Positions 1-64,000 of a stretch of DNA of 64,000 bases are shown here, one piece after another. The DNA is from Verrucomicrobium spinosum DSM 4136 = JCM 18804. GTDB lineage: Bacteria; Verrucomicrobiota; Verrucomicrobiia; Verrucomicrobiales; Verrucomicrobiaceae. Below the pieces are notes generated by a model that saw only the letters and a program-made list of their open reading frames with translations, ran no database searches and was not told where the DNA came from. The stretch's first letter is position 1, and each line of letters starts with the position of its first letter. The translations under genes and the position numbers were made by a program. Location of the stretch: NCBI RefSeq assembly GCF_000172155.1, contig NZ_ABIZ01000001.1, positions 5,613,105 to 5,677,104 on the forward strand. The letters run 5' to 3'.

Positions 1-42
1 CCTGATCGATCCAATAGGAAAGGGAAAGCGGAGACATCATGC

Positions 43-618
43 TCAAGCCTGGCCTGAGGCAGCCGCTTCCGCCCCGCTACTTCCTTTTTCTTCAACCCGG
101 GCGATAAGCCACAGCACATCTGAGAGACGGTTCAGGTAGCGCACAATGTCCGCATTCGGCACGGCCTCAGGGGTGCCCTCCAGCAGCACCACACAGCGTT
201 CTGCCCGCCTACAGACCGTGCGGGCCACATCCGCGTGAGCTCCCCCCAACGATCCTGCGGCCCCGGGCAGCGCCCAGCCATGGAACTTCAACGCCCCGGC
301 CATTTCCAGATCGCTGACCAGCACATCCAGATAGTCCACGGAATCTGCGTTCACCCGCTGAGGATGGCTGGCCGCATAGCGCTCTTCTTCCCCGGGGGGA
401 GTTGCCAGTTCGCCCATCAGAGCGATGAGTGTGAGCTGGATCTTGTGCACCTCACGGGTCGAATAGTCCGTCTTCCCCGTCACTCGTACCAGCCCCAAAG
501 CCGCATTCAGTTCATCGACACACCCGATCACATCAATGCGTGGATAGCTCTTTTTTACACGACATCCAAAGAGAAGGTCGGTTTCTCCGGAGTCTCCCCG
601 GCGGGTGGTGATGGACAT
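43..618 (-). CDS. PduO-type ATP:cob(I)alamin adenosyltransferase
   Basis: A 191-residue protein of the family that transfers the adenosyl group of ATP to cob(I)alamin, making adenosylcobalamin. The N-terminus has the family pattern TRRGDSGETDLLFGCRVKK followed by DVIGCVDELNAALGLVR. The C-terminal half carries PGAAGSLGGAHADVARTVC and RRAER, the usual helix near the active site. Length is normal for a single-domain enzyme. It is the last gene of a minus-strand run after the DUF1501 gene, separated by about 150 bases that hold a long inverted repeat. No B12-dependent enzyme is visible nearby, so the client enzyme is unknown. Confidence 0.9.
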   Translation of the reverse strand: MSITTRRGDSGETDLLFGCRVKKSYPRIDVIGCVDELNAALGLVRVTGKTDYSTREVHKIQLTLIALMGELATPPGEEERYAASHPQRVNADSVDYLDVLVSDLEMAGALKFHGWALPGAAGSLGGAHADVARTVCRRAERCVVLLEGTPEAVPNADIVRYLNRLSDVLWLIARVEEKGSSGAEAAASGQA

Positions 619-681
619 GGGAAGTGGCGGGGTGGACGATTCGGGACACCTTGGGCGCTCTCGATGAACTCAAGTCGCGAG

Positions 682-767
682 GAAGTGAAAAGTAAAAGAG
701 TGAAAAGTGAAAAGTCCAGCGCGAGCTGCCCTACACTTTTCACTTTTCACTCTCAACTTTTCACTTC
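682..767. repeat. Long inverted repeat built of GTGAAAAGT units
   Basis: The left arm (682-715) and right arm (735-767) are nearly perfect reverse complements, about 33 bases each with a few mismatches, around a loop of about 19 bases at 716-734. Each arm consists of repeated GTGAAAAGT/AAAAGT units. It lies between two minus-strand genes and touches the 3' end of the DUF1501 gene. It could act as an mRNA-stabilising or attenuating hairpin. There is no clear T-tract, so a rho-independent terminator is not certain. Confidence 0.8.
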
Positions 768-2187
768 ACACCAACACCTCCCGAATCACCCGGCCATGCA
801 CATCTGTGAGCCGGTAGTCGCGACCGCCGAAGCGGTAGCGAAGTTTTTCGTGATCAAAGCCGGCGAGGTGGAGAACCGTCGCCCACAGGTCGTACACGCT
901 GGTGACGTTTTCGACGGCGTGATAGCCAAGTTCATCAGTTGCTCCATAGATCGTGCCGCCTCTGACCCCACCACCTGCAAGCCAGATGCTGAAGCCGTAC
1001 GGATTGTGATCCCGGCCATCGCTGCCCTGGGAAAACGGTGTGCGGCCGAACTCGCCTGCCCAGATGATGAGCGTTTCATCGAACAGCCCTCGCGATTTGA
1101 GGTCCTTGATGAGGCCGGCCAGAGGCTGGTCCACTTGATAGGCCATGGCCCCGTGACCTTCAAAGATCTTGCCGTGCTGATCCCAGGGGTTGGGTGCGTT
1201 GCCCGCGCCAATGCCCTTGTTGAGGCAGGTAAGTTCGATGAACCTCACGCCGCGCTCCACCAGACGGCGGGCGAGCAGGCACTGCTTGGCATAGCCGGAT
1301 TTTTCCTTGTCGGCAGAATCCAGACCGTATAATTTCTTCGTCGCTTCGGACTCATCGGAAAGGTCGCACAGCCCTGGCACCGCACTCTGCATGCGATAGG
1401 CCATCTCGTAGTTGCGGATGGCCGCCTCCACCTGCGCATCCTGCTGGGTCGTTTCCAGGAACCGGTGGTCCAGCTTGCTGATGAGGCCAAGGCGACGGCG
1501 CTGGGCGGCGTCCAGTTCCCGGGGTTTGATGTTGCTGAGCGGCTCATCCGCATCGGGATTGATAAAGGAGGCCTGGTTCACCGCAGGCAGGAATCCGCTG
1601 CCAAACAGGCCCACGCCACCATGGGGCACATTGCCATGGCTGAGGACCACAAATCCCGGCAGGTCGTTGGCTTCACTGCCCAGACCGTAGGTGAACCACG
1701 CCCCTGCACTGGGGAATCCGCTGAAAGGCTGGGTGCAATGGAAGAAATAGTTGCCCTGGGCGTGCTCGTTGACCTTGCTGGTCATGGAGCGGATCACCGC
1801 CAGATCATCCGCACACTCCCCGATGCAGGGGAACATGCTGCTCACAGGAATGCCGCTCTGGCCATAGCGCTTGAACTCAAACGGGCTTGCCATGATGTTC
1901 CCGTTGTTGTTGAACATCGTAGGCTTCACCGGCACCGGCATGGGCTGGCCATGACGCTTGGCGAGCTCCGGCTTCGGATCAAAGGAGTCCACATGCGAGA
2001 CCCCGCCGCTCATGTAGGCAAAGATGATGCTCTTCACCTTGGGCCGGTAGCCGGAAGGGCGGGCGGCAAAGGGATCCGCCAGCCCCGCGTAACTGCGTTC
2101 CGCCATGAGCGCCGAGAGAGCCGTCATGCCAAACCCCGTCGAGGCACGGGCGAGCATCTGACGACGGGAGAAGAGTTGTGGGGACAT
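766..2187 (-). CDS. DUF1501 family protein, Tat-exported
   Basis: A 473-residue member of the DUF1501 family, common in Planctomycetes and Verrucomicrobia and related to the alkaline phosphatase/sulfatase fold. The N-terminus [14 protein letters not shown] followed by an Ala-rich stretch resembles a twin-arginine signal. Next come a core start ([20 protein letters not shown]) and a late motif [13 protein letters not shown] with DGRDHNP, typical of the family. It lies directly downstream of the large PSCyt1/DUF1549/DUF1553 gene on the same strand, a pairing seen repeatedly in these phyla. The substrate is unknown; a role in extracellular polymer use is inferred from family context only. Confidence 0.92.
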
Positions 2188-2249
2188 CAGGGGTTAGAGG
2201 AGATGAAGGTTAAACCACAGAGGCACAGAGGAATGAATGAGTTGCCGGG

Positions 2250-5200
2250 CTATCTCAGATAAATGAACTCCTTCAGAGCAAAGACCGCCTGCAGGTAGTC
2301 CTTCCACACCGCTTCAGTGTCCTCTCCAGCGAAGTAATCTTTCGCCACCCACTGTTCCTCCTGCGTGGGCGGGCGCCCCAGGGCGGTGTTGTACACAGCG
2401 GTGACCTTGGCTTCCAGGGTTGCTCCGGCTTCGGGTCGGGCCATCTGACGGGACCAGACGAGGGCCAGATCGATGACGAAGCGGTCGTTCATCATGGTCA
2501 GACTCTGGGCGGGGATGTTGGTGGCATCGCGCTGACCGCGCGTGGTGGTGGGCTTGGGCCGGTCAAACACCTCCAGGAAGGCATGGGGAGCGGTCCGGCG
2601 TTCGCGCAGGTAGAGGCTGCGACGCTTTTGGGCATCGCCCACCGGCTCGCCGTAAAGGGTTTCATTCAATGCTCCGGAAACCCGGAGCATGGCATCGCGG
2701 ATCATCTCCGCCTCCAGACGACGAACCCTGGCGCGGCTGAACCACTGGTTTGCAGCGTCTCGTTTCACGGTTTCCGCCGGGGCCTCGCTGCTCTGCTGCC
2801 AGGTCTGCGAGGCGAGGAGGAAGCGGATCATTTGTTTGACCGAACCGCCCTCTTCCTCGAACCGTGTCGCCAGATAGTCCAGCAGTTCCGGATGAGTCGG
2901 CTTGTCGCCGAGGCGGCCGAAATTGTCCACCGTCCCCACGAGCCCCTGGCCGAAGAGCCAGTACCAGATGCGGTTGACCATAACGCGGTCAAGCAGCGGG
3001 TTCTCCTGATGAGTCATGGCCGCGGCGAGGTGACGGCGACCGCTTCCCGGCTCCTCACAATTCGCGCCGCCCAGGGCGCTCAAAAACCCGCGCGGCACCG
3101 GATCTGCCAGTTTGAGGTGATCTCCACGAACCATCAACGCTGCATTGTAGCCATCTGCCTCTACCGGCCCCGGGGCACGCTGAGGAACGGGCACCTCCGC
3201 CTCCAGCTTGCGATACTGCCGCACCAGCTCCGCCAGTTTGGGAGATGCCTCGACCGTCACCGGTAACAGGCCCCGGCGCACAAAGTCATTCAGATAGGCC
3301 ATCTGCTCGGGACTGATGCGATCCTCTTTCCAGGCGACGACTGCGTCTTCCAGAGATCTGCCCATGAGTTGAGCCAGCCCATGAGCATCTGCGGGAGCGG
3401 GCTGCCCAAAGATGCCCGTCAAAGCCAGCGGCAGTTCCCTGGGCGGATCATTCACCCCCGGTTTGTTGAGGACGATGCCCGCCACGCCGAACCATGAACG
3501 TCCGTCGTGCTCTTTTAGCTTTTGACCTTTCTTGGGAGCCTGGGTGGTCGGGGGTTGCGGGCGGGTTGAGTCATCCCGCGTGCCGAGTTCCACGTACGCC
3601 TGCGCCCCCTTCCGGTAGCTGGTGTCCAGCTTGAGCCAGCGCAGGGGCTCAGCAGCCGGACGATACTGCGGGTAGGTGTTATTGTTTCCTAGAGGGTAGT
3701 TGTCCACCATGACGCGCACACCGCCCCCTTCATCACCCGTGAGCTGCAGACTGAGGGCCTCCGCATCCATCTTGAAGAAAGGAGACACCAGCAGGCCCGC
3801 GTGGCGGGCGGACGACAGGGAACTATATACCCCGGCAGGCAGCAACCCGTTCACCACCGCATCCCCATCGACCTGCACCATGAACTCCCCTGCCCGCGCA
3901 GGCTGGGTCGGCAGGCCTGTCCCTTTCCGGAACCAGCGGGAGTAGTCATCCCCTTGGGACACGTCCCAGAGGGCAGTGAAATTCTCCGCATTGAAGCGGC
4001 GGCGCTCATCCAGATCCTGGGACCAGGCAGCGGCCAGGTCGCTCCAGACCTTGTTAAATGACTTTCCTTGGCGGTCCTTCAGCTTTGACAAGGGATAGAG
4101 GGCGTCGCTCGCATTCTTCGCCGCACTGGAGAGCGCATCCCTCCAAGCATTGCGGGTTGGGTTCTCCTCATCCTCCTTCTCTGCGAGCTTGAGGGCCTTC
4201 CTAAGCCTCTCGAACTCCGACCTCTCCTCATCCGACATGGCTGCCTGGAGTTCTTCTTCAGGCACGGCAATGGTGCCAGCCAGGAAAGAAGCGGCCACTT
4301 CTGCGGGCGACAACGCCCGATCATAGAGGCGGGCTTCGTCGATCTCCCCAGCCAGCAGAGAGTTCCCACCTCCCAGATGCCGCTTGCCCAGCAGAAGGTG
4401 AGCGCCACCGGGACCATAAGTCTGAATCTCCGCTTCTGCCTTGTAGGGCTGGCCGTAGGGCACACCGTTGCGGTAAAGCGTCACGAGATTGTCGGCACCG
4501 TACGTGATCGCGAGGTGCACGAACTGGTCCTTGGGAGCCATCTCCACAGGACCGCCCACATCCTTCGTGCGGCGGTGGAAATCACTTCCCGAGATCCATT
4601 CCCGGGGCTCTTTCTCACCGAAGACGATCCCATCAAACACATCTCCTCTTTCGGATTCGATCGAGACCACCCCCCCGCCTCGCTGTTCGGTGTTGTCGAG
4701 ACGGACCCAGGCCTCCAGCGATCTGGCCCGGATGGCTTTTCCCAGCGGGGCCGTTCTGACATAAGCGTCCTGTCCGTTGAGCACGAGCCGGCCATTGCGC
4801 ACCACCGCACCGCCCACCAGTTCCCCATCCAGTCCGCCGATCTGGTCGTGGGCATCCCCTTCAAAGTTCCAACAGGCCATCGGGTCCGGAACTCGGGAAT
4901 CCTTCACCACGCTCCCTTTTCGTGCCAGGGCAACGGCGCGGGCACGTGATCTTAGATCCGCGAGCGCGGCCTCTATTTCTCCTCGAGCTCCAGCATTGCC
5001 TTCCAGACCGGCCGGATTGAGCAACTGGGCCGGCAGCGTCTCTGCGGACTTCAGCCACAACTCCGCCAGCTCAGCCTTGATCTGGCCCTTCAGCCGGGTC
5101 AGCTCCTCACGGTGCACATCGAGCTTGGCAGGAGGATCCAGCACGACCTGCGCCGGGCGCGTGCTGGCGAGGATGCCGTACAGAGCGTAAAAGTCCTTCT

Positions 5201-6323
5201 GGCTGATGGCATCAAACTTGTGATCGTGGCAGCGCGCACAACTCACCGTCAATCCCAGAAAGGTCTTGGAGAGCACATCGATCTGGTTGTCCACCGTCTT
5301 CACCTGTTCATCCAACGAGTCCACCGGCTGGAAACCGTGCTCCATGAGCCGGAGATTGGCGGCACCCAGCAGCGCCTCATTTACGCCCTGCGCTTCATTC
5401 CAGCGGGGTTCTAGAAGATCACCCGCAATGTGCTCCTGCACGAGCCGGCGGTAGGGCAGGTCCGAGTTGAAGGCACGAACCAGATAGTCCCGGTACATCC
5501 AGGCACCCGGGATGGCCGGATCCCCCTCACTGCCGTGGGTCTCGGCATAGCGCATGAGGTCCATCCAGTGACGCGCCCAAGTTTCACCGAAAGAGGGCAG
5601 CTCAAGGTAATAATCGATCAGTCGCCCCCAGGCATCCGGCGAGGTGTCAGCCACAAACTTCTCCACCTCCTCCGGCTTGGGAGGCAGTCCCGTGAGGGCA
5701 AAGCTGAGGCGACGGATCAACAGGCGGCGGTCCGCGGTCGGCGCTGGCTGCAGGCCATGCTCTGCGAGCCGGGCCTGAATGAACCGGTCCACCGGATGCC
5801 CGGCCGCCCCTGCCGGGGGCACCACGTGGCGGTTGACTGGCTGAAAACTCCACCATTGCTTACGCAGAGCAAAGATCTGCTCCCACGACACCGGTTGAGC
5901 CCCTTCCGCCACCGCGGGCTTCTCACGGGGATCCGGCGCGCCCATGTTCACCCATTCCACAAAGTGTTTGAGGGCAGACGCATCCAGCTTTGCGCCGTCT
6001 TTGGGCATGTGCAGGTCCGGATCCTTGTGAGTGTGCGCCAGCGTCTGAATCAGCAGGCTGTTTTGAGCATCACCGGGGATCAACGACGGGCCGTTCTCCC
6101 CGCCCTTGTGAAGACCCTCCCGGGAGTCCACCACCAGCCCGCCCTTCTTCTTGCTGCCCGCATGGCAGTCATAGCACTCCGCTACCAGCACCGGGCGAAT
6201 ATGCGCTTCAAAATAGTCGCGCCCTTCCGGGGTGATCTCGGCAGCCCGGGCAGAGGCTGACCCCGGCCAGAGGGGAAGAGAGGTCGCAAGAAGGACGGAG
6301 GCGATGGAAGTGACCTTGTTCAT
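2250..6323 (-). CDS. PSCyt1-DUF1549-LamG-DUF1553 large exported protein
   Basis: About 1357 residues. After a signal-like N-terminus (MNKVTSIASVLLATSLPLWP) comes a planctomycete-type cytochrome region with the heme motif CYDCH near residue 50. DUF1549 (PSCyt2) starts near residue 175 (PVDRFIQARLAEHG) and contains a second CxxCH (CARCHDH). A LamG/concanavalin-like domain covers roughly 485-680 and a DUF1553 (PSD1) domain the last 300 residues. The ATG at 6323 is preferred over an upstream TTG at 6356 because GGAG sits just before it and the signal peptide then begins at the start. It pairs with the DUF1501 gene. The function is unproven; extracellular redox chemistry on polysaccharides is the usual proposal. 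Confidence 0.93.
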   Translation of the reverse strand: MNKVTSIASVLLATSLPLWPGSASARAAEITPEGRDYFEAHIRPVLVAECYDCHAGSKKKGGLVVDSREGLHKGGENGPSLIPGDAQNSLLIQTLAHTHKDPDLHMPKDGAKLDASALKHFVEWVNMGAPDPREKPAVAEGAQPVSWEQIFALRKQWWSFQPVNRHVVPPAGAAGHPVDRFIQARLAEHGLQPAPTADRRLLIRRLSFALTGLPPKPEEVEKFVADTSPDAWGRLIDYYLELPSFGETWARHWMDLMRYAETHGSEGDPAIPGAWMYRDYLVRAFNSDLPYRRLVQEHIAGDLLEPRWNEAQGVNEALLGAANLRLMEHGFQPVDSLDEQVKTVDNQIDVLSKTFLGLTVSCARCHDHKFDAISQKDFYALYGILASTRPAQVVLDPPAKLDVHREELTRLKGQIKAELAELWLKSAETLPAQLLNPAGLEGNAGARGEIEAALADLRSRARAVALARKGSVVKDSRVPDPMACWNFEGDAHDQIGGLDGELVGGAVVRNGRLVLNGQDAYVRTAPLGKAIRARSLEAWVRLDNTEQRGGGVVSIESERGDVFDGIVFGEKEPREWISGSDFHRRTKDVGGPVEMAPKDQFVHLAITYGADNLVTLYRNGVPYGQPYKAEAEIQTYGPGGAHLLLGKRHLGGGNSLLAGEIDEARLYDRALSPAEVAASFLAGTIAVPEEELQAAMSDEERSEFERLRKALKLAEKEDEENPTRNAWRDALSSAAKNASDALYPLSKLKDRQGKSFNKVWSDLAAAWSQDLDERRRFNAENFTALWDVSQGDDYSRWFRKGTGLPTQPARAGEFMVQVDGDAVVNGLLPAGVYSSLSSARHAGLLVSPFFKMDAEALSLQLTGDEGGGVRVMVDNYPLGNNNTYPQYRPAAEPLRWLKLDTSYRKGAQAYVELGTRDDSTRPQPPTTQAPKKGQKLKEHDGRSWFGVAGIVLNKPGVNDPPRELPLALTGIFGQPAPADAHGLAQLMGRSLEDAVVAWKEDRISPEQMAYLNDFVRRGLLPVTVEASPKLAELVRQYRKLEAEVPVPQRAPGPVEADGYNAALMVRGDHLKLADPVPRGFLSALGGANCEEPGSGRRHLAAAMTHQENPLLDRVMVNRIWYWLFGQGLVGTVDNFGRLGDKPTHPELLDYLATRFEEEGGSVKQMIRFLLASQTWQQSSEAPAETVKRDAANQWFSRARVRRLEAEMIRDAMLRVSGALNETLYGEPVGDAQKRRSLYLRERRTAPHAFLEVFDRPKPTTTRGQRDATNIPAQSLTMMNDRFVIDLALVWSRQMARPEAGATLEAKVTAVYNTALGRPPTQEEQWVAKDYFAGEDTEAVWKDYLQAVFALKEFIYLR

Positions 6324-6352
6324 GGTTCTCCAGGTGAAGTACAGACTCCGGC

Positions 6353-7213
6353 TCAACCAAAATAGTTCAGTGCCGCCTCACGGGCGGCCTCCATCATGAC
6401 GGCTCCAAACTCTGCGAACCGATGCGTTGGAATTCGGGCGGAAGGACCTGCAATCGTAATCGCAGCCACCGGGTAGCCATGGCGGTCCTTCACCGATGCC
6501 GCCACGCAGTGGATGCCCTCAAAGTGCTCCCCCTCGTCCACTGCATAACCCGCAGCCTGAATTCGCCTGCACTCATCCAGCAGCCCCTTCTTGGTGGTGA
6601 TGCTGCGGGCCGTGTGTCTCTCGAGTTTCAGTTCCTGGATGATCTTTGCCTGCTCCCCTGTCGGGAGACTCGCCAGCAGGGCCTTGCCGGGCGCGCAACA
6701 GTGCAAGGGCGGGCGGGACCCGAGATCCACGATGTACTTGAACGGATGCGTGGAGGGCAACTGCTCCACCATGACGCTCTCGTTTCCGGCCAGACAACAC
6801 AACTGCACCGTCTCACCCGTACGGCGAAGCACCTCACGCATCGGGGCCAGACAGCACTCCACCAAGGCCCGCCCCTCGTGCTTGGGCTGGGCAAGAAGGA
6901 GCAGTTTTCGCGTCAAACTGAAGCGACGCGACGGCTCCTCTCGCCGCACATAGCCGGACTCTTCCAGGACTCCGGTCAGACGGAAAATGGAGGCGGGAGA
7001 GAGACTGAGCGCGCTGCTAAGTTCTGAGAGAGTGGCCCCTTCCTCCCGGCAGGCCAGAAATTCCAGAATATTCAACCCTCGCTGGAGCGCAGGAGCTTGA
7101 GATTCGGATCCTGCAGGCTCAAGGGCCACACCCGGCACCTGGGGAGAGTCCTGCGCCCCCGCTCTGGTGGAAGCGCGGGAGGCAGACGCAGTAGAGCGAG
7201 ATCCGTTTTTCAT
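6353..7213 (-). CDS. IclR family transcriptional regulator
   Basis: A 286-residue regulator. A low-complexity Ser/Ala-rich leader of about 40 residues precedes a winged helix (LQRGLNILEFLACREEGATL and SPASIFRLTGVLEESGYVRR). An IclR effector-binding domain follows, with GETVQLCCLAGNESVMVEQL, LHCCAPGKALLA and AAGYAVDEGEHFEGIHCVAA. It is the first gene of the minus-strand run that continues into the cytochrome/LamG and DUF1501 genes, with about 30 bases between its stop and the next ATG. It therefore probably controls that operon. The effector cannot be told from sequence. Confidence 0.93.
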   Translation of the reverse strand: MKNGSRSTASASRASTRAGAQDSPQVPGVALEPAGSESQAPALQRGLNILEFLACREEGATLSELSSALSLSPASIFRLTGVLEESGYVRREEPSRRFSLTRKLLLLAQPKHEGRALVECCLAPMREVLRRTGETVQLCCLAGNESVMVEQLPSTHPFKYIVDLGSRPPLHCCAPGKALLASLPTGEQAKIIQELKLERHTARSITTKKGLLDECRRIQAAGYAVDEGEHFEGIHCVAASVKDRHGYPVAAITIAGPSARIPTHRFAEFGAVMMEAAREAALNYFG

Positions 7214-7352
7214 AGACGTAAATCATTACGCAGATGAAAAACACTTCTTGCAAGCTTTAAGCGCCGCCACCGAATTGCCGCACATGGCGCTTTGAAATCG
7301 CTGGCGACGTGGCATTTTGCATTCCCCTATCCAAAAAACCCTGGAAAAAGCC

Positions 7353-7916
7353 ATGGACCACCTTGAAGTGACGGTCACCCCGAACTATCTCGCGCCATCG
7401 GAAGTCGGCGAATTGCTTCATGCACTGACGAACCAGATCATCTGGGACGAGCGCATGAAGTCCCGCAAGACAGCCTGCTTTGGCCAGACCTACGACGACT
7501 CCGGGATTGCCTATGAAGAGGTGCCTATGCACGCTCTCCTCGCACCCCTCTGCCAGAAGCTCACCGCCACACTCGGTTTCGCCCCGACGAACTGTCTCAT
7601 CAATTACTACGAGAATGGACGCTCCAGCATGGGGTTTCACTCTGACGCCACCTACAATCTCGCCGACGACACCGGCGTCGCCATCATCTCACTTGGAGCG
7701 GAACGAGTCCTGACCTTCCGGAGCAAATCGACACCGAATCTGGAGCATGCATTTGCGCTTCCATCTGGCTCACTGCTTTACATGACGCAGGCCACCCAGG
7801 CCCACTGGATGCACGCGATCAAGAAGACTGACACCGATGATGCCCGCATCAGCCTGACCTTCCGCCACATCCTGAAGCCCGCTGAGCTGGCAGCGAGGCA
7901 AACTGCAGCCAGATAA
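7353..7916 (+). CDS. AlkB-like 2-oxoglutarate/Fe(II) dioxygenase
   Basis: 187 residues from the ATG at 7353, which has GGAAAA upstream. The fold is recognisable from NCLINYYENGRSSMGFHSD, where H96 and D98 form the HxD iron site, then LPSGSLLYMTQATQAHWMHA with H154 as the likely third iron ligand, and RISLTFRHI supplying the 2-oxoglutarate arginines. Such proteins oxidatively demethylate nucleic acid bases or act on proteins. It is divergent from the IclR gene (140 bases between them) and stands alone on the plus strand. Size and motifs fit ALKBH2/3-like bacterial homologues; the actual substrate is not known. Confidence 0.85.
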   Translation: MDHLEVTVTPNYLAPSEVGELLHALTNQIIWDERMKSRKTACFGQTYDDSGIAYEEVPMHALLAPLCQKLTATLGFAPTNCLINYYENGRSSMGFHSDATYNLADDTGVAIISLGAERVLTFRSKSTPNLEHAFALPSGSLLYMTQATQAHWMHAIKKTDTDDARISLTFRHILKPAELAARQTAAR

Positions 7917-7947
7917 TCAGGAAACAACTACGACCATCTCAATTCAC

Positions 7948-7978
7948 AAAAAATGCCGGCGGACTTCCATCCGCCGAC
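7948..7978 (-). terminator. Rho-independent terminator of the GlsB-like gene
   Basis: Read on the minus strand this is a perfect 7-bp stem CGGCGGA/TCCGCCG with a 6-base loop, extended by a G-rich flank and followed by six T residues (the A-run at 7948-7953 on the plus strand). It lies about 30 bases after the stop of the GlsB/YeaQ-like gene. Confidence 0.8.
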
Positions 7979-8007
7979 ATCCAAGAGGTTTCTCCGGCCA
8001 GAACGCT

Positions 8008-8265
8008 CTACTTTTTGCCGCTCACCAGGCGGAAGCCCAGAAGCAGGATCAAGGAGCCAATGATGGCGATGCCCAGGCTGCGGAAGTCGAAGGCGTTGAC
8101 GCTGCCCCACCCAAAGAGGGTCGAGCCCAGCCATCCGCCGACAATACCGCCAGCAATGCCCAGAATGGACGTCAGGAAACAGCCGCCCTTTTGGTCGCCC
8201 GGCATGATAAGCTTGGCGAGTGCGCCTGCGATGAGGCCGAGAATGATCCAGGAAAGAATGCCCAT
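8008..8265 (-). CDS. GlsB/YeaQ/YmgE family membrane stress protein
   Basis: An 85-residue, very hydrophobic, glycine-rich protein with the family pattern GILSWIILGLIAGALAKLIM, then GGCFLTSILGIAGGIVGGWL, then a third helix IAIIGSLILLLGFRLV. Members (formerly 'transglycosylase-associated') are small inner-membrane proteins induced by stress. It is followed by a strong minus-strand terminator and sits in a set with DUF1328 and DUF892 proteins, which are also stress-associated families. Confidence 0.92.
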   Translation of the reverse strand: MGILSWIILGLIAGALAKLIMPGDQKGGCFLTSILGIAGGIVGGWLGSTLFGWGSVNAFDFRSLGIAIIGSLILLLGFRLVSGKK

Positions 8266-8425
8266 AGAGGTATGCAGTTGGAGGTTATGCTTGTTTGGTT
8301 GGATGTGGTTTCACTGATTGATCCACGCCGCCGGCGCCTGAACCCGTGGGTCTGGAAATGATTGCGCCATGCAACTTCTGATGCCATTTTCCCCCGAATG
8401 TTCATTTGTCATTCGAGGCAAGGCT

Positions 8426-8590
8426 TCAGAGCGTGTTCCTGGGTACGCTGAGAAATGCCGCAGCCGTAAGTACCAAGAAGACAAAGCACAGAATTTTTGC
8501 CACCCACGCTGCTGCTCCGGCAATGCCGGCAAAGCCGATGACCGCGGCAACAACCGCGATGATCAGGAAGAGCAGCGCATAGGGTAACAT
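8426..8590 (-). CDS. DUF1328 small membrane protein
   Basis: 54 residues from [20 protein letters not shown], matching the short DUF1328 (YtjA-like) family: two transmembrane helices, the second around [20 protein letters not shown]. An upstream ATG at 8620 would add ten residues; neither start has a clear Shine-Dalgarno sequence, and 8590 matches the usual family N-terminus. It is transcribed with the GlsB-like gene in the same direction. Confidence 0.85.
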
Positions 8591-8658
8591 GGGGAAGAGA
8601 CTGGGTAAGCTGTGTTTCACGGCTGTCCGAGGGAGTGAGAGTTTAAAAATGCGACCTG

Positions 8659-9261
8659 TTAGCCAGGGACGTCCAGTTTGGTTGAAGAGGTGCCCAGCCC
8701 TTCCACGTTGGAGGTTTGGACAGGCTTGATGGCGGGGTCCGCCGCCTCATGGTTGATACCAGGCGTGAACCAGCCGCCGTTGGCAATGTAGCTTAGGTCC
8801 TTGTCGTCCTGAAACGCCTGCTCCAACAAATGCTGCAGGACCTCCGCCACTTCACCCAGCTTCAAACAGCGGGCAAAGGCCCGCGCCGTGCCAAATCCCG
8901 CAATTTCATAGTGGGCAATGCGTTGCGCATTGGAAATGAGCGAAGCATCAAGCGTTGCGGAGTCACCCCAATCGGAAGCGGTGTCCTTGGCCTCACGAAC
9001 CAGCCCTTTCATCGCCTCACAGGTCACCCCTGCGGCTGGCACCTCGAGGAGCTGGCAGGCGTGTGTCAGCTCTTCAGCGTTTCGCAGCACCCTGTCGGAA
9101 ATCTCACTCAACTTGTCTTTCAAATGCGAGGAAGTCGCTTTCGCCACCATCTCCGGAAGTTGCGAACCGTATTGCTTTTCAGCATCGTGCAAATCACGGA
9201 GCTGTTCGCACAATAGGTCCTTCAAGTTGAAGAGGGGCCGGGGAATCTGGATGGGAGTCAT
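8659..9261 (-). CDS. DUF892 (YciE/YciF) ferritin-like protein
   Basis: About 200 residues from the ATG at 9261. The pattern [21 protein letters not shown] is the standard opening of the DUF892 four-helix-bundle family, followed by helices containing [20 protein letters not shown] and [14 protein letters not shown], whose Glu and His positions form the di-iron-like site in relatives. The C-terminal tail of about 30 residues is unordered and unlike the core. The family is linked to osmotic and general stress. Upstream in-frame starts at 9309 and 9339 exist, but the family homology begins at about residue 8 from 9261. Confidence 0.9.
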
Positions 9262-9506
9262 TACGAGTGGAATCAAAAGGGGTTTGACCCCAAAAGGTGC
9301 ATTCCTCATGCCACCCACCCGACATGAAACACAACTCACTCACGATGAACCCTTAACACCCTTCATGACCCCCACAACACCCCGCTCCCTCCTGGAAAAC
9401 ATAGACCATTTTGCAAGGTATCCTGCCGTCTGCGATGCTTTTTGCAAGGCGGGGAAAACACCGCTTGCAGAATCAGGGTGGGAGGCGTGACACTGACGCG
9501 GGTCTC

Positions 9507-11669
9507 ATGCGGTTTAAAAGACAGCCAACCAAGGGTTTTATCGCCTTCGTCGCGGGTGCGATGGCGGTCACCTCCCTCATCTTCACGGCCGTCACCTGGT
9601 CCAAGATGAACGCCAGCATTGATGCCAGCCAGCATGCGATGCTGATGAAGGCGGGCTGGGAACGAACCTTCTCTGCCATCAAAGACGCCGAAACGGGCCA
9701 GAGGGGTTTCCAGATCACGGGAGATGAAACTTACCTCGCCCCGTTCCTAAAAAGTGTGGTGGCCGTGCCCAGAGATCTGGATGAACTGATGGCGGCCGAC
9801 CACACCGAGTCTGTGTCCAGCACAGATGTGACCAGCATTCGACAGTTGGTCGAGGAGATGTTCGCCGAACTGCGCGACGCCATCAGCATCCGCAAGAGAG
9901 AAGGCCCCGGACCGGCCCAGGAATTTATCTCCGCTGGCAACGGAAAACGCATCATGGACGAGCTCCGCCAGCGGGTCGAGGCAGTCACGTCCCGACTAGA
10001 TGGCATCATCATTCAAAAGAATGCTGTGATGAGGTCAGACCAGAAATGGGGCCTGATCAGCGCAACCGCATCCGGCGTCGTAGCCCTGGGAGCGGGAGCT
10101 CTGGCCTTGATGCTCTTCCGGGAGTCCCTCAAGCAACTGCGCCGGGAGGAGCGGCTCGCCGCGGCGAAAGTGCGGGCAGAGCAATCCGAAAAGGAGAAGA
10201 GCATCTTCCTGGCGACGATGAGCCATGAGATCCGCACCCCAATGAATGCGATCTTGGGGTTCAGCGAACTGCTGGCCAATGAGGCGCAGTCAGAGCAGGA
10301 GAAACGCCATGCGGAAACCATCCTGGTCAGCGGAAGGGCTCTGTTGCAGATCATCAACGACATTTTGGACCTCTCCAAGATCGAGGCGGGCATGTTGCAG
10401 ATTTCCTCGGACCCCTGTGATGTGCGGGACGTGGTGCGCTTCGTGCAGCAGATGTTTGCCCGGCAGGCCATTGAGCGAGGCCTGGAACTGCACGCAGAAA
10501 TCTCCCCAAGTGTGCCCAACTCCCTGCTGATCGACAGTATCCGGCTCCGGCAGATCCTGGTGAATGTCGTGGGAAACTCGCTCAAGTTCACTGAACGTGG
10601 CGGAGTGACCGTGCGCTTGCACGGTGAACGAGGCACCGAACACCGCAGCCGCATGCTTTTGACGGTGGAGGTGGAAGACACCGGCATAGGCATCCCCCGC
10701 GAGATGCAGGCGGAAGTTTTCCGGCCCTTTGTTCAAGTGAATGGAGGAACGAAATCCCAAACCCGCGGCACCGGGCTGGGTCTCGCCATCGTGAAACGAC
10801 TCTCCGACCTCATGGGAGGCCGCATCCTGCTGGACAGCCAGCCAGGTCGCGGCACGCTCTTTCGCTTTGAGTTTCCTCATGTCGAGATCTCGGCGCGCCT
10901 CCCAGAAAGCCAGACCAAGGAGCATCTCTCGATTGATTTCAACAAACTCCGGCCCTCCAAGATCCTGGCCGTGGATGACAATCCTACGAACCGCAGTCTG
11001 GTGGCCGACATTTTCGCCAGTACTCATCATAAAATCCTCCTCGCCGCCAGCGGGGCAGAGGCCGTCAAGACGGCCGCGGCGGAGAGACCAGACGTGGTGC
11101 TGATGGACATCCGCATGCCAGAAATGGACGGTCGGGAGGCCATGCGCCTCATCCGCCAGCAACCTGACCTGGAGTTGCTGCCGCTGGTCGCGGTCACGGC
11201 CTCAAGCCTGTCACAAGAAGAGCAGGCACTCCGCCGCTCATTCGACGGCTACATCCGCAAGCCCTTCTCCCATGCAGAGCTTTATCGTGAACTGGCGCAG
11301 TTCATTCCGCATCACTCTACCATGGATTCCCTCCTGGGTGTCCCGAAAGTGGCCAAACCTGCCTCCGTCGAGATCGCCGGCCGCTGGCGGGAACTGCTGC
11401 CACGCTTGAAGGAGTTGGAAAAGACTGTGTGGCCGGGCGTCGTGCAGGGCATGGTAATGTCTGATGTGCAAAGTTTTTCCAACCAGCTTGCAGGTCTCGC
11501 GCGATCCTCCTCATGTCCCCCGCTGGAAGTGTATGCTCAGAAGTTGATAGAAGCCGCCGAGGCCTTTGCCCTGGCTGCGCTGGAAAATCAACTTTCGCAA
11601 TTTCCGACCCTTACCGCCCAATTGACATCTGCATCCGTATCTGACTCCGACTCCGCCTCTCCAGCATGA
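9507..11669 (+). CDS. Hybrid sensor histidine kinase (CHASE3-HisKA-HATPase-REC)
   Basis: 720 residues from the ATG at 9507. A first membrane helix (GFIAFVAGAMAVTSLIFTAV) and a CHASE3-type periplasmic region (DAETGQRGFQITGDETYLAP) are followed by a second helix near 180-205. The HisKA box FLATMSHEIRTPMNAILGF has the phospho-accepting H240. HATPase motifs are near 351 (N box), 390 (DTGIGIP) and 421 (GTGLGLAIVKR). A receiver domain starts near 486 with phospho-Asp D534 (LMDIRMPEMDG) and Lys 585. About 100 further residues may hold an Hpt-like helix bundle. It overlaps the next gene by four bases, so the two are translationally coupled. Confidence 0.95.
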   Translation: MRFKRQPTKGFIAFVAGAMAVTSLIFTAVTWSKMNASIDASQHAMLMKAGWERTFSAIKDAETGQRGFQITGDETYLAPFLKSVVAVPRDLDELMAADHTESVSSTDVTSIRQLVEEMFAELRDAISIRKREGPGPAQEFISAGNGKRIMDELRQRVEAVTSRLDGIIIQKNAVMRSDQKWGLISATASGVVALGAGALALMLFRESLKQLRREERLAAAKVRAEQSEKEKSIFLATMSHEIRTPMNAILGFSELLANEAQSEQEKRHAETILVSGRALLQIINDILDLSKIEAGMLQISSDPCDVRDVVRFVQQMFARQAIERGLELHAEISPSVPNSLLIDSIRLRQILVNVVGNSLKFTERGGVTVRLHGERGTEHRSRMLLTVEVEDTGIGIPREMQAEVFRPFVQVNGGTKSQTRGTGLGLAIVKRLSDLMGGRILLDSQPGRGTLFRFEFPHVEISARLPESQTKEHLSIDFNKLRPSKILAVDDNPTNRSLVADIFASTHHKILLAASGAEAVKTAAAERPDVVLMDIRMPEMDGREAMRLIRQQPDLELLPLVAVTASSLSQEEQALRRSFDGYIRKPFSHAELYRELAQFIPHHSTMDSLLGVPKVAKPASVEIAGRWRELLPRLKELEKTVWPGVVQGMVMSDVQSFSNQLAGLARSSSCPPLEVYAQKLIEAAEAFALAALENQLSQFPTLTAQLTSASVSDSDSASPA

Positions 11670-12817
11670 CTCCCACAGTCTTTAAGGACACCATCCTGAT
11701 CATCGACGACCAGGAACAAAATCTTCAAATCGTAGGAACCATCCTCTCCATGATGGACTACGACATCATTCCCGCACTGAGTGGGGAGCAAGCTTTCAAG
11801 CGCCTGGGCGTACGCAAGCCGGACCTCATCCTGCTGGATGTGATGATGCCGGAAATGGACGGTCTGGAGGTCTGCCGCCGCTTGCAGGCCAACCCTGACT
11901 GGTCTGGCATCCCGGTTATTTTCCTCTCCGCCGCCGATGACAAGAACCTCATCGTGCAAGCACTGGAGACCGGCGGAGTGGACTATGTCACAAAGCCCTT
12001 TAACCGTGCGGAGCTCCTTTCCCGAGTACGCACCCATCTGGCGCTCAAACACGCCCGGGATGACCTGCGCCTGCTGGCCGAGGACAAGGATGAGCTCCTT
12101 GGCATCCTGGCGCATGACTTGAAGAACCACCTTGCGGGCATGAAGCTCAGCACGAAGCTGCTTCAAGACCGTGTGTCTGAACTGCCCCCGCGCAGCGCCC
12201 GGCTGGTGGACAACATCCACGACTCCACGGAGCGCATGCTCGTGTTCGTGAAAGAGTTCCTTGCCAACCAACTGGCGGAGAACTTGAAGGTGGATCCGGC
12301 CCCGATTGACCTGAAAGAGATCCTCACCTCTGTGGGAGCCCGTCACGAACCCATCGCGGCTGCCAAGCAGATTAACATCGTCCTCGAGCTGGCCTCGCGT
12401 CCCGTGACGATCAAAGGCGACCACGAAATGCTGGAGCAAGCCCTGGAGAACGTGGTTTCCAATGCCATCAAGTTCTCGCCAGTGGGCACCACCATCACTC
12501 TGCGGGCCAAGACGGGAACCACCGGATTTGCCGTGTGTGAGGTGGCAGATCAGGGACCGGGATTCACAGAGGACGACATGTCCCGAATGTTCCGGCGCTA
12601 TGGTCGGCTGAGCGCCCGGCCCACGGGCGGCGAGCCTTCCACAGGGCTGGGACTCTCCATCGTAAAACGCCTCATCGAACGCATGGGCGGCACGATCCGG
12701 ATGGTCAGCGGTCCCGGGGAGGGAGCCGTATTTTCCCTCCAGCTCCCTCTGGCTATTCCCGAAACTCTGGAGCAATCTCCCGAAGCCCAATCTTCCACCG
12801 CCAAACTGGCCCGATAA
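11666..12817 (+). CDS. Receiver-histidine kinase fusion
   Basis: 383 residues. The N-terminal receiver (ILIIDDQEQNLQIVGTIL) has phospho-Asp 58 in LILLDVMMPEMDG. A kinase core follows: H150 in LGILAHDLKNHLAGMKLSTK, N-box LENVVSNAIKFSP, G-boxes VADQGPGFTEDD and STGLGLSIVKRLIERMGG. It lacks membrane segments, so it is a soluble response-regulator kinase that can receive phosphate from the upstream hybrid kinase. It overlaps that gene by an ATGA and is followed after about 20 bases by the sigma-54 regulator. Confidence 0.94.
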   Translation: MTPTVFKDTILIIDDQEQNLQIVGTILSMMDYDIIPALSGEQAFKRLGVRKPDLILLDVMMPEMDGLEVCRRLQANPDWSGIPVIFLSAADDKNLIVQALETGGVDYVTKPFNRAELLSRVRTHLALKHARDDLRLLAEDKDELLGILAHDLKNHLAGMKLSTKLLQDRVSELPPRSARLVDNIHDSTERMLVFVKEFLANQLAENLKVDPAPIDLKEILTSVGARHEPIAAAKQINIVLELASRPVTIKGDHEMLEQALENVVSNAIKFSPVGTTITLRAKTGTTGFAVCEVADQGPGFTEDDMSRMFRRYGRLSARPTGGEPSTGLGLSIVKRLIERMGGTIRMVSGPGEGAVFSLQLPLAIPETLEQSPEAQSSTAKLAR

Positions 12818-12838
12818 TAAGCAGAGAGACAATCACAC

Positions 12839-14194
12839 ATGGACATCCTCGTCATTGATGATGAAAAGCTCATCCGCGAAGCCACGATGCAGATTGTGGA
12901 GGACGCGGGCCATTATGCGGAAAGTGCCCAGGACAGCGCCACGGCCCTGGAAGCCATTAAGGAGTCCACGTTCGATCTGGTCCTGCTCGATGTGAACTTG
13001 GGTCGTGAATACGGCCTGGACATTCTGGACGAGATCCTGAAGCGGAACCCGCAACTGCCCGTGGTCGTCTTCACTGCGGCCGCCAATATCAGTCTGGCTG
13101 TGGAAGCCATGCGCCGCGGGGCTCTGGACTTTCTGGAGAAACCCTTTACCGGCACCCAACTGGGCCTGGTGATCACCCGTGCGCAGAAGCACCGCAAACT
13201 GGCCGAGCGCGTAGTGGAACTGCAGACCCAGGTGGCGAGCCACAGTCCGGAGCCGGTGTTCGACTCCTCCAATGCAGCAGTGAAGGACACCCTGGACGTG
13301 CTATTTCGCGCCGCCCCCACTCCCGCATCCATCCTTATCCTGGGTGAGAGCGGCACGGGCAAAAGCGTAGTGGCTCGGGCGGTGCATCAGCGGAGTGACC
13401 GGGCAAACAAACCCTTTATTACCGTGAACTGCCCCAGCCTCTCCAAGGAGTTGCTGGAGAGTGAACTCTTTGGCCATACCCGCGGGTCTTTCACCGGCGC
13501 AGTGAAAGACCAGTGGGGCAAGGTGAAGGCCGCAGAAGGCGGAACCCTTTTCCTGGACGAAATCGGTGAACTGCCCCTGGAGATCCAGCCCAAGCTGCTG
13601 CGGCTTTTGCAGGATCGCGAGTACGAGCGGCTGGGGGAAAACACCATCCGGCAGGCCAATGTCCGGATCATCGCCGCGACCAACCGTGACCTCGCAAAGG
13701 CGGTGGGAGATGGCACCTTCCGTGAAGACCTCTACTATCGCCTGAATGTTATCACCGTCACCATGCCACCGCTGCGCCAGAGACAGCAGGACGTGATGCG
13801 ATTCTCCGAGGAGTACCTAAAGTTTTTCGCCAAACAGTGTGCCCGCCCCCTTCCGGCCTTTTCAGAGGAGGCGCGTCGGCGGGTCATGGCCTACCCCTGG
13901 CCAGGTAATCTCCGTGAACTGCGCAACGTCATTGAACGTGTCGTCATTCTGGCCGCGAGCCGCGAAATCAAAGCCACTGACCTTCCCCCTTCGCTGAATG
14001 GCAGCGCCGCTGCGGAATCCTCCGCAGATGGCCCCAACAAAGGCGACTGGGTAAGTCTGGAAGATCTGGAGGCCGCCCACATCAAAGCCATCTTGAGCAG
14101 AACTCATAGCCTTGCAGAGGCCGCATCCGTGCTTGGCATCGATCAAGCCACCCTGTATCGCAAGCGCAAGAAGCTAGGGCTGGATTCAGAGTAA
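12839..14194 (+). CDS. NtrC-type sigma-54-dependent response regulator
   Basis: 451 residues. The receiver has acidic pocket VIDDEKL and phospho-Asp 51 (LVLLDVNLG). The AAA+ domain has Walker A GESGTGKS at about 169, the sigma-54 contact loop as GSFTGA (216-221, the common variant of GAFTGA), Walker B GGTLFLDEIGEL, and the YRLNVITVTMPPLRQR sensor region. A Fis-type helix-turn-helix ends the protein (AEAASVLGIDQATLYRKRKK). It is the output of the three-gene signalling operon and would activate sigma-54 promoters. I could not identify a convincing -24/-12 site in the flanks. Confidence 0.95.
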   Translation: MDILVIDDEKLIREATMQIVEDAGHYAESAQDSATALEAIKESTFDLVLLDVNLGREYGLDILDEILKRNPQLPVVVFTAAANISLAVEAMRRGALDFLEKPFTGTQLGLVITRAQKHRKLAERVVELQTQVASHSPEPVFDSSNAAVKDTLDVLFRAAPTPASILILGESGTGKSVVARAVHQRSDRANKPFITVNCPSLSKELLESELFGHTRGSFTGAVKDQWGKVKAAEGGTLFLDEIGELPLEIQPKLLRLLQDREYERLGENTIRQANVRIIAATNRDLAKAVGDGTFREDLYYRLNVITVTMPPLRQRQQDVMRFSEEYLKFFAKQCARPLPAFSEEARRRVMAYPWPGNLRELRNVIERVVILAASREIKATDLPPSLNGSAAAESSADGPNKGDWVSLEDLEAAHIKAILSRTHSLAEAASVLGIDQATLYRKRKKLGLDSE

Positions 14195-14217
14195 TCCCGT
14201 GGGTAGATTGACAGACA

Positions 14218-14256
14218 CCTCGAACTCCCGCCGCGGATTTCGAGGTTGTTTTCTTT
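14218..14256 (+). terminator. Rho-independent terminator of the two-component operon
   Basis: A 7-bp perfect stem CCTCGAA/TTCGAGG (14218-14224 and 14239-14245) with a 14-base GC-rich loop is followed by the T-rich run TTGTTTTCTTT. It lies 24 bases after the stop of the sigma-54 regulator. Confidence 0.8.
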
Positions 14257-14511
14257 AAGGGGGGAGCCCCTTGGGCTTGATCGTGTGTCGATCAGTCATG
14301 CCCCCTTCCGCAGAGAAGAAACCCTGCTCATTACACTGATGGGAGCACCGGATGTTCATGCATTCTGCAAACGAAAAACGGCCTTGGGCGATGCAGGATG
14401 CAACCTGAGCAGTGCCCCCCTCGCAAGACTGAAGAACACTTCTCGTTGGAAATCAACGCCTTACACCATGCCAACCGAGGTGGCATATCCCTTGCGACTT
14501 GGGGTGTCGCT
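14257..14511. other. Intergenic region before the small envelope gene cluster
   Basis: About 255 bases between the terminator and the lipoprotein start (317 bases between the flanking genes). A plus-strand reading frame runs through part of it, but its composition is not protein-like. It should contain the promoter of the 14512-15831 cluster, but I could not assign a specific box. Confidence 0.4.
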
Positions 14512-14712
14512 ATGAATACCACTCCTTCTGTCATCAAGTTCCCCTCTCCCACCCCAGTCGTGAAGCGCCCATTCGCAAAAGCTGCGATTCTGATGGGCAC
14601 CCTAGCAATCGCTGGCGGAATGGTCTCGTGCAACACGATGGCCGGGCTGGGGCGTGACACCCAAAAAGTAGGCAACAAGATCGAGGAGAAGGCTCACGAA
14701 GTCGCCCGCTGA
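14512..14712 (+). CDS. Entericidin-like small lipoprotein
   Basis: 66 residues. After a short polar leader comes a hydrophobic signal ending in the lipobox-like GGMVSC, with C40 as the lipid-modified cysteine. The mature part CNTMAGLGRDTQKVGNKIEE matches the EcnA/EcnB entericidin pattern (C-N-T-x-x-G-x-G-x-D followed by an amphipathic helix). Entericidins are small cell-envelope lipoproteins that respond to stress. The ATG at 14512 is chosen because an earlier in-frame start would give an unusual 38-residue extension. It opens a run of small envelope genes. Confidence 0.85.
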   Translation: MNTTPSVIKFPSPTPVVKRPFAKAAILMGTLAIAGGMVSCNTMAGLGRDTQKVGNKIEEKAHEVAR

Positions 14713-14764
14713 TCTTGTTTGTACAACGGCCCCCTGGCATCAAAAAAACCCACTTATTGCACCC

Positions 14765-15046
14765 ATGATCCCGGCCCCAGCCCTTGTCCTGTACCCTGAC
14801 AATATCCGCCGCGACGTACGGCACGCCAGGCATCGACTGACCCGGCTGACCAATCACCGGTTGCTCGATCACATGCGGCCCATCGCCCGAACCATTGCAG
14901 CCATCACCCGTGAGACGTTGACTGGAGTGGCCCGCCCGGCTTCATGGGTTTCCTCGCACCCACTCGCCGCAACTGGTCTGGCAGCGGGTGCAGGCTTTCT
15001 CGTCGCCGCAGCCATTCGCACGCGGCCTCAACAGACGAACGGCTGA
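14765..15046 (+). CDS. Glycine-zipper / DUF883-like membrane protein
   Basis: 93 residues. The first half is basic and amphipathic. The C-terminus VSSHPLAATGLAAGAGFLVA followed by a basic tail is the pattern of the ElaB/YqjD (DUF883) membrane anchor, proteins that tie ribosomes or other partners to the inner membrane in stationary phase. Assignment rests on that C-terminal helix only. It lies 52 bases after the entericidin-like gene and 12 bases before the holin-X-like gene, as expected for a YqjD-YqjE-YqjK type cluster. Confidence 0.7.
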   Translation: MIPAPALVLYPDNIRRDVRHARHRLTRLTNHRLLDHMRPIARTIAAITRETLTGVARPASWVSSHPLAATGLAAGAGFLVAAAIRTRPQQTNG

Positions 15047-15058
15047 TTCCGTTCCAGC

Positions 15059-15505
15059 ATGTCCCCCCTGATGCAGCCCCCCCTAAACTCCGACCCGGAG
15101 AAAACTTCCGCGGGCGTGACCGGCACATTGCGGCGCCTCCTCGCTGCAGCCGTGATGTACCTGGAGGCCCGGTTCCGCCTTGCCTGCATGGAGGGCGGAG
15201 GAGCATTCAAGCTGCTGGCTGCGGTGATCGTGGCGGCGCTGACCAGTTTGCTCTTCGCGTCCATCGCCTATGTCCTCCTCATGTTTGCCGTGGTGGGCTG
15301 GGTGGCCGCTCACTGGTGGCAAGGTGAACTGGCCCCCGCAGCGGCTGTCGTGGCCGCAGCCCATCTCCTGGGAGCAGCAGCACTGGCGCTATGGGCGATT
15401 CGGACCCTTTCCACCTCCAGCAAAACGCTCTTCCACGCCACCAGGCATGAATTCCAACAAGACAAATTATGGCTCACCAGCTCCCAGCCGAACTCCAGAA
15501 ACTAA
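15059..15505 (+). CDS. Phage holin family / YqjE-like membrane protein
   Basis: 148 residues. Two long adjacent membrane segments (LLAAVIVAALTSLLFASIAY and PAAAVVAAAHLLGAAALALW) follow an amphipathic helix beginning TGTLRRLLAAAVMYLEARFR, the layout of the holin-X/DUF1469 (YqjE) family. These are envelope proteins of unclear role, not true phage holins. It overlaps the next gene by 37 bases, indicating co-translation. Confidence 0.8.
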   Translation: MSPLMQPPLNSDPEKTSAGVTGTLRRLLAAAVMYLEARFRLACMEGGGAFKLLAAVIVAALTSLLFASIAYVLLMFAVVGWVAAHWWQGELAPAAAVVAAAHLLGAAALALWAIRTLSTSSKTLFHATRHEFQQDKLWLTSSQPNSRN

Positions 15506-15831
15506 GGCGTCAACTTGAAGCCAGCCGGTGGGAACTGCGCTGCGCGGTGGACGATCTGGAGCATTCTTTGAACCTCCCGTCCCGCGCCCGCGAAGCCATC
15601 GCCTCCCACCCGATGCGATACGCCCTGTATGCCCTCGCAGGAGGAGCGCTGGCCAGCAGGGTGATCCCGATGGTGTTCCGTATGGCCCGGCCCACTATGA
15701 GTGCCAAGATGCTGCGCACGATGCTCCAGGCAGTGGTCCCTCTGGCTGCACCTTATGTCCTGCAGAGACTGTCACAGGTGAGCTCCACCCCGTCCCTCCC
15801 TGCTCCTGGTGCCCCGGCAGCCAGCAGTTGA
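15469..15831 (+). CDS. YqjK-like small membrane protein
   Basis: 120 residues. It starts with a charged helix (LQKLRRQLEASRWELRCAVD) and has a weak hydrophobic segment SHPMRYALYALAGGALASRV, similar in layout to the third member of DUF883/YqjE/YqjK clusters. The SHP motif before the hydrophobic stretch is shared with the protein at 14765. The function is unknown; the operon position is the main evidence. Confidence 0.65.
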   Translation: MAHQLPAELQKLRRQLEASRWELRCAVDDLEHSLNLPSRAREAIASHPMRYALYALAGGALASRVIPMVFRMARPTMSAKMLRTMLQAVVPLAAPYVLQRLSQVSSTPSLPAPGAPAASS

Positions 15832-15880
15832 CGATTGCCGGACGTCAGATTTTCTGCGACACTGGTCCTCCCCTAGCGCC

Positions 15881-17785
15881 GTGAACCCACCTGAACCGCT
15901 TCCCAAGAAGAAACGGCGGCTGCGCCGATTTCTCCTCGGGAGCCTTGTGTTCCTGCTCCTCCTTGCTGGCGGGGTGTGGCTGGGCCGCCAGTGGATTGGT
16001 GACATCCTGGCGGCTGAGGCAAACTCGCGTCTGGCAGACGCCGGCGTGTTCATGAGCTGGGAGGATGCCAACTGGGTCCCCGGTCCCGGCGTCAGTCTCA
16101 CCAACGTGACTCTTTATCGTGACGCAGCCAAAACGGATGCTGCCGTCAAAGTTTCCCACCTCCGTCTTGTGAAAGACAGCCCGGGCTGGCGCAACTGGAA
16201 CGCGGGAAGGTTCACCACCAGGAAATCCCACCTGGAATTGCTGGAGGGCGAGACACGCATGCAGGTGGAGAACTTCGGCATCGACCTGAACCTGCGACAG
16301 GGCAGGGTGGAACTGGTAAATGCCCAAGGCCTCATGGAGGGGTGGGCTGCCCATATCACCGGAGAATATGCCTGGACACCCAAAGCAGAACTTCCCCCGG
16401 AGGAGCAGGCCAAACAACCGCCGCGGGAGAAGGGACAGGCTCTGCGGTCTGCCCTGCGATTCCGATGGCTGGCCCCGACCCAGAAATATATCAAGATCGT
16501 TTCCGCGAACCAGCCGCCCGTGGCCAGGCTCGACTTCCGCAAAGCCCAGCCCGAAGGCCGGGTCCAGATGAACCTCGAACTTAGCGGTGGCGACTTCACC
16601 TGGAGGGGGCTCCACCTTACTGAGGCCGCGGCCAAGATCGATACCGCAGCCGAGGGAGATCCGTGGTCGAGGATCGAGATTCCTCTGCTCAGATTAGCCA
16701 GCGGCGGCGGTGCCGCGACCATGTCGGGGCATGTGGATCCAGGTCGGGAGCACATCGTGATCAAGCAGCTAGACTCTTCACTGGACCTGCCTGCGGTGGT
16801 TCGTCAGCTCTCCCCGAATGCGGTGCATCTGCAAAAACTTCGCTCTGAGGGCGTCTGGAAGCTAACCGGCACCGGCCTCCTGCCGTTTTCGGATCCCGGT
16901 GCCCTGGAGTGGCACGGGCGGCTCGAATTGGAAGGCCATTTGGCGTGGTCATTGGACTCTGGGACCATCCATCTTGACGACTTGCGGTCCAATCTGGAGC
17001 TGAAAGATCGCCGGGCCTCGCTCAAGGAGGTAAAGGCCAGGCTCTGGGGAGGGAGCCTTACCACTGACGAACTCGATCTGGACTACTCTCAGCCCGCCAC
17101 GAGCTTCAAGACCAGCGCCAGGCTGTCAGGAGCAAGCTTGGACGTGGTGATGCGGAGCTTCGGCAGCAACGAACCCCGCCAGGGCTCGGTGACGGGCACT
17201 TTTTCAGGCGGGGGGGTGATGACTCCGTCCGGGGTGAACGGTTCTGGCTCCATCGTTATCACTCAGGCACGTTTCTATCAGGTCCCCTTCCTCGGGGCCC
17301 TGCACCTGTTGATCAACCCTCTGCAACCCGACTTTGGCAAAGATGTGGCCTCCCGCCTGGACGCCCGCTATCACATGGGTGGAGGGAGCCTGGTCTTCGA
17401 GCAACTCGACCTGTCCAGCAGTGCGACCAAAGTGGACGCCAAAGGCTCGATCAATCTGGAGTCCAAGTATGCCCAGTTCGAAGCGCAAGCCCGCCTCAAA
17501 GGTCTGGTGCTGAAACTGGCCACTGGTGCCTTCAGCGAACTGCTCACTTTCGAAGGATCGGGCACGCTACCCGACCTCAAATGGCAGCTAAAGTTTGCAC
17601 CCGGGACTCAGATTGTGAAAGGGACGGTGGACGCCGCCACTGGCATCCTCAAAGAAGGGGCCAAGATGGGGGTCGAAGGGGTGAAGGTAGGCGCGGGTGC
17701 CGCTGAAGGCATCCTCGAAGGGACGGGGAAGGCCGCCAAGGAGATCTTTAAACTACCAGGGCGTTTGATCCCCGGCAGGAAGTAG
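15881..17785 (+). CDS. AsmA-like envelope protein
   Basis: About 634 residues from the GTG at 15881 (VNPPEPLPKKKRRLRR); a GTG at 15809 overlapping the previous gene is an alternative. A basic stretch is followed by one membrane helix (FLLGSLVFLLLLAGGVWLG) and a long, mostly beta, repetitive region as in AsmA/DUF3971 proteins. That region includes a C-terminal AsmA_2-like stretch (GVNGSGSIVITQARFYQVPF). Such proteins bridge the inner and outer membranes and are linked to lipid transport. It is the last gene of the small-envelope-protein run. Confidence 0.75.
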   Translation: MNPPEPLPKKKRRLRRFLLGSLVFLLLLAGGVWLGRQWIGDILAAEANSRLADAGVFMSWEDANWVPGPGVSLTNVTLYRDAAKTDAAVKVSHLRLVKDSPGWRNWNAGRFTTRKSHLELLEGETRMQVENFGIDLNLRQGRVELVNAQGLMEGWAAHITGEYAWTPKAELPPEEQAKQPPREKGQALRSALRFRWLAPTQKYIKIVSANQPPVARLDFRKAQPEGRVQMNLELSGGDFTWRGLHLTEAAAKIDTAAEGDPWSRIEIPLLRLASGGGAATMSGHVDPGREHIVIKQLDSSLDLPAVVRQLSPNAVHLQKLRSEGVWKLTGTGLLPFSDPGALEWHGRLELEGHLAWSLDSGTIHLDDLRSNLELKDRRASLKEVKARLWGGSLTTDELDLDYSQPATSFKTSARLSGASLDVVMRSFGSNEPRQGSVTGTFSGGGVMTPSGVNGSGSIVITQARFYQVPFLGALHLLINPLQPDFGKDVASRLDARYHMGGGSLVFEQLDLSSSATKVDAKGSINLESKYAQFEAQARLKGLVLKLATGAFSELLTFEGSGTLPDLKWQLKFAPGTQIVKGTVDAATGILKEGAKMGVEGVKVGAGAAEGILEGTGKAAKEIFKLPGRLIPGRK

Positions 17786-17817
17786 CCTGCATTCACCTCC
17801 TCTGGCGCGAGCAGGCC

Positions 17818-18795
17818 CTACACCTTCACCGAGCCGGGAGTGGCAGACCCCATTTCAAACATGAACCGCTGGCCGCGGGAGATCTGGTCGTGGATGACGT
17901 ACCACAAAAGGAAGGCCAGCACCAGGGACACCAGCTTCGCCTCCCAGTCGCGGGTGAACCAGAGTTTAACCCTGGCGAACGTGGCTTTGACATCTGCGAT
18001 GGTCACCCCTTCCTGTTTTCCAGGCTTGGTTTCCTCCTCATCATCGTCGCCAAACATGAGGATCTGCTGAAGTCGCGTGCGGAGTTCATTGGCCTCCAGA
18101 TCGTGCTCCAGCTTGCCTTTGTAGCAGAGCGACAGGGCACCAGTTTCCTCACTCACGACCAAGGCGATGGCATCCGTTTCCTCAGAGATGCCAATGCCAG
18201 CGCGATGCCGGAGGCCGACACTGCGATCGTTCAGATCCTTTTGGGTAACGGGAAATACACAGCCAGCGGCGATGATCCGCCCTTGGTCCACGATCATGCC
18301 ACCATCATGCAAAGGCGTCTTGGGATGAAAGATCGTCCCCACCAGTTCCAGCGACATCCTGGCATCCATGCCCACGCCGCTCTCAGCATAGGGCTTGAGT
18401 TCGATGCCCCGCTGAAGGGCAAACAGCGCCCCACAGCGCTTGTGGGAAAGGCTGACCATGGCCTCGATCAACTGGTCCACACTGGCCTCTTCGGTGGCAT
18501 TGAATGAGAAAAACCGGTGCGAGCCCAGTTCAGCCAGCACACGCCTCAACTCCGGCTGGAACAGCACCACCAGACCCACCGCCAGGAAAACGGAGAAACG
18601 CTCCAGCAGCCAGTTCATCACCTGAAGTTCCAGCAACTGGGAAATCAGTGTGAGCCCCAGAAGCAGGACGAGCAAGCCGGTGAGGATGCGAGCACCACGT
18701 GTGGCACGCAGGAACCTGTAGCCATGATAAAGCAGGACGGCGAGAATCAGAATCTCCACCCCGTCTCTCCAGTGATCCTGGATGAAATTCCACAT
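17818..18795 (-). CDS. cdaA: CdaA-type diadenylate cyclase with C-terminal CdaR-like helix
   Basis: 325 residues; makes c-di-AMP from two ATP. N-terminal membrane helices span about residues 12-75. The DAC domain follows, with PKTPLHDGGMIV (the DGG/DGA motif) and VGLRHRAGIGISEETDAIAL (the RHR motif). CdaA proteins are usually about 270 residues. Here a further 60 residues carry a fourth membrane segment, DWEAKLVSLVLAFLLWYVIH, that looks like the N-terminal helix of the regulator CdaR/YbbR but without YbbR domains. The deacetylase gene lies 57 bases upstream on the same strand, hinting at a cell-wall link. Confidence 0.93.
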   Translation of the reverse strand: MWNFIQDHWRDGVEILILAVLLYHGYRFLRATRGARILTGLLVLLLGLTLISQLLELQVMNWLLERFSVFLAVGLVVLFQPELRRVLAELGSHRFFSFNATEEASVDQLIEAMVSLSHKRCGALFALQRGIELKPYAESGVGMDARMSLELVGTIFHPKTPLHDGGMIVDQGRIIAAGCVFPVTQKDLNDRSVGLRHRAGIGISEETDAIALVVSEETGALSLCYKGKLEHDLEANELRTRLQQILMFGDDDEEETKPGKQEGVTIADVKATFARVKLWFTRDWEAKLVSLVLAFLLWYVIHDQISRGQRFMFEMGSATPGSVKV

Positions 18796-18852
18796 GGTTG
18801 GGGGAAACTAACGTGCAGCTCCGCCCGGCGCAAATGATTTGCTGCCAGCGTC

Positions 18853-19677
18853 CTACGGCAAAACACAGCGGTAGCCATGCTGCCGCAGCCAGGCGAGGAG
18901 TTTTGCCAGCACTTGAGGGGCCAGCCGCCCCCCCGCACCATCATCCCGCCCCTCGTGCATAAGCAGAATGGCTCCCGGCTGCACTCCGGAGGTGAGACGA
19001 CTGAGAATAACCTCCTGATCTTTGATCACCCCGTCCCGCCCCCGCGCACTCCATCCCGCAAGGCGCAGCCCTCTCCTTTCCACCTCGGCCTGCACCAAGG
19101 GGTTCTTGAATCCCGCTGGCGCACGGAACCATCGTGGAGAATCACCATCAGACAGTTCGGTCAGTACCTGCTGACACCCCCCCACCTCACTGGCCACGCG
19201 TGAGGGGCCGAATGCCCAGAACCAGCACTGCACATGGTGCAGCGTATGATTTCCCACCGTGTGCCCCCGTCGCAGTACCTCCCCCACGAGTTCCGGATGG
19301 TTGCGCGCACGGGCACCGATGAAAAAGAACGTGGCCCGGGCCCCATACTGGTCCAGCAAGTCCAGCAAAAGCGGGGTGTCCACGGGATCGGGGCCGTCAT
19401 CAATGGTCAGCCAGACCTCCTTGGCATCTTCATCATACGGGCGCTCCGGTCGCCCCTGCCGCGCCTCCTTCAGGGTGCAAACTACCTCCCCCAGCCAGTT
19501 ACAGGCGGGCCAGAGGGTGGGCACCAGCCAGAGGGCATGCGCACTCATCAGGATCGCCAGTGCCAGCCAGCCATACCCCACCAGGAGCATGACCAGCGCC
19601 ACCACGGGAGCCACTGCGTTCCATAGGATGACGCCCCGTCGGAGCTGACAACGCAAATTCTTCACCACTTCCACCAT
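18853..19677 (-). CDS. Polysaccharide deacetylase (NodB domain)
   Basis: 274 residues from the ATG at 19677; a TTG at 19728 is less likely. Two membrane helices lie in the first 70 residues. A NodB domain follows with LTIDDGPDPVDTP (catalytic and metal Asp), GARATFFFIGARA, GHTVGNHTLHH (metal His pair), WFRAPAGFKNP and a final ILLMHEG. It hydrolyses N-acetyl groups from a glycan such as peptidoglycan or chitin oligomers. The active site probably faces the periplasm. It is upstream of the diadenylate cyclase gene on the same strand. Confidence 0.92.
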   Translation of the reverse strand: MVEVVKNLRCQLRRGVILWNAVAPVVALVMLLVGYGWLALAILMSAHALWLVPTLWPACNWLGEVVCTLKEARQGRPERPYDEDAKEVWLTIDDGPDPVDTPLLLDLLDQYGARATFFFIGARARNHPELVGEVLRRGHTVGNHTLHHVQCWFWAFGPSRVASEVGGCQQVLTELSDGDSPRWFRAPAGFKNPLVQAEVERRGLRLAGWSARGRDGVIKDQEVILSRLTSGVQPGAILLMHEGRDDGAGGRLAPQVLAKLLAWLRQHGYRCVLP

Positions 19678-19772
19678 GCCTCTGGCTGGACAGTGCACAA
19701 GCAGCGGCTTGCGCCAAAATTGAACCAAAACAATTCATCGCCATGAACCGCGACCAATGCTAACCATTGCCC

Positions 19773-20021
19773 ATGAGCTTGTTCGTCGTCTATCTGAGCA
19801 CCCAGGAGCAGCCGAAGATCCTTCGCGCTTTGAAGGCGGTGCCGGAGGAAGATCGTTTTGAGTTCATCGTCGAGGCCGGTGAAAATGTTGTGTTGCCCAA
19901 GTCTGACATCATTTGCTGGGAGGAGTACGCCGAGGGACAGACCGCCGCCATTCTATCCCGCGAGGCGATGCTCGCCAAACGGGCACAGGCCATGCGTCAC
20001 GACGAAGGAGAGAACCCCTAA
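19773..20021 (+). CDS. Hypothetical small protein
   Basis: 82 residues from the ATG at 19773. Sequence such as KILRALKAVPEEDRFEFIVE and LPKSDIICWEEYAEG suggests a small alpha/beta protein. There is no signal peptide, membrane segment or recognised motif. It is divergent from the polysaccharide deacetylase, with 95 bases between starts. Codon composition is consistent with the neighbours. I do not recognise a family. Confidence 0.6.
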   Translation: MSLFVVYLSTQEQPKILRALKAVPEEDRFEFIVEAGENVVLPKSDIICWEEYAEGQTAAILSREAMLAKRAQAMRHDEGENP

Positions 20022-20136
20022 ACACCTGTTTGGACAAGAGCGCCGGGGGTGTTGCAAGACATTTTGACTCTGGACAAGGCGCGAAGAGGTCTTGAATCGA
20101 GATTCACCACCGCTGATCAACGCAGTTACCGTCAGC

Positions 20137-21453
20137 CTACGATTTCTTGGGCTGCTCCTTCACGACCTCTCCACCAGACGGCAGGCAGATTTTGTCACGT
20201 ACCTGCTCAAATGAGCGCCCTTGACCGGAGGCGTGGATGAAGAGCTTCTGCTGACGACGCTTCAGGTTCTTCAGCACCGCCTCCATCTGCTCATCATCCA
20301 CCTCATCCTGGAAATCGGAGAACCAATAGAGAGCGTCGGCATCGCGAACTTCACGGATTAGCAGTGAGACCCAGGCATACTTGATCCCCTGACTCTTGAT
20401 GAAGTAGGTCTCACCCCGGCTGGCCAGCACATCGTAAACTTCCTTTTCTGGGATCGGATCGGGCTCGTTTTTCTTCTTGGGCGGAGGCGGCGGCATGCCC
20501 GGCTTTGGCGCGACCTGGTGACTCTTGCGCCAGAAGACCTCGAAGCTGCGCTCCTCGTTCTTGGTGCTGGTGCGGGTGGACATGGCATCATCATCCAGAC
20601 GTACGCCCTTTTCCGGACTTGCCACCCCACAGCCGACATACAGCACAACACGGCTGCCCGCTGCCACGCGATCGAGCTCCTTGATGACCTTCGTGAGGTG
20701 CGGGGTCATGGAGCCCGACACATCCATGATGACGGCGATCTTCCGGGCCTTGATGCTCTGCCCAAACATGATGATTGGCTTGAATACGGCCCCGGAGTTG
20801 CCCCCCATCCCCTGCCCGGTGCCAAAGCCACCCCCAGCTCCGCTGCTGCCAAATCCTGCACTGCCCATGGCGCCGCCCCCCATGATGCTGCTCAGCTCCG
20901 CCACATCCATGGGCTCAGCTGGCATGTCCGGCAGTGCGATCGCGGCATTCGCACTGGTGGAGACCACCTTCTGCATGGGAGTGCTCTTGTTAAGCAGGCT
21001 ACGCTTCTTCATCTGCACCGCCTTTGAGAGCGCCTGGTTGGCTTCCTGCCCCTGCTTGCTGCCCCCGCCGGGAAGGAAGTCCACCTTCTTTTCGGACTGG
21101 ACAATGGTCGTCACCATCAGTGCTGCCACTGCCAGGATACCTGCGTGAATAAGAATGCTGAGGATGAGCGAACCCCCTCCCACCTTCCTCCATGATCTGC
21201 TAAAAAATCCACGCTTGGGTGCCGGAGGCATCGCCGCGGAGATCATCGGTCGGTGGTCCACAGAAACAACCACCGGCAGCACGGTCGGAGCAGCAGGCAC
21301 GGGCATCGGAGCTGCCGCAGGGCTGACGACTTCCACCGGCTGGGAGGCTGTCCCGGGTTGCAGGCCGGAGAGGCTTCCCTGAATGACAATCGGAGGCACC
21401 GGACCGGAGGCGGAAGGCCGCACGGGCGACGAGTTTGAGTTCTCTGGATTCAT
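20137..21453 (-). CDS. von Willebrand factor A domain membrane protein
   Basis: About 438 residues from the ATG at 21453 (MNPENSNSSPV). A Pro/Val-rich N-terminus of about 80 residues is followed by one membrane helix (LILSILIHAGILAVAALMVT). A Gly-rich linker (GSAGFGSSGAGGGFGTGQGM) leads to a vWA-like domain with the MIDAS-type motif IMDVSGSM (DxSxS) and a late YWFSDFQDEVDDEQ. The topology resembles Verrucomicrobial vWA proteins of unknown function, with the metal-binding domain probably outside the cytoplasm. It stands alone. The region upstream (21454-21659) is markedly AT-richer than its surroundings and probably holds the promoter. Confidence 0.8.
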   Translation of the reverse strand: MNPENSNSSPVRPSASGPVPPIVIQGSLSGLQPGTASQPVEVVSPAAAPMPVPAAPTVLPVVVSVDHRPMISAAMPPAPKRGFFSRSWRKVGGGSLILSILIHAGILAVAALMVTTIVQSEKKVDFLPGGGSKQGQEANQALSKAVQMKKRSLLNKSTPMQKVVSTSANAAIALPDMPAEPMDVAELSSIMGGGAMGSAGFGSSGAGGGFGTGQGMGGNSGAVFKPIIMFGQSIKARKIAVIMDVSGSMTPHLTKVIKELDRVAAGSRVVLYVGCGVASPEKGVRLDDDAMSTRTSTKNEERSFEVFWRKSHQVAPKPGMPPPPPKKKNEPDPIPEKEVYDVLASRGETYFIKSQGIKYAWVSLLIREVRDADALYWFSDFQDEVDDEQMEAVLKNLKRRQQKLFIHASGQGRSFEQVRDKICLPSGGEVVKEQPKKS

Positions 21454-21659
21454 GGAAACGGTGGGGAGCGGAATACAAACCCTCCTGGCAAACCACGTCA
21501 CCACGCCAGGAGATGGCCGAATATTTCAAATGCTATTCCAACTCAGACTCAACGCTCATGACAAGCCCATTCTTAGGCGTTTACATGCATGCAACACCCT
21601 AATTAACGGACACTATTTATCCACCCGCTTTGTCCGATTGATACTAACTTATCCACTCC

Positions 21660-22172
21660 CTACCTCCGGGCCTTTCGGCCGCTGTTAAGTCGATGCTGCA
21701 AAAGCACGACCACCGCTGCCTCTTCCGGGCGCATTTGGCGAAGCGAGGCATCAAGCCTCTGCCGGATGCGCTGCGACACCGTGGAGGTGGTGGCCCCGCT
21801 GAGATAGGAGTCCAGGATGCCGGGATGGATGTAACACTTCCGGCAAACCGCAGGAGTATTCCCCAGCATGGCGGCAACGGATTCCACGGCGGTGAGGATG
21901 TTCTTCTTCACCTGGGACTCTGATGTGCAAGCCTTCATTTCCCGGAGGGCGATTGCCGCCAGGACCGTACCGGCCCAGGTGCGGAAGTCCTTGGCAGTGT
22001 ATTCTCCACCAGTGATCTTGCGCAGGTAGTCATTGACCTCCTGAGCTCCCATATCCACCACTGCGCCGTCCTTGTCCTCGTACGCGAAGAGCTCCTGCCC
22101 TGGCATCTCCTGGCAGAGCCGGACCACAGCGGCCAGCCGACGGTCCTGGAGAGTTACGTCATGAAAAAAAGT
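21660..22172 (-). pseudogene. Truncated DNA topoisomerase IB remnant
   Basis: About 170 codons corresponding to the C-terminal half of poxvirus-type topoisomerase IB: HDVTLQDRRLAAVVRLCQEM, LRKITGGEYTAKDFRTWAGT (the Arg of the catalytic set), LGNTPAVCRKCYIHP (the nucleophilic Tyr codon at 21831-21833). The N-terminal domain and the beta-hairpin with the catalytic Lys are missing; homology stops near 22172 with no usable start codon there. The reading frame continues upstream into unrelated sequence that overlaps the start of the DUF899 gene. The part that remains is intact, so the truncation may be recent. Confidence 0.75.
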
Positions 22173-22256
22173 TGTCCGGCATGTCCTCTCCCCATCGGCC
22201 GATTCGTCATTCCACTGAAGCCCCGGCCCCCAAACACAGGAGGGATCCATCCAGAC

Positions 22257-23081
22257 ATGAGCACCCGAAGCAACGACCTGCCCGCCCGGAACACCATCGC
22301 CATCCACCCTGAGCCGCGAAGGCACCGGGTGGTCTCCCGTCAGTCCTGGCTAAAGGCTCGCCTGGCACTGCTGGAGGAGGAGAAAGACCTCACCCACCGA
22401 CGGGACCGGTTGAATGCAAAACGCCGTGAACTGCCTTGGGTGCGGGTGGAGAAATCTTATGTCTTTGAAGGCCCCGATGGCAGAATCACTCTGGCAGATC
22501 TGTTTGGCGGGCGCAGCCAACTCATCGTGCAACACTTCATGATGGGCCCTGGCTGGGTGGAGGGGTGCGTGGGTTGTTCCTTCCTGGCAGACCATATCGA
22601 TGGCGCCCGCGTGCACCTGGAAAATCACGGAGTCACCGTCGCCGCCATCTCCAGAGCGCCCTGGCCGGAAATCGCCCCTTTCAAAGCCCGCATGGGCTGG
22701 CAGTTCCCGTGGGTCTCCTCCTGCCACAGCGAATTCAACTTCGACTACCAGGTCTCTTTCACCGCGGAGGACCGTGCCCAGGGCGTGGTGGAGTACAACT
22801 ATCACCCCTCCCCGTACATGATCGAGGAGCTGGGGGGCACCAGCGTCTTCTACAAGGGCCCGGACCATGTGGTGTACCATACCTACTCCTGCTATGCGCG
22901 CGGAGACGAACTGCTGCTCAACACCTACAACTTTCTGGACCTCACCCCTCTGGGGCGCAATGAAAACGGCCCCTCCTTCGACCTGACCGACTGGGTGCGG
23001 CACCATGACAGGTACGAGGAAACTCAACACGGCGCAGCTTGCGCCTGTGGAGGCACTCGCGAAGGAGGGAACCCAGCATGA
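22257..23081 (+). CDS. DUF899 family thioredoxin-like protein
   Basis: 274 residues from the ATG at 22257, preceded by a good AGGAGG at about 22239. Family patterns are present: LALLEEEKDLTHRRDRLNAK, LPWVRVEKSYVFEGPDG, FGGRSQLIVQHFMMGPGW, GCVGCSFLADHIDGARVHL and TYSCYARGDELLLNTYNFLD. DUF899 proteins have a thioredoxin-like fold and are often encoded next to YCII and ECF sigma genes, as here. The biochemical activity is unknown. Its stop overlaps the ATG of the next, frameshifted reading frame. Confidence 0.9.
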   Translation: MSTRSNDLPARNTIAIHPEPRRHRVVSRQSWLKARLALLEEEKDLTHRRDRLNAKRRELPWVRVEKSYVFEGPDGRITLADLFGGRSQLIVQHFMMGPGWVEGCVGCSFLADHIDGARVHLENHGVTVAAISRAPWPEIAPFKARMGWQFPWVSSCHSEFNFDYQVSFTAEDRAQGVVEYNYHPSPYMIEELGGTSVFYKGPDHVVYHTYSCYARGDELLLNTYNFLDLTPLGRNENGPSFDLTDWVRHHDRYEETQHGAACACGGTREGGNPA

Positions 23082-23354
23082 AAACGCCCCCCCCTCCACA
23101 CCCCGCCGCCCCCGCGGGGATGGCGAGCTCTGGCCTGGCTGGGCCCCGGCGCGCTGCTCATCCTGATGCCCAAGTGCCCGGCCTCCATGGCAGGTTACAT
23201 CGCGGTGCTCACCGGTCTGGGCGTCTCGCTGTCCACCGCGGCCCAGGTCAGATTCGGTGTGATCACCCTCTGCGTGGCAGCACTCGCTATTCTGGTGATC
23301 AAGCGAGTCCGTCGGCTCGCCCACCGACGCGGACCTGCCTGCTGTACGGGTTGA
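23078..23354 (+). pseudogene. Small membrane protein, frameshifted in a poly-C tract
   Basis: An ATG at 23078 overlaps the previous stop as ATGA and would start a protein MKTPP. After an eight-C run (23087-23094) the frame is lost. Removing one C restores one continuous frame that reads ALAWLGPGALLILMPKCPAS, then MAGYIAVLTGLGVSLSTAAQ, a second hydrophobic stretch FGVITLCVAALAILVI and a basic, Cys-containing tail. The pattern resembles short membrane proteins with a KCPAC motif; here the second Cys is Ser. It may be a phase-variable gene, a pseudogene or a sequencing error at the homopolymer. Confidence 0.6.
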
Positions 23355-23448
23355 ATTCGCTCGCCCGCCGATCCAGAATATCTCAACATGCTCCGCGAGA
23401 CACGGAAGCAGCCCACCCCGCCCCCACTCCTCCTTTCTCTCAAATCTT

Positions 23449-23868
23449 ATGAACTCCAACTCCCCCGTCCACAACGAATCCCAGTACCTGCTCCTCTTTC
23501 GCGGCACGCATTGGGACAAAGGTCTGGCCCCGGAAGAACTGCAACGCGTGATGTCTGAGTGGATGGCCTGGTTTGACCGCATCTCTGCCTCTGGCAAGAT
23601 GGTGGGGGCCAACCCTCTGCACCCGGAAGGGCGCATCCTCACCGGCAAAAAAGGACACCAGATCGCAGACGGTCCATTTGCGGAGTCGAAGGAGACCATT
23701 GCTGGTTATTTCCTCATCAGCGTGGACACCCTGGAGGAGGCGGTGGCCCTCGGGCAACAGTGCCCGGCTCTGGAATATGGCATGCAAGTGGAGGTGCGCC
23801 CGGTGGCCGCGGCCTGCCCACCCAGCATCGTCGCCAAGGAGTTGGCAGCGGCCGCAGCAGCAGCCTGA
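23449..23868 (+). CDS. YCII-related (DGPF) domain protein
   Basis: 139 residues. It contains YLLLFRGTHWDKGLAPEELQ and the hallmark DGPFAESKETIAGYFLISVD, followed by LEEAVALGQQCPALEYG and VEVRPV, as in DGPF-motif YCII proteins. These ferredoxin-like-fold proteins are standard partners of ECF42 sigma factors, and such a factor follows 30 bases downstream. The C-terminal Ala-rich tail is not conserved. The function is not established. Confidence 0.92.
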   Translation: MNSNSPVHNESQYLLLFRGTHWDKGLAPEELQRVMSEWMAWFDRISASGKMVGANPLHPEGRILTGKKGHQIADGPFAESKETIAGYFLISVDTLEEAVALGQQCPALEYGMQVEVRPVAAACPPSIVAKELAAAAAAA

Positions 23869-23898
23869 TTCAAATGCCACCTCATTTGCAACCCTCGC

Positions 23899-25233
23899 AT
23901 GCAATTGACCCGTCACACCGACGAGACAGACCAGGACCAGGCACCGCTGCCGGACGGCCCGCCCCCGCGGGAGATCCCCCGGCTGGCGGAGCACCTGTTC
24001 CGCCGGGAGTCGGGACGCCTGGTCTCCATGCTCACGGGCATCTTTGGGGTGGAGCACCTTCAACTGGCGGAGGACGTCGTCCAGGAGGCCCTGGCCCGTG
24101 CCCTGCGCACCTGGCCCTACTACGGTGTGCCCTCGAACCCCACCGCCTGGTTGATGCAGACTGCCAAGCACCTGGCCCTGGACGTGGTGCGGCGCAACAA
24201 GATGGCGGCGGACAAGCAGCCGCAGATCATCGCGGCCACAGATCTTTGGTCAGGCGGCAACTCGGAGGAGACGCCGCCGATGTTCGAGGACGAGATCAAG
24301 GATCAGGTGCTGCGCCTCATGTTCGTGTGCTGCCATCCGGAGATACCCCCGGACGCCCAGGCAGCCCTGGCGCTGAAGACGCTCTGCGGATTTGGTGTCA
24401 CAGAAATTGCGCGTGCCTTCCTTGCGACAGATGCCGCCATCGCCAAGCGTCTCACCCGGGCCCGGCAACTCATCCAGGATCTGAAGATCCCCTTTGAGAT
24501 CCCTTCTGGACAGGAGCTCAAACCCCGCCTGGATGGCGTCCTGCAAATTCTATACCTCCTGTTCAACGAAGGGTACAAAGCCTCCAGCGGAGAGCATCTC
24601 GTGCGCGAGGATCTCTGCAATGAGGCAATCCGTCTGACCAGCCTCCTCGCGGGTCACCCGTCCGCTAATCTCCCGCGCACTCATGCGCTTCTCTCCCTCA
24701 TGCTGCTGAACACCGCCCGGCTCTCCGCCCGCCTGGACGGAGCCGGGAACATTCTGCGCCTGCAGGAGCAGAATCGCGCCACCTGGGACCAGATGATGAT
24801 CGCCCGAGGCCTGGTGCATCTGTCCCGATCTGCTTCTGGCACAGAGTTGAGCGAGTACCATCTACAGGCTGGCATCGCCGCCTGTCACGCCACAGCGAGA
24901 GACTTTTCTTCCACAGACTGGCCCCGCATCCTGGATCACTACGACCGCTGGGTGGCCATGAGCGACTCTCCGATTGTTGCCTTGAACCGCGCGGTGGCGG
25001 TGGCTCATGTGGACGGCCCGGCAGAGGGGCTCCGGGCGGTGCAGCAGATGAAACACCGGGACCAGCTCGACTCCTATTTTCTGCTGGATGCCGTGCTGGG
25101 TGACCTTGAGTACCAGCTGGGCCGCATGCAGGCGGCCGCCGGACACTTCCGCAGAGCACTGGGCAAGGCAGACCTCCCCTCAGAAAGGGAGTTCATCTCC
25201 CGGAGGCTCCGGGAGTGCGGCGTGGGAGCGTGA
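23899..25233 (+). CDS. ECF42-type RNA polymerase sigma factor
   Basis: 444 residues, far longer than a normal ECF factor. Region sigma2 contains LAEDVVQEALARALRTWPYY and WLMQTAKHLALDVVRRNKMA. Region sigma4 covers LKTLCGFGVTEIARAFLATD and AIAKRLTRARQLI. A long C-terminal TPR-like extension (LFNEGYKASSGEHLVREDL, PIVALNRAVAVAHVDGPAEG) is typical of ECF42. The group carries this helical extension instead of an anti-sigma partner and is linked to DGPF/YCII genes, as seen just upstream. Its stop is one base from the convergent LysR reading frame. Confidence 0.93.
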   Translation: MQLTRHTDETDQDQAPLPDGPPPREIPRLAEHLFRRESGRLVSMLTGIFGVEHLQLAEDVVQEALARALRTWPYYGVPSNPTAWLMQTAKHLALDVVRRNKMAADKQPQIIAATDLWSGGNSEETPPMFEDEIKDQVLRLMFVCCHPEIPPDAQAALALKTLCGFGVTEIARAFLATDAAIAKRLTRARQLIQDLKIPFEIPSGQELKPRLDGVLQILYLLFNEGYKASSGEHLVREDLCNEAIRLTSLLAGHPSANLPRTHALLSLMLLNTARLSARLDGAGNILRLQEQNRATWDQMMIARGLVHLSRSASGTELSEYHLQAGIAACHATARDFSSTDWPRILDHYDRWVAMSDSPIVALNRAVAVAHVDGPAEGLRAVQQMKHRDQLDSYFLLDAVLGDLEYQLGRMQAAAGHFRRALGKADLPSEREFISRRLRECGVGA

Positions 25234-25234
25234 C

Positions 25235-26163
25235 CTAGGTGCCCATCCCGCTCTTCAGCACCGCCGCCAGCTCACGGATACGTGATTCCTCAATCCCACG
25301 TCGCTGCATCTGCCGCTCGCTCCAGTGCAGCACGAGGGTGCGCACATGGGGCTGTAGGAAGGCCATCGGCAGCAGCAGAAAGCGCCTTGGGTCCAGCCGG
25401 GTGGTAAAAAACTCCGGAAGAATCCCGGCACAACAACCGCTCTCCACCACGGCCCGAACTTGCAGAAATGACTGGCAGGCCACGACAGGCTCCCATGTGA
25501 CCCCGCTCTCCAGCAGCGCCTCTGTCACCATGTGATGAAACGTGCCTCCCGCCACCTGCAAGGCCAAAGGAAGGCGGGCGGTGTCTTCCAATCGCGGCCG
25601 TTCCGGCAATCTCACCTGCCTGGCCAGCGCCACGGGGACGGCCAGGAGATAGCGGGCACGGGCCAGCTTCAGGCGCAACTGGTCTTCCGGCACAGCATTT
25701 TCCCGAACCAGGGCAAAATCCAGCCGCCCGTCTCGAACCCGGCTCACCAGCTCCGCACTGCGCCAAGTCTCAAGATGCAACCGGGCATGGGAGAACTGTT
25801 TGAGAAGTTCGGGCATTCGTGGGCACACGAGCCACTCCATCAGGCTCGACGTGGTACCGAATGAGAACGTCCGCAACTGGCCGACTTGCTCCAGCCGGAA
25901 ATCATCCAGCGCGCGCGGAGATGCTGGCGGATCAGCGCCGCCAGTCGGAGCCCCTCGGCCGAAATGGCAATCGACTTGCCCCGTCGATGAGTCAGCTCCA
26001 CGCCGAAGAACGCCTCCAGGTCCCGGATCTGTCGGCTGAGCTGGCTCTGCTTCACCGGATCACCCGCTGCCGCCTGGCTGATATTGCCCGCCTCCACCAC
26101 GCACAGAAACCCATGCAGGCGGTCCAGGGAGAGGCCGTGTCGGGAGAGCAGATCCTCAAACAT
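25235..26163 (-). pseudogene. LysR family regulator with a frameshift
   Basis: The N-terminal part from the ATG at 26163 has a LysR helix-turn-helix (FLCVVEAGNISQAAAGDPVK, QSQLSRQIRDLEAFFGVEL). The effector-binding domain (RLDFALVRENAVPEDQLRL, VVESGCCAGILPEFF) is in another frame and ends at 25235. The frame changes within the GCGCGCGCG run at 25909-25917; removing one base there joins QHLRAR to LDDFRLEQVGQLRTFSF in one frame. Everything else is intact, so this is either a recent inactivation or a sequencing error. Intact, it would be about 309 residues. Confidence 0.8.
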
Positions 26164-26235
26164 GATCACGCAATGATATATCCTGCATTATCCTCACTAC
26201 AACATCGTGTTTTCAGGGAGCACTCTGAGTTCGTC

Positions 26236-27222
26236 ATGAAACACGAACTTCTCCTCCAGCCCCCTCCCCTTCATCACGCAGGCTACGACTTCATTGGCGA
26301 CATCCACGGTCAGCACGGCAAGCTGCTGCAACTGCTGCACAAGCTGGGCTATGAAGAGCTCAACGGCATCCACCGCCATCCGGAGGGAAGGATCCCGGTG
26401 TTCCTGGGTGATCTGCTGGATCGTGGACCGGATGTCCGCGGATTGGTCCACCGGGTCAGGACCATGGTGGAGGCAGACGCCGCATTCTGCATTCTTGGCA
26501 ATCATGAGTACAACTTCATCCTTCTGCACACTCCTGACCGGCAGGGAGGATGGCTGCGCCCGCGGACAAAAGAAAACCTGCGCCAGTGCGAGGCCACTCA
26601 CCGTGCCTTCGCTGGGTACGAGGAAGAACTGACCGGTCACCTGCACTGGATGAAAGGTCTCCCTCTCGCGCTGGATCTGGGAAAGTGCCGGGCCATCCAC
26701 GCCTGCTGGGACGACGCCCTGCTAAACCGTGTGGCCCATCATACGCTGCGCGATGCCGAATTTCTCCTGGCCTGCGGAAACCGCACCACGGAGGTGCATG
26801 CCGCCATGGAGATCCTTGCCAAGGGGCCGGAGCTTGCCCTCCCGCAGCATCTGGCGATCCTGGACAAGAAGGGCATCAAGCGGCGAAATATGCGCGCCCG
26901 CTGGTGGAATCTAAAAGGCCTGACCAAACTGGCAGATCTCGCCATGCCACCGGGCACCCTGGTGGGCGACATGCCTGTTCAGGACGAGGAGCTGCGTCTT
27001 TTACCAAACTATCCGGCTGAGGCACCCCCAGTCTTCTTCGGACACTACTGGATGCCTCCGGCAGGCCCCAAAGCTCCGCTGGCGCCCAACCTCGCCTGCC
27101 TGGACTACGGGGCCGGGCTCGGCGGTCCGCTCACCGCGTATCGCTGGAACGGCGAAGATATTCTGGACGCCGTCAACTTCGTGCAAACTGACTATCCAGT
27201 GGAAACAAGGGCCGCCGCATGA
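26236..27222 (+). CDS. Calcineurin-like metallophosphatase
   Basis: 328 residues from the ATG at 26236. Motifs of the phosphoprotein phosphatase group appear in order: GYDFIGDIHGQ (GDxHG), PVFLGDLLDRGPD (GDxxDRG), FCILGNHEYN (GNHE), IHACWDD, and VFFGHYWMPP (GH). C-terminal motifs fit PrpE/bis(5'-nucleosyl)-tetraphosphatase-like enzymes, with two metal ions in the active site. The substrate may be phosphoprotein or dinucleotide. It is divergent from the LysR gene and convergent with the cassette A1 gene, four bases apart. Confidence 0.9.
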   Translation: MKHELLLQPPPLHHAGYDFIGDIHGQHGKLLQLLHKLGYEELNGIHRHPEGRIPVFLGDLLDRGPDVRGLVHRVRTMVEADAAFCILGNHEYNFILLHTPDRQGGWLRPRTKENLRQCEATHRAFAGYEEELTGHLHWMKGLPLALDLGKCRAIHACWDDALLNRVAHHTLRDAEFLLACGNRTTEVHAAMEILAKGPELALPQHLAILDKKGIKRRNMRARWWNLKGLTKLADLAMPPGTLVGDMPVQDEELRLLPNYPAEAPPVFFGHYWMPPAGPKAPLAPNLACLDYGAGLGGPLTAYRWNGEDILDAVNFVQTDYPVETRAAA

Positions 27223-27226
27223 GGTT

Positions 27227-29935
27227 TCAGGGCGCAAGGGGCTGATGCTCCAGGCGGCGGAAGCGGGTTACGCCCACGGCGGAGGCAGCTGAATAGCGTT
27301 CCAGCATGGTTTGCTGGCGACTCTCGGCGGTGATGACCAGATTGCCGTTGGGGGTCTGTTTCAACGCCTGGCCGATGCTGTACACCATGAAGACGCCGCC
27401 CCGGGTGGTGACCAGACTTGCAATTCCTCGAACCACGGCTTCACTCTCTTCGCCCCCGTCTGCGACTCCGGCAATCTCCACGATCTCCCCGGGGGAGTCG
27501 TAGGTCTCGGCATAGCCGTACTTCTTGCCTTTTGCAGCCAGGGTGCGGTTGTAGATGTTCCTGGCAATCGTGCGCGCCTTGGCGATACTGATGGTATCGC
27601 AGTCACCCGTGGAGGTGGTTGCCGCCACCCCGGTCAGCAGGGCCACCAGCGGCAAGAAACGCTCCAGAGGTGAGGTGACTTGGGCAGCATCGCCATATGG
27701 CTGCACCTGGGAGTTGATGTTGATGCGTCCCGCTGTGCTGGTACCATGCGGGGCTAACATGCCTCTGGCCCGCTCAGGCACCTCCACAGGGACCGTAAAC
27801 AAGTCCATAAAGGCCCAGTCAGGCACCATCGCGGCCGAGTCTTCGTTGGGCTGTAGACGCAAGGTGCGCCATGGCACCCCGGCTCCTCCTCCACTCTCCA
27901 TTCCCGTGTGGATATAACCAAGTTCGCCCATAGAATCGACCTGCCCGCTGGAGTTGCCCGTGGAGCCGGCGGGAGGCGGCATGTAGAGGCTGGCATCTGT
28001 GATCACTCCGCTGGCATCCGTGTCCTGCCTGGGGGTCGTGGTGGATGCCTTGCCCAGGGTGCGGATGGCCACCCCTCCCTCCGTGCCGTCGTTCTTCCTG
28101 CCGAAGCTGTTTCCATAATCCCGCTTTTTCCAGTCGTTACGATGCGTGTTCACGCGCGGGTCATCCACTTCGATGGAGTGGATATCCTTCTCAGCCACCC
28201 CAGGACCATCCAACGTACAGGCTGCCGCCCCACCCAGCGGTGCCACGTCGAGGCGCCGGATGCGAGCGATGGCAGCGCGTAGATTGACCGTGGTCGGCCG
28301 GGCACCAGTCATCCTCACCGTGGAAGTACGGGTGATGCTGGCGTAGCCTCCCGCGGTCAGGATGGCATTGCCCCCCTCGATCTCCGCCGTGGTGATGTCC
28401 GTCTCTCCGGGCGCACCACTTAACTCTGCCCCGGAAGCGGTGAGGAAGAGGCTCATCTTCGTCAGATCAATCTGATCCAGCCCAAAGTTCGCGGGCAGAT
28501 GAATCTCCAGTTTGTACTTGGCCTGATAAGTATTGTCGCGGCTGCCGGAGGCCGCCACCCATAGCCCCATCTCAGTGATCTTCGGTGCCCGGGTGACGCC
28601 AATGAAGGCAATGTCAGAAGAAGCAACCTCCTTCAACTGGAAACGACCGCCCGCCGCCTGATCGCCACGAAGGGGCACCACCGCCTTGGTCACATCCTCC
28701 CCGACCGACTCCTTTGACCGCACATAGTTGATGATATTGAGCGAGAGCTGGGTGAGCCGTTCGGGCTTGTTCGCATAGTATTTGGCCTGAAAGCTGGAGT
28801 CAGGCGCTACGGGCCAGTCGGTCCGTTTGAGGTAGGAGTTCAGAAGGTCGATCGTGTCTGCCAGTTTGGCAGCGTCGGTGTGGGCAATGGGATCCCAGAT
28901 TTCAGTGGCCCCGTCTTTCTTGATGTCGATGAACGGCCGCCCGGCAGCCTTGGCCTTGTCGGTCGTGAGAACAATGCGAGGTTCGTTGAAAAACGTCGTG
29001 TCCGGCTCGTGGTTGTAATGGGTGACCTCGAACTTGGCGCGGTTCAGCACCGTGGTGAAGTTGCCAGCCCCATCATCCAGATCCCGCAGCTCACGGGTGG
29101 AGTTGAAGAAGCGCTTCACCGTGCTGTAGTCATAGGGGTCCGGTGCGATGGCAGTGTGCATCCGGTCCACCATGTCCACCGTCATGCCGCACGTGGCGAG
29201 GGACAAAAGATTGATGCTGGCAGGATGACTGGTGCCGAGAGGGCTCTTCACGCCTGTCTCTCCGTTGGAGCCATTACGCTTCCAGGCTGTGTTGAGGTTG
29301 ATCTTGCTGGACTCATCGTCCGCCCACCAGGCAAAGCGACCCACGATGGGGTTCGCGGAATTCGTCAGTACGGGTGACTCAGACTCATCCAGCGTGCCAT
29401 CCTGTCGCAGATAGATCCAGCGCAGCGGCAGGGTTGCCACGGGGCTGGTGCTGTCCTCAGGGTCTGTCCGTTGGTCCGTGATAACATGAGTCACCGGACT
29501 CTGATCATTGAAGGTCTGGACATTGAGATTGGCGGGTGCAAGCGGGTTATCAGGCGCAAGCGCCAGGGCGGTCATTCCCGGCAGGCCGGAGTGCAGCGGC
29601 AACCGCCTCCCCAGCCTGATCAAGGAAGAGCCGCTGGCATCCTCCAAAGGGAGAATCAAGGCCCCGGGCTGACTTGCCCAGACCCTCGCGCCATCCGTGG
29701 TGTGCTTCCTCAGCACCCCTGTCACCATGTTCACCCCCATCTGGGAGTACCCCTGGGCACATGCCCGGTCCAGGTGGGCACTGGAAGCAGCAGTCTCATG
29801 CCGCACCATGTGTGCGAACCCCAGCACCATGATGGTGATGAGGGCGAGGAGGATGACAGTGATCACCAGGGCCATGCCCCGGCGGGTACGACCACCGCGA
29901 CCATATAGCCGACCAGAAGGAAGAAGGGGCGTCAT
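27227..29935 (-). CDS. Verru_Chthon cassette protein A (copy 1), GspK-like
   Basis: 902 residues from the ATG at 29935, which overlaps the upstream stop as ATGA. A basic stretch and one membrane helix (RRGMALVITVILLALITIMV) start the protein. The large domain includes RFAWWADDESSKINLNTAWK, resembling the DExGKINLNTA motif of the minor pseudopilin GspK, and later GRININSQVQPYG. It fits the largest member (A) of the four-gene cassette known from Verrucomicrobia. It is the last gene of cassette 1 (order D-B-C-A). The role is inferred: tip or anchor component of a pseudopilus-like structure. Confidence 0.85.
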   Translation of the reverse strand: MTPLLPSGRLYGRGGRTRRGMALVITVILLALITIMVLGFAHMVRHETAASSAHLDRACAQGYSQMGVNMVTGVLRKHTTDGARVWASQPGALILPLEDASGSSLIRLGRRLPLHSGLPGMTALALAPDNPLAPANLNVQTFNDQSPVTHVITDQRTDPEDSTSPVATLPLRWIYLRQDGTLDESESPVLTNSANPIVGRFAWWADDESSKINLNTAWKRNGSNGETGVKSPLGTSHPASINLLSLATCGMTVDMVDRMHTAIAPDPYDYSTVKRFFNSTRELRDLDDGAGNFTTVLNRAKFEVTHYNHEPDTTFFNEPRIVLTTDKAKAAGRPFIDIKKDGATEIWDPIAHTDAAKLADTIDLLNSYLKRTDWPVAPDSSFQAKYYANKPERLTQLSLNIINYVRSKESVGEDVTKAVVPLRGDQAAGGRFQLKEVASSDIAFIGVTRAPKITEMGLWVAASGSRDNTYQAKYKLEIHLPANFGLDQIDLTKMSLFLTASGAELSGAPGETDITTAEIEGGNAILTAGGYASITRTSTVRMTGARPTTVNLRAAIARIRRLDVAPLGGAAACTLDGPGVAEKDIHSIEVDDPRVNTHRNDWKKRDYGNSFGRKNDGTEGGVAIRTLGKASTTTPRQDTDASGVITDASLYMPPPAGSTGNSSGQVDSMGELGYIHTGMESGGGAGVPWRTLRLQPNEDSAAMVPDWAFMDLFTVPVEVPERARGMLAPHGTSTAGRININSQVQPYGDAAQVTSPLERFLPLVALLTGVAATTSTGDCDTISIAKARTIARNIYNRTLAAKGKKYGYAETYDSPGEIVEIAGVADGGEESEAVVRGIASLVTTRGGVFMVYSIGQALKQTPNGNLVITAESRQQTMLERYSAASAVGVTRFRRLEHQPLAP

Positions 29936-30855
29936 GGTGCGCTTTCCAGATGAACTTTGAGCGTCTGGGAAGACATGCCTACCACTATGCGGCTCAGGCT
30001 GACGTTGGTCTGCAGGGTCTCCACGCAGTGGGCCGCGGTGGCACTCCGGGCGACTGCGGCCTTGATCGTCGCCGCCATGGGCGCCGTGAGGAGTGAGGCC
30101 GACCGTGAATCCAGCACTACAACTGACACCTCCACCGCGGTAGGCAGTACCGGGGCAGAGCGAGTAACATTGGCAACAGTGCCCGTGGACTCGTGAACCT
30201 GATCTGCATAGCCCACCCGGGAATCGTACCCACCAGCGCCCACTCCCGGCTGGGTGATGGCGTTGCCCGACGCGTCCAGGCAACGCACCCACAACCCAAC
30301 AACGTTCTCTGCAAACAGCCCCCGGTAGGAATTCGCCGCATCCGCCGGAGCGGAGGAGTTCAGCACCGCCTCCGTCACCCAGGAAAGCTGGCTGTACACC
30401 AGATGATCGCCCGCTCCGGGATTCAGAAAGATCCGGCACAAGGAGGCCCGCGGCGTGGGGGAAGAGTCATCCCAGCGGACGAAGTACCCGATCTCTGCCA
30501 TGTTTCCGTGAACCGTGGAAGTGGCGAGCGGAGCCTGCCAGAACACCGCCTGAGGCTGCCGGTACTGGGCGGGCACTCCTGCGGGATTCACCACGAACTG
30601 CAAGTCCGGCGTGTTGCCGGTGGATCGGGAGTCCACCGGCAGCGCCGCTGAGCGCAACTCCCGACCGATGAAATCCACCAGCGCACGACCATTCTGGCTG
30701 CGCTCCGTGCGGCCCTGGCCCTGTGACCAAGTGTTGCTCACCATGCCGGCCACCTGCACCAGCAGCACGACAATGAGGCTCAGCACCGCCGAGGCCACCA
30801 TCACCTCAACGAGCGAATATGCATGGAGGCTATTTCTCTTTTGCGAGGGAAACAT
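29932..30855 (-). CDS. Verru_Chthon cassette protein C (copy 1), GspJ-like
   Basis: 307 residues. The N-terminal prepilin-like segment HAYSLVEVMVASAVLSLIVV has the conserved Glu at position +5 of the mature form; the residue before the cleavage site is not the usual Gly. The following helix and globular domain (GRALVDFIGRELRSAALPVD) resemble PulJ/GspJ. It overlaps the B gene by 26 bases upstream and the A gene by four bases downstream. Role: probable pseudopilin of cassette 1. Confidence 0.85.
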   Translation of the reverse strand: MFPSQKRNSLHAYSLVEVMVASAVLSLIVVLLVQVAGMVSNTWSQGQGRTERSQNGRALVDFIGRELRSAALPVDSRSTGNTPDLQFVVNPAGVPAQYRQPQAVFWQAPLATSTVHGNMAEIGYFVRWDDSSPTPRASLCRIFLNPGAGDHLVYSQLSWVTEAVLNSSAPADAANSYRGLFAENVVGLWVRCLDASGNAITQPGVGAGGYDSRVGYADQVHESTGTVANVTRSAPVLPTAVEVSVVVLDSRSASLLTAPMAATIKAAVARSATAAHCVETLQTNVSLSRIVVGMSSQTLKVHLESAP

Positions 30856-31288
30856 GGATGATTCGTGGGGCGCGCTCAGGCTCCAGGTTGAAGGTCCATT
30901 TCAGGGTGGCCAAACACGCATCTGTCCCCACATCAGGGATGCCCCCCCTGCCCGCAGAGGCGGACGTCGGGACCGGAATCGGGCTGAAACTCACCTTGCA
31001 GACATAGAGGGCCTGCTCGTCCTCCGCAGCCACCGTGCCTGCCTCAGTGAACCGGAACTCCACCGTTTGCGAGAGGATGCTGGGATAGGGCCGGGAACGC
31101 AATTCTCCCACGGCCACAGACATCATCCTAGGGAGCTGGGAGTTGAAACCACTCTCCCGCTCCGTCTTCATCAGCAGCGGCAGCAATCCCACCACTGCCA
31201 GCAAAGAAAAGCCAATGATGGCGATCGCAAGCGCAACCTCCACGAGACTGAAGCCCCCTTTTCTGGGTGAAATCCTGCGCAGGCTCAT
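30830..31288 (-). CDS. Verru_Chthon cassette protein B (copy 1), GspI-like
   Basis: 152 residues with a type IV prepilin leader: KGGFSLVEVALAIAIIGFSL, cleavage expected after Gly, with Phe at +1 and Glu at +5. The rest is a short domain (MSVAVGELRSRPYPSILSQT) similar in size to GspI. It overlaps the preceding D gene by an ATGA and the C gene by 26 bases. Processing would need a prepilin peptidase, which is not in the window. Confidence 0.87.
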   Translation of the reverse strand: MSLRRISPRKGGFSLVEVALAIAIIGFSLLAVVGLLPLLMKTERESGFNSQLPRMMSVAVGELRSRPYPSILSQTVEFRFTEAGTVAAEDEQALYVCKVSFSPIPVPTSASAGRGGIPDVGTDACLATLKWTFNLEPERAPRIIHVSLAKEK

Positions 31289-31935
31289 GGACGCTCCACT
31301 TTGGTTTTACCCGTGGCACCAAGCAGCACCACACGATAGTAGTTTGACGGAACTCCGCCCTCTGCCTGGCTGAACTGCACCTTGCCGCCAGACACGGTGC
31401 CCTCCACCAGCCGGAACTGGGCCGCATCCTCCGGATTCAACAGCCCGCCACCAGGCAGGAAGATCCGAGCAGCATACGTGTCGGCGGGCAGGCTCGAATT
31501 TGAGCCATAGGCGACCGGTGCACCATGGGTGCCGCCATCCGCAAACGGAAAGGGCTGGGGACTGTTGGCGAAGAAGGTGGCATCCGCTCCGGCGGCTCCC
31601 AAGTCCGCCACGATACCGTCTGGCAGCACCTCCCACTCGTGAATCTGACGCCACCCGCCGGCCACGGTGTACTCCAGCACCGTGAAGGCGCGCCCGTCCA
31701 CCTCGGTCCCGAGGGACTTCACCAGCACCACCGCGTTCAGGGTATTTTTGGTGATCGCCTGTTGCCGGGCCATCTCCATGAGCCAGATGACCTTGTTCCC
31801 TGCGTTGGTCAGCGTCATGGCACGCAAAGTCCGGCCCACGCCCAATCCTCCAATCACCAGGAAGGAAGCCATGACGGCAATCACCATGAGCATCTCCACC
31901 AAAGTGAAGCCCTCACAACACCTTGATTGATGCAT
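31285..31935 (-). CDS. Verru_Chthon cassette protein D (copy 1), GspH-like
   Basis: 216 residues from the ATG at 31935; an in-frame ATG at 31965 would add ten residues. Leader CCEGFTLVEMLMVIAVMASF is a classical prepilin site (G/FTLVE). The following pattern NAGNKVIWLMEMARQQAITK resembles GspH/FimT, where this helix precedes a beta-rich domain. It is the first gene of cassette 1, 114 bases after the small gene at 32050-32508. Confidence 0.87.
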   Translation of the reverse strand: MHQSRCCEGFTLVEMLMVIAVMASFLVIGGLGVGRTLRAMTLTNAGNKVIWLMEMARQQAITKNTLNAVVLVKSLGTEVDGRAFTVLEYTVAGGWRQIHEWEVLPDGIVADLGAAGADATFFANSPQPFPFADGGTHGAPVAYGSNSSLPADTYAARIFLPGGGLLNPEDAAQFRLVEGTVSGGKVQFSQAEGGVPSNYYRVVLLGATGKTKVERP

Positions 31936-32049
31936 ACTGCATTCTGTACGTTTCCCTGCCGTCATGACACCACGCCTTATACAGGAGATGTCCGGCGAGC
32001 CCGGTTGGTTATGCTGAAAGAGAACGTCAGGACTGTTCCCGGCGGAGAG

Positions 32050-32508
32050 TCAGGAAGCATAGAGATCCACAAGACTCTCCATAAACTCCTCCAGTTCCTC
32101 GCCCGGGTCCAGCACCAGGGCTTCGACGCTGCTTCGAGTCAGCGCCACACCGGCTTTACCAAGCAACGAATGCAACTGGCAGGGATCCACCATGCGCACC
32201 CGCTCCTCAGCCTGATCATAGAGATAAATATCCCCCCCGGAGAGGGTGGCCAGCGTCCAAAATCCCAGACCGGACACGCGACTGCCCGGATCCTGCAACG
32301 TATTGGCATCGAGAAAGGCTTCGCTGCCGAGGATCATCATCTCTCCCAGATCAAGACTCGAAGAAGGAATGACTCGCTCTACATAGTCCCGCAACTGACC
32401 TCTTAGCTGTCGTCCCAGGCCATCGAGGCGTTTCACGAGATGAGGATCCCCGAGTACCACCTCGGAGAAACCCATCCGCCGGATCAGACGCCGCAGGGAT
32501 CGTTTCAT
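32050..32508 (-). CDS. Small protein coupled to the giant PEP-CTERM gene
   Basis: 152 residues from the ATG at 32508, which overlaps the stop of the giant gene as ATGA. There is no signal peptide. The N-terminus is very basic (MKRSLRRLIRRMGFSEVVLG). The middle FWTLATLSGGDIYLYDQAEE and an acidic C-terminus (DPGEELEEFMESLVDL) weakly recall SMI1/KNR4 (SUKH) proteins, but I cannot confirm this. Translational coupling suggests a cytoplasmic partner, chaperone-like or immunity-like, for the giant protein or the cassettes. Confidence 0.75.
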   Translation of the reverse strand: MKRSLRRLIRRMGFSEVVLGDPHLVKRLDGLGRQLRGQLRDYVERVIPSSSLDLGEMMILGSEAFLDANTLQDPGSRVSGLGFWTLATLSGGDIYLYDQAEERVRMVDPCQLHSLLGKAGVALTRSSVEALVLDPGEELEEFMESLVDLYAS

Positions 32509-35500
32509 GGTTTTTTCCCGAATTTCTGGCCGGAAGCACGGAACCACCTCCTTCTGCGCGTCCCCAGCGCACCGAGGGCGAGAAGAAGGAGCACCGCCCT
32601 GGAGGGCTCTGGCACTGCTGACAAGGTGATGGCACCGGTCGTATAAAGATTGCTGTAGTCCCAGGACAACCCGGTCCCTGAGAGAGCTGAATCGAGCTCC
32701 GTGGTGACGAACGTTCCCGTCCGTGAGGTGAGCCCCGTCCAGTCGATGAGCTGCCAGGTGTCTCCTATCGCCCAGGTGGTCATGTTGTTCGTCTCGACCT
32801 GGAGAGACACATCCGCCCCAATCACCAACACGCCAGAGATGACCAGCAAATCAGACTCCCCGCCTCCGGTGCCCGCGCCATTCACCAGATCCAATGTGAT
32901 CACACTGCCCGTCTGGAAGGTCAGTGTTCCCGAGCCGCTTGCCAGCGTCAGCGTGCTGGCCACGGCAGAGCTGAGCGACTCATCCCCTACCGCAAGAGTC
33001 CCGCCAATCGTCATGCCGGCAACACTCGTCACGGTTCCGCTGCCCTCCAACCGCGCGCCCGCAGCCAGGGTCAGCGAGTTCACGGTCGTGGTACCGCCAA
33101 AGTAAGTCGTACCCGCATTCAGCAGCACACTGCCGGAGAAGGACTGAGTGCCAGATACCGCCAGGCGGCCAGATCCCGTCTTCGTGAGCCCGTTACCCGT
33201 GACGGTGCCCTGCAGGTTCAGCACCCCGGCGGCATTGGCCACATTCACCGTCGCCTGGGAGTTGGCCAGGACCAGGTTCGTGTTCAGAGTCACGGCCCCG
33301 GTGCTGGTCACCGACACCGCACTGGCACCGTTTACAGTCAGTTTGTTGTCCAGGTCGTTCAGAGCTGCGACCGCGGTGTTGTTAAACTCCAGACTGCCCA
33401 CCGCCATATCCGCCCCCAGCGTCATGTCGGTCTGGTTGCTCGCGCCAGTGGCGGAGAAGATCACCTTGGTGTTCGCCCCCGCCACCTGTCCCGTCGCGCT
33501 CGTGCCCGCGCTGTCAGTGGTCCAGTTGCTGGTTGAACTGCCATCGGAAATGGCCCAGACATTGGCCCCACCGCTGTAGCCGCCCTTCCAGTAGGCCTCC
33601 GTGAGCGCGGTGGCCGTGGCCACATTGAGCCAGACCTCCGTGCTGCTCGATCCCACACCGGTCACGGTGTAGCCAGACAGGTTGTAGTAGTTCCCCAGCA
33701 CATAGCTGGCCCCACTGAGCCCGCTCGTGGCTGAGATCACCGTGTATTGCCCGGCCGCGTACGTCGCGCCCGCGACGCCAAAGACATCGAGCGTGACGGA
33801 ACCGGTCGTGCTGGCCGCACTCTGGACGATGATGCGGTTGCCCAACTCCACACCGACAGTGGAGCCACTTTCCAGAGTCAAAGTCGCACCGGAATTCAGC
33901 GTGAGATTGTTTCCAATAACACCCGAGGTGTACCGGAAGGATGCTCCGGATTTGACCGTGAGCGAGGCCGTCCCCTGGAGGGCTGTTTGGCTGCGAGCCC
34001 AGAGCGTTCCCGCACTGGCCACCGTCGCCCCTGAGTAGCTGTTGGTTCCGGCCAGGTAGAGGGTGCCGGCACCAGTCTTGGTCAGGGCGGTGGCTCCGCC
34101 ATTGATCTGGGCCACGTTCTTGAGCGTGCCCGCCAGCAGGTTCACCGCATCAATGTTGTTGGTCGCATCGCCAATGTTGTGCCCGGTCATGTCCAGAGTG
34201 CCACCGTTGAGGTTGATGGTGGAGGTGGCCGCACCGCCGCCGTCTTTGATGTCCACATTGGACACCAGCTTGCCACCGGTGATGTTCAGCGTGCCGCTCG
34301 CAGTTCCGGATCCCGACTGGGAGGCCAGGGTGAATGATCCTCCTGAGTTCACAGTGAAGACACCGTTGCTGATGTTCAGCGTGGCCGTCGCCGCCCCCGT
34401 TCCCGCATTGGTCTTGGCCGCCATCACCACAGAGTTCGCCGTGAACGTACCGCCGTCAAAGTACACCGTGCCCGTCGCACCGCCGGCATCCGTGCCATCG
34501 CGTTTTCCAATGGTCAGGACACCTGCGGTGACCGTGGCCGTCATGCCCCGCAGATCGAGGATGCCGGTCGGGGTGGCGGCAGTGCCTGTGCCCGCAGTGC
34601 TGCCTACGGTGATGGCGGTGGTGCCGCCCGTCTTCCCGCCAATGGTGACGCGACCGCCGCTGGCGGAAGCGACCACGGTGCCCAGCGCCTTCGACACGCC
34701 AATGTTGAGCGTGTCCGTCTTCAGGATGTTGGTTCCTGTGCCGAAGTAGAGGGTGCTCACCGTGCCCGCGTTGGATCCCGCACTGTTGCCCACATGGGTG
34801 GTGGTGACCGTGATGGCGTTGTACGTGTTGGACAGCGTCAGAGTCCCAGTCGTAAGTGACCCGTAGCCCAGCCGCAGTTCGTTCACATTCGCCACAAACG
34901 ATCCCAGTGCCGCGAGATTGAGCGCGGCCGCATGGGTGGAGCCGGAGTTGATTGTGGCATAGGCAATGCCCAGCTCCAGATTGGCGCTCGTGTTGCTGAC
35001 GACCAGGGCACCACCGCCGGAGAAGGTGGCATTGGTCGTCATGGCTGCATTGGACGCGCCCGTGCCGAGGTCCAGCCCCGTGGTGCCGGTGATGGAGAGT
35101 TTTTGCCCTTTGCCAATCACGACCTCATTGGCCGTGGCGGTGTTGCTGGTGAAGACGAGGCTGTCCACTGTCTGGCTGTAGCTGTTGAGCTCCAGGCGGC
35201 CCACGGTGGTCCCTGATCCGATCGTCACGGCCCCAGTGGTAGGGAGGGCGTTCGTGGTGCCGATGATCACCGTTCCCTGGTTGATGGCAGTGGTGCCAGT
35301 GTAGGTATTGTTCCCCGAAAGCGTCTGCGTCCCGGTTCCCGTCTTCACCAGTGAGAGGACAGATCCGGACGTTCCATTTTTCAACACCCCGCTGAAAACC
35401 GCACTGGCATCATTGCCGGAGCCCAACGTCAGGGTGGCCGCGGCGCTGTTGCTGGTCACCACCCCGGAGCCGTAGAGGCCGTCAATCGTTTCATTGAACC

Positions 35501-38500
35501 CGTAGAGATCCAGCGTTCCCCCGCTGTTCACCGTGACGTCGGAGGTATTGGCGATTTGCTCCGAGGCGGAGAGCTGCACCAGGGCCGTGGAGCCCGAGGT
35601 ATCCCCCACCTCCAAGTTGCCCGACACAGCGGCCAGACCCGCCGTCTTGGCCAGGTACACCGTGCCGCCATACACCTTGAGCGTACCAGTGAAGTCATTG
35701 GCCAGGTTCCCGGAGAGGGTCAGCGTGCCGCTCCCGGTCTTGGTGAAGGCGTTGCCCCGCACACGCGTCAGGTAGAGCTGACCGCCAGAGGCCACACTCA
35801 CAACGGCCGCCGCGTTGTTGAAGATCACACTCGTATCGAGAGTGACCTGCCCTGCCCCCGCATTGACGGTGATGGCGTCCGCCCGGTTCAGCGTCAGGGA
35901 GTCATTCAGATCCTGGAGCCACACCGCATCACTGGTGTTGAAGGTCAGCGAGCCGACCTTCATGCTGAACCCGAGCGTCATTGGAGCCGCCTGCTGCACC
36001 GCGCCAGTGGCCGAGAAGATAAGCTGCGTATCCGCCCCAGGGGTCAGCGAGGTGTCGGTGCCAGCGGCATCCGAGGCCCAGTTGCTCTTGGTGCTGCCAT
36101 CCGTGATAGCCCAGACCGCTCCATCGGAGGCGCTGAAGCCCCCCTTCCAATACGCCACGGAAAGCTCTGCCGCAGCCGTCACATCCAGATAGACGGCCGT
36201 ACTGGTGACCCCAAGGCTGTTGATCTTGAAGTTGGTGATGTTGTAGAGCTTGCCAAGCGTGTAAGTCGCATTATTCAACCCGCTGGCCGCCGTGATCACG
36301 TTGTACTGCTGCGTCAGGTAGGTGAAGCCAGACACCCCGTTCACGTCCAGGGTGATCGAACCAGTCGTCGCCGCCGCCCCTGTGGAGGCGATCGCGCTGC
36401 CCAACTCAACTCCCAGCTTGCTTCCGGTGGCGAGACTCAAAGTTCCGACCGTGAGGGTGTTGCCCGTCGCCCCCGTCTGATACTGGAAGGTGGCTCCGTT
36501 CGCCACACTCAGTGACGAGGTACTGCCCAGTGCATTCTTGTTGGTTGCCCGCAGTATGCCCGCATTCACCGCAGTGGTACCGGTGTAGCTGTTCACTCCA
36601 GAAAGCGTCCAGGTCCCGGCACCAGACTTCACCACATTCACAGAGGCACCACCGGTGCCATTGATGATGGAACCGCTGATGATGCCCTCGCTGGCACCGA
36701 AGAGCTGCAAATACCTGCCAGTGCCCGTGGTGGCGCCGCCGGAGATCTGCCCGGTGATGGTGAGTGTGCCAGACTCTGAAGCGAGGTTGTAGTAGCTGCC
36801 GCCCGTGGTGAACGTGATGGTGCCTGCCCAGACGTTGTTGCCGCTGTAGTTGCTGATGGCGGCTGCGGCAATCCCGTCACTCTGCCGGGCCTCCAAGGTG
36901 ACGTTCTCATTCACCACAATGTCACCGGCCAGTTCCAGCCGGGAGAGCTGTCCCGTGTTGCCGGAGATCGTGGTCGTGCCCGCAGTGCTGCCCAGCGCCG
37001 TACCGTTGGTGATACGCAGGATGCTGTTCACCCCGCCGCTTACCACCGTGGCCCCGGTGTAGGTGTTGCTTCCAGATAGAATGACCAGGCCGTCGGTGGA
37101 CTTGGTAAGGCCAGCGGTGCCAGCCAGCACCACGCTGACCGTTCCGCTCTGCATGAGATAGGTGGAGGTGCTGGTGATGGAGGACCCACTGCCAATGATC
37201 TGCCCCCCACCCGCAACGGTCACCTGCCCCACCGTGTCCGAATATCCGTTCAGATCCCAGACAGCCGTGGAGCCATTCACAGTGACCGCCCCGGTGTTGA
37301 TGACGTTGCTCGCACCGTAGAGCAGTGTTCCCTGCAGGATGCTGGTGAGACCGGTGAAAGTGTTCGTTCCGCTCAATGTCAGCGTACCTGCTCCAGTCTT
37401 GGTCAATGCAGTGATCATCGTCCCGGTGGTGGTGCCGTTCGAGATCACACCGCTGAAGGTGAAACTCTCCCCCCCAGATCCCACCGTCAGAGTCCCAGTG
37501 CCCACCGCATTGCTGGTGACCGAGCCCGCGCCAGCGAGAGCCCCGATGGTTTCGTTGCGCCCATTGAGGTCCAGCTTGCTGCCAGTGTAGATGGTGACAT
37601 CCACTCCATCCGCAATCTGCTGATCCGCATTCAGCACGACCGAGGCGTACAGCCCCGTTGCGGAGAGCGTGGATTCACCAATGAACAAATCCGATCCCGA
37701 CACCGCTGTGAGTCCAGCGGTTTTGCCCAAGATCAAGGTCCCTTGCTCGATCTTGGTGGTGCCGACAAATGTGTTCGCCGTGGTGCCGGAAAGAGTCAGC
37801 GTGCCCGCGCCGCGTTTGGTGAATGCGTTGCCGCTCAATTCGCCAGAGATGGTCAAGGTGCCGAGCCCCAGCTGGGTGCCATCGGTCATCCCCACCGTTA
37901 GAAGCGGGAGCGCTGACTCCAGGATGACATCGTTATTGAGCGTGAGGCCGCCTGTGAGATAGCTCACGTAGATCGTGGGCGTGGAGGTGCTCGAGTCCCC
38001 ACCCGTGAGCGTCAGGGAATAGACCGAGTCATTCACCACGACGGCGCTGGTCCCCGCGCTACCACTGGCCTGCCCGTCCACCGACAGCGTCTTGATGCGC
38101 ATGTCATAGCCCAGCGTGGTACTTTGCATGTAGGTGGTGTTCGCCCCATTGGCCGCAAAGATCACGTCCGTGGTCTCCCCCGGCACGATACCATAGACGT
38201 ACTGCCCCCCACGGTCGAAGGACCAGTTGCTCTGCCCGCCGGTTAGCAGACCGTTCGATACCGCCCACACGGCCTCTTCACCCGACATGCCCCCCACCCA
38301 GTACATGGTCGTGAGGTTCTCCGCCCCCACGCTCATGAAGGTGCCCGTGATGGAAGTGCTGGTGGTCGTCACCGAGGTGAGAAGCGCATTGGAGAGGCCG
38401 TAAAACTTGAGATCATAGGTCGCATTGGTAATCCCACCCGAACTGGAGGTGAGGAAGGTGTAGGTGCCATCCGGCGACAAGCCCGTCTTCGCAAACACGT

Positions 38501-40526
38501 TCAGACGGACCAACCCGGAGGCAGTGAGCGCGCTGGTTGCCAAGGTATCACCGATCCCCACCCCAATCTTGCTTCCAGACACGAGGGTGAGGCTGGCGGC
38601 AGTGTTCAGCGTGGCTCCCGTGGTGCCGGGAGTGATGAAATAGAGCCCGGCTCCCGAGGCCACGCTGATGGCGGGACTGGTGCCGAGGCCGGCCGCATTG
38701 GTGACCACCAGAGTACCCTCACTGACCTCTACAGTCGTGCCGCTGAGAGTATTGGTCCCGGTGATAAAAGTCCTCCCGGAGCCAGACTTCTTCACATTGC
38801 CTGAGCCCTCGAGCAGATTGGCCACGGTGTAGTCGTCACTTCGGTTGAAAGTGAGGGTCCCGGAGGCACCGATCGTCACCTTCCCGGCACCCAGTGTCCC
38901 TGTCGTCCCGCCAGTCCCCACCTGAAGCACCCCGGCAGAAATCAACGTCGCCGCCGAGAACGTGTTGGAGCCATCCAGAATGAGTGTGCCCGTGCCTGAC
39001 TTCGTCCAGGCACCCACGGTGAGCGCGCCGTTGTAGATCTCCAGCACGTTTTTCAAGGTGCCGCTCTGGGCGGTGAAAGTGTCCACATTGATGTAGCCAG
39101 CGGTCAGGTCGAGCGTTCCGCCATTAAGGACCAGCGTGCTGACGTTATTTCCTGTAGCACCTTCCGTCAGATTGCCTCCCACGGTGAGGGACCCGCCGGT
39201 GATATTGAGAGTCGCGTCCGCATAGCCTGAGCCCGGTGTGGCGGAGGTGTGGGTCCCCAGCACGACGTCACCCGTGACAGTCGCCGCCCCACCAGAGAGG
39301 TTGAAGACCCCTTTGCTGTTGGGATTGCGGGTGTAGGTGCCGCTGGTGCTGGTGTTGTTGGCGCTGCTGTCCTGGTTCTCAGCGATCACAATCGTCCCCG
39401 CCAACAACGTCCCCCCCTGCATATTGAGCGTGGCATGGGTGGCCGTCGCATTGGTCCCAGCAGTGTTGGAAGTTGCGGAAGTGGAGCTTATGTCCATGAT
39501 CCTCCCGAGCACCACGTTGGTCGCATCGATCGTTCCTGAATTGAACGTCATCGTCCCCAGGCCATAGCCAACCCCGTTGCCGATGTCGGCTGTCTGGGCA
39601 AGGCCCAACACCAGATCGTTGAGCAGGAAGTCCACCGTGCCGCCCGTGAGATCCAACACTCCCGACGGAGACGATGAGCCGCCCTGGACGGAGGCATACA
39701 CGGTGGTGGCAGCATTGCTCCCAATGATCAGGTTGGCCCGGCCCGTGCCCGCCTGGTCACGAATTTTCAATGTGGGTGACGTGAGTCCGGTTTGGAACTT
39801 CATGGTCGCGCTCGTACGACCAGTCGCCAGCATGATGGTGCCGGCATTGATGACCGTGGTCTGTCCCAGCAACAAATTGCTCCCCGTGGTCGTGCCCGTT
39901 CCAGCAGCACCCCCGATGCGCAGGGTGGCGGCCGTAATGGTGCTGGACTTGGCCAGCGAAACCTGGAAAGGCCCCTGATCGTTGCCGGTGCCCAAGTTGA
40001 ACTGGCTCACCGTCGCGGAGAAGGTGGACAGGCCCGACATGTCCAATGTCAGCGTATTGGTCGTCGAGCCAACCGAGCTGCTGGTATTGGCCACGGTGAA
40101 GTTGCTGCTCGCCGCATTGATCACCCACGAGCCCGCTCCGGTCACTGTGAGCTTGGTCGTCCCCGTGCCTGCGTAACCCAAGGTAAAGGTGCCCGTCTCG
40201 GTCAATGTCACGCCAGAATTGATCTGGAGGGTGTGTTGCGTCGTGGTGCTGATGTAGTTGAACGTGAGCGAGGTGATGCTCAGGCTCGTGTCCACAATGC
40301 TCGACGTCGTGCCCGCCGCCAACAGGCCTGCGGAACCAAAGGTCACCGCCACGCCTGAGACGCTGGCATCCGTGCTCCAGTTTAGCAGCGTGCTCCAGTT
40401 CAAGTTCGTGGCCGATCCCCCGGCGTCCCAGGTGGCCTGGGCGCGCAGCGCACTCACGCCGCAACTGAGAAGGCAGGCTGTGACAACAGGACACAGCAGT
40501 CGATGGATGAGGGGGCGCAACTTCAT
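32505..40526 (-). CDS. Giant autotransporter-type beta-strand repeat protein with PEP-CTERM signal
   Basis: 2673 residues. Signal peptide MKLRPLIHRLLCPVVTACLL. The body is Ser/Thr/Gly-rich beta-helix-like sequence with at least ten PATR-type repeats, for example LTKTGAGTLTLSGTNTFTG. A composite module (VELG...YWKGG...SNW...VIFSATGA...MTLG) occurs three times, near residues 607-815, 1325-1530 and 2178-2385. The C-terminus has no beta-barrel. Instead VPEPSRAVLLLLALGALGT followed by RRRR is a PEP-CTERM signal, for exosortase-type surface sorting. After it comes an unusual 13-residue tail ending KKP. The protein is flanked by two prepilin-like cassettes. It is likely a surface or matrix protein. 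Confidence 0.93.
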   Translation of the reverse strand: MKLRPLIHRLLCPVVTACLLSCGVSALRAQATWDAGGSATNLNWSTLLNWSTDASVSGVAVTFGSAGLLAAGTTSSIVDTSLSITSLTFNYISTTTQHTLQINSGVTLTETGTFTLGYAGTGTTKLTVTGAGSWVINAASSNFTVANTSSSVGSTTNTLTLDMSGLSTFSATVSQFNLGTGNDQGPFQVSLAKSSTITAATLRIGGAAGTGTTTGSNLLLGQTTVINAGTIMLATGRTSATMKFQTGLTSPTLKIRDQAGTGRANLIIGSNAATTVYASVQGGSSSPSGVLDLTGGTVDFLLNDLVLGLAQTADIGNGVGYGLGTMTFNSGTIDATNVVLGRIMDISSTSATSNTAGTNATATHATLNMQGGTLLAGTIVIAENQDSSANNTSTSGTYTRNPNSKGVFNLSGGAATVTGDVVLGTHTSATPGSGYADATLNITGGSLTVGGNLTEGATGNNVSTLVLNGGTLDLTAGYINVDTFTAQSGTLKNVLEIYNGALTVGAWTKSGTGTLILDGSNTFSAATLISAGVLQVGTGGTTGTLGAGKVTIGASGTLTFNRSDDYTVANLLEGSGNVKKSGSGRTFITGTNTLSGTTVEVSEGTLVVTNAAGLGTSPAISVASGAGLYFITPGTTGATLNTAASLTLVSGSKIGVGIGDTLATSALTASGLVRLNVFAKTGLSPDGTYTFLTSSSGGITNATYDLKFYGLSNALLTSVTTTSTSITGTFMSVGAENLTTMYWVGGMSGEEAVWAVSNGLLTGGQSNWSFDRGGQYVYGIVPGETTDVIFAANGANTTYMQSTTLGYDMRIKTLSVDGQASGSAGTSAVVVNDSVYSLTLTGGDSSTSTPTIYVSYLTGGLTLNNDVILESALPLLTVGMTDGTQLGLGTLTISGELSGNAFTKRGAGTLTLSGTTANTFVGTTKIEQGTLILGKTAGLTAVSGSDLFIGESTLSATGLYASVVLNADQQIADGVDVTIYTGSKLDLNGRNETIGALAGAGSVTSNAVGTGTLTVGSGGESFTFSGVISNGTTTGTMITALTKTGAGTLTLSGTNTFTGLTSILQGTLLYGASNVINTGAVTVNGSTAVWDLNGYSDTVGQVTVAGGGQIIGSGSSITSTSTYLMQSGTVSVVLAGTAGLTKSTDGLVILSGSNTYTGATVVSGGVNSILRITNGTALGSTAGTTTISGNTGQLSRLELAGDIVVNENVTLEARQSDGIAAAAISNYSGNNVWAGTITFTTGGSYYNLASESGTLTITGQISGGATTGTGRYLQLFGASEGIISGSIINGTGGASVNVVKSGAGTWTLSGVNSYTGTTAVNAGILRATNKNALGSTSSLSVANGATFQYQTGATGNTLTVGTLSLATGSKLGVELGSAIASTGAAATTGSITLDVNGVSGFTYLTQQYNVITAASGLNNATYTLGKLYNITNFKINSLGVTSTAVYLDVTAAAELSVAYWKGGFSASDGAVWAITDGSTKSNWASDAAGTDTSLTPGADTQLIFSATGAVQQAAPMTLGFSMKVGSLTFNTSDAVWLQDLNDSLTLNRADAITVNAGAGQVTLDTSVIFNNAAAVVSVASGGQLYLTRVRGNAFTKTGSGTLTLSGNLANDFTGTLKVYGGTVYLAKTAGLAAVSGNLEVGDTSGSTALVQLSASEQIANTSDVTVNSGGTLDLYGFNETIDGLYGSGVVTSNSAAATLTLGSGNDASAVFSGVLKNGTSGSVLSLVKTGTGTQTLSGNNTYTGTTAINQGTVIIGTTNALPTTGAVTIGSGTTVGRLELNSYSQTVDSLVFTSNTATANEVVIGKGQKLSITGTTGLDLGTGASNAAMTTNATFSGGGALVVSNTSANLELGIAYATINSGSTHAAALNLAALGSFVANVNELRLGYGSLTTGTLTLSNTYNAITVTTTHVGNSAGSNAGTVSTLYFGTGTNILKTDTLNIGVSKALGTVVASASGGRVTIGGKTGGTTAITVGSTAGTGTAATPTGILDLRGMTATVTAGVLTIGKRDGTDAGGATGTVYFDGGTFTANSVVMAAKTNAGTGAATATLNISNGVFTVNSGGSFTLASQSGSGTASGTLNITGGKLVSNVDIKDGGGAATSTINLNGGTLDMTGHNIGDATNNIDAVNLLAGTLKNVAQINGGATALTKTGAGTLYLAGTNSYSGATVASAGTLWARSQTALQGTASLTVKSGASFRYTSGVIGNNLTLNSGATLTLESGSTVGVELGNRIIVQSAASTTGSVTLDVFGVAGATYAAGQYTVISATSGLSGASYVLGNYYNLSGYTVTGVGSSSTEVWLNVATATALTEAYWKGGYSGGANVWAISDGSSTSNWTTDSAGTSATGQVAGANTKVIFSATGASNQTDMTLGADMAVGSLEFNNTAVAALNDLDNKLTVNGASAVSVTSTGAVTLNTNLVLANSQATVNVANAAGVLNLQGTVTGNGLTKTGSGRLAVSGTQSFSGSVLLNAGTTYFGGTTTVNSLTLAAGARLEGSGTVTSVAGMTIGGTLAVGDESLSSAVASTLTLASGSGTLTFQTGSVITLDLVNGAGTGGGESDLLVISGVLVIGADVSLQVETNNMTTWAIGDTWQLIDWTGLTSRTGTFVTTELDSALSGTGLSWDYSNLYTTGAITLSAVPEPSRAVLLLLALGALGTRRRRWFRASGQKFGKKP

Positions 40527-40591
40527 GTGAACAGGGGGGAGTCGATGAAACTAGCTGGATCGGCGGATGGATGTACGGGCTGGCGCGCAGG

Positions 40592-43500
40592 CTATCGGGT
40601 AAAGCGACGCACATGCCGGATGCGCCAGGTGTAGAGGGAGTCCAGGGACTTGGCGGTGCTCAGGCTGCCCGCCACCGCCTTGCCGATGTAGTCGTATTCG
40701 GTCTTCTTAAGCGCGGCATCGTTGGGGTCGATAGCCCGTTCGACCAGCGCATCCCCCTGTTTCTCCCCAGTGACCAGATCCTTGTCGGGATCGAAGGTGT
40801 CCGCCTCACTGGAGCGCGCCTTCGTGATGGTCTGAACGAGGAAGTGCACCCGGTAGGTGTTGGAGCGGGTGGTGACCCGTGGGTAGATGTTGGCATACGG
40901 CCGCTCCATCGTGTTGTCCCCCGTGAGCTGACGCGTGCCCCAGTAGCTCGACATGGCCGAGCGGATGGCGCTGCCGGTGCTGCCGCCCACCCCATCATCC
41001 TTGGGCACCAGGAACTGCTCGCAGACTTCCCCTGCGTTCATGAAGTACTGACCGGCATCAAACTGGCTCTCCCACTGGAGGAGCGTCTTGTCGGCATCGA
41101 TGTAGTGCCGCCAGTTGCTGTTCAGCGAGATCTTGGTGTAGTCCTTGTAAGTCTTGCCCGCACTCGTGGGGATGGCCAGCATCTCCTCGGACTTGAACAC
41201 TGCGTGCAACCCGGTGGCCCGCTTGATGTTGGTGAAGGGAACAATGCGGTAGTTGAGGTTCACCTTGCCCGCGGTCGAGAACGGTTCGCTGATCGGATAG
41301 GGCTGCACCACTGGCATCCAGAACCAGTCCAGCAGCGCATGATCTGGCGGAGCACCGGCCATCGCTCCCTTGGTGCTGTGATCCTTCGCTCCCAGGTGCC
41401 CGCCAGAGGTGATGTCGGGCCGGAAGAGATAGGTGGTCCACTGGATGCCGGTGGACGGTGCCGATGGCAGAGAGCCAAACATCACCGCTGACGGGAGGAG
41501 CTGGTTGGGGGCCGTGGTCTGGTTGGCCGGACGGCTGTTGACGTTGACCCCATCCCATGGATTCTGGCTGAAGTACGGAGGAATCGTGCCGTCATACACG
41601 CGGGCCCCGTCATCCGGCTTGTTCCAGTAGGCGCCATCCGGGGCGATGCCTGTGCCATTGTCCCAGTCACGGGTCTCCCAAGGTTTGACGGTGTAGGGGT
41701 AGTTCGAGGGAATATTCGCCCGGAACACGGTCGAGTTTCCGTTCACCGGGAAATCCGGACGGTAGTCGCTCGTGGTGGCGGTGAGGTTGTTGTAGTCCGC
41801 ATCCGGCACCAGCTTGGCTTCTGTGGTACCGTCTCCCCACGTGGGAGAGTACTCCACGCCCGGGAGGAAAAGGGTTCCGGCCTTGCCCGTCTTGTGAGGT
41901 TTGCCACCTGCTTTCACAAACGAATGAATCTGCCCCTTCAGCTGAGACGCGGCGAGCTGGGAGGAGCCGATGTTGACTGGATCCCACGCTGGGTGCGGCA
42001 CAAAAAGCCGCTTGCTGGCATCCACCCCATTCGCCCCCGCCCCTTCACGCAACCGCTGGTAGGCCAGGCGATAGTCTCCATGCCGCACCACCCAGGTGCG
42101 GACCACGTCGCTTGCGTCGATGAGTTCCGGCTTGGCAAAGCGGTTGCCACTGTACTCCCGCGCATTCTTGTACCGCTTGCTGAAGGTGTACGCCAGCTCC
42201 AGCGGTTTTGTGGGCACTGGCACCACCATGTTGGCAGGCACCTCAGCCAGCAGCCGCCGGCTGGAGTAGTCTCCGTTCCGCTGGTTGCCCACCCTGATCT
42301 CCAGACACCGCTCCGCCAGGGACGTGGTGCGCACGCTGGACACCGTCATGGAGGTGGCCGCAGAGGGCACGAGGAAATAGCCCCGGCTGTACATGGCCGG
42401 GGAGGTCAGACTGTCAGAGGCCACGTCCAGATCTGCCACCGCAGTCGCATCGGATCCGCCATTGGCGTTGCTGTCCGCGTACATCCAGTAGCCACCCGAC
42501 CCGCCCCAGCCCGCCCACCAGTCCCCTGTGGTGTTCCGGCCCGCAAGCGGCGTTTCCACGGGTTTGATTTTGCTGAGATACTGCAGGTGGGACACATTGT
42601 GCAGCAGCGTGCCCCACAGGCTGCGATAGCCGGTGGACACGTCCCCGTCCCCGTCCTTCTGCACGAGCGGCGGCGTGATGACAGCTCCACCGGGACCACG
42701 GGTGCCGAAGCCCGTGGTCGTGATGCGGAGGTTCTCCAGGGAGGAGACATTGAACGAGGTGCTGGGAGCAATCATTGTATAGCCCTGCCCGGCGCAGAAG
42801 CCTTCAGCCACAATGCCCACCTGGATGGCCTTCTGCCCCGGCTGCAGGTTCAAGAGCGTCACAAGATCCGGGTTGGTCTTGGCAGCCGTCGAACTGGAGG
42901 GATTCTCCGCAGCGAGAATGAAAACCAGACCGAACTCCGACACCGTGAACTCGCGACCGATTCCGGTCGTCCAGACGCGGTCATTGCCATCGTCATTGGT
43001 GTTGCGTTTGAGGATTTTGTTGTCGGTATTGAGCGGTGCGCTGTAGTAGGTCATGTCCACCGCGGCCACCTGCCCCAGCGTATCGGTGCCGATCCAGTTG
43101 GCCGAGGCCTGGGAATAGGCGTCCACCGGCACCCGTGGTGTCACACTCTTGGTGGAGTGGGTGGAATCATTGGCGTTGGTCCCGCGGATGTACTCCAGCA
43201 TGGAGACGATCCCGGACCCCACATTGTAGGGGCTGCTGGAGGGGGAACCAGTCCGGTCGTCGTACTTCTGGGCGAATGACTTTGAATACCCCTGATTGGG
43301 GAGCTTGGCCAGTTCGATGAGATACTGTGCCAGCGAGTTGTTGTGAATCATGCCATAGCCAAAGGAGTCCGTGCTCTCAGCATTGTAGTAGTTCGAGAAG
43401 TCATCCATGTTCGACGCCGCACTGCTGCGGCGGAAGTGGTAGGGATGGTTGCCCAACGTGCTGGCAAATGCTGAGACGTTGTCGAAAGAGGTCCGTTTGT

Positions 43501-44815
43501 TGTTGGCCGGTTCCGGCCGATAACTCACCGGCCAGATCGACACCCTGGGGAACCCGGCGGCAGTGGTCTCCGGAGCGCGGCTTTCAGCCGTCAGCAGGAA
43601 GCGCAGCTTCTTGAGCCTGTCCGCATTGCCTCCCAGCACCCCCTGCATCATCCGGGTGCTGAAGCTCTGCGCCGTGCTCGTCGTATCCGAGGGGTCATCC
43701 AGCAGGAACTCATCCACCGAGGCATAGAGGCGGTCCGTGTCAAAATCCACCGGGCTGGTGCTGGAGGTCAGCAGACCCGCATTGGCATTCACCCGGGGCG
43801 TCACCGCATAAAGGTTCTGAAGCTTGGCCGCAGAAGCGGAGTTGGACGGCAGCAGCCGCTCGCCCGGGTAGAAGATGGTGCTCAAACACGTGGTGGCCGG
43901 GTGCCCGCCAAAACGCTGCACCTCATTGCGCACCGGCGGACTCTTGGCGAACTCCAGCTCCCGGCTCGTCACGCACCGTGGGGTGTCCCAGAACATGCCT
44001 TCTGAGGCGGTGTTGATGTTCACCTTCCCCGATTCATCATCCGTCCAAAAGGCCAGGCGCCCCACGATGGGATTGGAGGTGCTCACGGCCTTCTGCCCGC
44101 TGAAGGGGACAAACTTCGGGCTCGCGGACTGGCTCATCACCCCGAGGCTGCCGTCTTGCAGCACATAGACCCAGCGCACCGGCATGGGCAGACGCTGGGA
44201 GGACGCGGTGCCGCCAGGAGCACGGACTCCGTTGATGGTACTCTTGCTCACCGCCAGCTTCGAGTCATAGGAAAAACCCTCCGGTGTCGTGCTTCCAGGA
44301 TAGGACGGGGTGGCCATGTCCATCGCCCGGGGATCCACGATGGGAAACATCAGGTTGCCAGCGACATCCGGCGCCGGCTCATTGAGATCGGCATAGACGC
44401 CCGGCAGAGTGTCCCAGGTGGAGGGCACATCGGATTCCAGGTTCAACGCCGAGCCATCGGTGAGACCAGCCGCAGACACCACCATCTCCTGGGCGCTGTA
44501 GAGCTTGTAGATGCGGGAGGCCGTGCCTGTGCTTTTGCCATAGGTGCGGATGGCCCCTGGTTGGGAAATCCAGAGCGCATTGGTTTCCGTGGTCCCCTGT
44601 CGCATCTGGCCGATGGCGGCATTCACCGCCATGTCCTGAAGCGTGTTCAGATCATGCACCGCCGCGTGGCTGGAGGATGACCGCAGCTGCACCGTGGACA
44701 TGTTAAAGAACAGCACCACCACCAGCGTGACCATGCCGACGATGAGCAGCGCAGGCAGCAACGCGGTGCCACTGGCACCACGGCGGGCGAAATGCAGGGA
44801 AGAGGAAACTTTCAT
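40592..44815 (-). CDS. Verru_Chthon cassette protein A (copy 2), GspK-like
   Basis: 1407 residues, about 500 longer than copy 1. One membrane helix near the N-terminus (GTALLPALLIVGMVTLVVVL) is followed by QDMAVNAAIGQMRQGTTETN and ALWISQPGAIRTYG. RLAFWTDDESGKVNINTASE is the GspK-like motif shared with copy 1, and KVNLNYRIVPFTNIKRATGL a second such segment. It is the last gene of cassette 2 (order B-C-D-A) and lies 65 bases upstream of the giant PEP-CTERM gene. The extra length is in the C-terminal two-thirds. Confidence 0.85.
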   Translation of the reverse strand: MKVSSSLHFARRGASGTALLPALLIVGMVTLVVVLFFNMSTVQLRSSSSHAAVHDLNTLQDMAVNAAIGQMRQGTTETNALWISQPGAIRTYGKSTGTASRIYKLYSAQEMVVSAAGLTDGSALNLESDVPSTWDTLPGVYADLNEPAPDVAGNLMFPIVDPRAMDMATPSYPGSTTPEGFSYDSKLAVSKSTINGVRAPGGTASSQRLPMPVRWVYVLQDGSLGVMSQSASPKFVPFSGQKAVSTSNPIVGRLAFWTDDESGKVNINTASEGMFWDTPRCVTSRELEFAKSPPVRNEVQRFGGHPATTCLSTIFYPGERLLPSNSASAAKLQNLYAVTPRVNANAGLLTSSTSPVDFDTDRLYASVDEFLLDDPSDTTSTAQSFSTRMMQGVLGGNADRLKKLRFLLTAESRAPETTAAGFPRVSIWPVSYRPEPANNKRTSFDNVSAFASTLGNHPYHFRRSSAASNMDDFSNYYNAESTDSFGYGMIHNNSLAQYLIELAKLPNQGYSKSFAQKYDDRTGSPSSSPYNVGSGIVSMLEYIRGTNANDSTHSTKSVTPRVPVDAYSQASANWIGTDTLGQVAAVDMTYYSAPLNTDNKILKRNTNDDGNDRVWTTGIGREFTVSEFGLVFILAAENPSSSTAAKTNPDLVTLLNLQPGQKAIQVGIVAEGFCAGQGYTMIAPSTSFNVSSLENLRITTTGFGTRGPGGAVITPPLVQKDGDGDVSTGYRSLWGTLLHNVSHLQYLSKIKPVETPLAGRNTTGDWWAGWGGSGGYWMYADSNANGGSDATAVADLDVASDSLTSPAMYSRGYFLVPSAATSMTVSSVRTTSLAERCLEIRVGNQRNGDYSSRRLLAEVPANMVVPVPTKPLELAYTFSKRYKNAREYSGNRFAKPELIDASDVVRTWVVRHGDYRLAYQRLREGAGANGVDASKRLFVPHPAWDPVNIGSSQLAASQLKGQIHSFVKAGGKPHKTGKAGTLFLPGVEYSPTWGDGTTEAKLVPDADYNNLTATTSDYRPDFPVNGNSTVFRANIPSNYPYTVKPWETRDWDNGTGIAPDGAYWNKPDDGARVYDGTIPPYFSQNPWDGVNVNSRPANQTTAPNQLLPSAVMFGSLPSAPSTGIQWTTYLFRPDITSGGHLGAKDHSTKGAMAGAPPDHALLDWFWMPVVQPYPISEPFSTAGKVNLNYRIVPFTNIKRATGLHAVFKSEEMLAIPTSAGKTYKDYTKISLNSNWRHYIDADKTLLQWESQFDAGQYFMNAGEVCEQFLVPKDDGVGGSTGSAIRSAMSSYWGTRQLTGDNTMERPYANIYPRVTTRSNTYRVHFLVQTITKARSSEADTFDPDKDLVTGEKQGDALVERAIDPNDAALKKTEYDYIGKAVAGSLSTAKSLDSLYTWRIRHVRRFTR

Positions 44816-44847
44816 GACGATGATCTTGCGAGGTCGGGAAGGTGGTG

Positions 44848-45507
44848 TCAGGGCCTGAAGAAACGCACCCGGGCGGTGGCAGGCTCCAGCTGCATGGTGG
44901 CAAAGTTGGCAGGCAAACCGCCCCCGCTGACTTCAGCTTCTTTCACGAGGGTGAGCGTCCATTTCTGGGAGGCACCCAGGCTGCAACGGCCATCCGGCAG
45001 GAACCGGAAGCTCACGTAGCTCCGCGTCGCGCCACTGGTGGCCGTCTCCGTCCCCTTCACGAGATCCGCCTGGTTCTCGGAAAGCAACGTGGAATACGTT
45101 GCCGAGGGGTGGAAGACCAGGCCCTCCGGCAACGTCTCCGGGGCCCCGCTCGGGTTGAACGGCGGCTCATAGTCGGCCGCAGTGGGATCTTTGTAACCAG
45201 CATCATCCGGATTGATCACCACATCCACCGTCCCGTACTCCACAGTACGCCAGGACTCCTCGCCCATGTCATTGCTTACTTTGTAGATACGAAACACCAC
45301 CTCACGATTCGAGGTCATGGCCACCTGACGTGCGTGATCCATGGCATTTCCAACGGTCTGCACCGCCTCCTTCATCCGCAGCGTGGTCATGAGACTGCCG
45401 GCCCCCGTACCCGCCATGGCCAGCATGAGCCCCATCACGGAAACGACGATGAGCAGTTCCACCAGTGTGAAGGCACGCAACTGGCGGTCGCGGAAACAAC
45501 TGAGCAT
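44848..45507 (-). CDS. Verru_Chthon cassette protein D (copy 2), GspH-like
   Basis: 219 residues from the ATG at 45507. The leader FRDRQLRAFTLVELLIVVSV gives prepilin processing at A/FTLVE. An upstream start at 45594 would overlap the C gene and add an atypical 29 residues. The next segment VGNAMDHARQVAMTSNREVV matches the GspH/FimT helix of copy 1. The C-terminus has YVSFRFLPDGRCSLGAS, a common end of GspH-like domains. It lies between C2 and A2. Confidence 0.85.
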   Translation of the reverse strand: MLSCFRDRQLRAFTLVELLIVVSVMGLMLAMAGTGAGSLMTTLRMKEAVQTVGNAMDHARQVAMTSNREVVFRIYKVSNDMGEESWRTVEYGTVDVVINPDDAGYKDPTAADYEPPFNPSGAPETLPEGLVFHPSATYSTLLSENQADLVKGTETATSGATRSYVSFRFLPDGRCSLGASQKWTLTLVKEAEVSGGGLPANFATMQLEPATARVRFFRP

Positions 45508-45568
45508 GGCAGCTTGACGGGAGTTCACAGTGAAGAGGAGTGAAGGCACAAGGTTACCCGGGGTCCGG

Positions 45569-46678
45569 TCAGTAGGTGCCGTTCCAGCGGGCATTACGGA
45601 GGCGCACCGTGGTGGAGAAGACCCGGTAGTTCAGCTTCTGCCCCACCAGCGTGTCCTCCAGCGCGCGGATGTCGGCGTCGTACTTGGAGGCATCTAGGAA
45701 CAACCCATCCAACCCCAGAGATGGCATGGCTGAGCCGTTCGTGTCCTGGAGCCTCGTGGCGGACACATCATCCACCGCCACCAGGGTGAGACGCAGCAGC
45801 GGCGGCAGCCGGTGCCGGGTCACCTCCGCCAGGCCCGACGTGCTGGAGGTGTACTGGTAGCTGCGCGTGTCATACCCGTACGCGGGTGCGAGTGCTTCTG
45901 GCTTGAGCGTGCCCCCCGTTGAAGTAGTGCTGCCATCCGGCACCATGGGGAAGATCACGCACGCCACGATGTTCTCCGCCACGGTATGCACATTGGAGCT
46001 GTCCGCCAGGGCCGTGGTGTACCACTCCTGCACCTTCGCCCTCGTCGTCTGCGTATTCAGCTTGAGGGCGTAGGTCCTCATCATCTCCGCAGGCACCTGC
46101 AGCTCCTTCAGCCGGAACCGGTGGCGCGATGCCACCGGCGCACTGCTGCTGTTCAGGAAAGTGGGTCTGAGGGTGTCATCACTGCCGAACTCCAGAAAGT
46201 ATCCCCAGCTGTTTAGCAGGGTGTCCAGTCCCTTCCACTCCTTCTGCTCGCTCAGACCATAGGTTCCATGAAAGAACACAGCATGCCCGGTCCGGTTGCC
46301 GCTTCCTATAACCGGTGCCGTGCCGGCATTCGCCGGCCCGCTCACAAAGTGCAGGTCTGACTGTAGCTTGTATCCTGTGGGGACCGTGTTCGTGTCATTG
46401 TTCGCATAGACGTAGTCGTAGTAGGGATTGATCTCGCAGGCCTCCAGGCGCCGGCACATGGTCTCGAAGGCAGCCTGCACTTCACGGAACTGGCCGTTGC
46501 GCGCCTCAGCGATGCGCAACTGGCCCAGCGAGGCATTGAGCATGGACGTCGTGGTCATGAGCACCACAGAGAGGATCGTCACGCTGAGCAGAAGCTCAAT
46601 GAGGGTGAATCCCCTGCCCTCAGTGCCACGACATGAAGCAACCGGGCGTGCCCGCAGATGATTGACGTACGCAGTCAT
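45569..46678 (-). CDS. Verru_Chthon cassette protein C (copy 2), GspJ-like
   Basis: 369 residues. Prepilin leader EGRGFTLIELLLSVTILSVV has Gly before Phe and Glu at +5. Pattern FREVQAAFETMCRRLEACEI follows, as in GspJ. It sits three bases after the B2 stop. The domain is about 60 residues longer than copy 1. Role: probable minor pseudopilin of cassette 2. Confidence 0.85.
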   Translation of the reverse strand: MTAYVNHLRARPVASCRGTEGRGFTLIELLLSVTILSVVLMTTTSMLNASLGQLRIAEARNGQFREVQAAFETMCRRLEACEINPYYDYVYANNDTNTVPTGYKLQSDLHFVSGPANAGTAPVIGSGNRTGHAVFFHGTYGLSEQKEWKGLDTLLNSWGYFLEFGSDDTLRPTFLNSSSAPVASRHRFRLKELQVPAEMMRTYALKLNTQTTRAKVQEWYTTALADSSNVHTVAENIVACVIFPMVPDGSTTSTGGTLKPEALAPAYGYDTRSYQYTSSTSGLAEVTRHRLPPLLRLTLVAVDDVSATRLQDTNGSAMPSLGLDGLFLDASKYDADIRALEDTLVGQKLNYRVFSTTVRLRNARWNGTY

Positions 46679-46681
46679 GGC

Positions 46682-47218
46682 TTACAGGGTCTTTTCAAGA
46701 TTGACCAACAAGCTGCGGCTCACCCGCACGCTGCCCGGAAGAGACTTTCCGTTGTCCAGCGCTGCCTCCGCCTGATCCAGCGCCATTTTGCCCTGGCCTC
46801 CCGGGCGGGATGCCACCATCACCACCACCTGTCTCTGCCAGGTGTTTGCTGGCAGCCCCGCCACGGTTCCCAGCGTCACGCCCGCGGCGGAGCTCAGCCG
46901 CACCCGTGCAGTGTACACGCACTTCTCCTGGGGTGATCCCGTCGTCAGTTCCATCCCTTGATCGTCCAGGTAGGTATCCTTCTCCTGCCAGTTCTGGAGG
47001 AGGGACCAGTCGGCCTGTTGCACTTCACCAATGAGACGCGAGGCGATCCGGGCGGACACAGTGGTACTGGCAGCCCGTCCGCTGGTTTCGATGGAGGCGG
47101 AAAGCAACCCCACCAGCGGCACCATGACCGTGACGAGGATGCCAATGGTGATCACTACCTCCACCAGCGTCGCACCGGCGGCAGATCGGGCTTGGGGGTG
47201 ACGTGTTCTTGTGGTCAT
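46682..47218 (-). CDS. Verru_Chthon cassette protein B (copy 2), GspI-like
   Basis: 178 residues from the ATG at 47218; an upstream in-frame start at 47257 is less likely. Prepilin-like segment SAAGATLVEVVITIGILVTV has A-T at the site instead of G-F, with Glu at +5. The body (IASRLIGEVQQADWSLLQNW) is similar in layout to copy 1. It is the first gene of cassette 2, 134 bases downstream of the ParB-like gene. Confidence 0.82.
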   Translation of the reverse strand: MTTRTRHPQARSAAGATLVEVVITIGILVTVMVPLVGLLSASIETSGRAASTTVSARIASRLIGEVQQADWSLLQNWQEKDTYLDDQGMELTTGSPQEKCVYTARVRLSSAAGVTLGTVAGLPANTWQRQVVVMVASRPGGQGKMALDQAEAALDNGKSLPGSVRVSRSLLVNLEKTL

Positions 47219-47352
47219 GGTCAGCCTGTTGGGATATTCAGAACGGGCACAGGTCACCGGACTAATCCCGGGACCTGGTGAGGGCTCGTTCTAGTTCTAT
47301 GAAATATTGATGATTGCCAAAGCCCTCCGCATGCGGAGAATTTCGGGTGATT

Positions 47353-48333
47353 TTACGCGGTCATCAGGAGTCCGGCTCCACGGCGCAGATCGCTCGCCGG
47401 CTCCTCCTGGTTGCGGCGGGCCTTCCTGCGGGGCATTCTGGCGGCCCCCTCCTCGACGAACGGACTGGCAAAATTGTCCGCCTCCCGCAGGCCACCGATC
47501 ATCCGCCCTTCCAGATGCGCCTGCATGGCATAAATGGATCTTCGGAAAATATAGCTCTGATTGGCTCCCCCGCGCGGCATGGAGTGCAGCAATGACTCAC
47601 CCATGAGCAGCTTGCGCAGACGCAGCGCCGGGTGATCCAGCGCCAGCCCCGCTCCCGTACGAATGGCGGCCAGGAACTCACGACACTTGTCGGAATCCAC
47701 TTCATGGTAGAGCACGGCCGCCGCCAGGAAGGACGCCTGGGAGATGCCCTTGACGCTCTTTTCACCCATCTGGTCCGTCACCGCCTCAATGGCCTCGCGA
47801 TGAGTTTCCAACGCCAGTTTGACCACGCTGTCAGGAGGGGCCGTGCCACTGTTGCTCGCCACCACCCGGCGGGCCAGACAGGTCGCAATCTCCACCCATT
47901 TGCGGTTGCGCACCTGGCCGGAGAGGTAGAGCGCGTCAAAGAGACTGCGACGTCTTTGACGGTCCACTTTCTCCTGAGCGGCGGCAGGCAATCCGGTGGT
48001 GACAATCATGGGCACGGTGCGTCGGGACTTCACAATGGCTGTCAGCCGGTGCTGGCCATCCACCAGCCTCCCTTCGCAGTCAAACCCCACCGCTGCCGGG
48101 GTCAGGCGCCACTCGTCATTGCGAATCTCCTCCACATACTTGTCCACCACCTGCTCAGACAGCTTTCTGTTTCTCAGGTTTCGCTCCAGCATGCGGCGGG
48201 CCATCTCCGGAGTGAGTTGCACCGCCACGGACGAGATGCCGGGAATCGTCTCCAGGCAGTCTAGACCTGTGAGCGCACCGGGAAGGTTGGTGCGGGTGGG
48301 CAGCTGGGCAGGGTGGATGGTTGCGGTCTGCAT
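47353..48333 (-). CDS. ParB-like / DGQHR-domain protein
   Basis: 326 residues. The core LVDGQHRLTAIVKSRRTVPM has the DGQHR signature. It is preceded by RNRKLSEQVVDKYVEEIRND, as in ParB-N-like fold proteins that define their own 'parameters then query' domain. An Arg-rich stretch (KVDRQRRRSLFDALYLSGQ) and a C-terminal basic tail (RMPRRKARRNQEE) follow. No second ParB domain or partner ParA is present. It is on the same strand as the cassettes, immediately upstream of B2. A nucleic-acid-binding role is plausible but unproven. Confidence 0.75.
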   Translation of the reverse strand: MQTATIHPAQLPTRTNLPGALTGLDCLETIPGISSVAVQLTPEMARRMLERNLRNRKLSEQVVDKYVEEIRNDEWRLTPAAVGFDCEGRLVDGQHRLTAIVKSRRTVPMIVTTGLPAAAQEKVDRQRRRSLFDALYLSGQVRNRKWVEIATCLARRVVASNSGTAPPDSVVKLALETHREAIEAVTDQMGEKSVKGISQASFLAAAVLYHEVDSDKCREFLAAIRTGAGLALDHPALRLRKLLMGESLLHSMPRGGANQSYIFRRSIYAMQAHLEGRMIGGLREADNFASPFVEEGAARMPRRKARRNQEEPASDLRRGAGLLMTA

Positions 48334-48812
48334 GACGGTCCTGGGGTTCCTGTTATGGGTTGAAACTCGTGCGACTCAGGCCCCAGTTTCCGGGGCTCGC
48401 AGCGCCTCGCGAACACCCTGCACATACAAGGCAACTAATGCCGTGTTCTGGTACAAAAGAGTCGTGAGCATGTCGTATCCAACCTTTCTTTCAGGAAAAG
48501 TTGCGCAGAATCGTGCTCACCGGGAAATTTAGTTTTCCGTAAAAACAAAACCGGCAGCAACGGCATAGCGGCCATGCCAGGGGTCGCCAAAGGTTCTTTT
48601 TACCTAGAACTTTCCATGAAACAACCCGAACACCTCCAACAAGCCCACCTGACCCTGCACACAGCCCTTACCCCCCCACCCCACCCCCCGGCCCCATTCA
48701 TGGTAAAATGCTTAGCGGGCCTCCCACCGCTGTGATAGGAGACCCGCCCGCGAACAAAAAGTGAATCACCAGCCGCAGACACCACCTCCGCCGGACTCGT
48801 GATGCACTCAGA
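48334..48812. other. Intergenic region with G-quadruplex motif and inverted repeat
   Basis: 479 bases without a convincing gene. It should hold the promoter of the ParB-like gene, in the AT-rich stretch near 48480-48550. 48671-48695 is a C-rich tract; on the minus strand it has four runs of at least four G with short loops. 48715-48724 and 48738-48747 form a 10-bp inverted repeat with one mismatch. A 61-codon minus-strand frame at 48600-48785 is not protein-like. Confidence 0.5.
48671..48695 (-). other. Potential G-quadruplex motif
   Basis: On the minus strand four G-runs (4, 6, 4 and 7) are separated by loops of 1-2 bases, which fits the canonical quadruplex pattern. It lies in the long intergenic gap upstream of no obvious plus-strand gene and 3' of the small membrane protein gene. 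Confidence 0.5.
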
Positions 48813-49184
48813 TCAGATGAAGAAAGTGAGGAACGCAAGCCCCTTGACCAGGAGGGCCCAGATGATCCAAAGCTGCGCCTTGCTATACACCCGTTCTCCG
48901 CTCGTCTCCCGGGGAAGTTCCGGGTCGTGGCCGTAGAGTCTCTGATGGTTCTTGATCATGTACACTCCCGCCGCCAGGGTGAAAAACAGGCCCATACCTG
49001 CGATGATCTTGACGGGGAGTAAGGACAAGGCTGCTATCATGGCGGAAAGTGCCATACACCCGGGTGTCTGGCCAGATACAGAAGCCCCAGATTGCGGGGA
49101 ATACAGAAGCGCGCCCCCTCCCCCAGCGGGAGCAGCCCCCATTCCCGGACGACCAAACGTCGCCATCCACACGTATTGCTCCAT
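48813..49184 (-). CDS. Small two-helix membrane protein
   Basis: 123 residues from the ATG at 49184. Two membrane segments: MALSAMIAALSLLPVKIIAG running into GLFFTLAAGVYMIKNHQRLY, and a C-terminal LWIIWALLVKGLAFLTFFI. The N-terminal 45 residues are Gly/Ala/Pro-rich and poorly defined, so a shorter protein starting at the internal Met of MALSAMIAAL is possible. No family is recognised. The start is 21 bases from the divergent glutathione transferase gene, so promoters must overlap. Confidence 0.6.
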   Translation of the reverse strand: MEQYVWMATFGRPGMGAAPAGGGGALLYSPQSGASVSGQTPGCMALSAMIAALSLLPVKIIAGMGLFFTLAAGVYMIKNHQRLYGHDPELPRETSGERVYSKAQLWIIWALLVKGLAFLTFFI

Positions 49185-49205
49185 GGAGATCCCCTCCCCC
49201 ACCCC

Positions 49206-50135
49206 ATGGCCCAATTTCCTAACGAACAATCTGATGATGGCGAATTCGAGCGGCAGGATGATGCCTTCCGCTCCAAGGTGAGCACAGATGGCTCCACGCC
49301 CCACCCGGTGGCCCGCGGTCGCTACCACCTGTATGTCTCACTGGCCTGCCCTTGGGCGCACCGGACGCTCATCGTGAGACACCTGCTGGGGCTGGAGGAC
49401 GCCGTGGGCGTCACCGTCGTGGACCCCGTACGGGATGAGCGCGGCTGGGCTTTCCGGGAGGGTCCCGGCCACACCGCCGATCCTGTGAACGACTTCCAGT
49501 TCCTTTCCCAGGCCTATACCGCCACCGATCCGGGTTTCCAGGGACGTGTCACCGTGCCCGTCCTGTGGGACCGGGAGCTCCGTCAGATCGTGAACAATTC
49601 AGAAGACGACATCTGCCGGATGTTCGCCACAGAGTTCAGGGAGTTCCAGCACACGGGGGCGGACCTTTTTCCGGTTGCCCTGGCGGAGGAGCAGAAGGCC
49701 CTGTCTGAGTTCATTTACCAAAACGTCAACAACGGCGTCTATGGCGCCGGCTTTGCCACCACCCAGAGCGCCTACGAAAAGGCCTTCCGGGAGCTGTTCG
49801 CTGCGCTCGACCAGCTTGACAGGCACCTGGGCGCACAGAGGTTCCTCTTCGGACCCAAGTTCGTGGAAACTGACTGGCGGCTCTTCTGCACCCTCATCCG
49901 CTTTGACCCCGTTTACCACGGGCACTTCAAGTGCAATCTGCGCCTCATCCAGAACTACCGCCACCTGTCTTGCTATCTCCGGGACCTGTACCAACAGCCC
50001 GGCATCTCTGACACCGTCAACTTTGATCACATCAAGCGGCACTACTACATCACTCACGACGACATCAATCCCACCCGCATCGTACCACGTGGCCCGGACC
50101 TGGCGTGGCTCGATGAGCCGCCCGGCCGCGCCTGA
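49206..50135 (+). CDS. yqjG: Glutathionyl-hydroquinone reductase (YqjG/Xi-class GST)
   Basis: 309 residues. Pattern YHLYVSLACPWAHRTLIVRH contains the catalytic C48 in CPWAHR, typical of omega/xi-class enzymes. TVPVLWDRELRQIVNNSEDD is the glutathione-binding segment and FVETDWRLFCTLIRFDPVYH the C-terminal family signature. The enzyme reduces glutathionyl-hydroquinones using a second glutathione. Length matches the family. It starts 21 bases from a divergent membrane gene and is followed by the convergent gene at 50161-50535. Confidence 0.93.
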   Translation: MAQFPNEQSDDGEFERQDDAFRSKVSTDGSTPHPVARGRYHLYVSLACPWAHRTLIVRHLLGLEDAVGVTVVDPVRDERGWAFREGPGHTADPVNDFQFLSQAYTATDPGFQGRVTVPVLWDRELRQIVNNSEDDICRMFATEFREFQHTGADLFPVALAEEQKALSEFIYQNVNNGVYGAGFATTQSAYEKAFRELFAALDQLDRHLGAQRFLFGPKFVETDWRLFCTLIRFDPVYHGHFKCNLRLIQNYRHLSCYLRDLYQQPGISDTVNFDHIKRHYYITHDDINPTRIVPRGPDLAWLDEPPGRA

Positions 50136-50160
50136 AAAGTTCAAGGCAACAACAGCACTC

Positions 50161-50535
50161 TCAGTGTAGAAAGTGCTGCGTGACCGACTCGTGGACCTCA
50201 CTCTCTGCGTCTGTCTTCACCGTCGTGGCCATGGAGCCCAGCACAGCCAGGAAGAGGAAGACCGGGGTCATGATCAAAAAGAGTGGCAGCAGCAGGAGCG
50301 CAATGAACGGAGCCAGGATCACCAGCAGCACCGTGATGATGGAGTTCGTGGGCTGGGCCAGCCATTGGCAGCAAGGGGCGGCCACCTTCCAGAACGGCTC
50401 GTAGAAGGGAGACTGTGAAAGCCAGCTCTCGATCGCGGAGCGCCGTCGTTTGCGCGCCAGTTCGGCGGAGTTTATGGTCGTGACGGGCCCGGGCTCGGGC
50501 CCAGAATCTGCCCCTTCTTTGAGGGTTGCACTCAT
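50161..50535 (-). CDS. Hypothetical membrane protein with one long hydrophobic stretch
   Basis: 124 residues from the ATG at 50535, preceded by AAGGA. After a polar, basic region (AELARKRRRSAIESWLSQSP) there is a hydrophobic region with two close helices (SIITVLLVILAPFIALLLLP and LFLIMTPVFLFLAVLG), then a charged tail ending VTQHFLH. No family is recognised. It is convergent with the glutathione transferase gene and 131 bases from the divergent YihY gene. Confidence 0.65.
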   Translation of the reverse strand: MSATLKEGADSGPEPGPVTTINSAELARKRRRSAIESWLSQSPFYEPFWKVAAPCCQWLAQPTNSIITVLLVILAPFIALLLLPLFLIMTPVFLFLAVLGSMATTVKTDAESEVHESVTQHFLH

Positions 50536-50666
50536 AGGATTCCTTCGGTTGTCCCTTAGTTTACCAGAATCCCCCAACCTCTGGCAAGCCCCGTGATTGG
50601 GGCAAAAACTCACCCACGACACCGCATAAAGAGGACCAACACCCCCGGCTTCCGCGAAGTGCGGTT

Positions 50667-51626
50667 ATGGGTCCTCTCGCATTTCTGTCCCTTCTTCGCA
50701 CCGCAGCACGGGAGTGGATCGATGACGACGCCTCCCGTCTGAGTGCGGCCCTGGCTTACTATGCCACCTTTTCCACCGCTCCGCTCCTGATCATCTGCAT
50801 CTCTCTGGCCAGCTTTGTCTTCGGCGAACAGGCGGCTCGCGGCCAGATTGTGGCAGAGATTTCCTCCCTGGCGGGGGAGGATGCCGGCCACTCCATCCAG
50901 GCGTTCATTCTGGATGCGTCGCAGAATGATCACAACGGTTGGAAGGCCCTGCTCGGAGTGGCGGTGCTGCTCTTCGGTGCCACCAGGGTGTTTGCTGAAC
51001 TCAAAGGCGCACTCAATGCCATCTGGGGAGTGGTTCCGCGTCCGGGCCAGCAAGTACTGACCCTTCTGCGGGACCAGTTCCTGTCCTTCTCCATGGTCCT
51101 CGTCATTGGCTTCCTGCTGCTTTCCTCCCTGCTGGTGAGCACAGCAGTTGCGGCAGCCACACGCTACTTTGGCCAGTGGGTTCCGATGCACCCGGAACTC
51201 CTGGGCTGGGGGGACATGGGCCTGTCGCTCGTGGTCATCAGCGTGCTCTTTGCGTTGATTCTCAAACTCCTGCCAGATGTGCACGTCGGCTGGGGGGACG
51301 TGTGGCTGGGAGCTGTGGTCACTGCCGGCCTCTTCAATATTGGCAAGCACGCCATCAGCGTCTATCTCGGGACTACCGGTGTCGCTTCCAGCTATGGGGC
51401 AGCAGGGTCGATCGTCGTCCTCCTGCTCTGGGTTTACTACTCCTCCTGCATCCTGTTTTACGGTGCGGAGTTCACCAAATGCTATGCACGCAAGTTTGGT
51501 TCGGGGATTGTGCCCAAATCTCGTGCCATGACCATAGCGGCTTCCGTGCTGGATGAGATGAAGGCACAGGGCCTGCATCTCCCCCATCCCGCGCACCGGA
51601 CTCCTTCAGCGTCGGTCAATCAATGA
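50667..51626 (+). CDS. YihY/BrkB family inner-membrane protein
   Basis: 319 residues. Family motifs: REWIDDDASRLSAALAYYAT, FGATRVFAELKGALNAIWGV, several membrane helices (FLSFSMVLVIGFLLLSSLLV, LSLVVISVLFALILKLLPDV), then VGWGDVWLGAVVTAGLFNIG and YGAAGSIVVLLLWVYYSSCI ending LFYGAEFTKCYARKFG. YihY proteins (once wrongly called RNase BN) have about six helices; their role is debated. It ends near a ribbon-helix-helix-like gene. Confidence 0.94.
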   Translation: MGPLAFLSLLRTAAREWIDDDASRLSAALAYYATFSTAPLLIICISLASFVFGEQAARGQIVAEISSLAGEDAGHSIQAFILDASQNDHNGWKALLGVAVLLFGATRVFAELKGALNAIWGVVPRPGQQVLTLLRDQFLSFSMVLVIGFLLLSSLLVSTAVAAATRYFGQWVPMHPELLGWGDMGLSLVVISVLFALILKLLPDVHVGWGDVWLGAVVTAGLFNIGKHAISVYLGTTGVASSYGAAGSIVVLLLWVYYSSCILFYGAEFTKCYARKFGSGIVPKSRAMTIAASVLDEMKAQGLHLPHPAHRTPSASVNQ

Positions 51627-51663
51627 TGGCGTCAGTGTGCAGGCAGTCATGAACAGGCAGACC

Positions 51664-51927
51664 TCATCCATCTTCAGGGAAATCCACCCCTGGCACCCCT
51701 CGGGTGCTTTGCACCAGCGTCACCGCTTCTCGGGGATGCTCAGACTCCGCACGATGCTGTAATGCGGTGGCAATGTGATACCCCTCCTTTTTCAACTGGC
51801 TCAATCCGAGTGAGATGGCCAGCCGACAGACGTTCTGCCGGGTAAGGCCAGTCCGGCCGGCGACAAAATCGAGCGTACGCACGGTGTTCTGAGGGATGCG
51901 GAGATTGAATGTTGTCTGGTTTTTCAT
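51664..51927 (-). CDS. Ribbon-helix-helix-like small protein
   Basis: 87 residues. The start at 51927 is fixed by a strong AAAGGAGAAAGG ribosome-binding site. QTTFNLRIPQNTVRTLDFVA followed by GLTRQNVCRLAISLGLSQLK resembles a ribbon-helix-helix DNA-binding fold: a beta strand with alternating residues, then two helices. Such proteins are often antitoxins or plasmid-type repressors. No toxin partner is visible nearby, so a regulatory role is only inferred. Confidence 0.65.
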   Translation of the reverse strand: MKNQTTFNLRIPQNTVRTLDFVAGRTGLTRQNVCRLAISLGLSQLKKEGYHIATALQHRAESEHPREAVTLVQSTRGVPGVDFPEDG

Positions 51928-52070
51928 GGAACCTTTCTCCTTTCGAGCTTCATCTTGAAATCGTTGCCGCGCACCCCGGCGGTTGCCCGCAAAAGTCTTT
52001 TCCACCAGTGCAATGCAACCAAACAGTCGTCACCGCCCGATCTTCGGAGAAACCCTGCCCCCACATCACC

Positions 52071-52235
52071 ATGTACAACTCAAACCCAGAACCGCAGACT
52101 CCCCAGCCGATGCCCTCAGACCCCACGCCTGCGGAGCCGCTGCCGGCCCCTGAGCCCCCTGCCCCGCTCCCTGCCCCGCAGCCCGGAGATCCTTCCCCGT
52201 CCCAGCCGCCATCCATTCCGCCCATCGTTGCCTGA
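52071..52235 (+). CDS. Proline-rich small protein
   Basis: 54 residues, about one third proline (for example PSDPTPAEPLPAPEPPAPLP). There is no hydrophobic segment. Low complexity makes gene prediction uncertain. The ATG at 52071 and position 14 bases before the next plus-strand gene support it. The function is unknown. Confidence 0.4.
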   Translation: MYNSNPEPQTPQPMPSDPTPAEPLPAPEPPAPLPAPQPGDPSPSQPPSIPPIVA

Positions 52236-52249
52236 ACCTCCGTCCTCCC

Positions 52250-52801
52250 ATGGACTCCGGCTCCAGTTCATCCCTCCCAGCGCCCGCCTCCCCCAAGAAG
52301 CTGGCTTACTTGAGCTACATGGGGGCCACCCTGCGCAGCTCTCTCTCAGAGGTGGAGGCTGACAACGCAATCGCCCGCCTTGAATCTGTTTCCAACTACG
52401 AGCAATGGCGACAGCTCGTGGAGAAGAAGAACGAATGGCATACGGATCGTTTTCTTCTGCACCCCCAGCTTTTCGCAGTTGAATTTGAAGCGTACTACCA
52501 CAGCGAGCTGCCGGAGATCCTGTCCAACTATGTGCGCAGCCAGGAGCCAGGCGCTGCCGCAATGCTGACACCGTCCAACATCCGACTCACCATGGAGTCC
52601 CTCTCCAAGGCCAACCCCTCTTGGTGGCGCAGCCCCCGGCGTCAGCGGCTCTTCCTCACCGAGCTCCTGGAGAAGCGATCCACGCTTTTCCCCTCACCCA
52701 CTCTCTGCGCCTCGCTGCGCGAGGGACTGCATCAACTCACAGCCAGCGTCGCCGAGATCCTGCGATCTTGGCGGTCCAAGGGTTCAGGTGGAGCAGCGTG
52801 A
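52250..52801 (+). CDS. Hypothetical helical protein
   Basis: 183 residues. The sequence is helix-rich and contains SEVEADNAIARLESVSNYEQ, HPQLFAVEFEAYYHSELPEI and RSPRRQRLFLTELLEKR. There is no signal peptide or membrane helix. No family is recognised. It is followed after about 65 bases by an acidic small protein on the same strand. Confidence 0.6.
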   Translation: MDSGSSSSLPAPASPKKLAYLSYMGATLRSSLSEVEADNAIARLESVSNYEQWRQLVEKKNEWHTDRFLLHPQLFAVEFEAYYHSELPEILSNYVRSQEPGAAAMLTPSNIRLTMESLSKANPSWWRSPRRQRLFLTELLEKRSTLFPSPTLCASLREGLHQLTASVAEILRSWRSKGSGGAA

Positions 52802-52867
52802 CCCGCTCCACAGGAATTGACACGCAACTGGAGAGTCCTTGCGATTCAGAAGAAAGCTGACACTCAC

Positions 52868-53221
52868 GTGAAATCCAAACCCTCCTCCCATTCCTCCGAT
52901 CAGACCGAGCTCCCTCTTCCCTACGGAGACGAGTCGCCAGATCCCATCGAACGTTTGGTAGAGGATCTGGCTCAGCAGGACATCATGCCCCCTGAGGAAG
53001 AGACCATCCTGGAGGAGTATCCGGAGGTGTCACAAAACGCCCTGCTCATGGGGCACGCCTGGGACCAGGCCGGAGTGGAAAATGGTGACCGCGTCGCCCG
53101 CATCCCACTGGAGGACGAGGTCAAATGCAGCGAGCTCCTCGTCAAAGGCGGCCTCGACGAAGCCGATGAAGAACTGCGCGAGCTGGAAGAGGCCGAGGAA
53201 ATTGACCGCGAGCTCGAGTGA
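52868..53221 (+). CDS. Acidic small protein, function unknown
   Basis: 117 residues from the GTG at 52868; a TTG at 52817 is an alternative. Highly acidic: PIERLVEDLAQQDIMPPEEE, EYPEVSQNALLMGHAWDQAG and a C-terminus EELRELEEAEEIDRELE. It may be a coiled-coil or nucleic-acid mimic. It is convergent with the receiver gene at 53231, with nine bases between them. No family is recognised. Confidence 0.55.
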   Translation: MKSKPSSHSSDQTELPLPYGDESPDPIERLVEDLAQQDIMPPEEETILEEYPEVSQNALLMGHAWDQAGVENGDRVARIPLEDEVKCSELLVKGGLDEADEELRELEEAEEIDRELE

Positions 53222-53230
53222 TCCGGGAAG

Positions 53231-53674
53231 TCAGGCCAGCCCGGGCTCTTTCAGGGCAGGATTGAAGTACGTGCCCCCGCTCCGGATGGTGTTGATGGCA
53301 TGGAGCAGCTCCTCAGGCGAGGTGTTCTTGTTCACATACCCACGCGCCCCCGCCTTGTGGGCCTGCTCGGCATAGGCCCGTCCCTCGTTCGTTGAAACAA
53401 CCAGCACCTTCAGATTCCGGTGTTCCTGCAGCGCCTGACGTGCCAGATCATAACCGCTTCCATCCGGCAGATTCACATCCACCACCAGGATGTCTGGCAG
53501 TTCCCGTTGCAGGGAAGCCGCGCCCTGGCGCACATCCGGCGCACTCCAGGCAAAAGCCAGACCTGGACTGTCCTCGGCAATGCTGCGAAATACAGCGCAA
53601 ATAATGGAGTGGTCGTCCACCACGGCAATGGAAACAACGTGCTGGTCTAACGGTGGAGACGGTGTGACGGGCAT
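53231..53674 (-). CDS. Single-domain response regulator
   Basis: 147 residues from the ATG at 53674. The receiver starts SIAVVDDHSIICAVFRSIAE with the acidic pair DD. The phospho-acceptor Asp is in ILVVDVNLPDGSGYD, followed by LKVLVVSTNEGRAYA and a late Lys in ARGYVNKNTSPEELLHAINT. The tail TIRSGGTYFNPAL resembles the start of a NarL-type linker, but no helix-turn-helix follows. It may therefore be a truncated NarL-type regulator or a phospho-relay protein. No kinase is adjacent. Confidence 0.88.
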   Translation of the reverse strand: MPVTPSPPLDQHVVSIAVVDDHSIICAVFRSIAEDSPGLAFAWSAPDVRQGAASLQRELPDILVVDVNLPDGSGYDLARQALQEHRNLKVLVVSTNEGRAYAEQAHKAGARGYVNKNTSPEELLHAINTIRSGGTYFNPALKEPGLA

Positions 53675-53926
53675 GTTCAAGTTCGTGAGGGGGGGGACGG
53701 TGACAGATGAGAAAGACCCGAAACTGGTGAGCAGAGGATTTCCCCCCTGAAATTGCGTTCCCATCTGCCTTATTCGTTCCGAATACGTCTGTGGGCACAG
53801 GTCCGCGTGCGAAAATCACGATGCGACGAAGCCCCAAGCAAGGCAAAAAGACCCCTCACAACTGGGACTTCTCCTCAGCCGGGAAGGGTCGATGCATCGG
53901 GAACCCACGCGCACAGCAACCACTCG

Positions 53927-54541
53927 TTACGCAGCCTCCTGGCAGATGTACGAGCGGCCCAACTTGCGCACGGCGAGCTCAATCCTCGTTTTCACCGTGC
54001 CAAGTGGCAGGGAAAGTCTCGCGGCGATTTCCCGCTGGCTCAGACCCTTGAAGAACGTGAGCCTCACCGCCACCCCCTGCTCCTTGGGCAGATCCTGAAT
54101 CAGACGGTTAAGCACGTCTTGCAGTTCGTTCTGACGCACCTCCTGATCCACCACTGAGGTGGACTCCAGACGGTGCACCTCCGGCCGCGAGGCGGCTTCA
54201 TAGCGGCTGGTCGCACGTTGATAGGCCGAGAGCTGCCGGACACGGTCGAGTGCACGGCGACGGGCAATGGTAATCAGCCACCCCAACAGCTTACCCTTGT
54301 GGGAGGAGAACGTACCTGCGTGCTTCCAAACCTGGATGAAGACATCCTGCAGGACGTCATCGGAATCCGCTTCCACGCCCAGCACCCGCGTGATCACCCC
54401 GCGCAGCACACCTCGATGACGGCGATACAGCTCTTCCAGAGCACGCTGAGACTCCCCACTGACAATCCGGTCCATAAGTTCCTCATCAGTCAGCGCAACG
54501 AGATTCTCTGCCAGCGGGGAGGGGAAAAGGATGGTGTTCAT
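53927..54541 (-). CDS. ECF RNA polymerase sigma factor (SigK-like)
   Basis: 204 residues. Sigma2 region ALEELYRRHRGVLRGVITRV then DDVLQDVFIQVWKHAGTFSS and GWLITIARRRALDRVRQLSA. Sigma4 region DLPKEQGVAVRLTFFKGLSQ, then EIAARLSLPLGTVKTRIELA. It is a typical ECF factor of the SigK/SigL group, which usually has an anti-sigma partner downstream, but none is adjacent here. It is the last gene before a 272-base intergenic stretch. Confidence 0.93.
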   Translation of the reverse strand: MNTILFPSPLAENLVALTDEELMDRIVSGESQRALEELYRRHRGVLRGVITRVLGVEADSDDVLQDVFIQVWKHAGTFSSHKGKLLGWLITIARRRALDRVRQLSAYQRATSRYEAASRPEVHRLESTSVVDQEVRQNELQDVLNRLIQDLPKEQGVAVRLTFFKGLSQREIAARLSLPLGTVKTRIELAVRKLGRSYICQEAA

Positions 54542-54813
54542 GAGTGGTAGGGAGAGTTTTTTTGAGAGCTTCGCGGCAGGGCTGGATGTGCCCCGCCATC
54601 GTTACCCTCCTCCCTTGCATTCTGCATACCACCCACCCCACCAAAAGCCTAACACACTCACCATGAATCATTTACAGAACACACACCTCAACTGCAATCC
54701 GGTTTTCCGGCCCTGAAATCATGCAAAAAGCACGCATTCACCTGTCTCACCATGCAAGATGCACGGCATGGGACTTGGGCGTGAGGCTCGGCTGCTCCTT
54801 TGGGGGGGACAAA

Positions 54814-55113
54814 TCAAGATCGCAGGCCACCCGCCAGTTGCGTGGGGGCAATTGCACTCACCGCCGTCAATGCGGGATCTTTCTTCCGCACACGGGGCCG
54901 CCGCACCACCGGTGCCGGAGGCGGAGCTTCTGCGGGAGGACGCAGGCTCATCTGGGCTCCCGCAAGGTGGATCTCCACCACGGGTGATCCCGTGCGCAGA
55001 TGCTGGAGCAGACGTGACGCGACCGCCAGGGCCTGCGTAGCAGTCAGCACCACCATCAGGGTATCATGTCCCGCCTGGGTCGCATCGAACCGATGGATGC
55101 TTCTCTTTCTCAT
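54814..55113 (-). CDS. Hypothetical small basic protein
   Basis: 99 residues. It begins MRKRSIHRFDATQAGHDTLM and continues with an amphipathic helix (ATQALAVASRLLQHLRTGSP) and a Pro/Arg-rich tail (PAPVVRRPRVRKKDP). No signal or family is recognised. The helical segment and the isolated position upstream of the ECF sigma gene, on the same strand, support it as a gene. Confidence 0.45.
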   Translation of the reverse strand: MRKRSIHRFDATQAGHDTLMVVLTATQALAVASRLLQHLRTGSPVVEIHLAGAQMSLRPPAEAPPPAPVVRRPRVRKKDPALTAVSAIAPTQLAGGLRS

Positions 55114-55223
55114 GCAAAACCGCTTGTTGATAGGGTCCTCTTTCCTATGAGTTCGCCCGACACTCCCCGGATGGATGCTTTTCCCGGCTGGGCAGAGGTC
55201 CTTCCGGCCAACTGAATGCCTTC

Positions 55224-56150
55224 ATGAGCCTGACTCATCTCCCCTTACTGGCCGCCCTTGGCCTTGGCCTTCTCCACGCGATCGCCATCGGCGCGGAGCC
55301 TGGCAAGGTTCCCCCAACCGCTGCAGCACCTGGGAAAGGCAACACCTCAGAACTTGCGGCAACGAACGCGCAGCGCGCCGTCCTGGAGACGCCGGGGATC
55401 GCGGCCTTCTGGGACTTTCGTGAGGATCCAGGAAACAAACGCATCTCCCTGGCTCCCGGTGCTCACGCCATGGAGGAGATGGCCGGGCCCGTGGCAAGGG
55501 AGGCGGACGGCCCCTTCGGCACCGCGCTTCACATCAAGTCCGGCCAGTGGCTGCGCATCCCGAGGGACCAGCTTGGTTCGTTGAACATACATGGTCCCAG
55601 GGCGCAGGTCACGGTCATGGCATGGGTAAGGCGGGAGCGACCTCACGCCTGGCAGGCCATCGCTGGCGTGTGGGACGAGTCTCGCAAGAAGCGGCAGTAC
55701 TGCCTCTTTCTCAATGCCGCCTCCCGTACTGACCACCGCACCATGAAACGCAAACCGAGCAAAGACCTCTTCCAGGGCCATGTGTCCAGCGTGGGCGGCC
55801 CTACGCCCGGCGAGGAGTTCTGCATCACCTACGCTTCCAGCGGGTCTGTGGTCGCCATGGAGGGGTGGCACTGCCTCACCCTCACCTATGACGCCAGAGA
55901 GGTACGCCTGTACCTGGACGGCAGGTTTGACGCCTCTGAAGGCAGCAACCCCTTCCCCTATGCGGAAGGTCTCTTTGACGGCGGGGAGGGCGGTGCCGAG
56001 TTCACCGTCGGCAGCGTGTCGGTGCGCGGCAGGCCGGGGAACTTCTTCGGCGGTCGGCTGGGAGGCCTCGCCGTCTTCCAGCGTGCCCTCAGCGCAGAGG
56101 AAATCGCCGCCCTCCACACCGCCACCGCGCTCACAAAAGCACCAGAGTAA
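55224..56150 (+). CDS. Exported LamG/concanavalin-like domain protein
   Basis: 308 residues. Signal peptide [20 protein letters not shown] ending near AIGA. The LamG-like domain covers about residues 55-305: [40 protein letters not shown] and [20 protein letters not shown]. It is a probable extracellular carbohydrate-binding protein. It precedes a Tat-exported TIM-barrel gene by 68 bases and may share its operon. Confidence 0.88.
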
Positions 56151-56218
56151 GGGACATTTTCATCGTCAGCACCGCCCGACCACCCCGTAAGTATCCAGCC
56201 TCTCATTCCGACACCATC

Positions 56219-57145
56219 ATGAGCCCTATTACTTCCTCGAACCGCCGCCAGTTTCTCTGCCACACTGCTGCCCTCGCGGGAGCCGCTGCGCTGCCCGCCT
56301 GGGGTCAGGCCGTCCCTGCCGCAGGCACCCCAGACGCCCTGGCGGGCAGGCTCTACAAGACGCTCAAGATCGGCATGATCAAGGCGGATGGAATCCTCAC
56401 GGACAAGTTCAAGACGGCCCTTGCCGCAGGCTTCAAGGGTGTGGAAATGAATGCCCCCGGCATGGACGTGGCCGAGACCAAAAAGGCCATCGCGGAATCC
56501 GGTCTGGTTGTGGACGGCACCGTTTGCGGCAGCCACTGGTCCATCCGCCACACCAGCGCAGATGCCGCCACACGCTCGAAGGCCTTGGAGGACCTCAAAA
56601 CCGCCCTCCGCGACACCCGCGCCGTGGGCGGCCACTCCGTACTGCTCGTCGCAGGCAAAGGCGAGGACGGCCCCGAGAATGAAATCTGGGCCCGCTCGGT
56701 CGAAAACATCGCCAAAGCCATTCCCGTTGCCGCAGAGGAAGGCGTCACCATCGTCCTGGAAAACGTCTGGAACCAGTTCCTCTATGACCACAATGGCGGG
56801 TCCGATCAGACCGCCGACAAGTGGGCCAAGTATGTCGATGCCTTCAACTCACCCTGGGTGGGCATGCAGTTCGACATCGGCAACCACTGGAAATACGGCA
56901 GCATGGGCGGCTGGCTCCGCACCCTGGGCAAGCGGGTTTACAAACTCGATGTCAAAGGCTTCTCCCGCGCCCAAAACAAATTCACCCCCATCGGCCAGGG
57001 CGATATCGACTACGCGGACGTGCGCAAGGCCCTTATCGAGATCAACTTCTACGGCTGGCTCGCCGCCGAAGTGGCGGGTGGAGATCAAGCCTACCTCAAA
57101 GGCGTGTCCGATGAGATGGACACAGCGTTCGGGCTGCGGGCCTGA
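56219..57145 (+). CDS. Tat-exported sugar phosphate isomerase/epimerase (xylose isomerase-like TIM barrel)
   Basis: 308 residues. Twin-arginine signal SNRRQFLCHTAALAGAAALP. The barrel has KTLKIGMIKADGILTDKFKT, GFKGVEMNAPGMDVAETKKA, VTIVLENVWNQFLYD (a metal Glu), WVGMQFDIGNHWKYG (metal Asp/His) and YKLDVKGFSR. It belongs to the AP endonuclease 2-like family that includes hydroxypyruvate isomerases and inositol catabolism enzymes. Secreted forms are common in Verrucomicrobia and Planctomycetes. The substrate is not predictable. Confidence 0.9.
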   Translation: MSPITSSNRRQFLCHTAALAGAAALPAWGQAVPAAGTPDALAGRLYKTLKIGMIKADGILTDKFKTALAAGFKGVEMNAPGMDVAETKKAIAESGLVVDGTVCGSHWSIRHTSADAATRSKALEDLKTALRDTRAVGGHSVLLVAGKGEDGPENEIWARSVENIAKAIPVAAEEGVTIVLENVWNQFLYDHNGGSDQTADKWAKYVDAFNSPWVGMQFDIGNHWKYGSMGGWLRTLGKRVYKLDVKGFSRAQNKFTPIGQGDIDYADVRKALIEINFYGWLAAEVAGGDQAYLKGVSDEMDTAFGLRA

Positions 57146-57188
57146 CGAAGCCTGGTCGCAGCGCCATCGCGTCGTCGTCACCGTCCCG

Positions 57189-57488
57189 ATGGAGATTCCG
57201 CAGCCTGAACACATCTCCCCCATGGACATCGATCACGACTCCGCATCCCACCGGTTCTCCTTGGAAGAATCCGGCCATACCTCCGTGCTGGACTATGAGC
57301 TGGATGGCCGCCAGATGACCATCACCCACACCTACGTCCCCGGTGAGCTGCGTGGCCGGGGCATCGCCGCCGAGCTGGTGCAGGAGGCCCTGGAGCATGC
57401 CCGCGAGCAGGGGTGGACCGTGGTGCCGCAGTGCAGCTACGTCGCGGCCTACATGGCCCGGCACAAGGAGTACAGCGACCTTCTGTGA
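57189..57488 (+). CDS. GNAT-type small acetyltransferase (YidJ/Acetyltransf_CG family)
   Basis: 99 residues from the ATG at 57189. The pattern SVLDYELDGRQMTITHTYVP is followed by ELRGRGIAAELVQEALEHAR, in which RGRGIA is the CoA-binding motif, and GWTVVPQCSYVAAYMARHKE. It is the minimal-size GNAT of the YidJ type; the substrate is unknown. An ATG at 57222 is an alternative start. It lies 43 bases after the TIM-barrel gene. Confidence 0.85.
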   Translation: MEIPQPEHISPMDIDHDSASHRFSLEESGHTSVLDYELDGRQMTITHTYVPGELRGRGIAAELVQEALEHAREQGWTVVPQCSYVAAYMARHKEYSDLL

Positions 57489-57605
57489 GTCAGAAAGGAT
57501 ACCGCCCCCCGAAAAGTCGGGGGTCAGCCGGGTCTGGCCCTTTGCACAATTGTGGCGGCGCAGTCCGTATCGGGGATTCTGCCCTGATTCGTTGCTCCAT
57601 CTTCC

Positions 57606-60299
57606 ATGCGCTCCCCGTTGCTCCCAGCCGTCCTGCTCGCCTCACTCTCCCCCGCCCTGCTGCCTGGGCCAGTCCACGCGGCCCCGCCCGACTACCGGTT
57701 CAAAGTGGAGACCCTTTTTGAAGACATTGCCCAGCCCATGGAGATCGAACTGGCCCCGGACGGCAGGCTGTTCTTCAACGAGTACAAGGGCACGCTCAAG
57801 ATCTACTCACCCGCCACCCGACAGCTCACTCAGGCCGGCACCCTCCAGGTCTTCAATGGCCAGGAGAACGGCTTTCTGGGATTCGCGCTGGACCCCAAGT
57901 TCGCCGAAAACGGCTGGATCTACTGCCTGTACTCGCCCAAGGACTTTGACGGCCAGCAGCTCAGCCGCTTCACCATCACGGGTGACGTCCTCGACCTCGC
58001 GAGTGAAAAGGTCATCCTCCGGTTCACGGAACAACGCAAAGAGTGCTGCCACCACGCCGGCACCGTCGAGTTCGGCCCGGATGGCTGCCTCTATTTCTCC
58101 ACGGGGGACAACACCCATCCCCATGGGGACTCCCAGGGCTACGCCCCGCTGGATGAGCGGCCCGACCGCTCTCCGTGGGATGCCCAGAAGTCCGCAGCAA
58201 ACACGAACGTGCTCAATGGCAAGATCAACCGCATTCGCCTGAAGCCGGACGGCACCTACGAGATCCCGCAGGGCAATCTCTTCCCGCCCGGCACACCCAA
58301 CACCCGCCCGGAAATCTATGTCATGGGGTGTCGCAATCCCTGGCGCATGTCGATTGATGACAAGTCAGGCATTGTTTACTGGGGAGAAGTGGGCCCAGAC
58401 GCAGGCAACGACGGCCCACGCGGCCCACGCGGGTACGATGAAATCAACCAGGCCCGCCGGGCGGGAAACTTCGGCTGGCCCTACTTCATCGCCAACAACC
58501 TCCCCTACCATCACTACGACTACACCACCAAGGCAGTGGGCGCGCCCTTCGATCCCGCCCACCCGGTGAATGCGGGCGTGAACAACACCGGTCTGCGAGA
58601 TCTCCCCCCCGCCCAGCCAGCCATGATCTACTGGCCGTATCGGGAACCACGAGACTTTGTCGAGATGGAAGAAGGTGGCCGCACCGCCTGCGCCGGGCCC
58701 GTCTTCCACTGGCGGCCGGAGTTCGAGAAGACCGCTGGTTTCCCCAGGGACTTCGACGGGTGGCTGCTCTTCTGGGACTGGGAGCGCCCCACCATCCGCT
58801 GGGCGAAATTGGACAAGGACTCCAACTTCCTCGGGATCGAGCCCTTCACCGGAGCCGTCGTCACCGCCAACAAGCCTGAGGCCATTGAGAAAGTGCAGCC
58901 GCAGATCGCTGGCGGCGCCACGCTCATGAAGCGCCCCGTGGATGCCGTCTTCGGTGCCGATGGCTGCCTCTACATCATGGACTATGGTGAGACCTGGGGG
59001 CCAAACAAGGACTCCCGCATGCTCAAGATCAGCTACCTGCGAGGCAACCTGCCCCCGCTCGCCCGGGCCAGCGCCGCCCCCACCTCGGGAAGAGAGCCTC
59101 TTACCGTCCGGCTGACCAGCGCCGGCTCCAAAGACCACGAAGGGGACGCCCTGAAGCATGAATGGCGGCTGCTCCCGGAAGGGCGGGTGATTTCATCCAA
59201 CCCCGATGCGGAAGTCCGCATCGACCTGCCCGGCAACTATCAGGCCGGGCTGCGCGTGACCGATTCACACGGTGCCTCGGGATCGGCCACCGTCTCCTTC
59301 CTCGTCGGGAACACCCAGCCCACCGTGCAGTTCGACTCCCCGCAGTCGGGTGATTTCTTCGATCCCGGTAAGCCCGTCAGCTACCAGGTCAGCGCCTCAG
59401 ATGTCGAGGACGGCACCTCTTCTGCCAAGCCAGACGAGTTTGGAATCCGCACGCTGGTCAGCAGCCTGTTTCTGGACGCCTCGGGCAAGGAGCAGGCTTC
59501 CGATCCCGGCCTGGCTCTCATGAAGAGCAGCGACTGCTTCAACTGCCACGGCGTGGAACAGAAGATCGTTGGCCCTGGGTTGTTGGAAATAGCAGAAAGG
59601 TATCGCGGCCAGCCTGCCGCGCTGGAGACCGCGGTCAATCGCGTCCGGCAGGGCAGCACGGGCGTCTGGGGCCCGCTGCCCATGCTGCCCCACCCTCAGC
59701 ACACCACAGATGAGGTCACGATCATGCTCCGCTGGGTCTTTGGCCTGGAGAAGGGCAAGGGCGGCCCCACCCTCACCCGTGGCTTGAGCGGCACCGCCAC
59801 TGCGCCCCAGGCAGGCACGCCGGGCCAGTTCGTCCTGGAGGCCGCTTATACGGACGCGGGCCGGTCCCCGGCCGGTACGCTCACCGGCAAGGCCAGCGTG
59901 GCCCTCCGCACCCGCCGCTGGGAGGCGGAGGACGGTGAGGTCAACGGCCCCCGGATCAGCGGCAACGGCAGCGCCAGTGGCAAGAAGGTGCTGGGATCTA
60001 TCAACGACAAGCACACCATCCGCTTTGAGCACGTCAATCTCGCCCAGGTCGGTGGATTTACCGTTCGCGCCTCGTCGGGGAATGTGGGCGGCGTGGTGGA
60101 ACTCCGCGCCGGCAGCGCAGACGGGCAGCTTTTGGGCAGGGTGGAGGTGCCCAACACAGGCGGCTGGGACAAGTGGATCGAGCCCGCCACCCGTTTTGCC
60201 AGCCCGCTGGAGGGCCGCACGGATGTGTTTGCCGTCTTCGTGAATCCCGGCAAGGGAGGCCTCATGAACTTGGACTGGGTCCAGTTTGATCCTCGCTGA
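57606..60299 (+). CDS. Secreted PQQ-type sugar dehydrogenase with PKD, cytochrome c and CBM-like domains
   Basis: 897 residues. Signal peptide RSPLLPAVLLASLSPALLPG. A GSDH-like beta-propeller covers about residues 30-470 (EIELAPDGRLFFNEYKGTLK, CCHHAGTVEFGPDGCLYFST, GCRNPWRMSIDDKSGIVYWG). A PKD-like domain follows at about 480-580 (DHEGDALKHEWRLLPEGRV). Next is a cytochrome c segment with heme motif CFNCHG near residue 645 and a distal-type Met pattern. A CBM6-like C-terminus ends the protein (WEAEDGEVNGPRISGNGSAS). It probably oxidises sugars outside the cytoplasm and hands electrons to its own heme. Confidence 0.92.
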   Translation: MRSPLLPAVLLASLSPALLPGPVHAAPPDYRFKVETLFEDIAQPMEIELAPDGRLFFNEYKGTLKIYSPATRQLTQAGTLQVFNGQENGFLGFALDPKFAENGWIYCLYSPKDFDGQQLSRFTITGDVLDLASEKVILRFTEQRKECCHHAGTVEFGPDGCLYFSTGDNTHPHGDSQGYAPLDERPDRSPWDAQKSAANTNVLNGKINRIRLKPDGTYEIPQGNLFPPGTPNTRPEIYVMGCRNPWRMSIDDKSGIVYWGEVGPDAGNDGPRGPRGYDEINQARRAGNFGWPYFIANNLPYHHYDYTTKAVGAPFDPAHPVNAGVNNTGLRDLPPAQPAMIYWPYREPRDFVEMEEGGRTACAGPVFHWRPEFEKTAGFPRDFDGWLLFWDWERPTIRWAKLDKDSNFLGIEPFTGAVVTANKPEAIEKVQPQIAGGATLMKRPVDAVFGADGCLYIMDYGETWGPNKDSRMLKISYLRGNLPPLARASAAPTSGREPLTVRLTSAGSKDHEGDALKHEWRLLPEGRVISSNPDAEVRIDLPGNYQAGLRVTDSHGASGSATVSFLVGNTQPTVQFDSPQSGDFFDPGKPVSYQVSASDVEDGTSSAKPDEFGIRTLVSSLFLDASGKEQASDPGLALMKSSDCFNCHGVEQKIVGPGLLEIAERYRGQPAALETAVNRVRQGSTGVWGPLPMLPHPQHTTDEVTIMLRWVFGLEKGKGGPTLTRGLSGTATAPQAGTPGQFVLEAAYTDAGRSPAGTLTGKASVALRTRRWEAEDGEVNGPRISGNGSASGKKVLGSINDKHTIRFEHVNLAQVGGFTVRASSGNVGGVVELRAGSADGQLLGRVEVPNTGGWDKWIEPATRFASPLEGRTDVFAVFVNPGKGGLMNLDWVQFDPR

Positions 60300-60320
60300 T
60301 TCACCCCGTACGTTGCGGCC

Positions 60321-60917
60321 ATGCCCCTCAACACAGGTCATGGCCGCACCCCTGCCACCCCCGCCCAGGGAGACTCCGTCCCCGCGCCTTCCCCCTTCAA
60401 GCCTGTGTGTGTTGATCTCTGGTGGGCTGTGCCTGACCTCCTGGCCGGCATGTCGATGCCGTATGTCCACCCCTTTCGCTATGATGTGGAGACCGCCGCA
60501 CTCACAGATTTCGACGACGAGCTCCCCGTCCTCTGGCACTCCGGCATTCGCGCCGTCGTCGGCCTGTTAAACATTCCCAGCGCCCCTGAGACGTTTCGGA
60601 GCGCCGGTTTCGACTACTGCTGGCTCCCCATGGTGGATGGCGGCATCTCCACCCGTGAGCAATTCGAGGAGTTCCTCCGCTTCATGCACAAGCAGGCCGC
60701 GTCCCGCAATCCGGTCGTCGCCCACTGCGTGGCAGGCCTGGGGCGCACGGGTGTCCTTCTCGCCGCCTATCTCGTTGCCCACGGTCACAATCCGCAATCC
60801 GCCGTGCTCGCCGTGCGCAGTGTCCGCCCCGGCGCGGTCGAAACCCGACGTCAGGTGGAGTTTCTTTTCGAGGTAGAGCGCAGGCGGGATGCAGGTGAGT
60901 TGCCGTCCCTCACCTAG
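60321..60917 (+). CDS. Dual-specificity / tyrosine phosphatase-like protein
   Basis: 198 residues. The P-loop signature HCVAGLGRTGVLLAAYLVAH fits C-x5-R (Cys then Arg). An upstream Asp in WLPMVDGGISTREQFEEF could be the general acid. The C-terminus VRSVRPGAVETRRQVEFLFE closes the fold. No signal peptide; probably cytoplasmic. Members are also called cyclin-dependent kinase inhibitor 3-like. It follows the dehydrogenase by 21 bases. Confidence 0.9.
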   Translation: MPLNTGHGRTPATPAQGDSVPAPSPFKPVCVDLWWAVPDLLAGMSMPYVHPFRYDVETAALTDFDDELPVLWHSGIRAVVGLLNIPSAPETFRSAGFDYCWLPMVDGGISTREQFEEFLRFMHKQAASRNPVVAHCVAGLGRTGVLLAAYLVAHGHNPQSAVLAVRSVRPGAVETRRQVEFLFEVERRRDAGELPSLT

Positions 60918-60997
60918 CCAGCCCCCTTTTTTCCATCTGGACGCCTTAAGGCATTTCTGGCAACGTCCCCATCAGCAGACAAGCCCCTCCCTTGCCG

Positions 60998-61558
60998 ATG
61001 TTGCTCACCAGACCCGCCGTCCAGTTCCTGATGGCGCTCATGCTCGGAGGGTTCGCCTGGTTGGGCTACTTCTACCTTACCGAGGCCGAAAGGATCCACC
61101 GGGAGCAGATTCAGCACCAAGAAGCCGCAGCGGCTGACGCTGCGGCCGCCGTCAAACGCCACCTTCAAGACGTGCAACGCTTCTGGAAGGACAAGGAGTT
61201 GTTGCTACAGGCCCTTCAGATCGGTGCCCGCATGGAGCCCGCCCACCTGGACGCTCAATGGGAGGCTCTCCAGACCCAGTTGGGGTCATCTCCTGCAGAC
61301 AAACGGCTTGAACAACTTGCCCGCGAAGCCCGGGAAGTTCTTCACGGCGCAGGCCAACTCAGGCAGAAGATCCACACTTACGAAAAGCGGTTGGCCACTG
61401 AACCCGACTTGCGCGAAGTGCTTCAAGAACGTCTGGCCTCATTTCGCCAAGACATCGCCCACGCCCTCGCTTCCAGCCGCCCCCGCTGCCTGTCGCTTGC
61501 CACCCGAGTGGCCGAGCTCGATCCCCCAACTCTCCCCGCCCGCGATCCAAAGCTGTAG
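60998..61558 (+). CDS. Coiled-coil protein with N-terminal membrane anchor
   Basis: 186 residues from the ATG at 60998. One membrane helix (FLMALMLGGFAWLGYFYLT) is followed by a long Ala/Glu/Gln-rich helical region (HQEAAAADAAAAVKRHLQDV, DKRLEQLAREAREVLHGAGQ, EKRLATEPDLREVLQERLAS). No family is recognised. Its last codons CTG TAG lie inside the first TGTAGGG repeat element, so the repeat supplies the stop codon. Confidence 0.6.
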   Translation: MLLTRPAVQFLMALMLGGFAWLGYFYLTEAERIHREQIQHQEAAAADAAAAVKRHLQDVQRFWKDKELLLQALQIGARMEPAHLDAQWEALQTQLGSSPADKRLEQLAREAREVLHGAGQLRQKIHTYEKRLATEPDLREVLQERLASFRQDIAHALASSRPRCLSLATRVAELDPPTLPARDPKL

Positions 61559-61949
61559 GGCAAGCGCTCCGCTTGCCGCGAGCCACCCCTGACTGAGGCA
61601 ACCGGAGCGGTCGCCCTACAACCCAGATGGTAGATGGCTGGGGAGCGAGGAAGTGGCCAACAGGTACAAGGTCATCCTCCTCGCCCCTGACCCCACCTCA
61701 TCGGGAAGTTGGCTTGTCAACTTTGACGATCTGATGGTGTCCCAGCCCTGATTGCCCGATGCCGGAGGCATCAAAGCCATTAGCCGGACGGTTGAAGGAG
61801 CGTAGCGACTGATACCTCCGGAACATCAGATTCAGTATTGCATCCCGGAGCGGATGCCAGCGACGTCGCCTCCGGCATCTCAACTTCCCTAAAACACTGT
61901 TCCGATTTTAATCGGTTATTGACGCTGTAGGGCAAGCGCACCGCTTGCC
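61553..61949. repeat. 397-bp composite repeat, copy 1
   Basis: It runs from CTGTAGGGCAAGCG to CACCGCTTGCC. It is more than about 95% identical by eye to 62066-62461; the few differences are point changes such as TCAACTTTGACG versus TCGACTTTGATG. It begins with one TGTAGGG element and ends with the start of another. Internally it holds the palindrome GATGCCGGAGGCATC and related CCTCCGG motifs. Confidence 0.85.
61554..61620. repeat. TGTAGGG element 1
   Basis: A 67-base imperfect inverted repeat: TGTAGGGCAAGCGCTCCGC at the left and a degenerate complement ending CGCCCTACA at the right. It has the layout of short mobile or REP-like intergenic elements of Verrucomicrobia. No transposase is adjacent. 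Confidence 0.75.
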
Positions 61950-61992
61950 ACGCGCCACCCCTGACTGAGGCAACCGAGGCGGTCACCCTACA
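61926..61992. repeat. TGTAGGG element 2
   Basis: A 67-base member of the same family, with CACCGCTTGCC and GGTCACCCTACA variants. It sits at the junction between copy 1 of the long repeat and the unique spacer. Confidence 0.75.
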
Positions 61993-62066
61993 ACCCAGGG
62001 TGGTTGGATCCGGGGTCGGGAACAGAGCACCCAGAGACCTTCGCTCACCCAACCCACCCCTGACGC

Positions 62067-62132
62067 TGTAGGGCAAGCGCTCCGCTTGCCGCGAGCCAAC
62101 CCAGACCCGGCAACCGGAGCGGTCGCCCTACA
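62067..62132. repeat. TGTAGGG element 3
   Basis: A 66-base member at the start of copy 2, most similar to element 1 (GCTCCGCTTGCC and GGTCGCCCTACA). Confidence 0.75.
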
Positions 62133-62437
62133 ACCCAGATGGTAGATGGCTGGGGAGCGAGGAAGTGGCCAACAGGTACAAGGTCATCCTCCTCGCCCCT
62201 GACCCCACCTCATCGGGAAGTTGGCTTGTCGACTTTGATGATCTGATGGTGTCCCAGCCCGGTTTGCCCGATGCCGGAGGCATCAAAGCCATTAGACGGA
62301 CGGTTGAAGGAGCGTAGCGACTGATACCTCCGGAACATCAGATTCAGTATTGCATCCCGGAGCGGATGCCAGCGACGTCGCCTCCGGCATCTCAACTTCC
62401 CTGGATCACTGTTCCGATTTTAATCGGTTATTGACGC

Positions 62438-62461
62438 TGTAGGGCAAGCGCACCGCTTGCC
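62438..62461. repeat. TGTAGGG element 4, truncated
   Basis: Only the left half of the element (TGTAGGGCAAGCGCACCGC onward) is present. The right half is absent and the first CRISPR repeat starts eight bases later. Confidence 0.7.
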
Positions 62462-62468
62462 TCACTCG

Positions 62469-64000
62469 CATTCAACGAAGCCGCACCCTTTCGAGTGCGG
62501 AGACCCGTGTGTGTGCTCAAGAAATCCGACTTTTCCCGTGCTTCAACGAAGCCGCACCCTTTCGAGTGCGGAGACCAATAAGGGTTTTTCCATTGCATCT
62601 CCTATTCTCAAGCTTCAACGAAGCCGCACCCTTTCGAGTGCGGAGACTCCCATATTGATTACTATACCGCAAACTGCTTTGAACAGCTTCAACGAAGCCG
62701 CACCCTTTCGAGTGCGGAGACGATAGATCTTGTTAACGCTGTCGCTCAGAGTGGACAAGCTTCAACGAAGCCGCACCCTTTCGAGTGCGGAGACGTTGGT
62801 GAACCGATCCTTGGCCCCGTCTGATGGTTCCAGGCTTCAACGAAGCCGCACCCTTTCGAGTGCGGAGACAACCGTTTTCGTCCCAAAATCCCGCCCCAAC
62901 GGAATCATGCTTCAACGAAGCCGCACCCTTTCGAGTGCGGAGACCGATTTTGTGAACGGTCACAATGCCGCGGTCATAATCGCTTCAACGAAGCCGCACC
63001 CTTTCGAGTGCGGAGACCCTTGCCGTTAGCTGGCGGTCGTGGTTTCTGTGTCAAGCTTCAACGAAGCCGCACCCTTTCGAGTGCGGAGACGATATGTGGA
63101 CTTGTATTTTCCGACCCTGCCAGAGCAGGCTTCAACGAAGCCGCACCCTTTCGAGTGCGGAGACTCCTCTTCCGTGTACTCGTCTGTGAGCTGCTCTTTG
63201 GCTTCAACGAAGCCGCACCCTTTCGAGTGCGGAGACTCAGCTCCAGCAGTTGCAGAAGGTCCGACTAAGGAGCGCTTCAACGAAGCCGCACCCTTTCGAG
63301 TGCGGAGACCTTGCTGGAGCGTCAGGTATCCGGGGCCGCGATCAACCGCGCTTCAACGAAGCCGCACCCTTTCGAGTGCGGAGACGACCTAAAGGACGCT
63401 AAAGAGGCAGCGCTCGCCATTGCGCTTCAACGAAGCCGCACCCTTTCGAGTGCGGAGACCGGCTCCCCCGGCCAAACCTGCCAAGCCCGTGAAAGTGGAG
63501 CTTCAACGAAGCCGCACCCTTTCGAGTGCGGAGACGAGCACGAGCACTCTCCCTGAACTTCGGAGATGTCACAACGCTTCAACGAAGCCGCACCCTTTCG
63601 AGTGCGGAGACAGGCAACGCGCCGGTCAAGCGGTGCCCGTGAACGGAATGCTTCAACGAAGCCGCACCCTTTCGAGTGCGGAGACCCGGGTGCCCCTGGC
63701 GCTTGACCTTGCACACGGCAACGCTTCAACGAAGCCGCACCCTTTCGAGTGCGGAGACACGGAACAAGTTGACAATGCTCAACTTGCCATGGAGCAGCTT
63801 CAACGAAGCCGCACCCTTTCGAGTGCGGAGACAACCCATAACTTTCCTTCCCTTCTATGGCTACCGTCAGCTTCAACGAAGCCGCACCCTTTCGAGTGCG
63901 GAGACCTCCCACCTGCGCCCCACTGGTGGGCCCTAGGTGCAGGCTTCAACGAAGCCGCACCCTTTCGAGTGCGGAGACTCGAGGATCATCCCCTCACTCC
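62469..64000 (-). CRISPR. CRISPR array, at least 21 repeats, leader beyond the right edge
   Basis: 21 repeats of 36 bases and 20 complete spacers of 35-40 bases; the 21st spacer is cut by the window end. Repeats start at 62469, 62540, 62612, 62686, 62759, 62834, 62909, 62982, 63055, 63129, 63201, 63274, 63350, 63424, 63500, 63576, 63650, 63723, 63797, 63870 and 63943. Each repeat begins with GCTTCAACGAAGC (5-bp stem, 3-base loop), followed by CCGCAC...GTGCGG. On the minus strand the second hairpin has a GAAA loop and the repeat ends GTTGAAGC, a typical 5' crRNA handle. Only the leftmost repeat is degenerate (its first two bases). Both facts indicate minus-strand transcription, with the leader and probably the cas genes to the right. 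Confidence 0.97.

Follow-up and report, generated by a model that had tools for sequence, protein, structure and literature searches.

What do two sets of four prepilin-like genes do on either side of a gene for a 2673-residue repeat protein, when no secretin or ATPase match falls within the locus? The arrangement lies in a 64,000-nucleotide stretch of the Verrucomicrobium spinosum genome (hereafter the window), for which a preliminary description had listed ten same-strand genes, including both cassettes and the giant gene. The ORF listing of the window confirms this: ten ORFs with intact frames, all on the minus strand, span 47218–27227 in the order B2-C2-D2-A2, giant, S, D1-B1-C1-A1.

Gene content and module structure of the locus

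The features identified are as follows.

46682..47218, minus: B2, Verru_Chthon cassette protein B, GspI/PilV-like prepilin (TIGR02598, 60.1 bits, above cut-off; Glu5 motif GATLVE)
45569..46678, minus: C2, cassette protein C, GspJ-like prepilin (TIGR02599, 435.9 bits; AlphaFold2 pLDDT 86; GspJ-type structural matches)
44848..45594 (start perhaps 45507), minus: D2, cassette protein D, GspH-like prepilin (TIGR02596, 130.9 bits; GspH, 28 bits)
40592..44815, minus: A2, cassette protein A, oversized GspK/PilX-like subunit of 1407 aa (TIGR02600, 1531 bits; without Glu5)
32505..40526, minus: giant PATR-repeat PEP-CTERM protein of 2673 aa, cassette 2 partner (TIGR02601, nine times; TIGR02595 above cut-off)
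32050..32508, minus: S, 152-aa protein (no NCBIfam or Pfam match)
31966..32016, minus: relic, 3' end of the lost cassette 1 partner gene (shuffle-tested alignment and blastn to L111)
31285..31965, minus: D1, GspH-like prepilin of the divergent cassette (TIGR02596, 49 bits, under cut-off)
30830..31288, minus: B1, GspI/PilV-like prepilin (TIGR02598, 41.3 bits, under cut-off)
29932..30855, minus: C1, GspJ-like prepilin (TIGR02599, 54.9 bits, under cut-off; class-2 clade)
27227..29935, minus: A1, GspK/PilX-like subunit of 902 aa (TIGR02600, 633 bits; GspK, E 1.2e-4)
32525..47170, minus: module 2 (B2-C2-D2-A2-giant), absent as a single block from this site in BvORR034 (G001)

The genes are tightly packed. 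B2 and C2 are 3 bp apart, D2 and A2 32 bp, and A2 and giant 65 bp; C2 and D2, worked out by hand, overlap by 26 bp if the first D2 start is used, or are separated by 61 bp if D2 begins at the ATG at 45507. Giant and S overlap by 4 bp, and the overlaps within cassette 1 are 4 bp (D1-B1), 26 bp (B1-C1) and 4 bp (C1-A1), the 84 bp between S and D1 being the widest gap of the locus. Between 29500 and 48500, 17 terminator-like sites were observed against 10.6 expected, one weak site falling between S and D1, and 2 promoter-like sites against 3.5.

The giant contains nine PATR stretches (TIGR02601, PF12951). Its PEP-CTERM tail, residues 2638–2660, is above the NCBIfam cut-off and scores 17.5 bits in Pfam, under the cut-off of 20.7. 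With its C-terminal PEP, hydrophobic stretch and basic end, and exosortases in the genome, it is a PEP-CTERM protein; an N-terminal signal was recognised by eye. In NCBIfam and Pfam it matches the PATR and PEP-CTERM families only, and is not a partner of the PilY1 type. A type V autotransporter was considered and rejected, as no beta-barrel family of these databases matches and the C-terminal end is the PEP-CTERM tail. In Verrucomicrobium sp. BvORR106 (G003), G014 and BvORR034, too, a B-C-D-A cassette is followed by a repeat protein of about this length. Protein S is matched in 4 of 38 genomes (G000, G001, G003 and a partial 37% match in G008), and remains beside cassette 1 in the absence of module 2.

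Cassette 2 is a full Verru_Chthon cassette, all four proteins scoring above the curated NCBIfam cut-offs. In cassette 1, A1 alone does so; D1 (49.0 bits, cut-off 70), B1 (41.3, cut-off 51.4) and C1 (54.9, cut-off 256.5) match these families best yet stay below the cut-offs, and cassette 1 is thus assigned to a divergent class. The two cassettes fall in separate clades of a quickly built C tree (83 rows), for which long-branch warnings were raised. The names of the four families state no function, and I found no mention of them, nor of prepilin, PEP-CTERM and Verrucomicrobi together, in the open-licence PMC literature.

Comparison with sister genomes shows that the window comprises two modules in head-to-tail order, first B2-C2-D2-A2-giant and then S-[lost cargo]-D1-B1-C1-A1, the PEP-CTERM partner gene of cassette 1 having been deleted. 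In BvORR106, the S gene and cassette 1 are separated by a second repeat/PEP-CTERM gene, which encodes 1351 aa, and the window retains ∼50 bp of the 3' end of this gene. The relic junction aligns to the L077 gene with a score of 28.5, where 200 block shuffles reach at most 23, and to the last 60 nt of that gene with 26.5, where 500 shuffles reach at most 16; the blastn match between the window and L111 extends from 32016 into the partner gene. BvORR034 keeps a shortened second partner gene and has no copy of the giant's module at this site: L111 1–9354 aligns to window 56478–47171, and L111 9386–9853 to window 32524–32057. A related module 2 is found elsewhere in BvORR034 (L131), and module 2 occurs without cassette 1 in G014, of another genus (L070/L078), with 76% identity for A2 and 51% for giant. 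In the third congener, G002 (76% complete), neither S nor C1 was seen. No clear direct or inverted repeat marks the ends of module 2. Its dS against BvORR106 (A2 0.25, giant 0.23, C2 0.37, D2 0.35, B2 0.53) is only slightly below that of three flanking genes (0.30–0.57), too little to claim a recent transfer.

The lineage that lost the cargo gene also differs in A1, with 80 changes of its own over 888 sites, where the congeners have 20 and 25. These extra changes are not clustered in the beta-sandwich insert described below (20 of 80 in residues 410–605). C1 has 25 against 8 and 13, a borderline difference (p 0.07), and D1 and B1 show no acceleration. The dN/dS of A1 is nevertheless 0.09–0.10. 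Cassette 1 remains under purifying selection although its cargo is lost, and may now serve another client.

Likeness of the cassette subunits to pilus tip proteins

That all eight cassette proteins are prepilin-like, as described before, is borne out, and family matches and the Glu5 pattern allow a sharper assignment, to the subunits of a tip complex: A to K/X, B to I/V, C to J/W and D to H/FimU. C and D show a strong likeness and A a good one, whereas that of B is weak. Glu5 is reported missing in PilX and GspK. A motif count finds it in none of the 87 A proteins, but in 79 of 82 for B, 85 of 86 for C and all 82 for D. Two of the three B misses carry GSTLVE and one is without its N-terminus; the single C miss is a split gene. 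This is the pattern of a T2SS/T4P tip complex, in which one of the four prepilin-like subunits, that of the K/X kind, is without Glu5. The motif count replaces one made by a hydrophobicity rule (B 67/82, C 63/86, D 57/82, A 0/87), which often set the position of cleavage wrongly.

Member by member, NCBIfam matches include GspK in 24 of 27 A, GspJ in 36 of 43 C and GspH in 31 of 31 D proteins. PilX_N is matched by 7 of 27 A, and B members match PRK10557, PilV (14 of 32) and XpsI more often than GspI. The window proteins themselves stay below the curated Gsp cut-offs (GspJ 25.8 against 64.85, GspH 28 against 80, GspK 21.7 against 130), D2 being slightly under that of Pfam GspH (20.0 bits, cut-off 21).

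Structure prediction indicates that C has a GspJ fold. For the C2 model (AlphaFold2, pLDDT 86), the top ten structural rows have Z scores of 10.1–11.0, the next row 4.2; eight of the ten are T2SS minor-pseudopilin entries holding GspJ/XcpW/EpsJ, and two are TTHA1219. The A1 model (pLDDT 80) matches GspK 3ci0_K with a Z of 7.3, below the tool's caution line of 8, over 106 residues spread across 51–902; this Z is level with those of the beta-sandwich matches of a large insert which A1 is predicted to carry. Foldseek alone gave no match below 1e-3 for either model (best for C2, E 2.3e-3). In profile alignments (hhalign) of A to two GspK proteins of its own genome, 57 N-terminal columns are covered. 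Sequence-profile searches of the PDB with A, B and C returned the shared pilin helix only, plus one chance-level B row; D also gave beta-propeller rows, in which no stretch is significant by itself. A candidate A signature, E-x-(K/R)-(I/V)-N-x-N, is shared by 33 of the 87 A proteins and absent from all 186 others, yet was dropped because no ORF of the T2SS loci matches it as written.

Pairing of cassettes with repeat-protein genes

A same-strand PEP-CTERM/PATR gene adjoins 45 of 84 cassettes in the V. spinosum genome and its relatives, among the loci retrieved from the matches listed, against 8 of 437 control genes taken from the same loci, where genes are crude ORF calls and the rule may skip one small gene for cassettes but not for controls. 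This rule scores cassette 1 of the window as paired with giant across S (44 of 84 without that pair), and overlooks three loci: L036 and L054, in which the partner is found beyond a locus end or inside the cassette between C and A, and L105, with a neighbour of 2348 aa that groups with the repeat partners. Excluded from the count are L001–L030 (refetched with longer flanks, or short), L049, L050, L056, L078, L079 and L127 (pieces, or A without B–D), and clusters holding fewer than three of A–D. Within V. spinosum, 11 of 19 strong C genes lie at most 12 kb from a PATR match, among the matches listed (150 of 463 candidates scored); the mean under circular rotation is 1.8 (p 0.0004).

The pairing is frequent and not obligatory, as 39 of 84 cassettes are without such a neighbour. 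The linkage that the preliminary description proposed looking for across Verrucomicrobia holds within the family (45 of 79 cassettes) and fails outside it (0 of 5), where two of the genomes, G026 and G030, gave no PATR match. On the C tree of 83 rows, with L036 and L054 set to paired and window C1 to unpaired, the partner label switches at least 19 times. Some cassettes adjoin DUF1501/PSCyt1, sulfatase or ECF sigma/FecR genes.

A tip-and-cargo model and its rivals

The absence of secretin and ATPase from the locus, noted earlier, stands: the 12 secretin and 14 T2SSE-type matches of the genome, as well as its four exosortase matches, are all outside the window, the T2SSE-type ones lying near 3.38, 4.54, 6.14 and 7.48 Mb, among other places. 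The canonical T2SS loci of this genome possess their own minor pseudopilins, so the cassettes would be dispensable as generic tips. I give a probability of about one half to the reading that the cassettes are tip complexes on a core machine encoded elsewhere, with the adjacent PEP-CTERM protein as the tip's cargo. Each cassette would form the K/X-, I/V-, J/W- and H/FimU-like tip of a pseudopilus or type IV pilus whose filament is built by a core machine from other genome sites. The cargo would enter the periplasm through its N-terminal signal, be held by its C-terminal anchor, where an exosortase may act, and be loaded onto the oversized A subunit. The tip would then push it through the outer membrane or display it there, the role proposed for PilX-W-V-FimU towards PilY1. 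In favour of this model are the Glu5 pattern, the Gsp family matches, the C fold, the pairing count, the joint recurrence of cassette 2 and giant in G014, the second cargo gene with its relic in the window, the extra changes of A1 after cargo loss, and the secretins and ATPases at other genome sites. The 39 cassettes without a PEP-CTERM/repeat neighbour speak against it, as do the lack of pairing outside the family, the repeated switching of the partner label, the B matches other than GspI, the modest GspK match of A1, the restriction of clearly faster change to A1, the weak terminator-like site between S and D1, and the T2SS loci's own minor pseudopilins.

Those same cassettes, about half of the 84, would fit tips of alternative type IV pili that act as adhesins, the large A binding surfaces and the repeat genes being merely co-regulated surface neighbours. 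The beta-sandwich insert predicted in A1, the PilX_N and PilV matches and the other kinds of neighbouring gene point the same way, as do fimbriae reported at the prostheca tips of V. spinosum. I regard this as rather unlikely, given a pairing at ∼29 times the control rate that is retained in another genus, and an A1 that changes faster in the lineage without cargo. It is improbable that the giant exits by another route, such as a PEP-CTERM/exosortase pathway linked to exopolysaccharide, while the cassettes serve an unrelated pilus: the tail, the exosortases and the excess of PEP-CTERM genes over cassettes (65 in V. spinosum according to Haft 2006, PMC1569441, against 25), which leaves most of these genes without one, agree with it, but the adjacency of 45/84 against 8/437 would be left unexplained.

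The preliminary description had instead read both cassettes as one dedicated machine for the giant. Their compact same-strand layout and the continued purifying selection on cassette 1 would suit such cooperation, which nevertheless appears highly improbable, because the cassettes belong to different clades and because, in the two congeners with a cassette 1, that cassette is accompanied by a cargo gene of its own. The occurrence of module 2 by itself in G014, of its relative elsewhere in BvORR034, and of cassette 1 without module 2 alongside in BvORR034 adds to this, and the sister genomes led to the rejection of a double machine serving a single giant.

The tip-and-cargo model has a parallel in Myxococcus xanthus, where three PilY1/minor-pilin clusters, each of four minor pilins and a large secreted protein, are described as sharing one core machine (PMC7541494). 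The cassettes likewise come in several sets per genome, with four minor-pilin-like genes beside a large protein and an A that, like PilX, is without Glu5. They differ in that the partner is a PATR/PEP-CTERM protein instead of PilY1, and in numbering ∼25 sets, with A of ∼900–2000 aa, variable gene order and many sets partnerless. The giant's tail and the genome's exosortases recall the PEP-CTERM/exosortase system (PMC1569441), although no exosortase match lies in the window; the terms prepilin, pseudopilin and cassette are absent from the text of that paper.

More tentatively, V. spinosum may possess ∼25 plug-in pseudopilus tips on shared engines, many of them beside a client surface protein of their own or in a secreted-enzyme neighbourhood, whose modules are swapped, stacked and lost, tip choice setting what is exported or displayed. 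The way in which type II secretion selects its substrates is not known to be settled. Should every cassette be a tip whose client is encoded alongside, Verrucomicrobium would offer many natural tip/client pairs on shared engines, together with partner losses, so that specificity could be tested through module swaps, and four named yet unexplained protein families would gain a function.

The cassettes also resemble the GspH-I-J-K set, with a predicted GspJ fold in C and GspH and GspK likeness in D and A, and differ from it in having no core genes attached, in a far larger A and in not reaching the curated Gsp cut-offs. Gsp minor pseudopilin genes are ordered H-I-J-K, and the D-B-C-A order of cassette 1 equals this.

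Gene content and proposed subunit identity

All ten genes named in the preliminary description are confirmed, with intact frames in the open reading frame check of the window (G000:C1:5613105-5677104 of a single-contig genome of 8,220,857 bp). They lie on the minus strand, between 47218 and 27227, and in NCBIfam searches are assigned as follows:

B2-C2-D2-A2 (cassette 2): full Verru_Chthon cassette
Giant gene (2673 aa): nine PATR stretches and a PEP-CTERM tail
S: 152-aa protein
D1-B1-C1-A1 (cassette 1): divergent Verru_Chthon cassette, with the cut-off passed by A1 alone

That description had read the ten genes as a single pseudopilus-type machine; the parts stand, and the class of machine is roughly right, but two modules had been merged into one unit.

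Four tests, on sequences and predicted models, point to the cassette being a filament tip complex, with A likened to GspK/PilX, B to GspI/PilV, C to GspJ and D to GspH/FimU. Glu5 of the prepilin motif is said to be absent from PilX and GspK (PMC7541494); motif counts found it in 0/87 A, 79/82 B, 85/86 C and 82/82 D proteins. Outside its own family, A is matched to GspK in 24 of 27 members, the sole other match being tapirin (2 members). GspJ is the top outside family for C by E-value (36/43, 2.1e-9), with ComGE matched by more members (42/43, 2.6e-8), and GspH is matched by all 31 D members (2e-15), ahead by E-value of ComGD (likewise 31/31). B is less clear-cut (PRK10557 19/32, PilV 14/32, XpsI 12/32, GspI 8/32). 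The predicted structure of C2 (pLDDT 86) reaches Z 10.1-11.0 against ten entries, eight of T2SS holding J and two of type IV-like pilin, with all others at 4.2 or less. That of A1 (pLDDT 80), which carries a beta-sandwich insert at about 420-590, matches GspK (3ci0_K) at Z 7.3 over 106 residues spanning 51-902, a match that would be weak if taken alone. Since PilX_N is also matched by 7/27 A members, T2SS and T4P tips are not distinguishable here.

Minor pseudopilin and minor pilin genes are ordered gspH-I-J-K and fimU-pilV-pilW-pilX, the latter with pilY1 behind. The cassette order D-B-C-A parallels both, and the order D-B-C-A-partner (L039, L113, L114 and L118 among the fetched loci) parallels fimU-pilV-pilW-pilX-pilY1.

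The genome holds 12 secretin, 14 T2SSE-type (which may include retraction-type ATPases) and 4 exosortase matches, none of them inside the window. At 4.54 and 7.48 Mb, T2SS loci each encode a G, H and K as assigned by family; J is found by family at 4.54 Mb only, and I, weakly, at 7.48 Mb only, with several of these matches below curated cut-offs. Because these loci have their own minor pseudopilins, the cassettes are predicted to be additional tips.

Distribution and partner genes

Profile searches found TIGR02600 in 34 of 38 genomes, V. spinosum included (above cut-off in 29), and in 0/14 control genomes. The 29 C-family matches in V. spinosum comprise 18 genes above cut-off, one split gene and a weak remainder; the cassette rule used here yields 25 cassettes, of which 14 have a neighbouring partner. 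Across the fetched loci, a same-strand PEP-CTERM/PATR gene neighbours 45/84 cassettes vs 8/437 control genes. The conserved linkage that the preliminary description proposed to look for holds within the family (45/79) and fails outside it (0/5). Among six genomes searched outside the family, G026 and G030 gave no PATR match, and despite this each has a cassette (L080, L129). With 39/84 cassettes unpaired as well, the partner is thus frequent but not required. Judged from sequence, putative tip-complex cassettes with frequent candidate client genes are a real, repeated module type. Cassettes with no recognisable partner include L034, L040, L043, L045 and L065.

Some cassettes adjoin DUF1501/PSCyt1-PSD1 pairs, sulfatases, XylR- or GntR-type regulators or ECF sigma/FecR-LamG genes, and in L051 the short partner contains a lectin domain of the LamG family. 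In a verrucomicrobial study (PMC13274419), one pseudopilin is reported as over-expressed on alginate, and a single genome is reported to contain 67 homologues of a pulG-like pseudopilin; the type concerned differs from the cassette pseudopilins. Together, these neighbours, the LamG domain and the alginate study suggest that other cassettes may serve secreted glycan-acting or glycan-binding proteins.

L115, L116 and L117 share a same-strand run (Pfam basis: L117 alone) of a PSCyt1-PSD1 protein, a DUF1501 protein, an HpcH-type aldolase, a short PEP-CTERM protein and cassette D-B-C-A, preceded in L117 by a GntR-type regulator; L053 has DUF1501, aldolase-like and PEP-CTERM genes in common with them. 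In L031 (8285-19997), A and B-C-D are set apart by genes for PSCyt2/PSD1 and DUF1501 proteins and a XylR-type regulator, together with an ORF of 108 aa. The partner frame of L047 (1772-7012) continues beyond an internal PEP-CTERM-like segment into an extension resembling, on visual inspection, a secreted glycoside hydrolase.

The two modules across genomes

Verrucomicrobium sp. BvORR106 (L077) has the giant followed by S, then another PATR/PEP-CTERM gene, of 1351 aa, and after it D1-B1-C1-A1. Both sides align with the window (92% and 82%), where 144 bp stand in place of 4.1 kb; a relic of about 50 bp from the 3' end of the lost gene scores above all shuffles made. In BvORR034 (L111) this gene survives as a 292-aa version, and the entire module 2 (cassette 2 and giant) is missing at this site, with the first B2 codons remaining; a related B-C-D-A-giant module lies elsewhere in the genome (L131). 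Another genus (G014; L070, L078) has module 2 without S or cassette 1. The window's two cassettes fall in separate clades of the C tree with starred support, and the tree needs 3 changes for gene order and 19 for partner label. In this comparison of three genomes, the relics in the window and in BvORR034 suggest that a head-to-tail pair of complete modules, as in BvORR106, was ancestral in the genus. A further tandem in V. spinosum, at L035/L036 (G000:C1:1520000-1559999), reads PEP-CTERM protein, A-B-C-D, 2428-aa PATR/PEP-CTERM protein, A-B-C-D.

With dN/dS of 0.09-0.16 in the window comparisons, cassette 1, its partner gene lost, is on these ratios still under purifying selection.

Table. Lineage-only amino-acid changes
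Gene; window; BvORR106 (G003); BvORR034 (G001)
A1; 80; 20; 25
C1; 25; 8; 13
D1; 17; 18; 6
B1; 12; 11; 2
S; 10; 3; 17
Sigma factor (control); 5; 4; 8
326-aa gene (control); 2; 9; 7
Phosphoesterase (control); 19; 12; 41

No window excess is seen in any of the three controls. The A1 excess, a single case and clear in A1 alone, would be in keeping with selection having relaxed or shifted on the subunit predicted to contact the cargo.

At the window end, a CRISPR-array-like feature was also observed, with similar repeats near the corresponding site in BvORR034:

62609-63685: repeat of about 36 bp, spacers of similar size, period 73; similar repeats extend over about 62.4-64.0 kb
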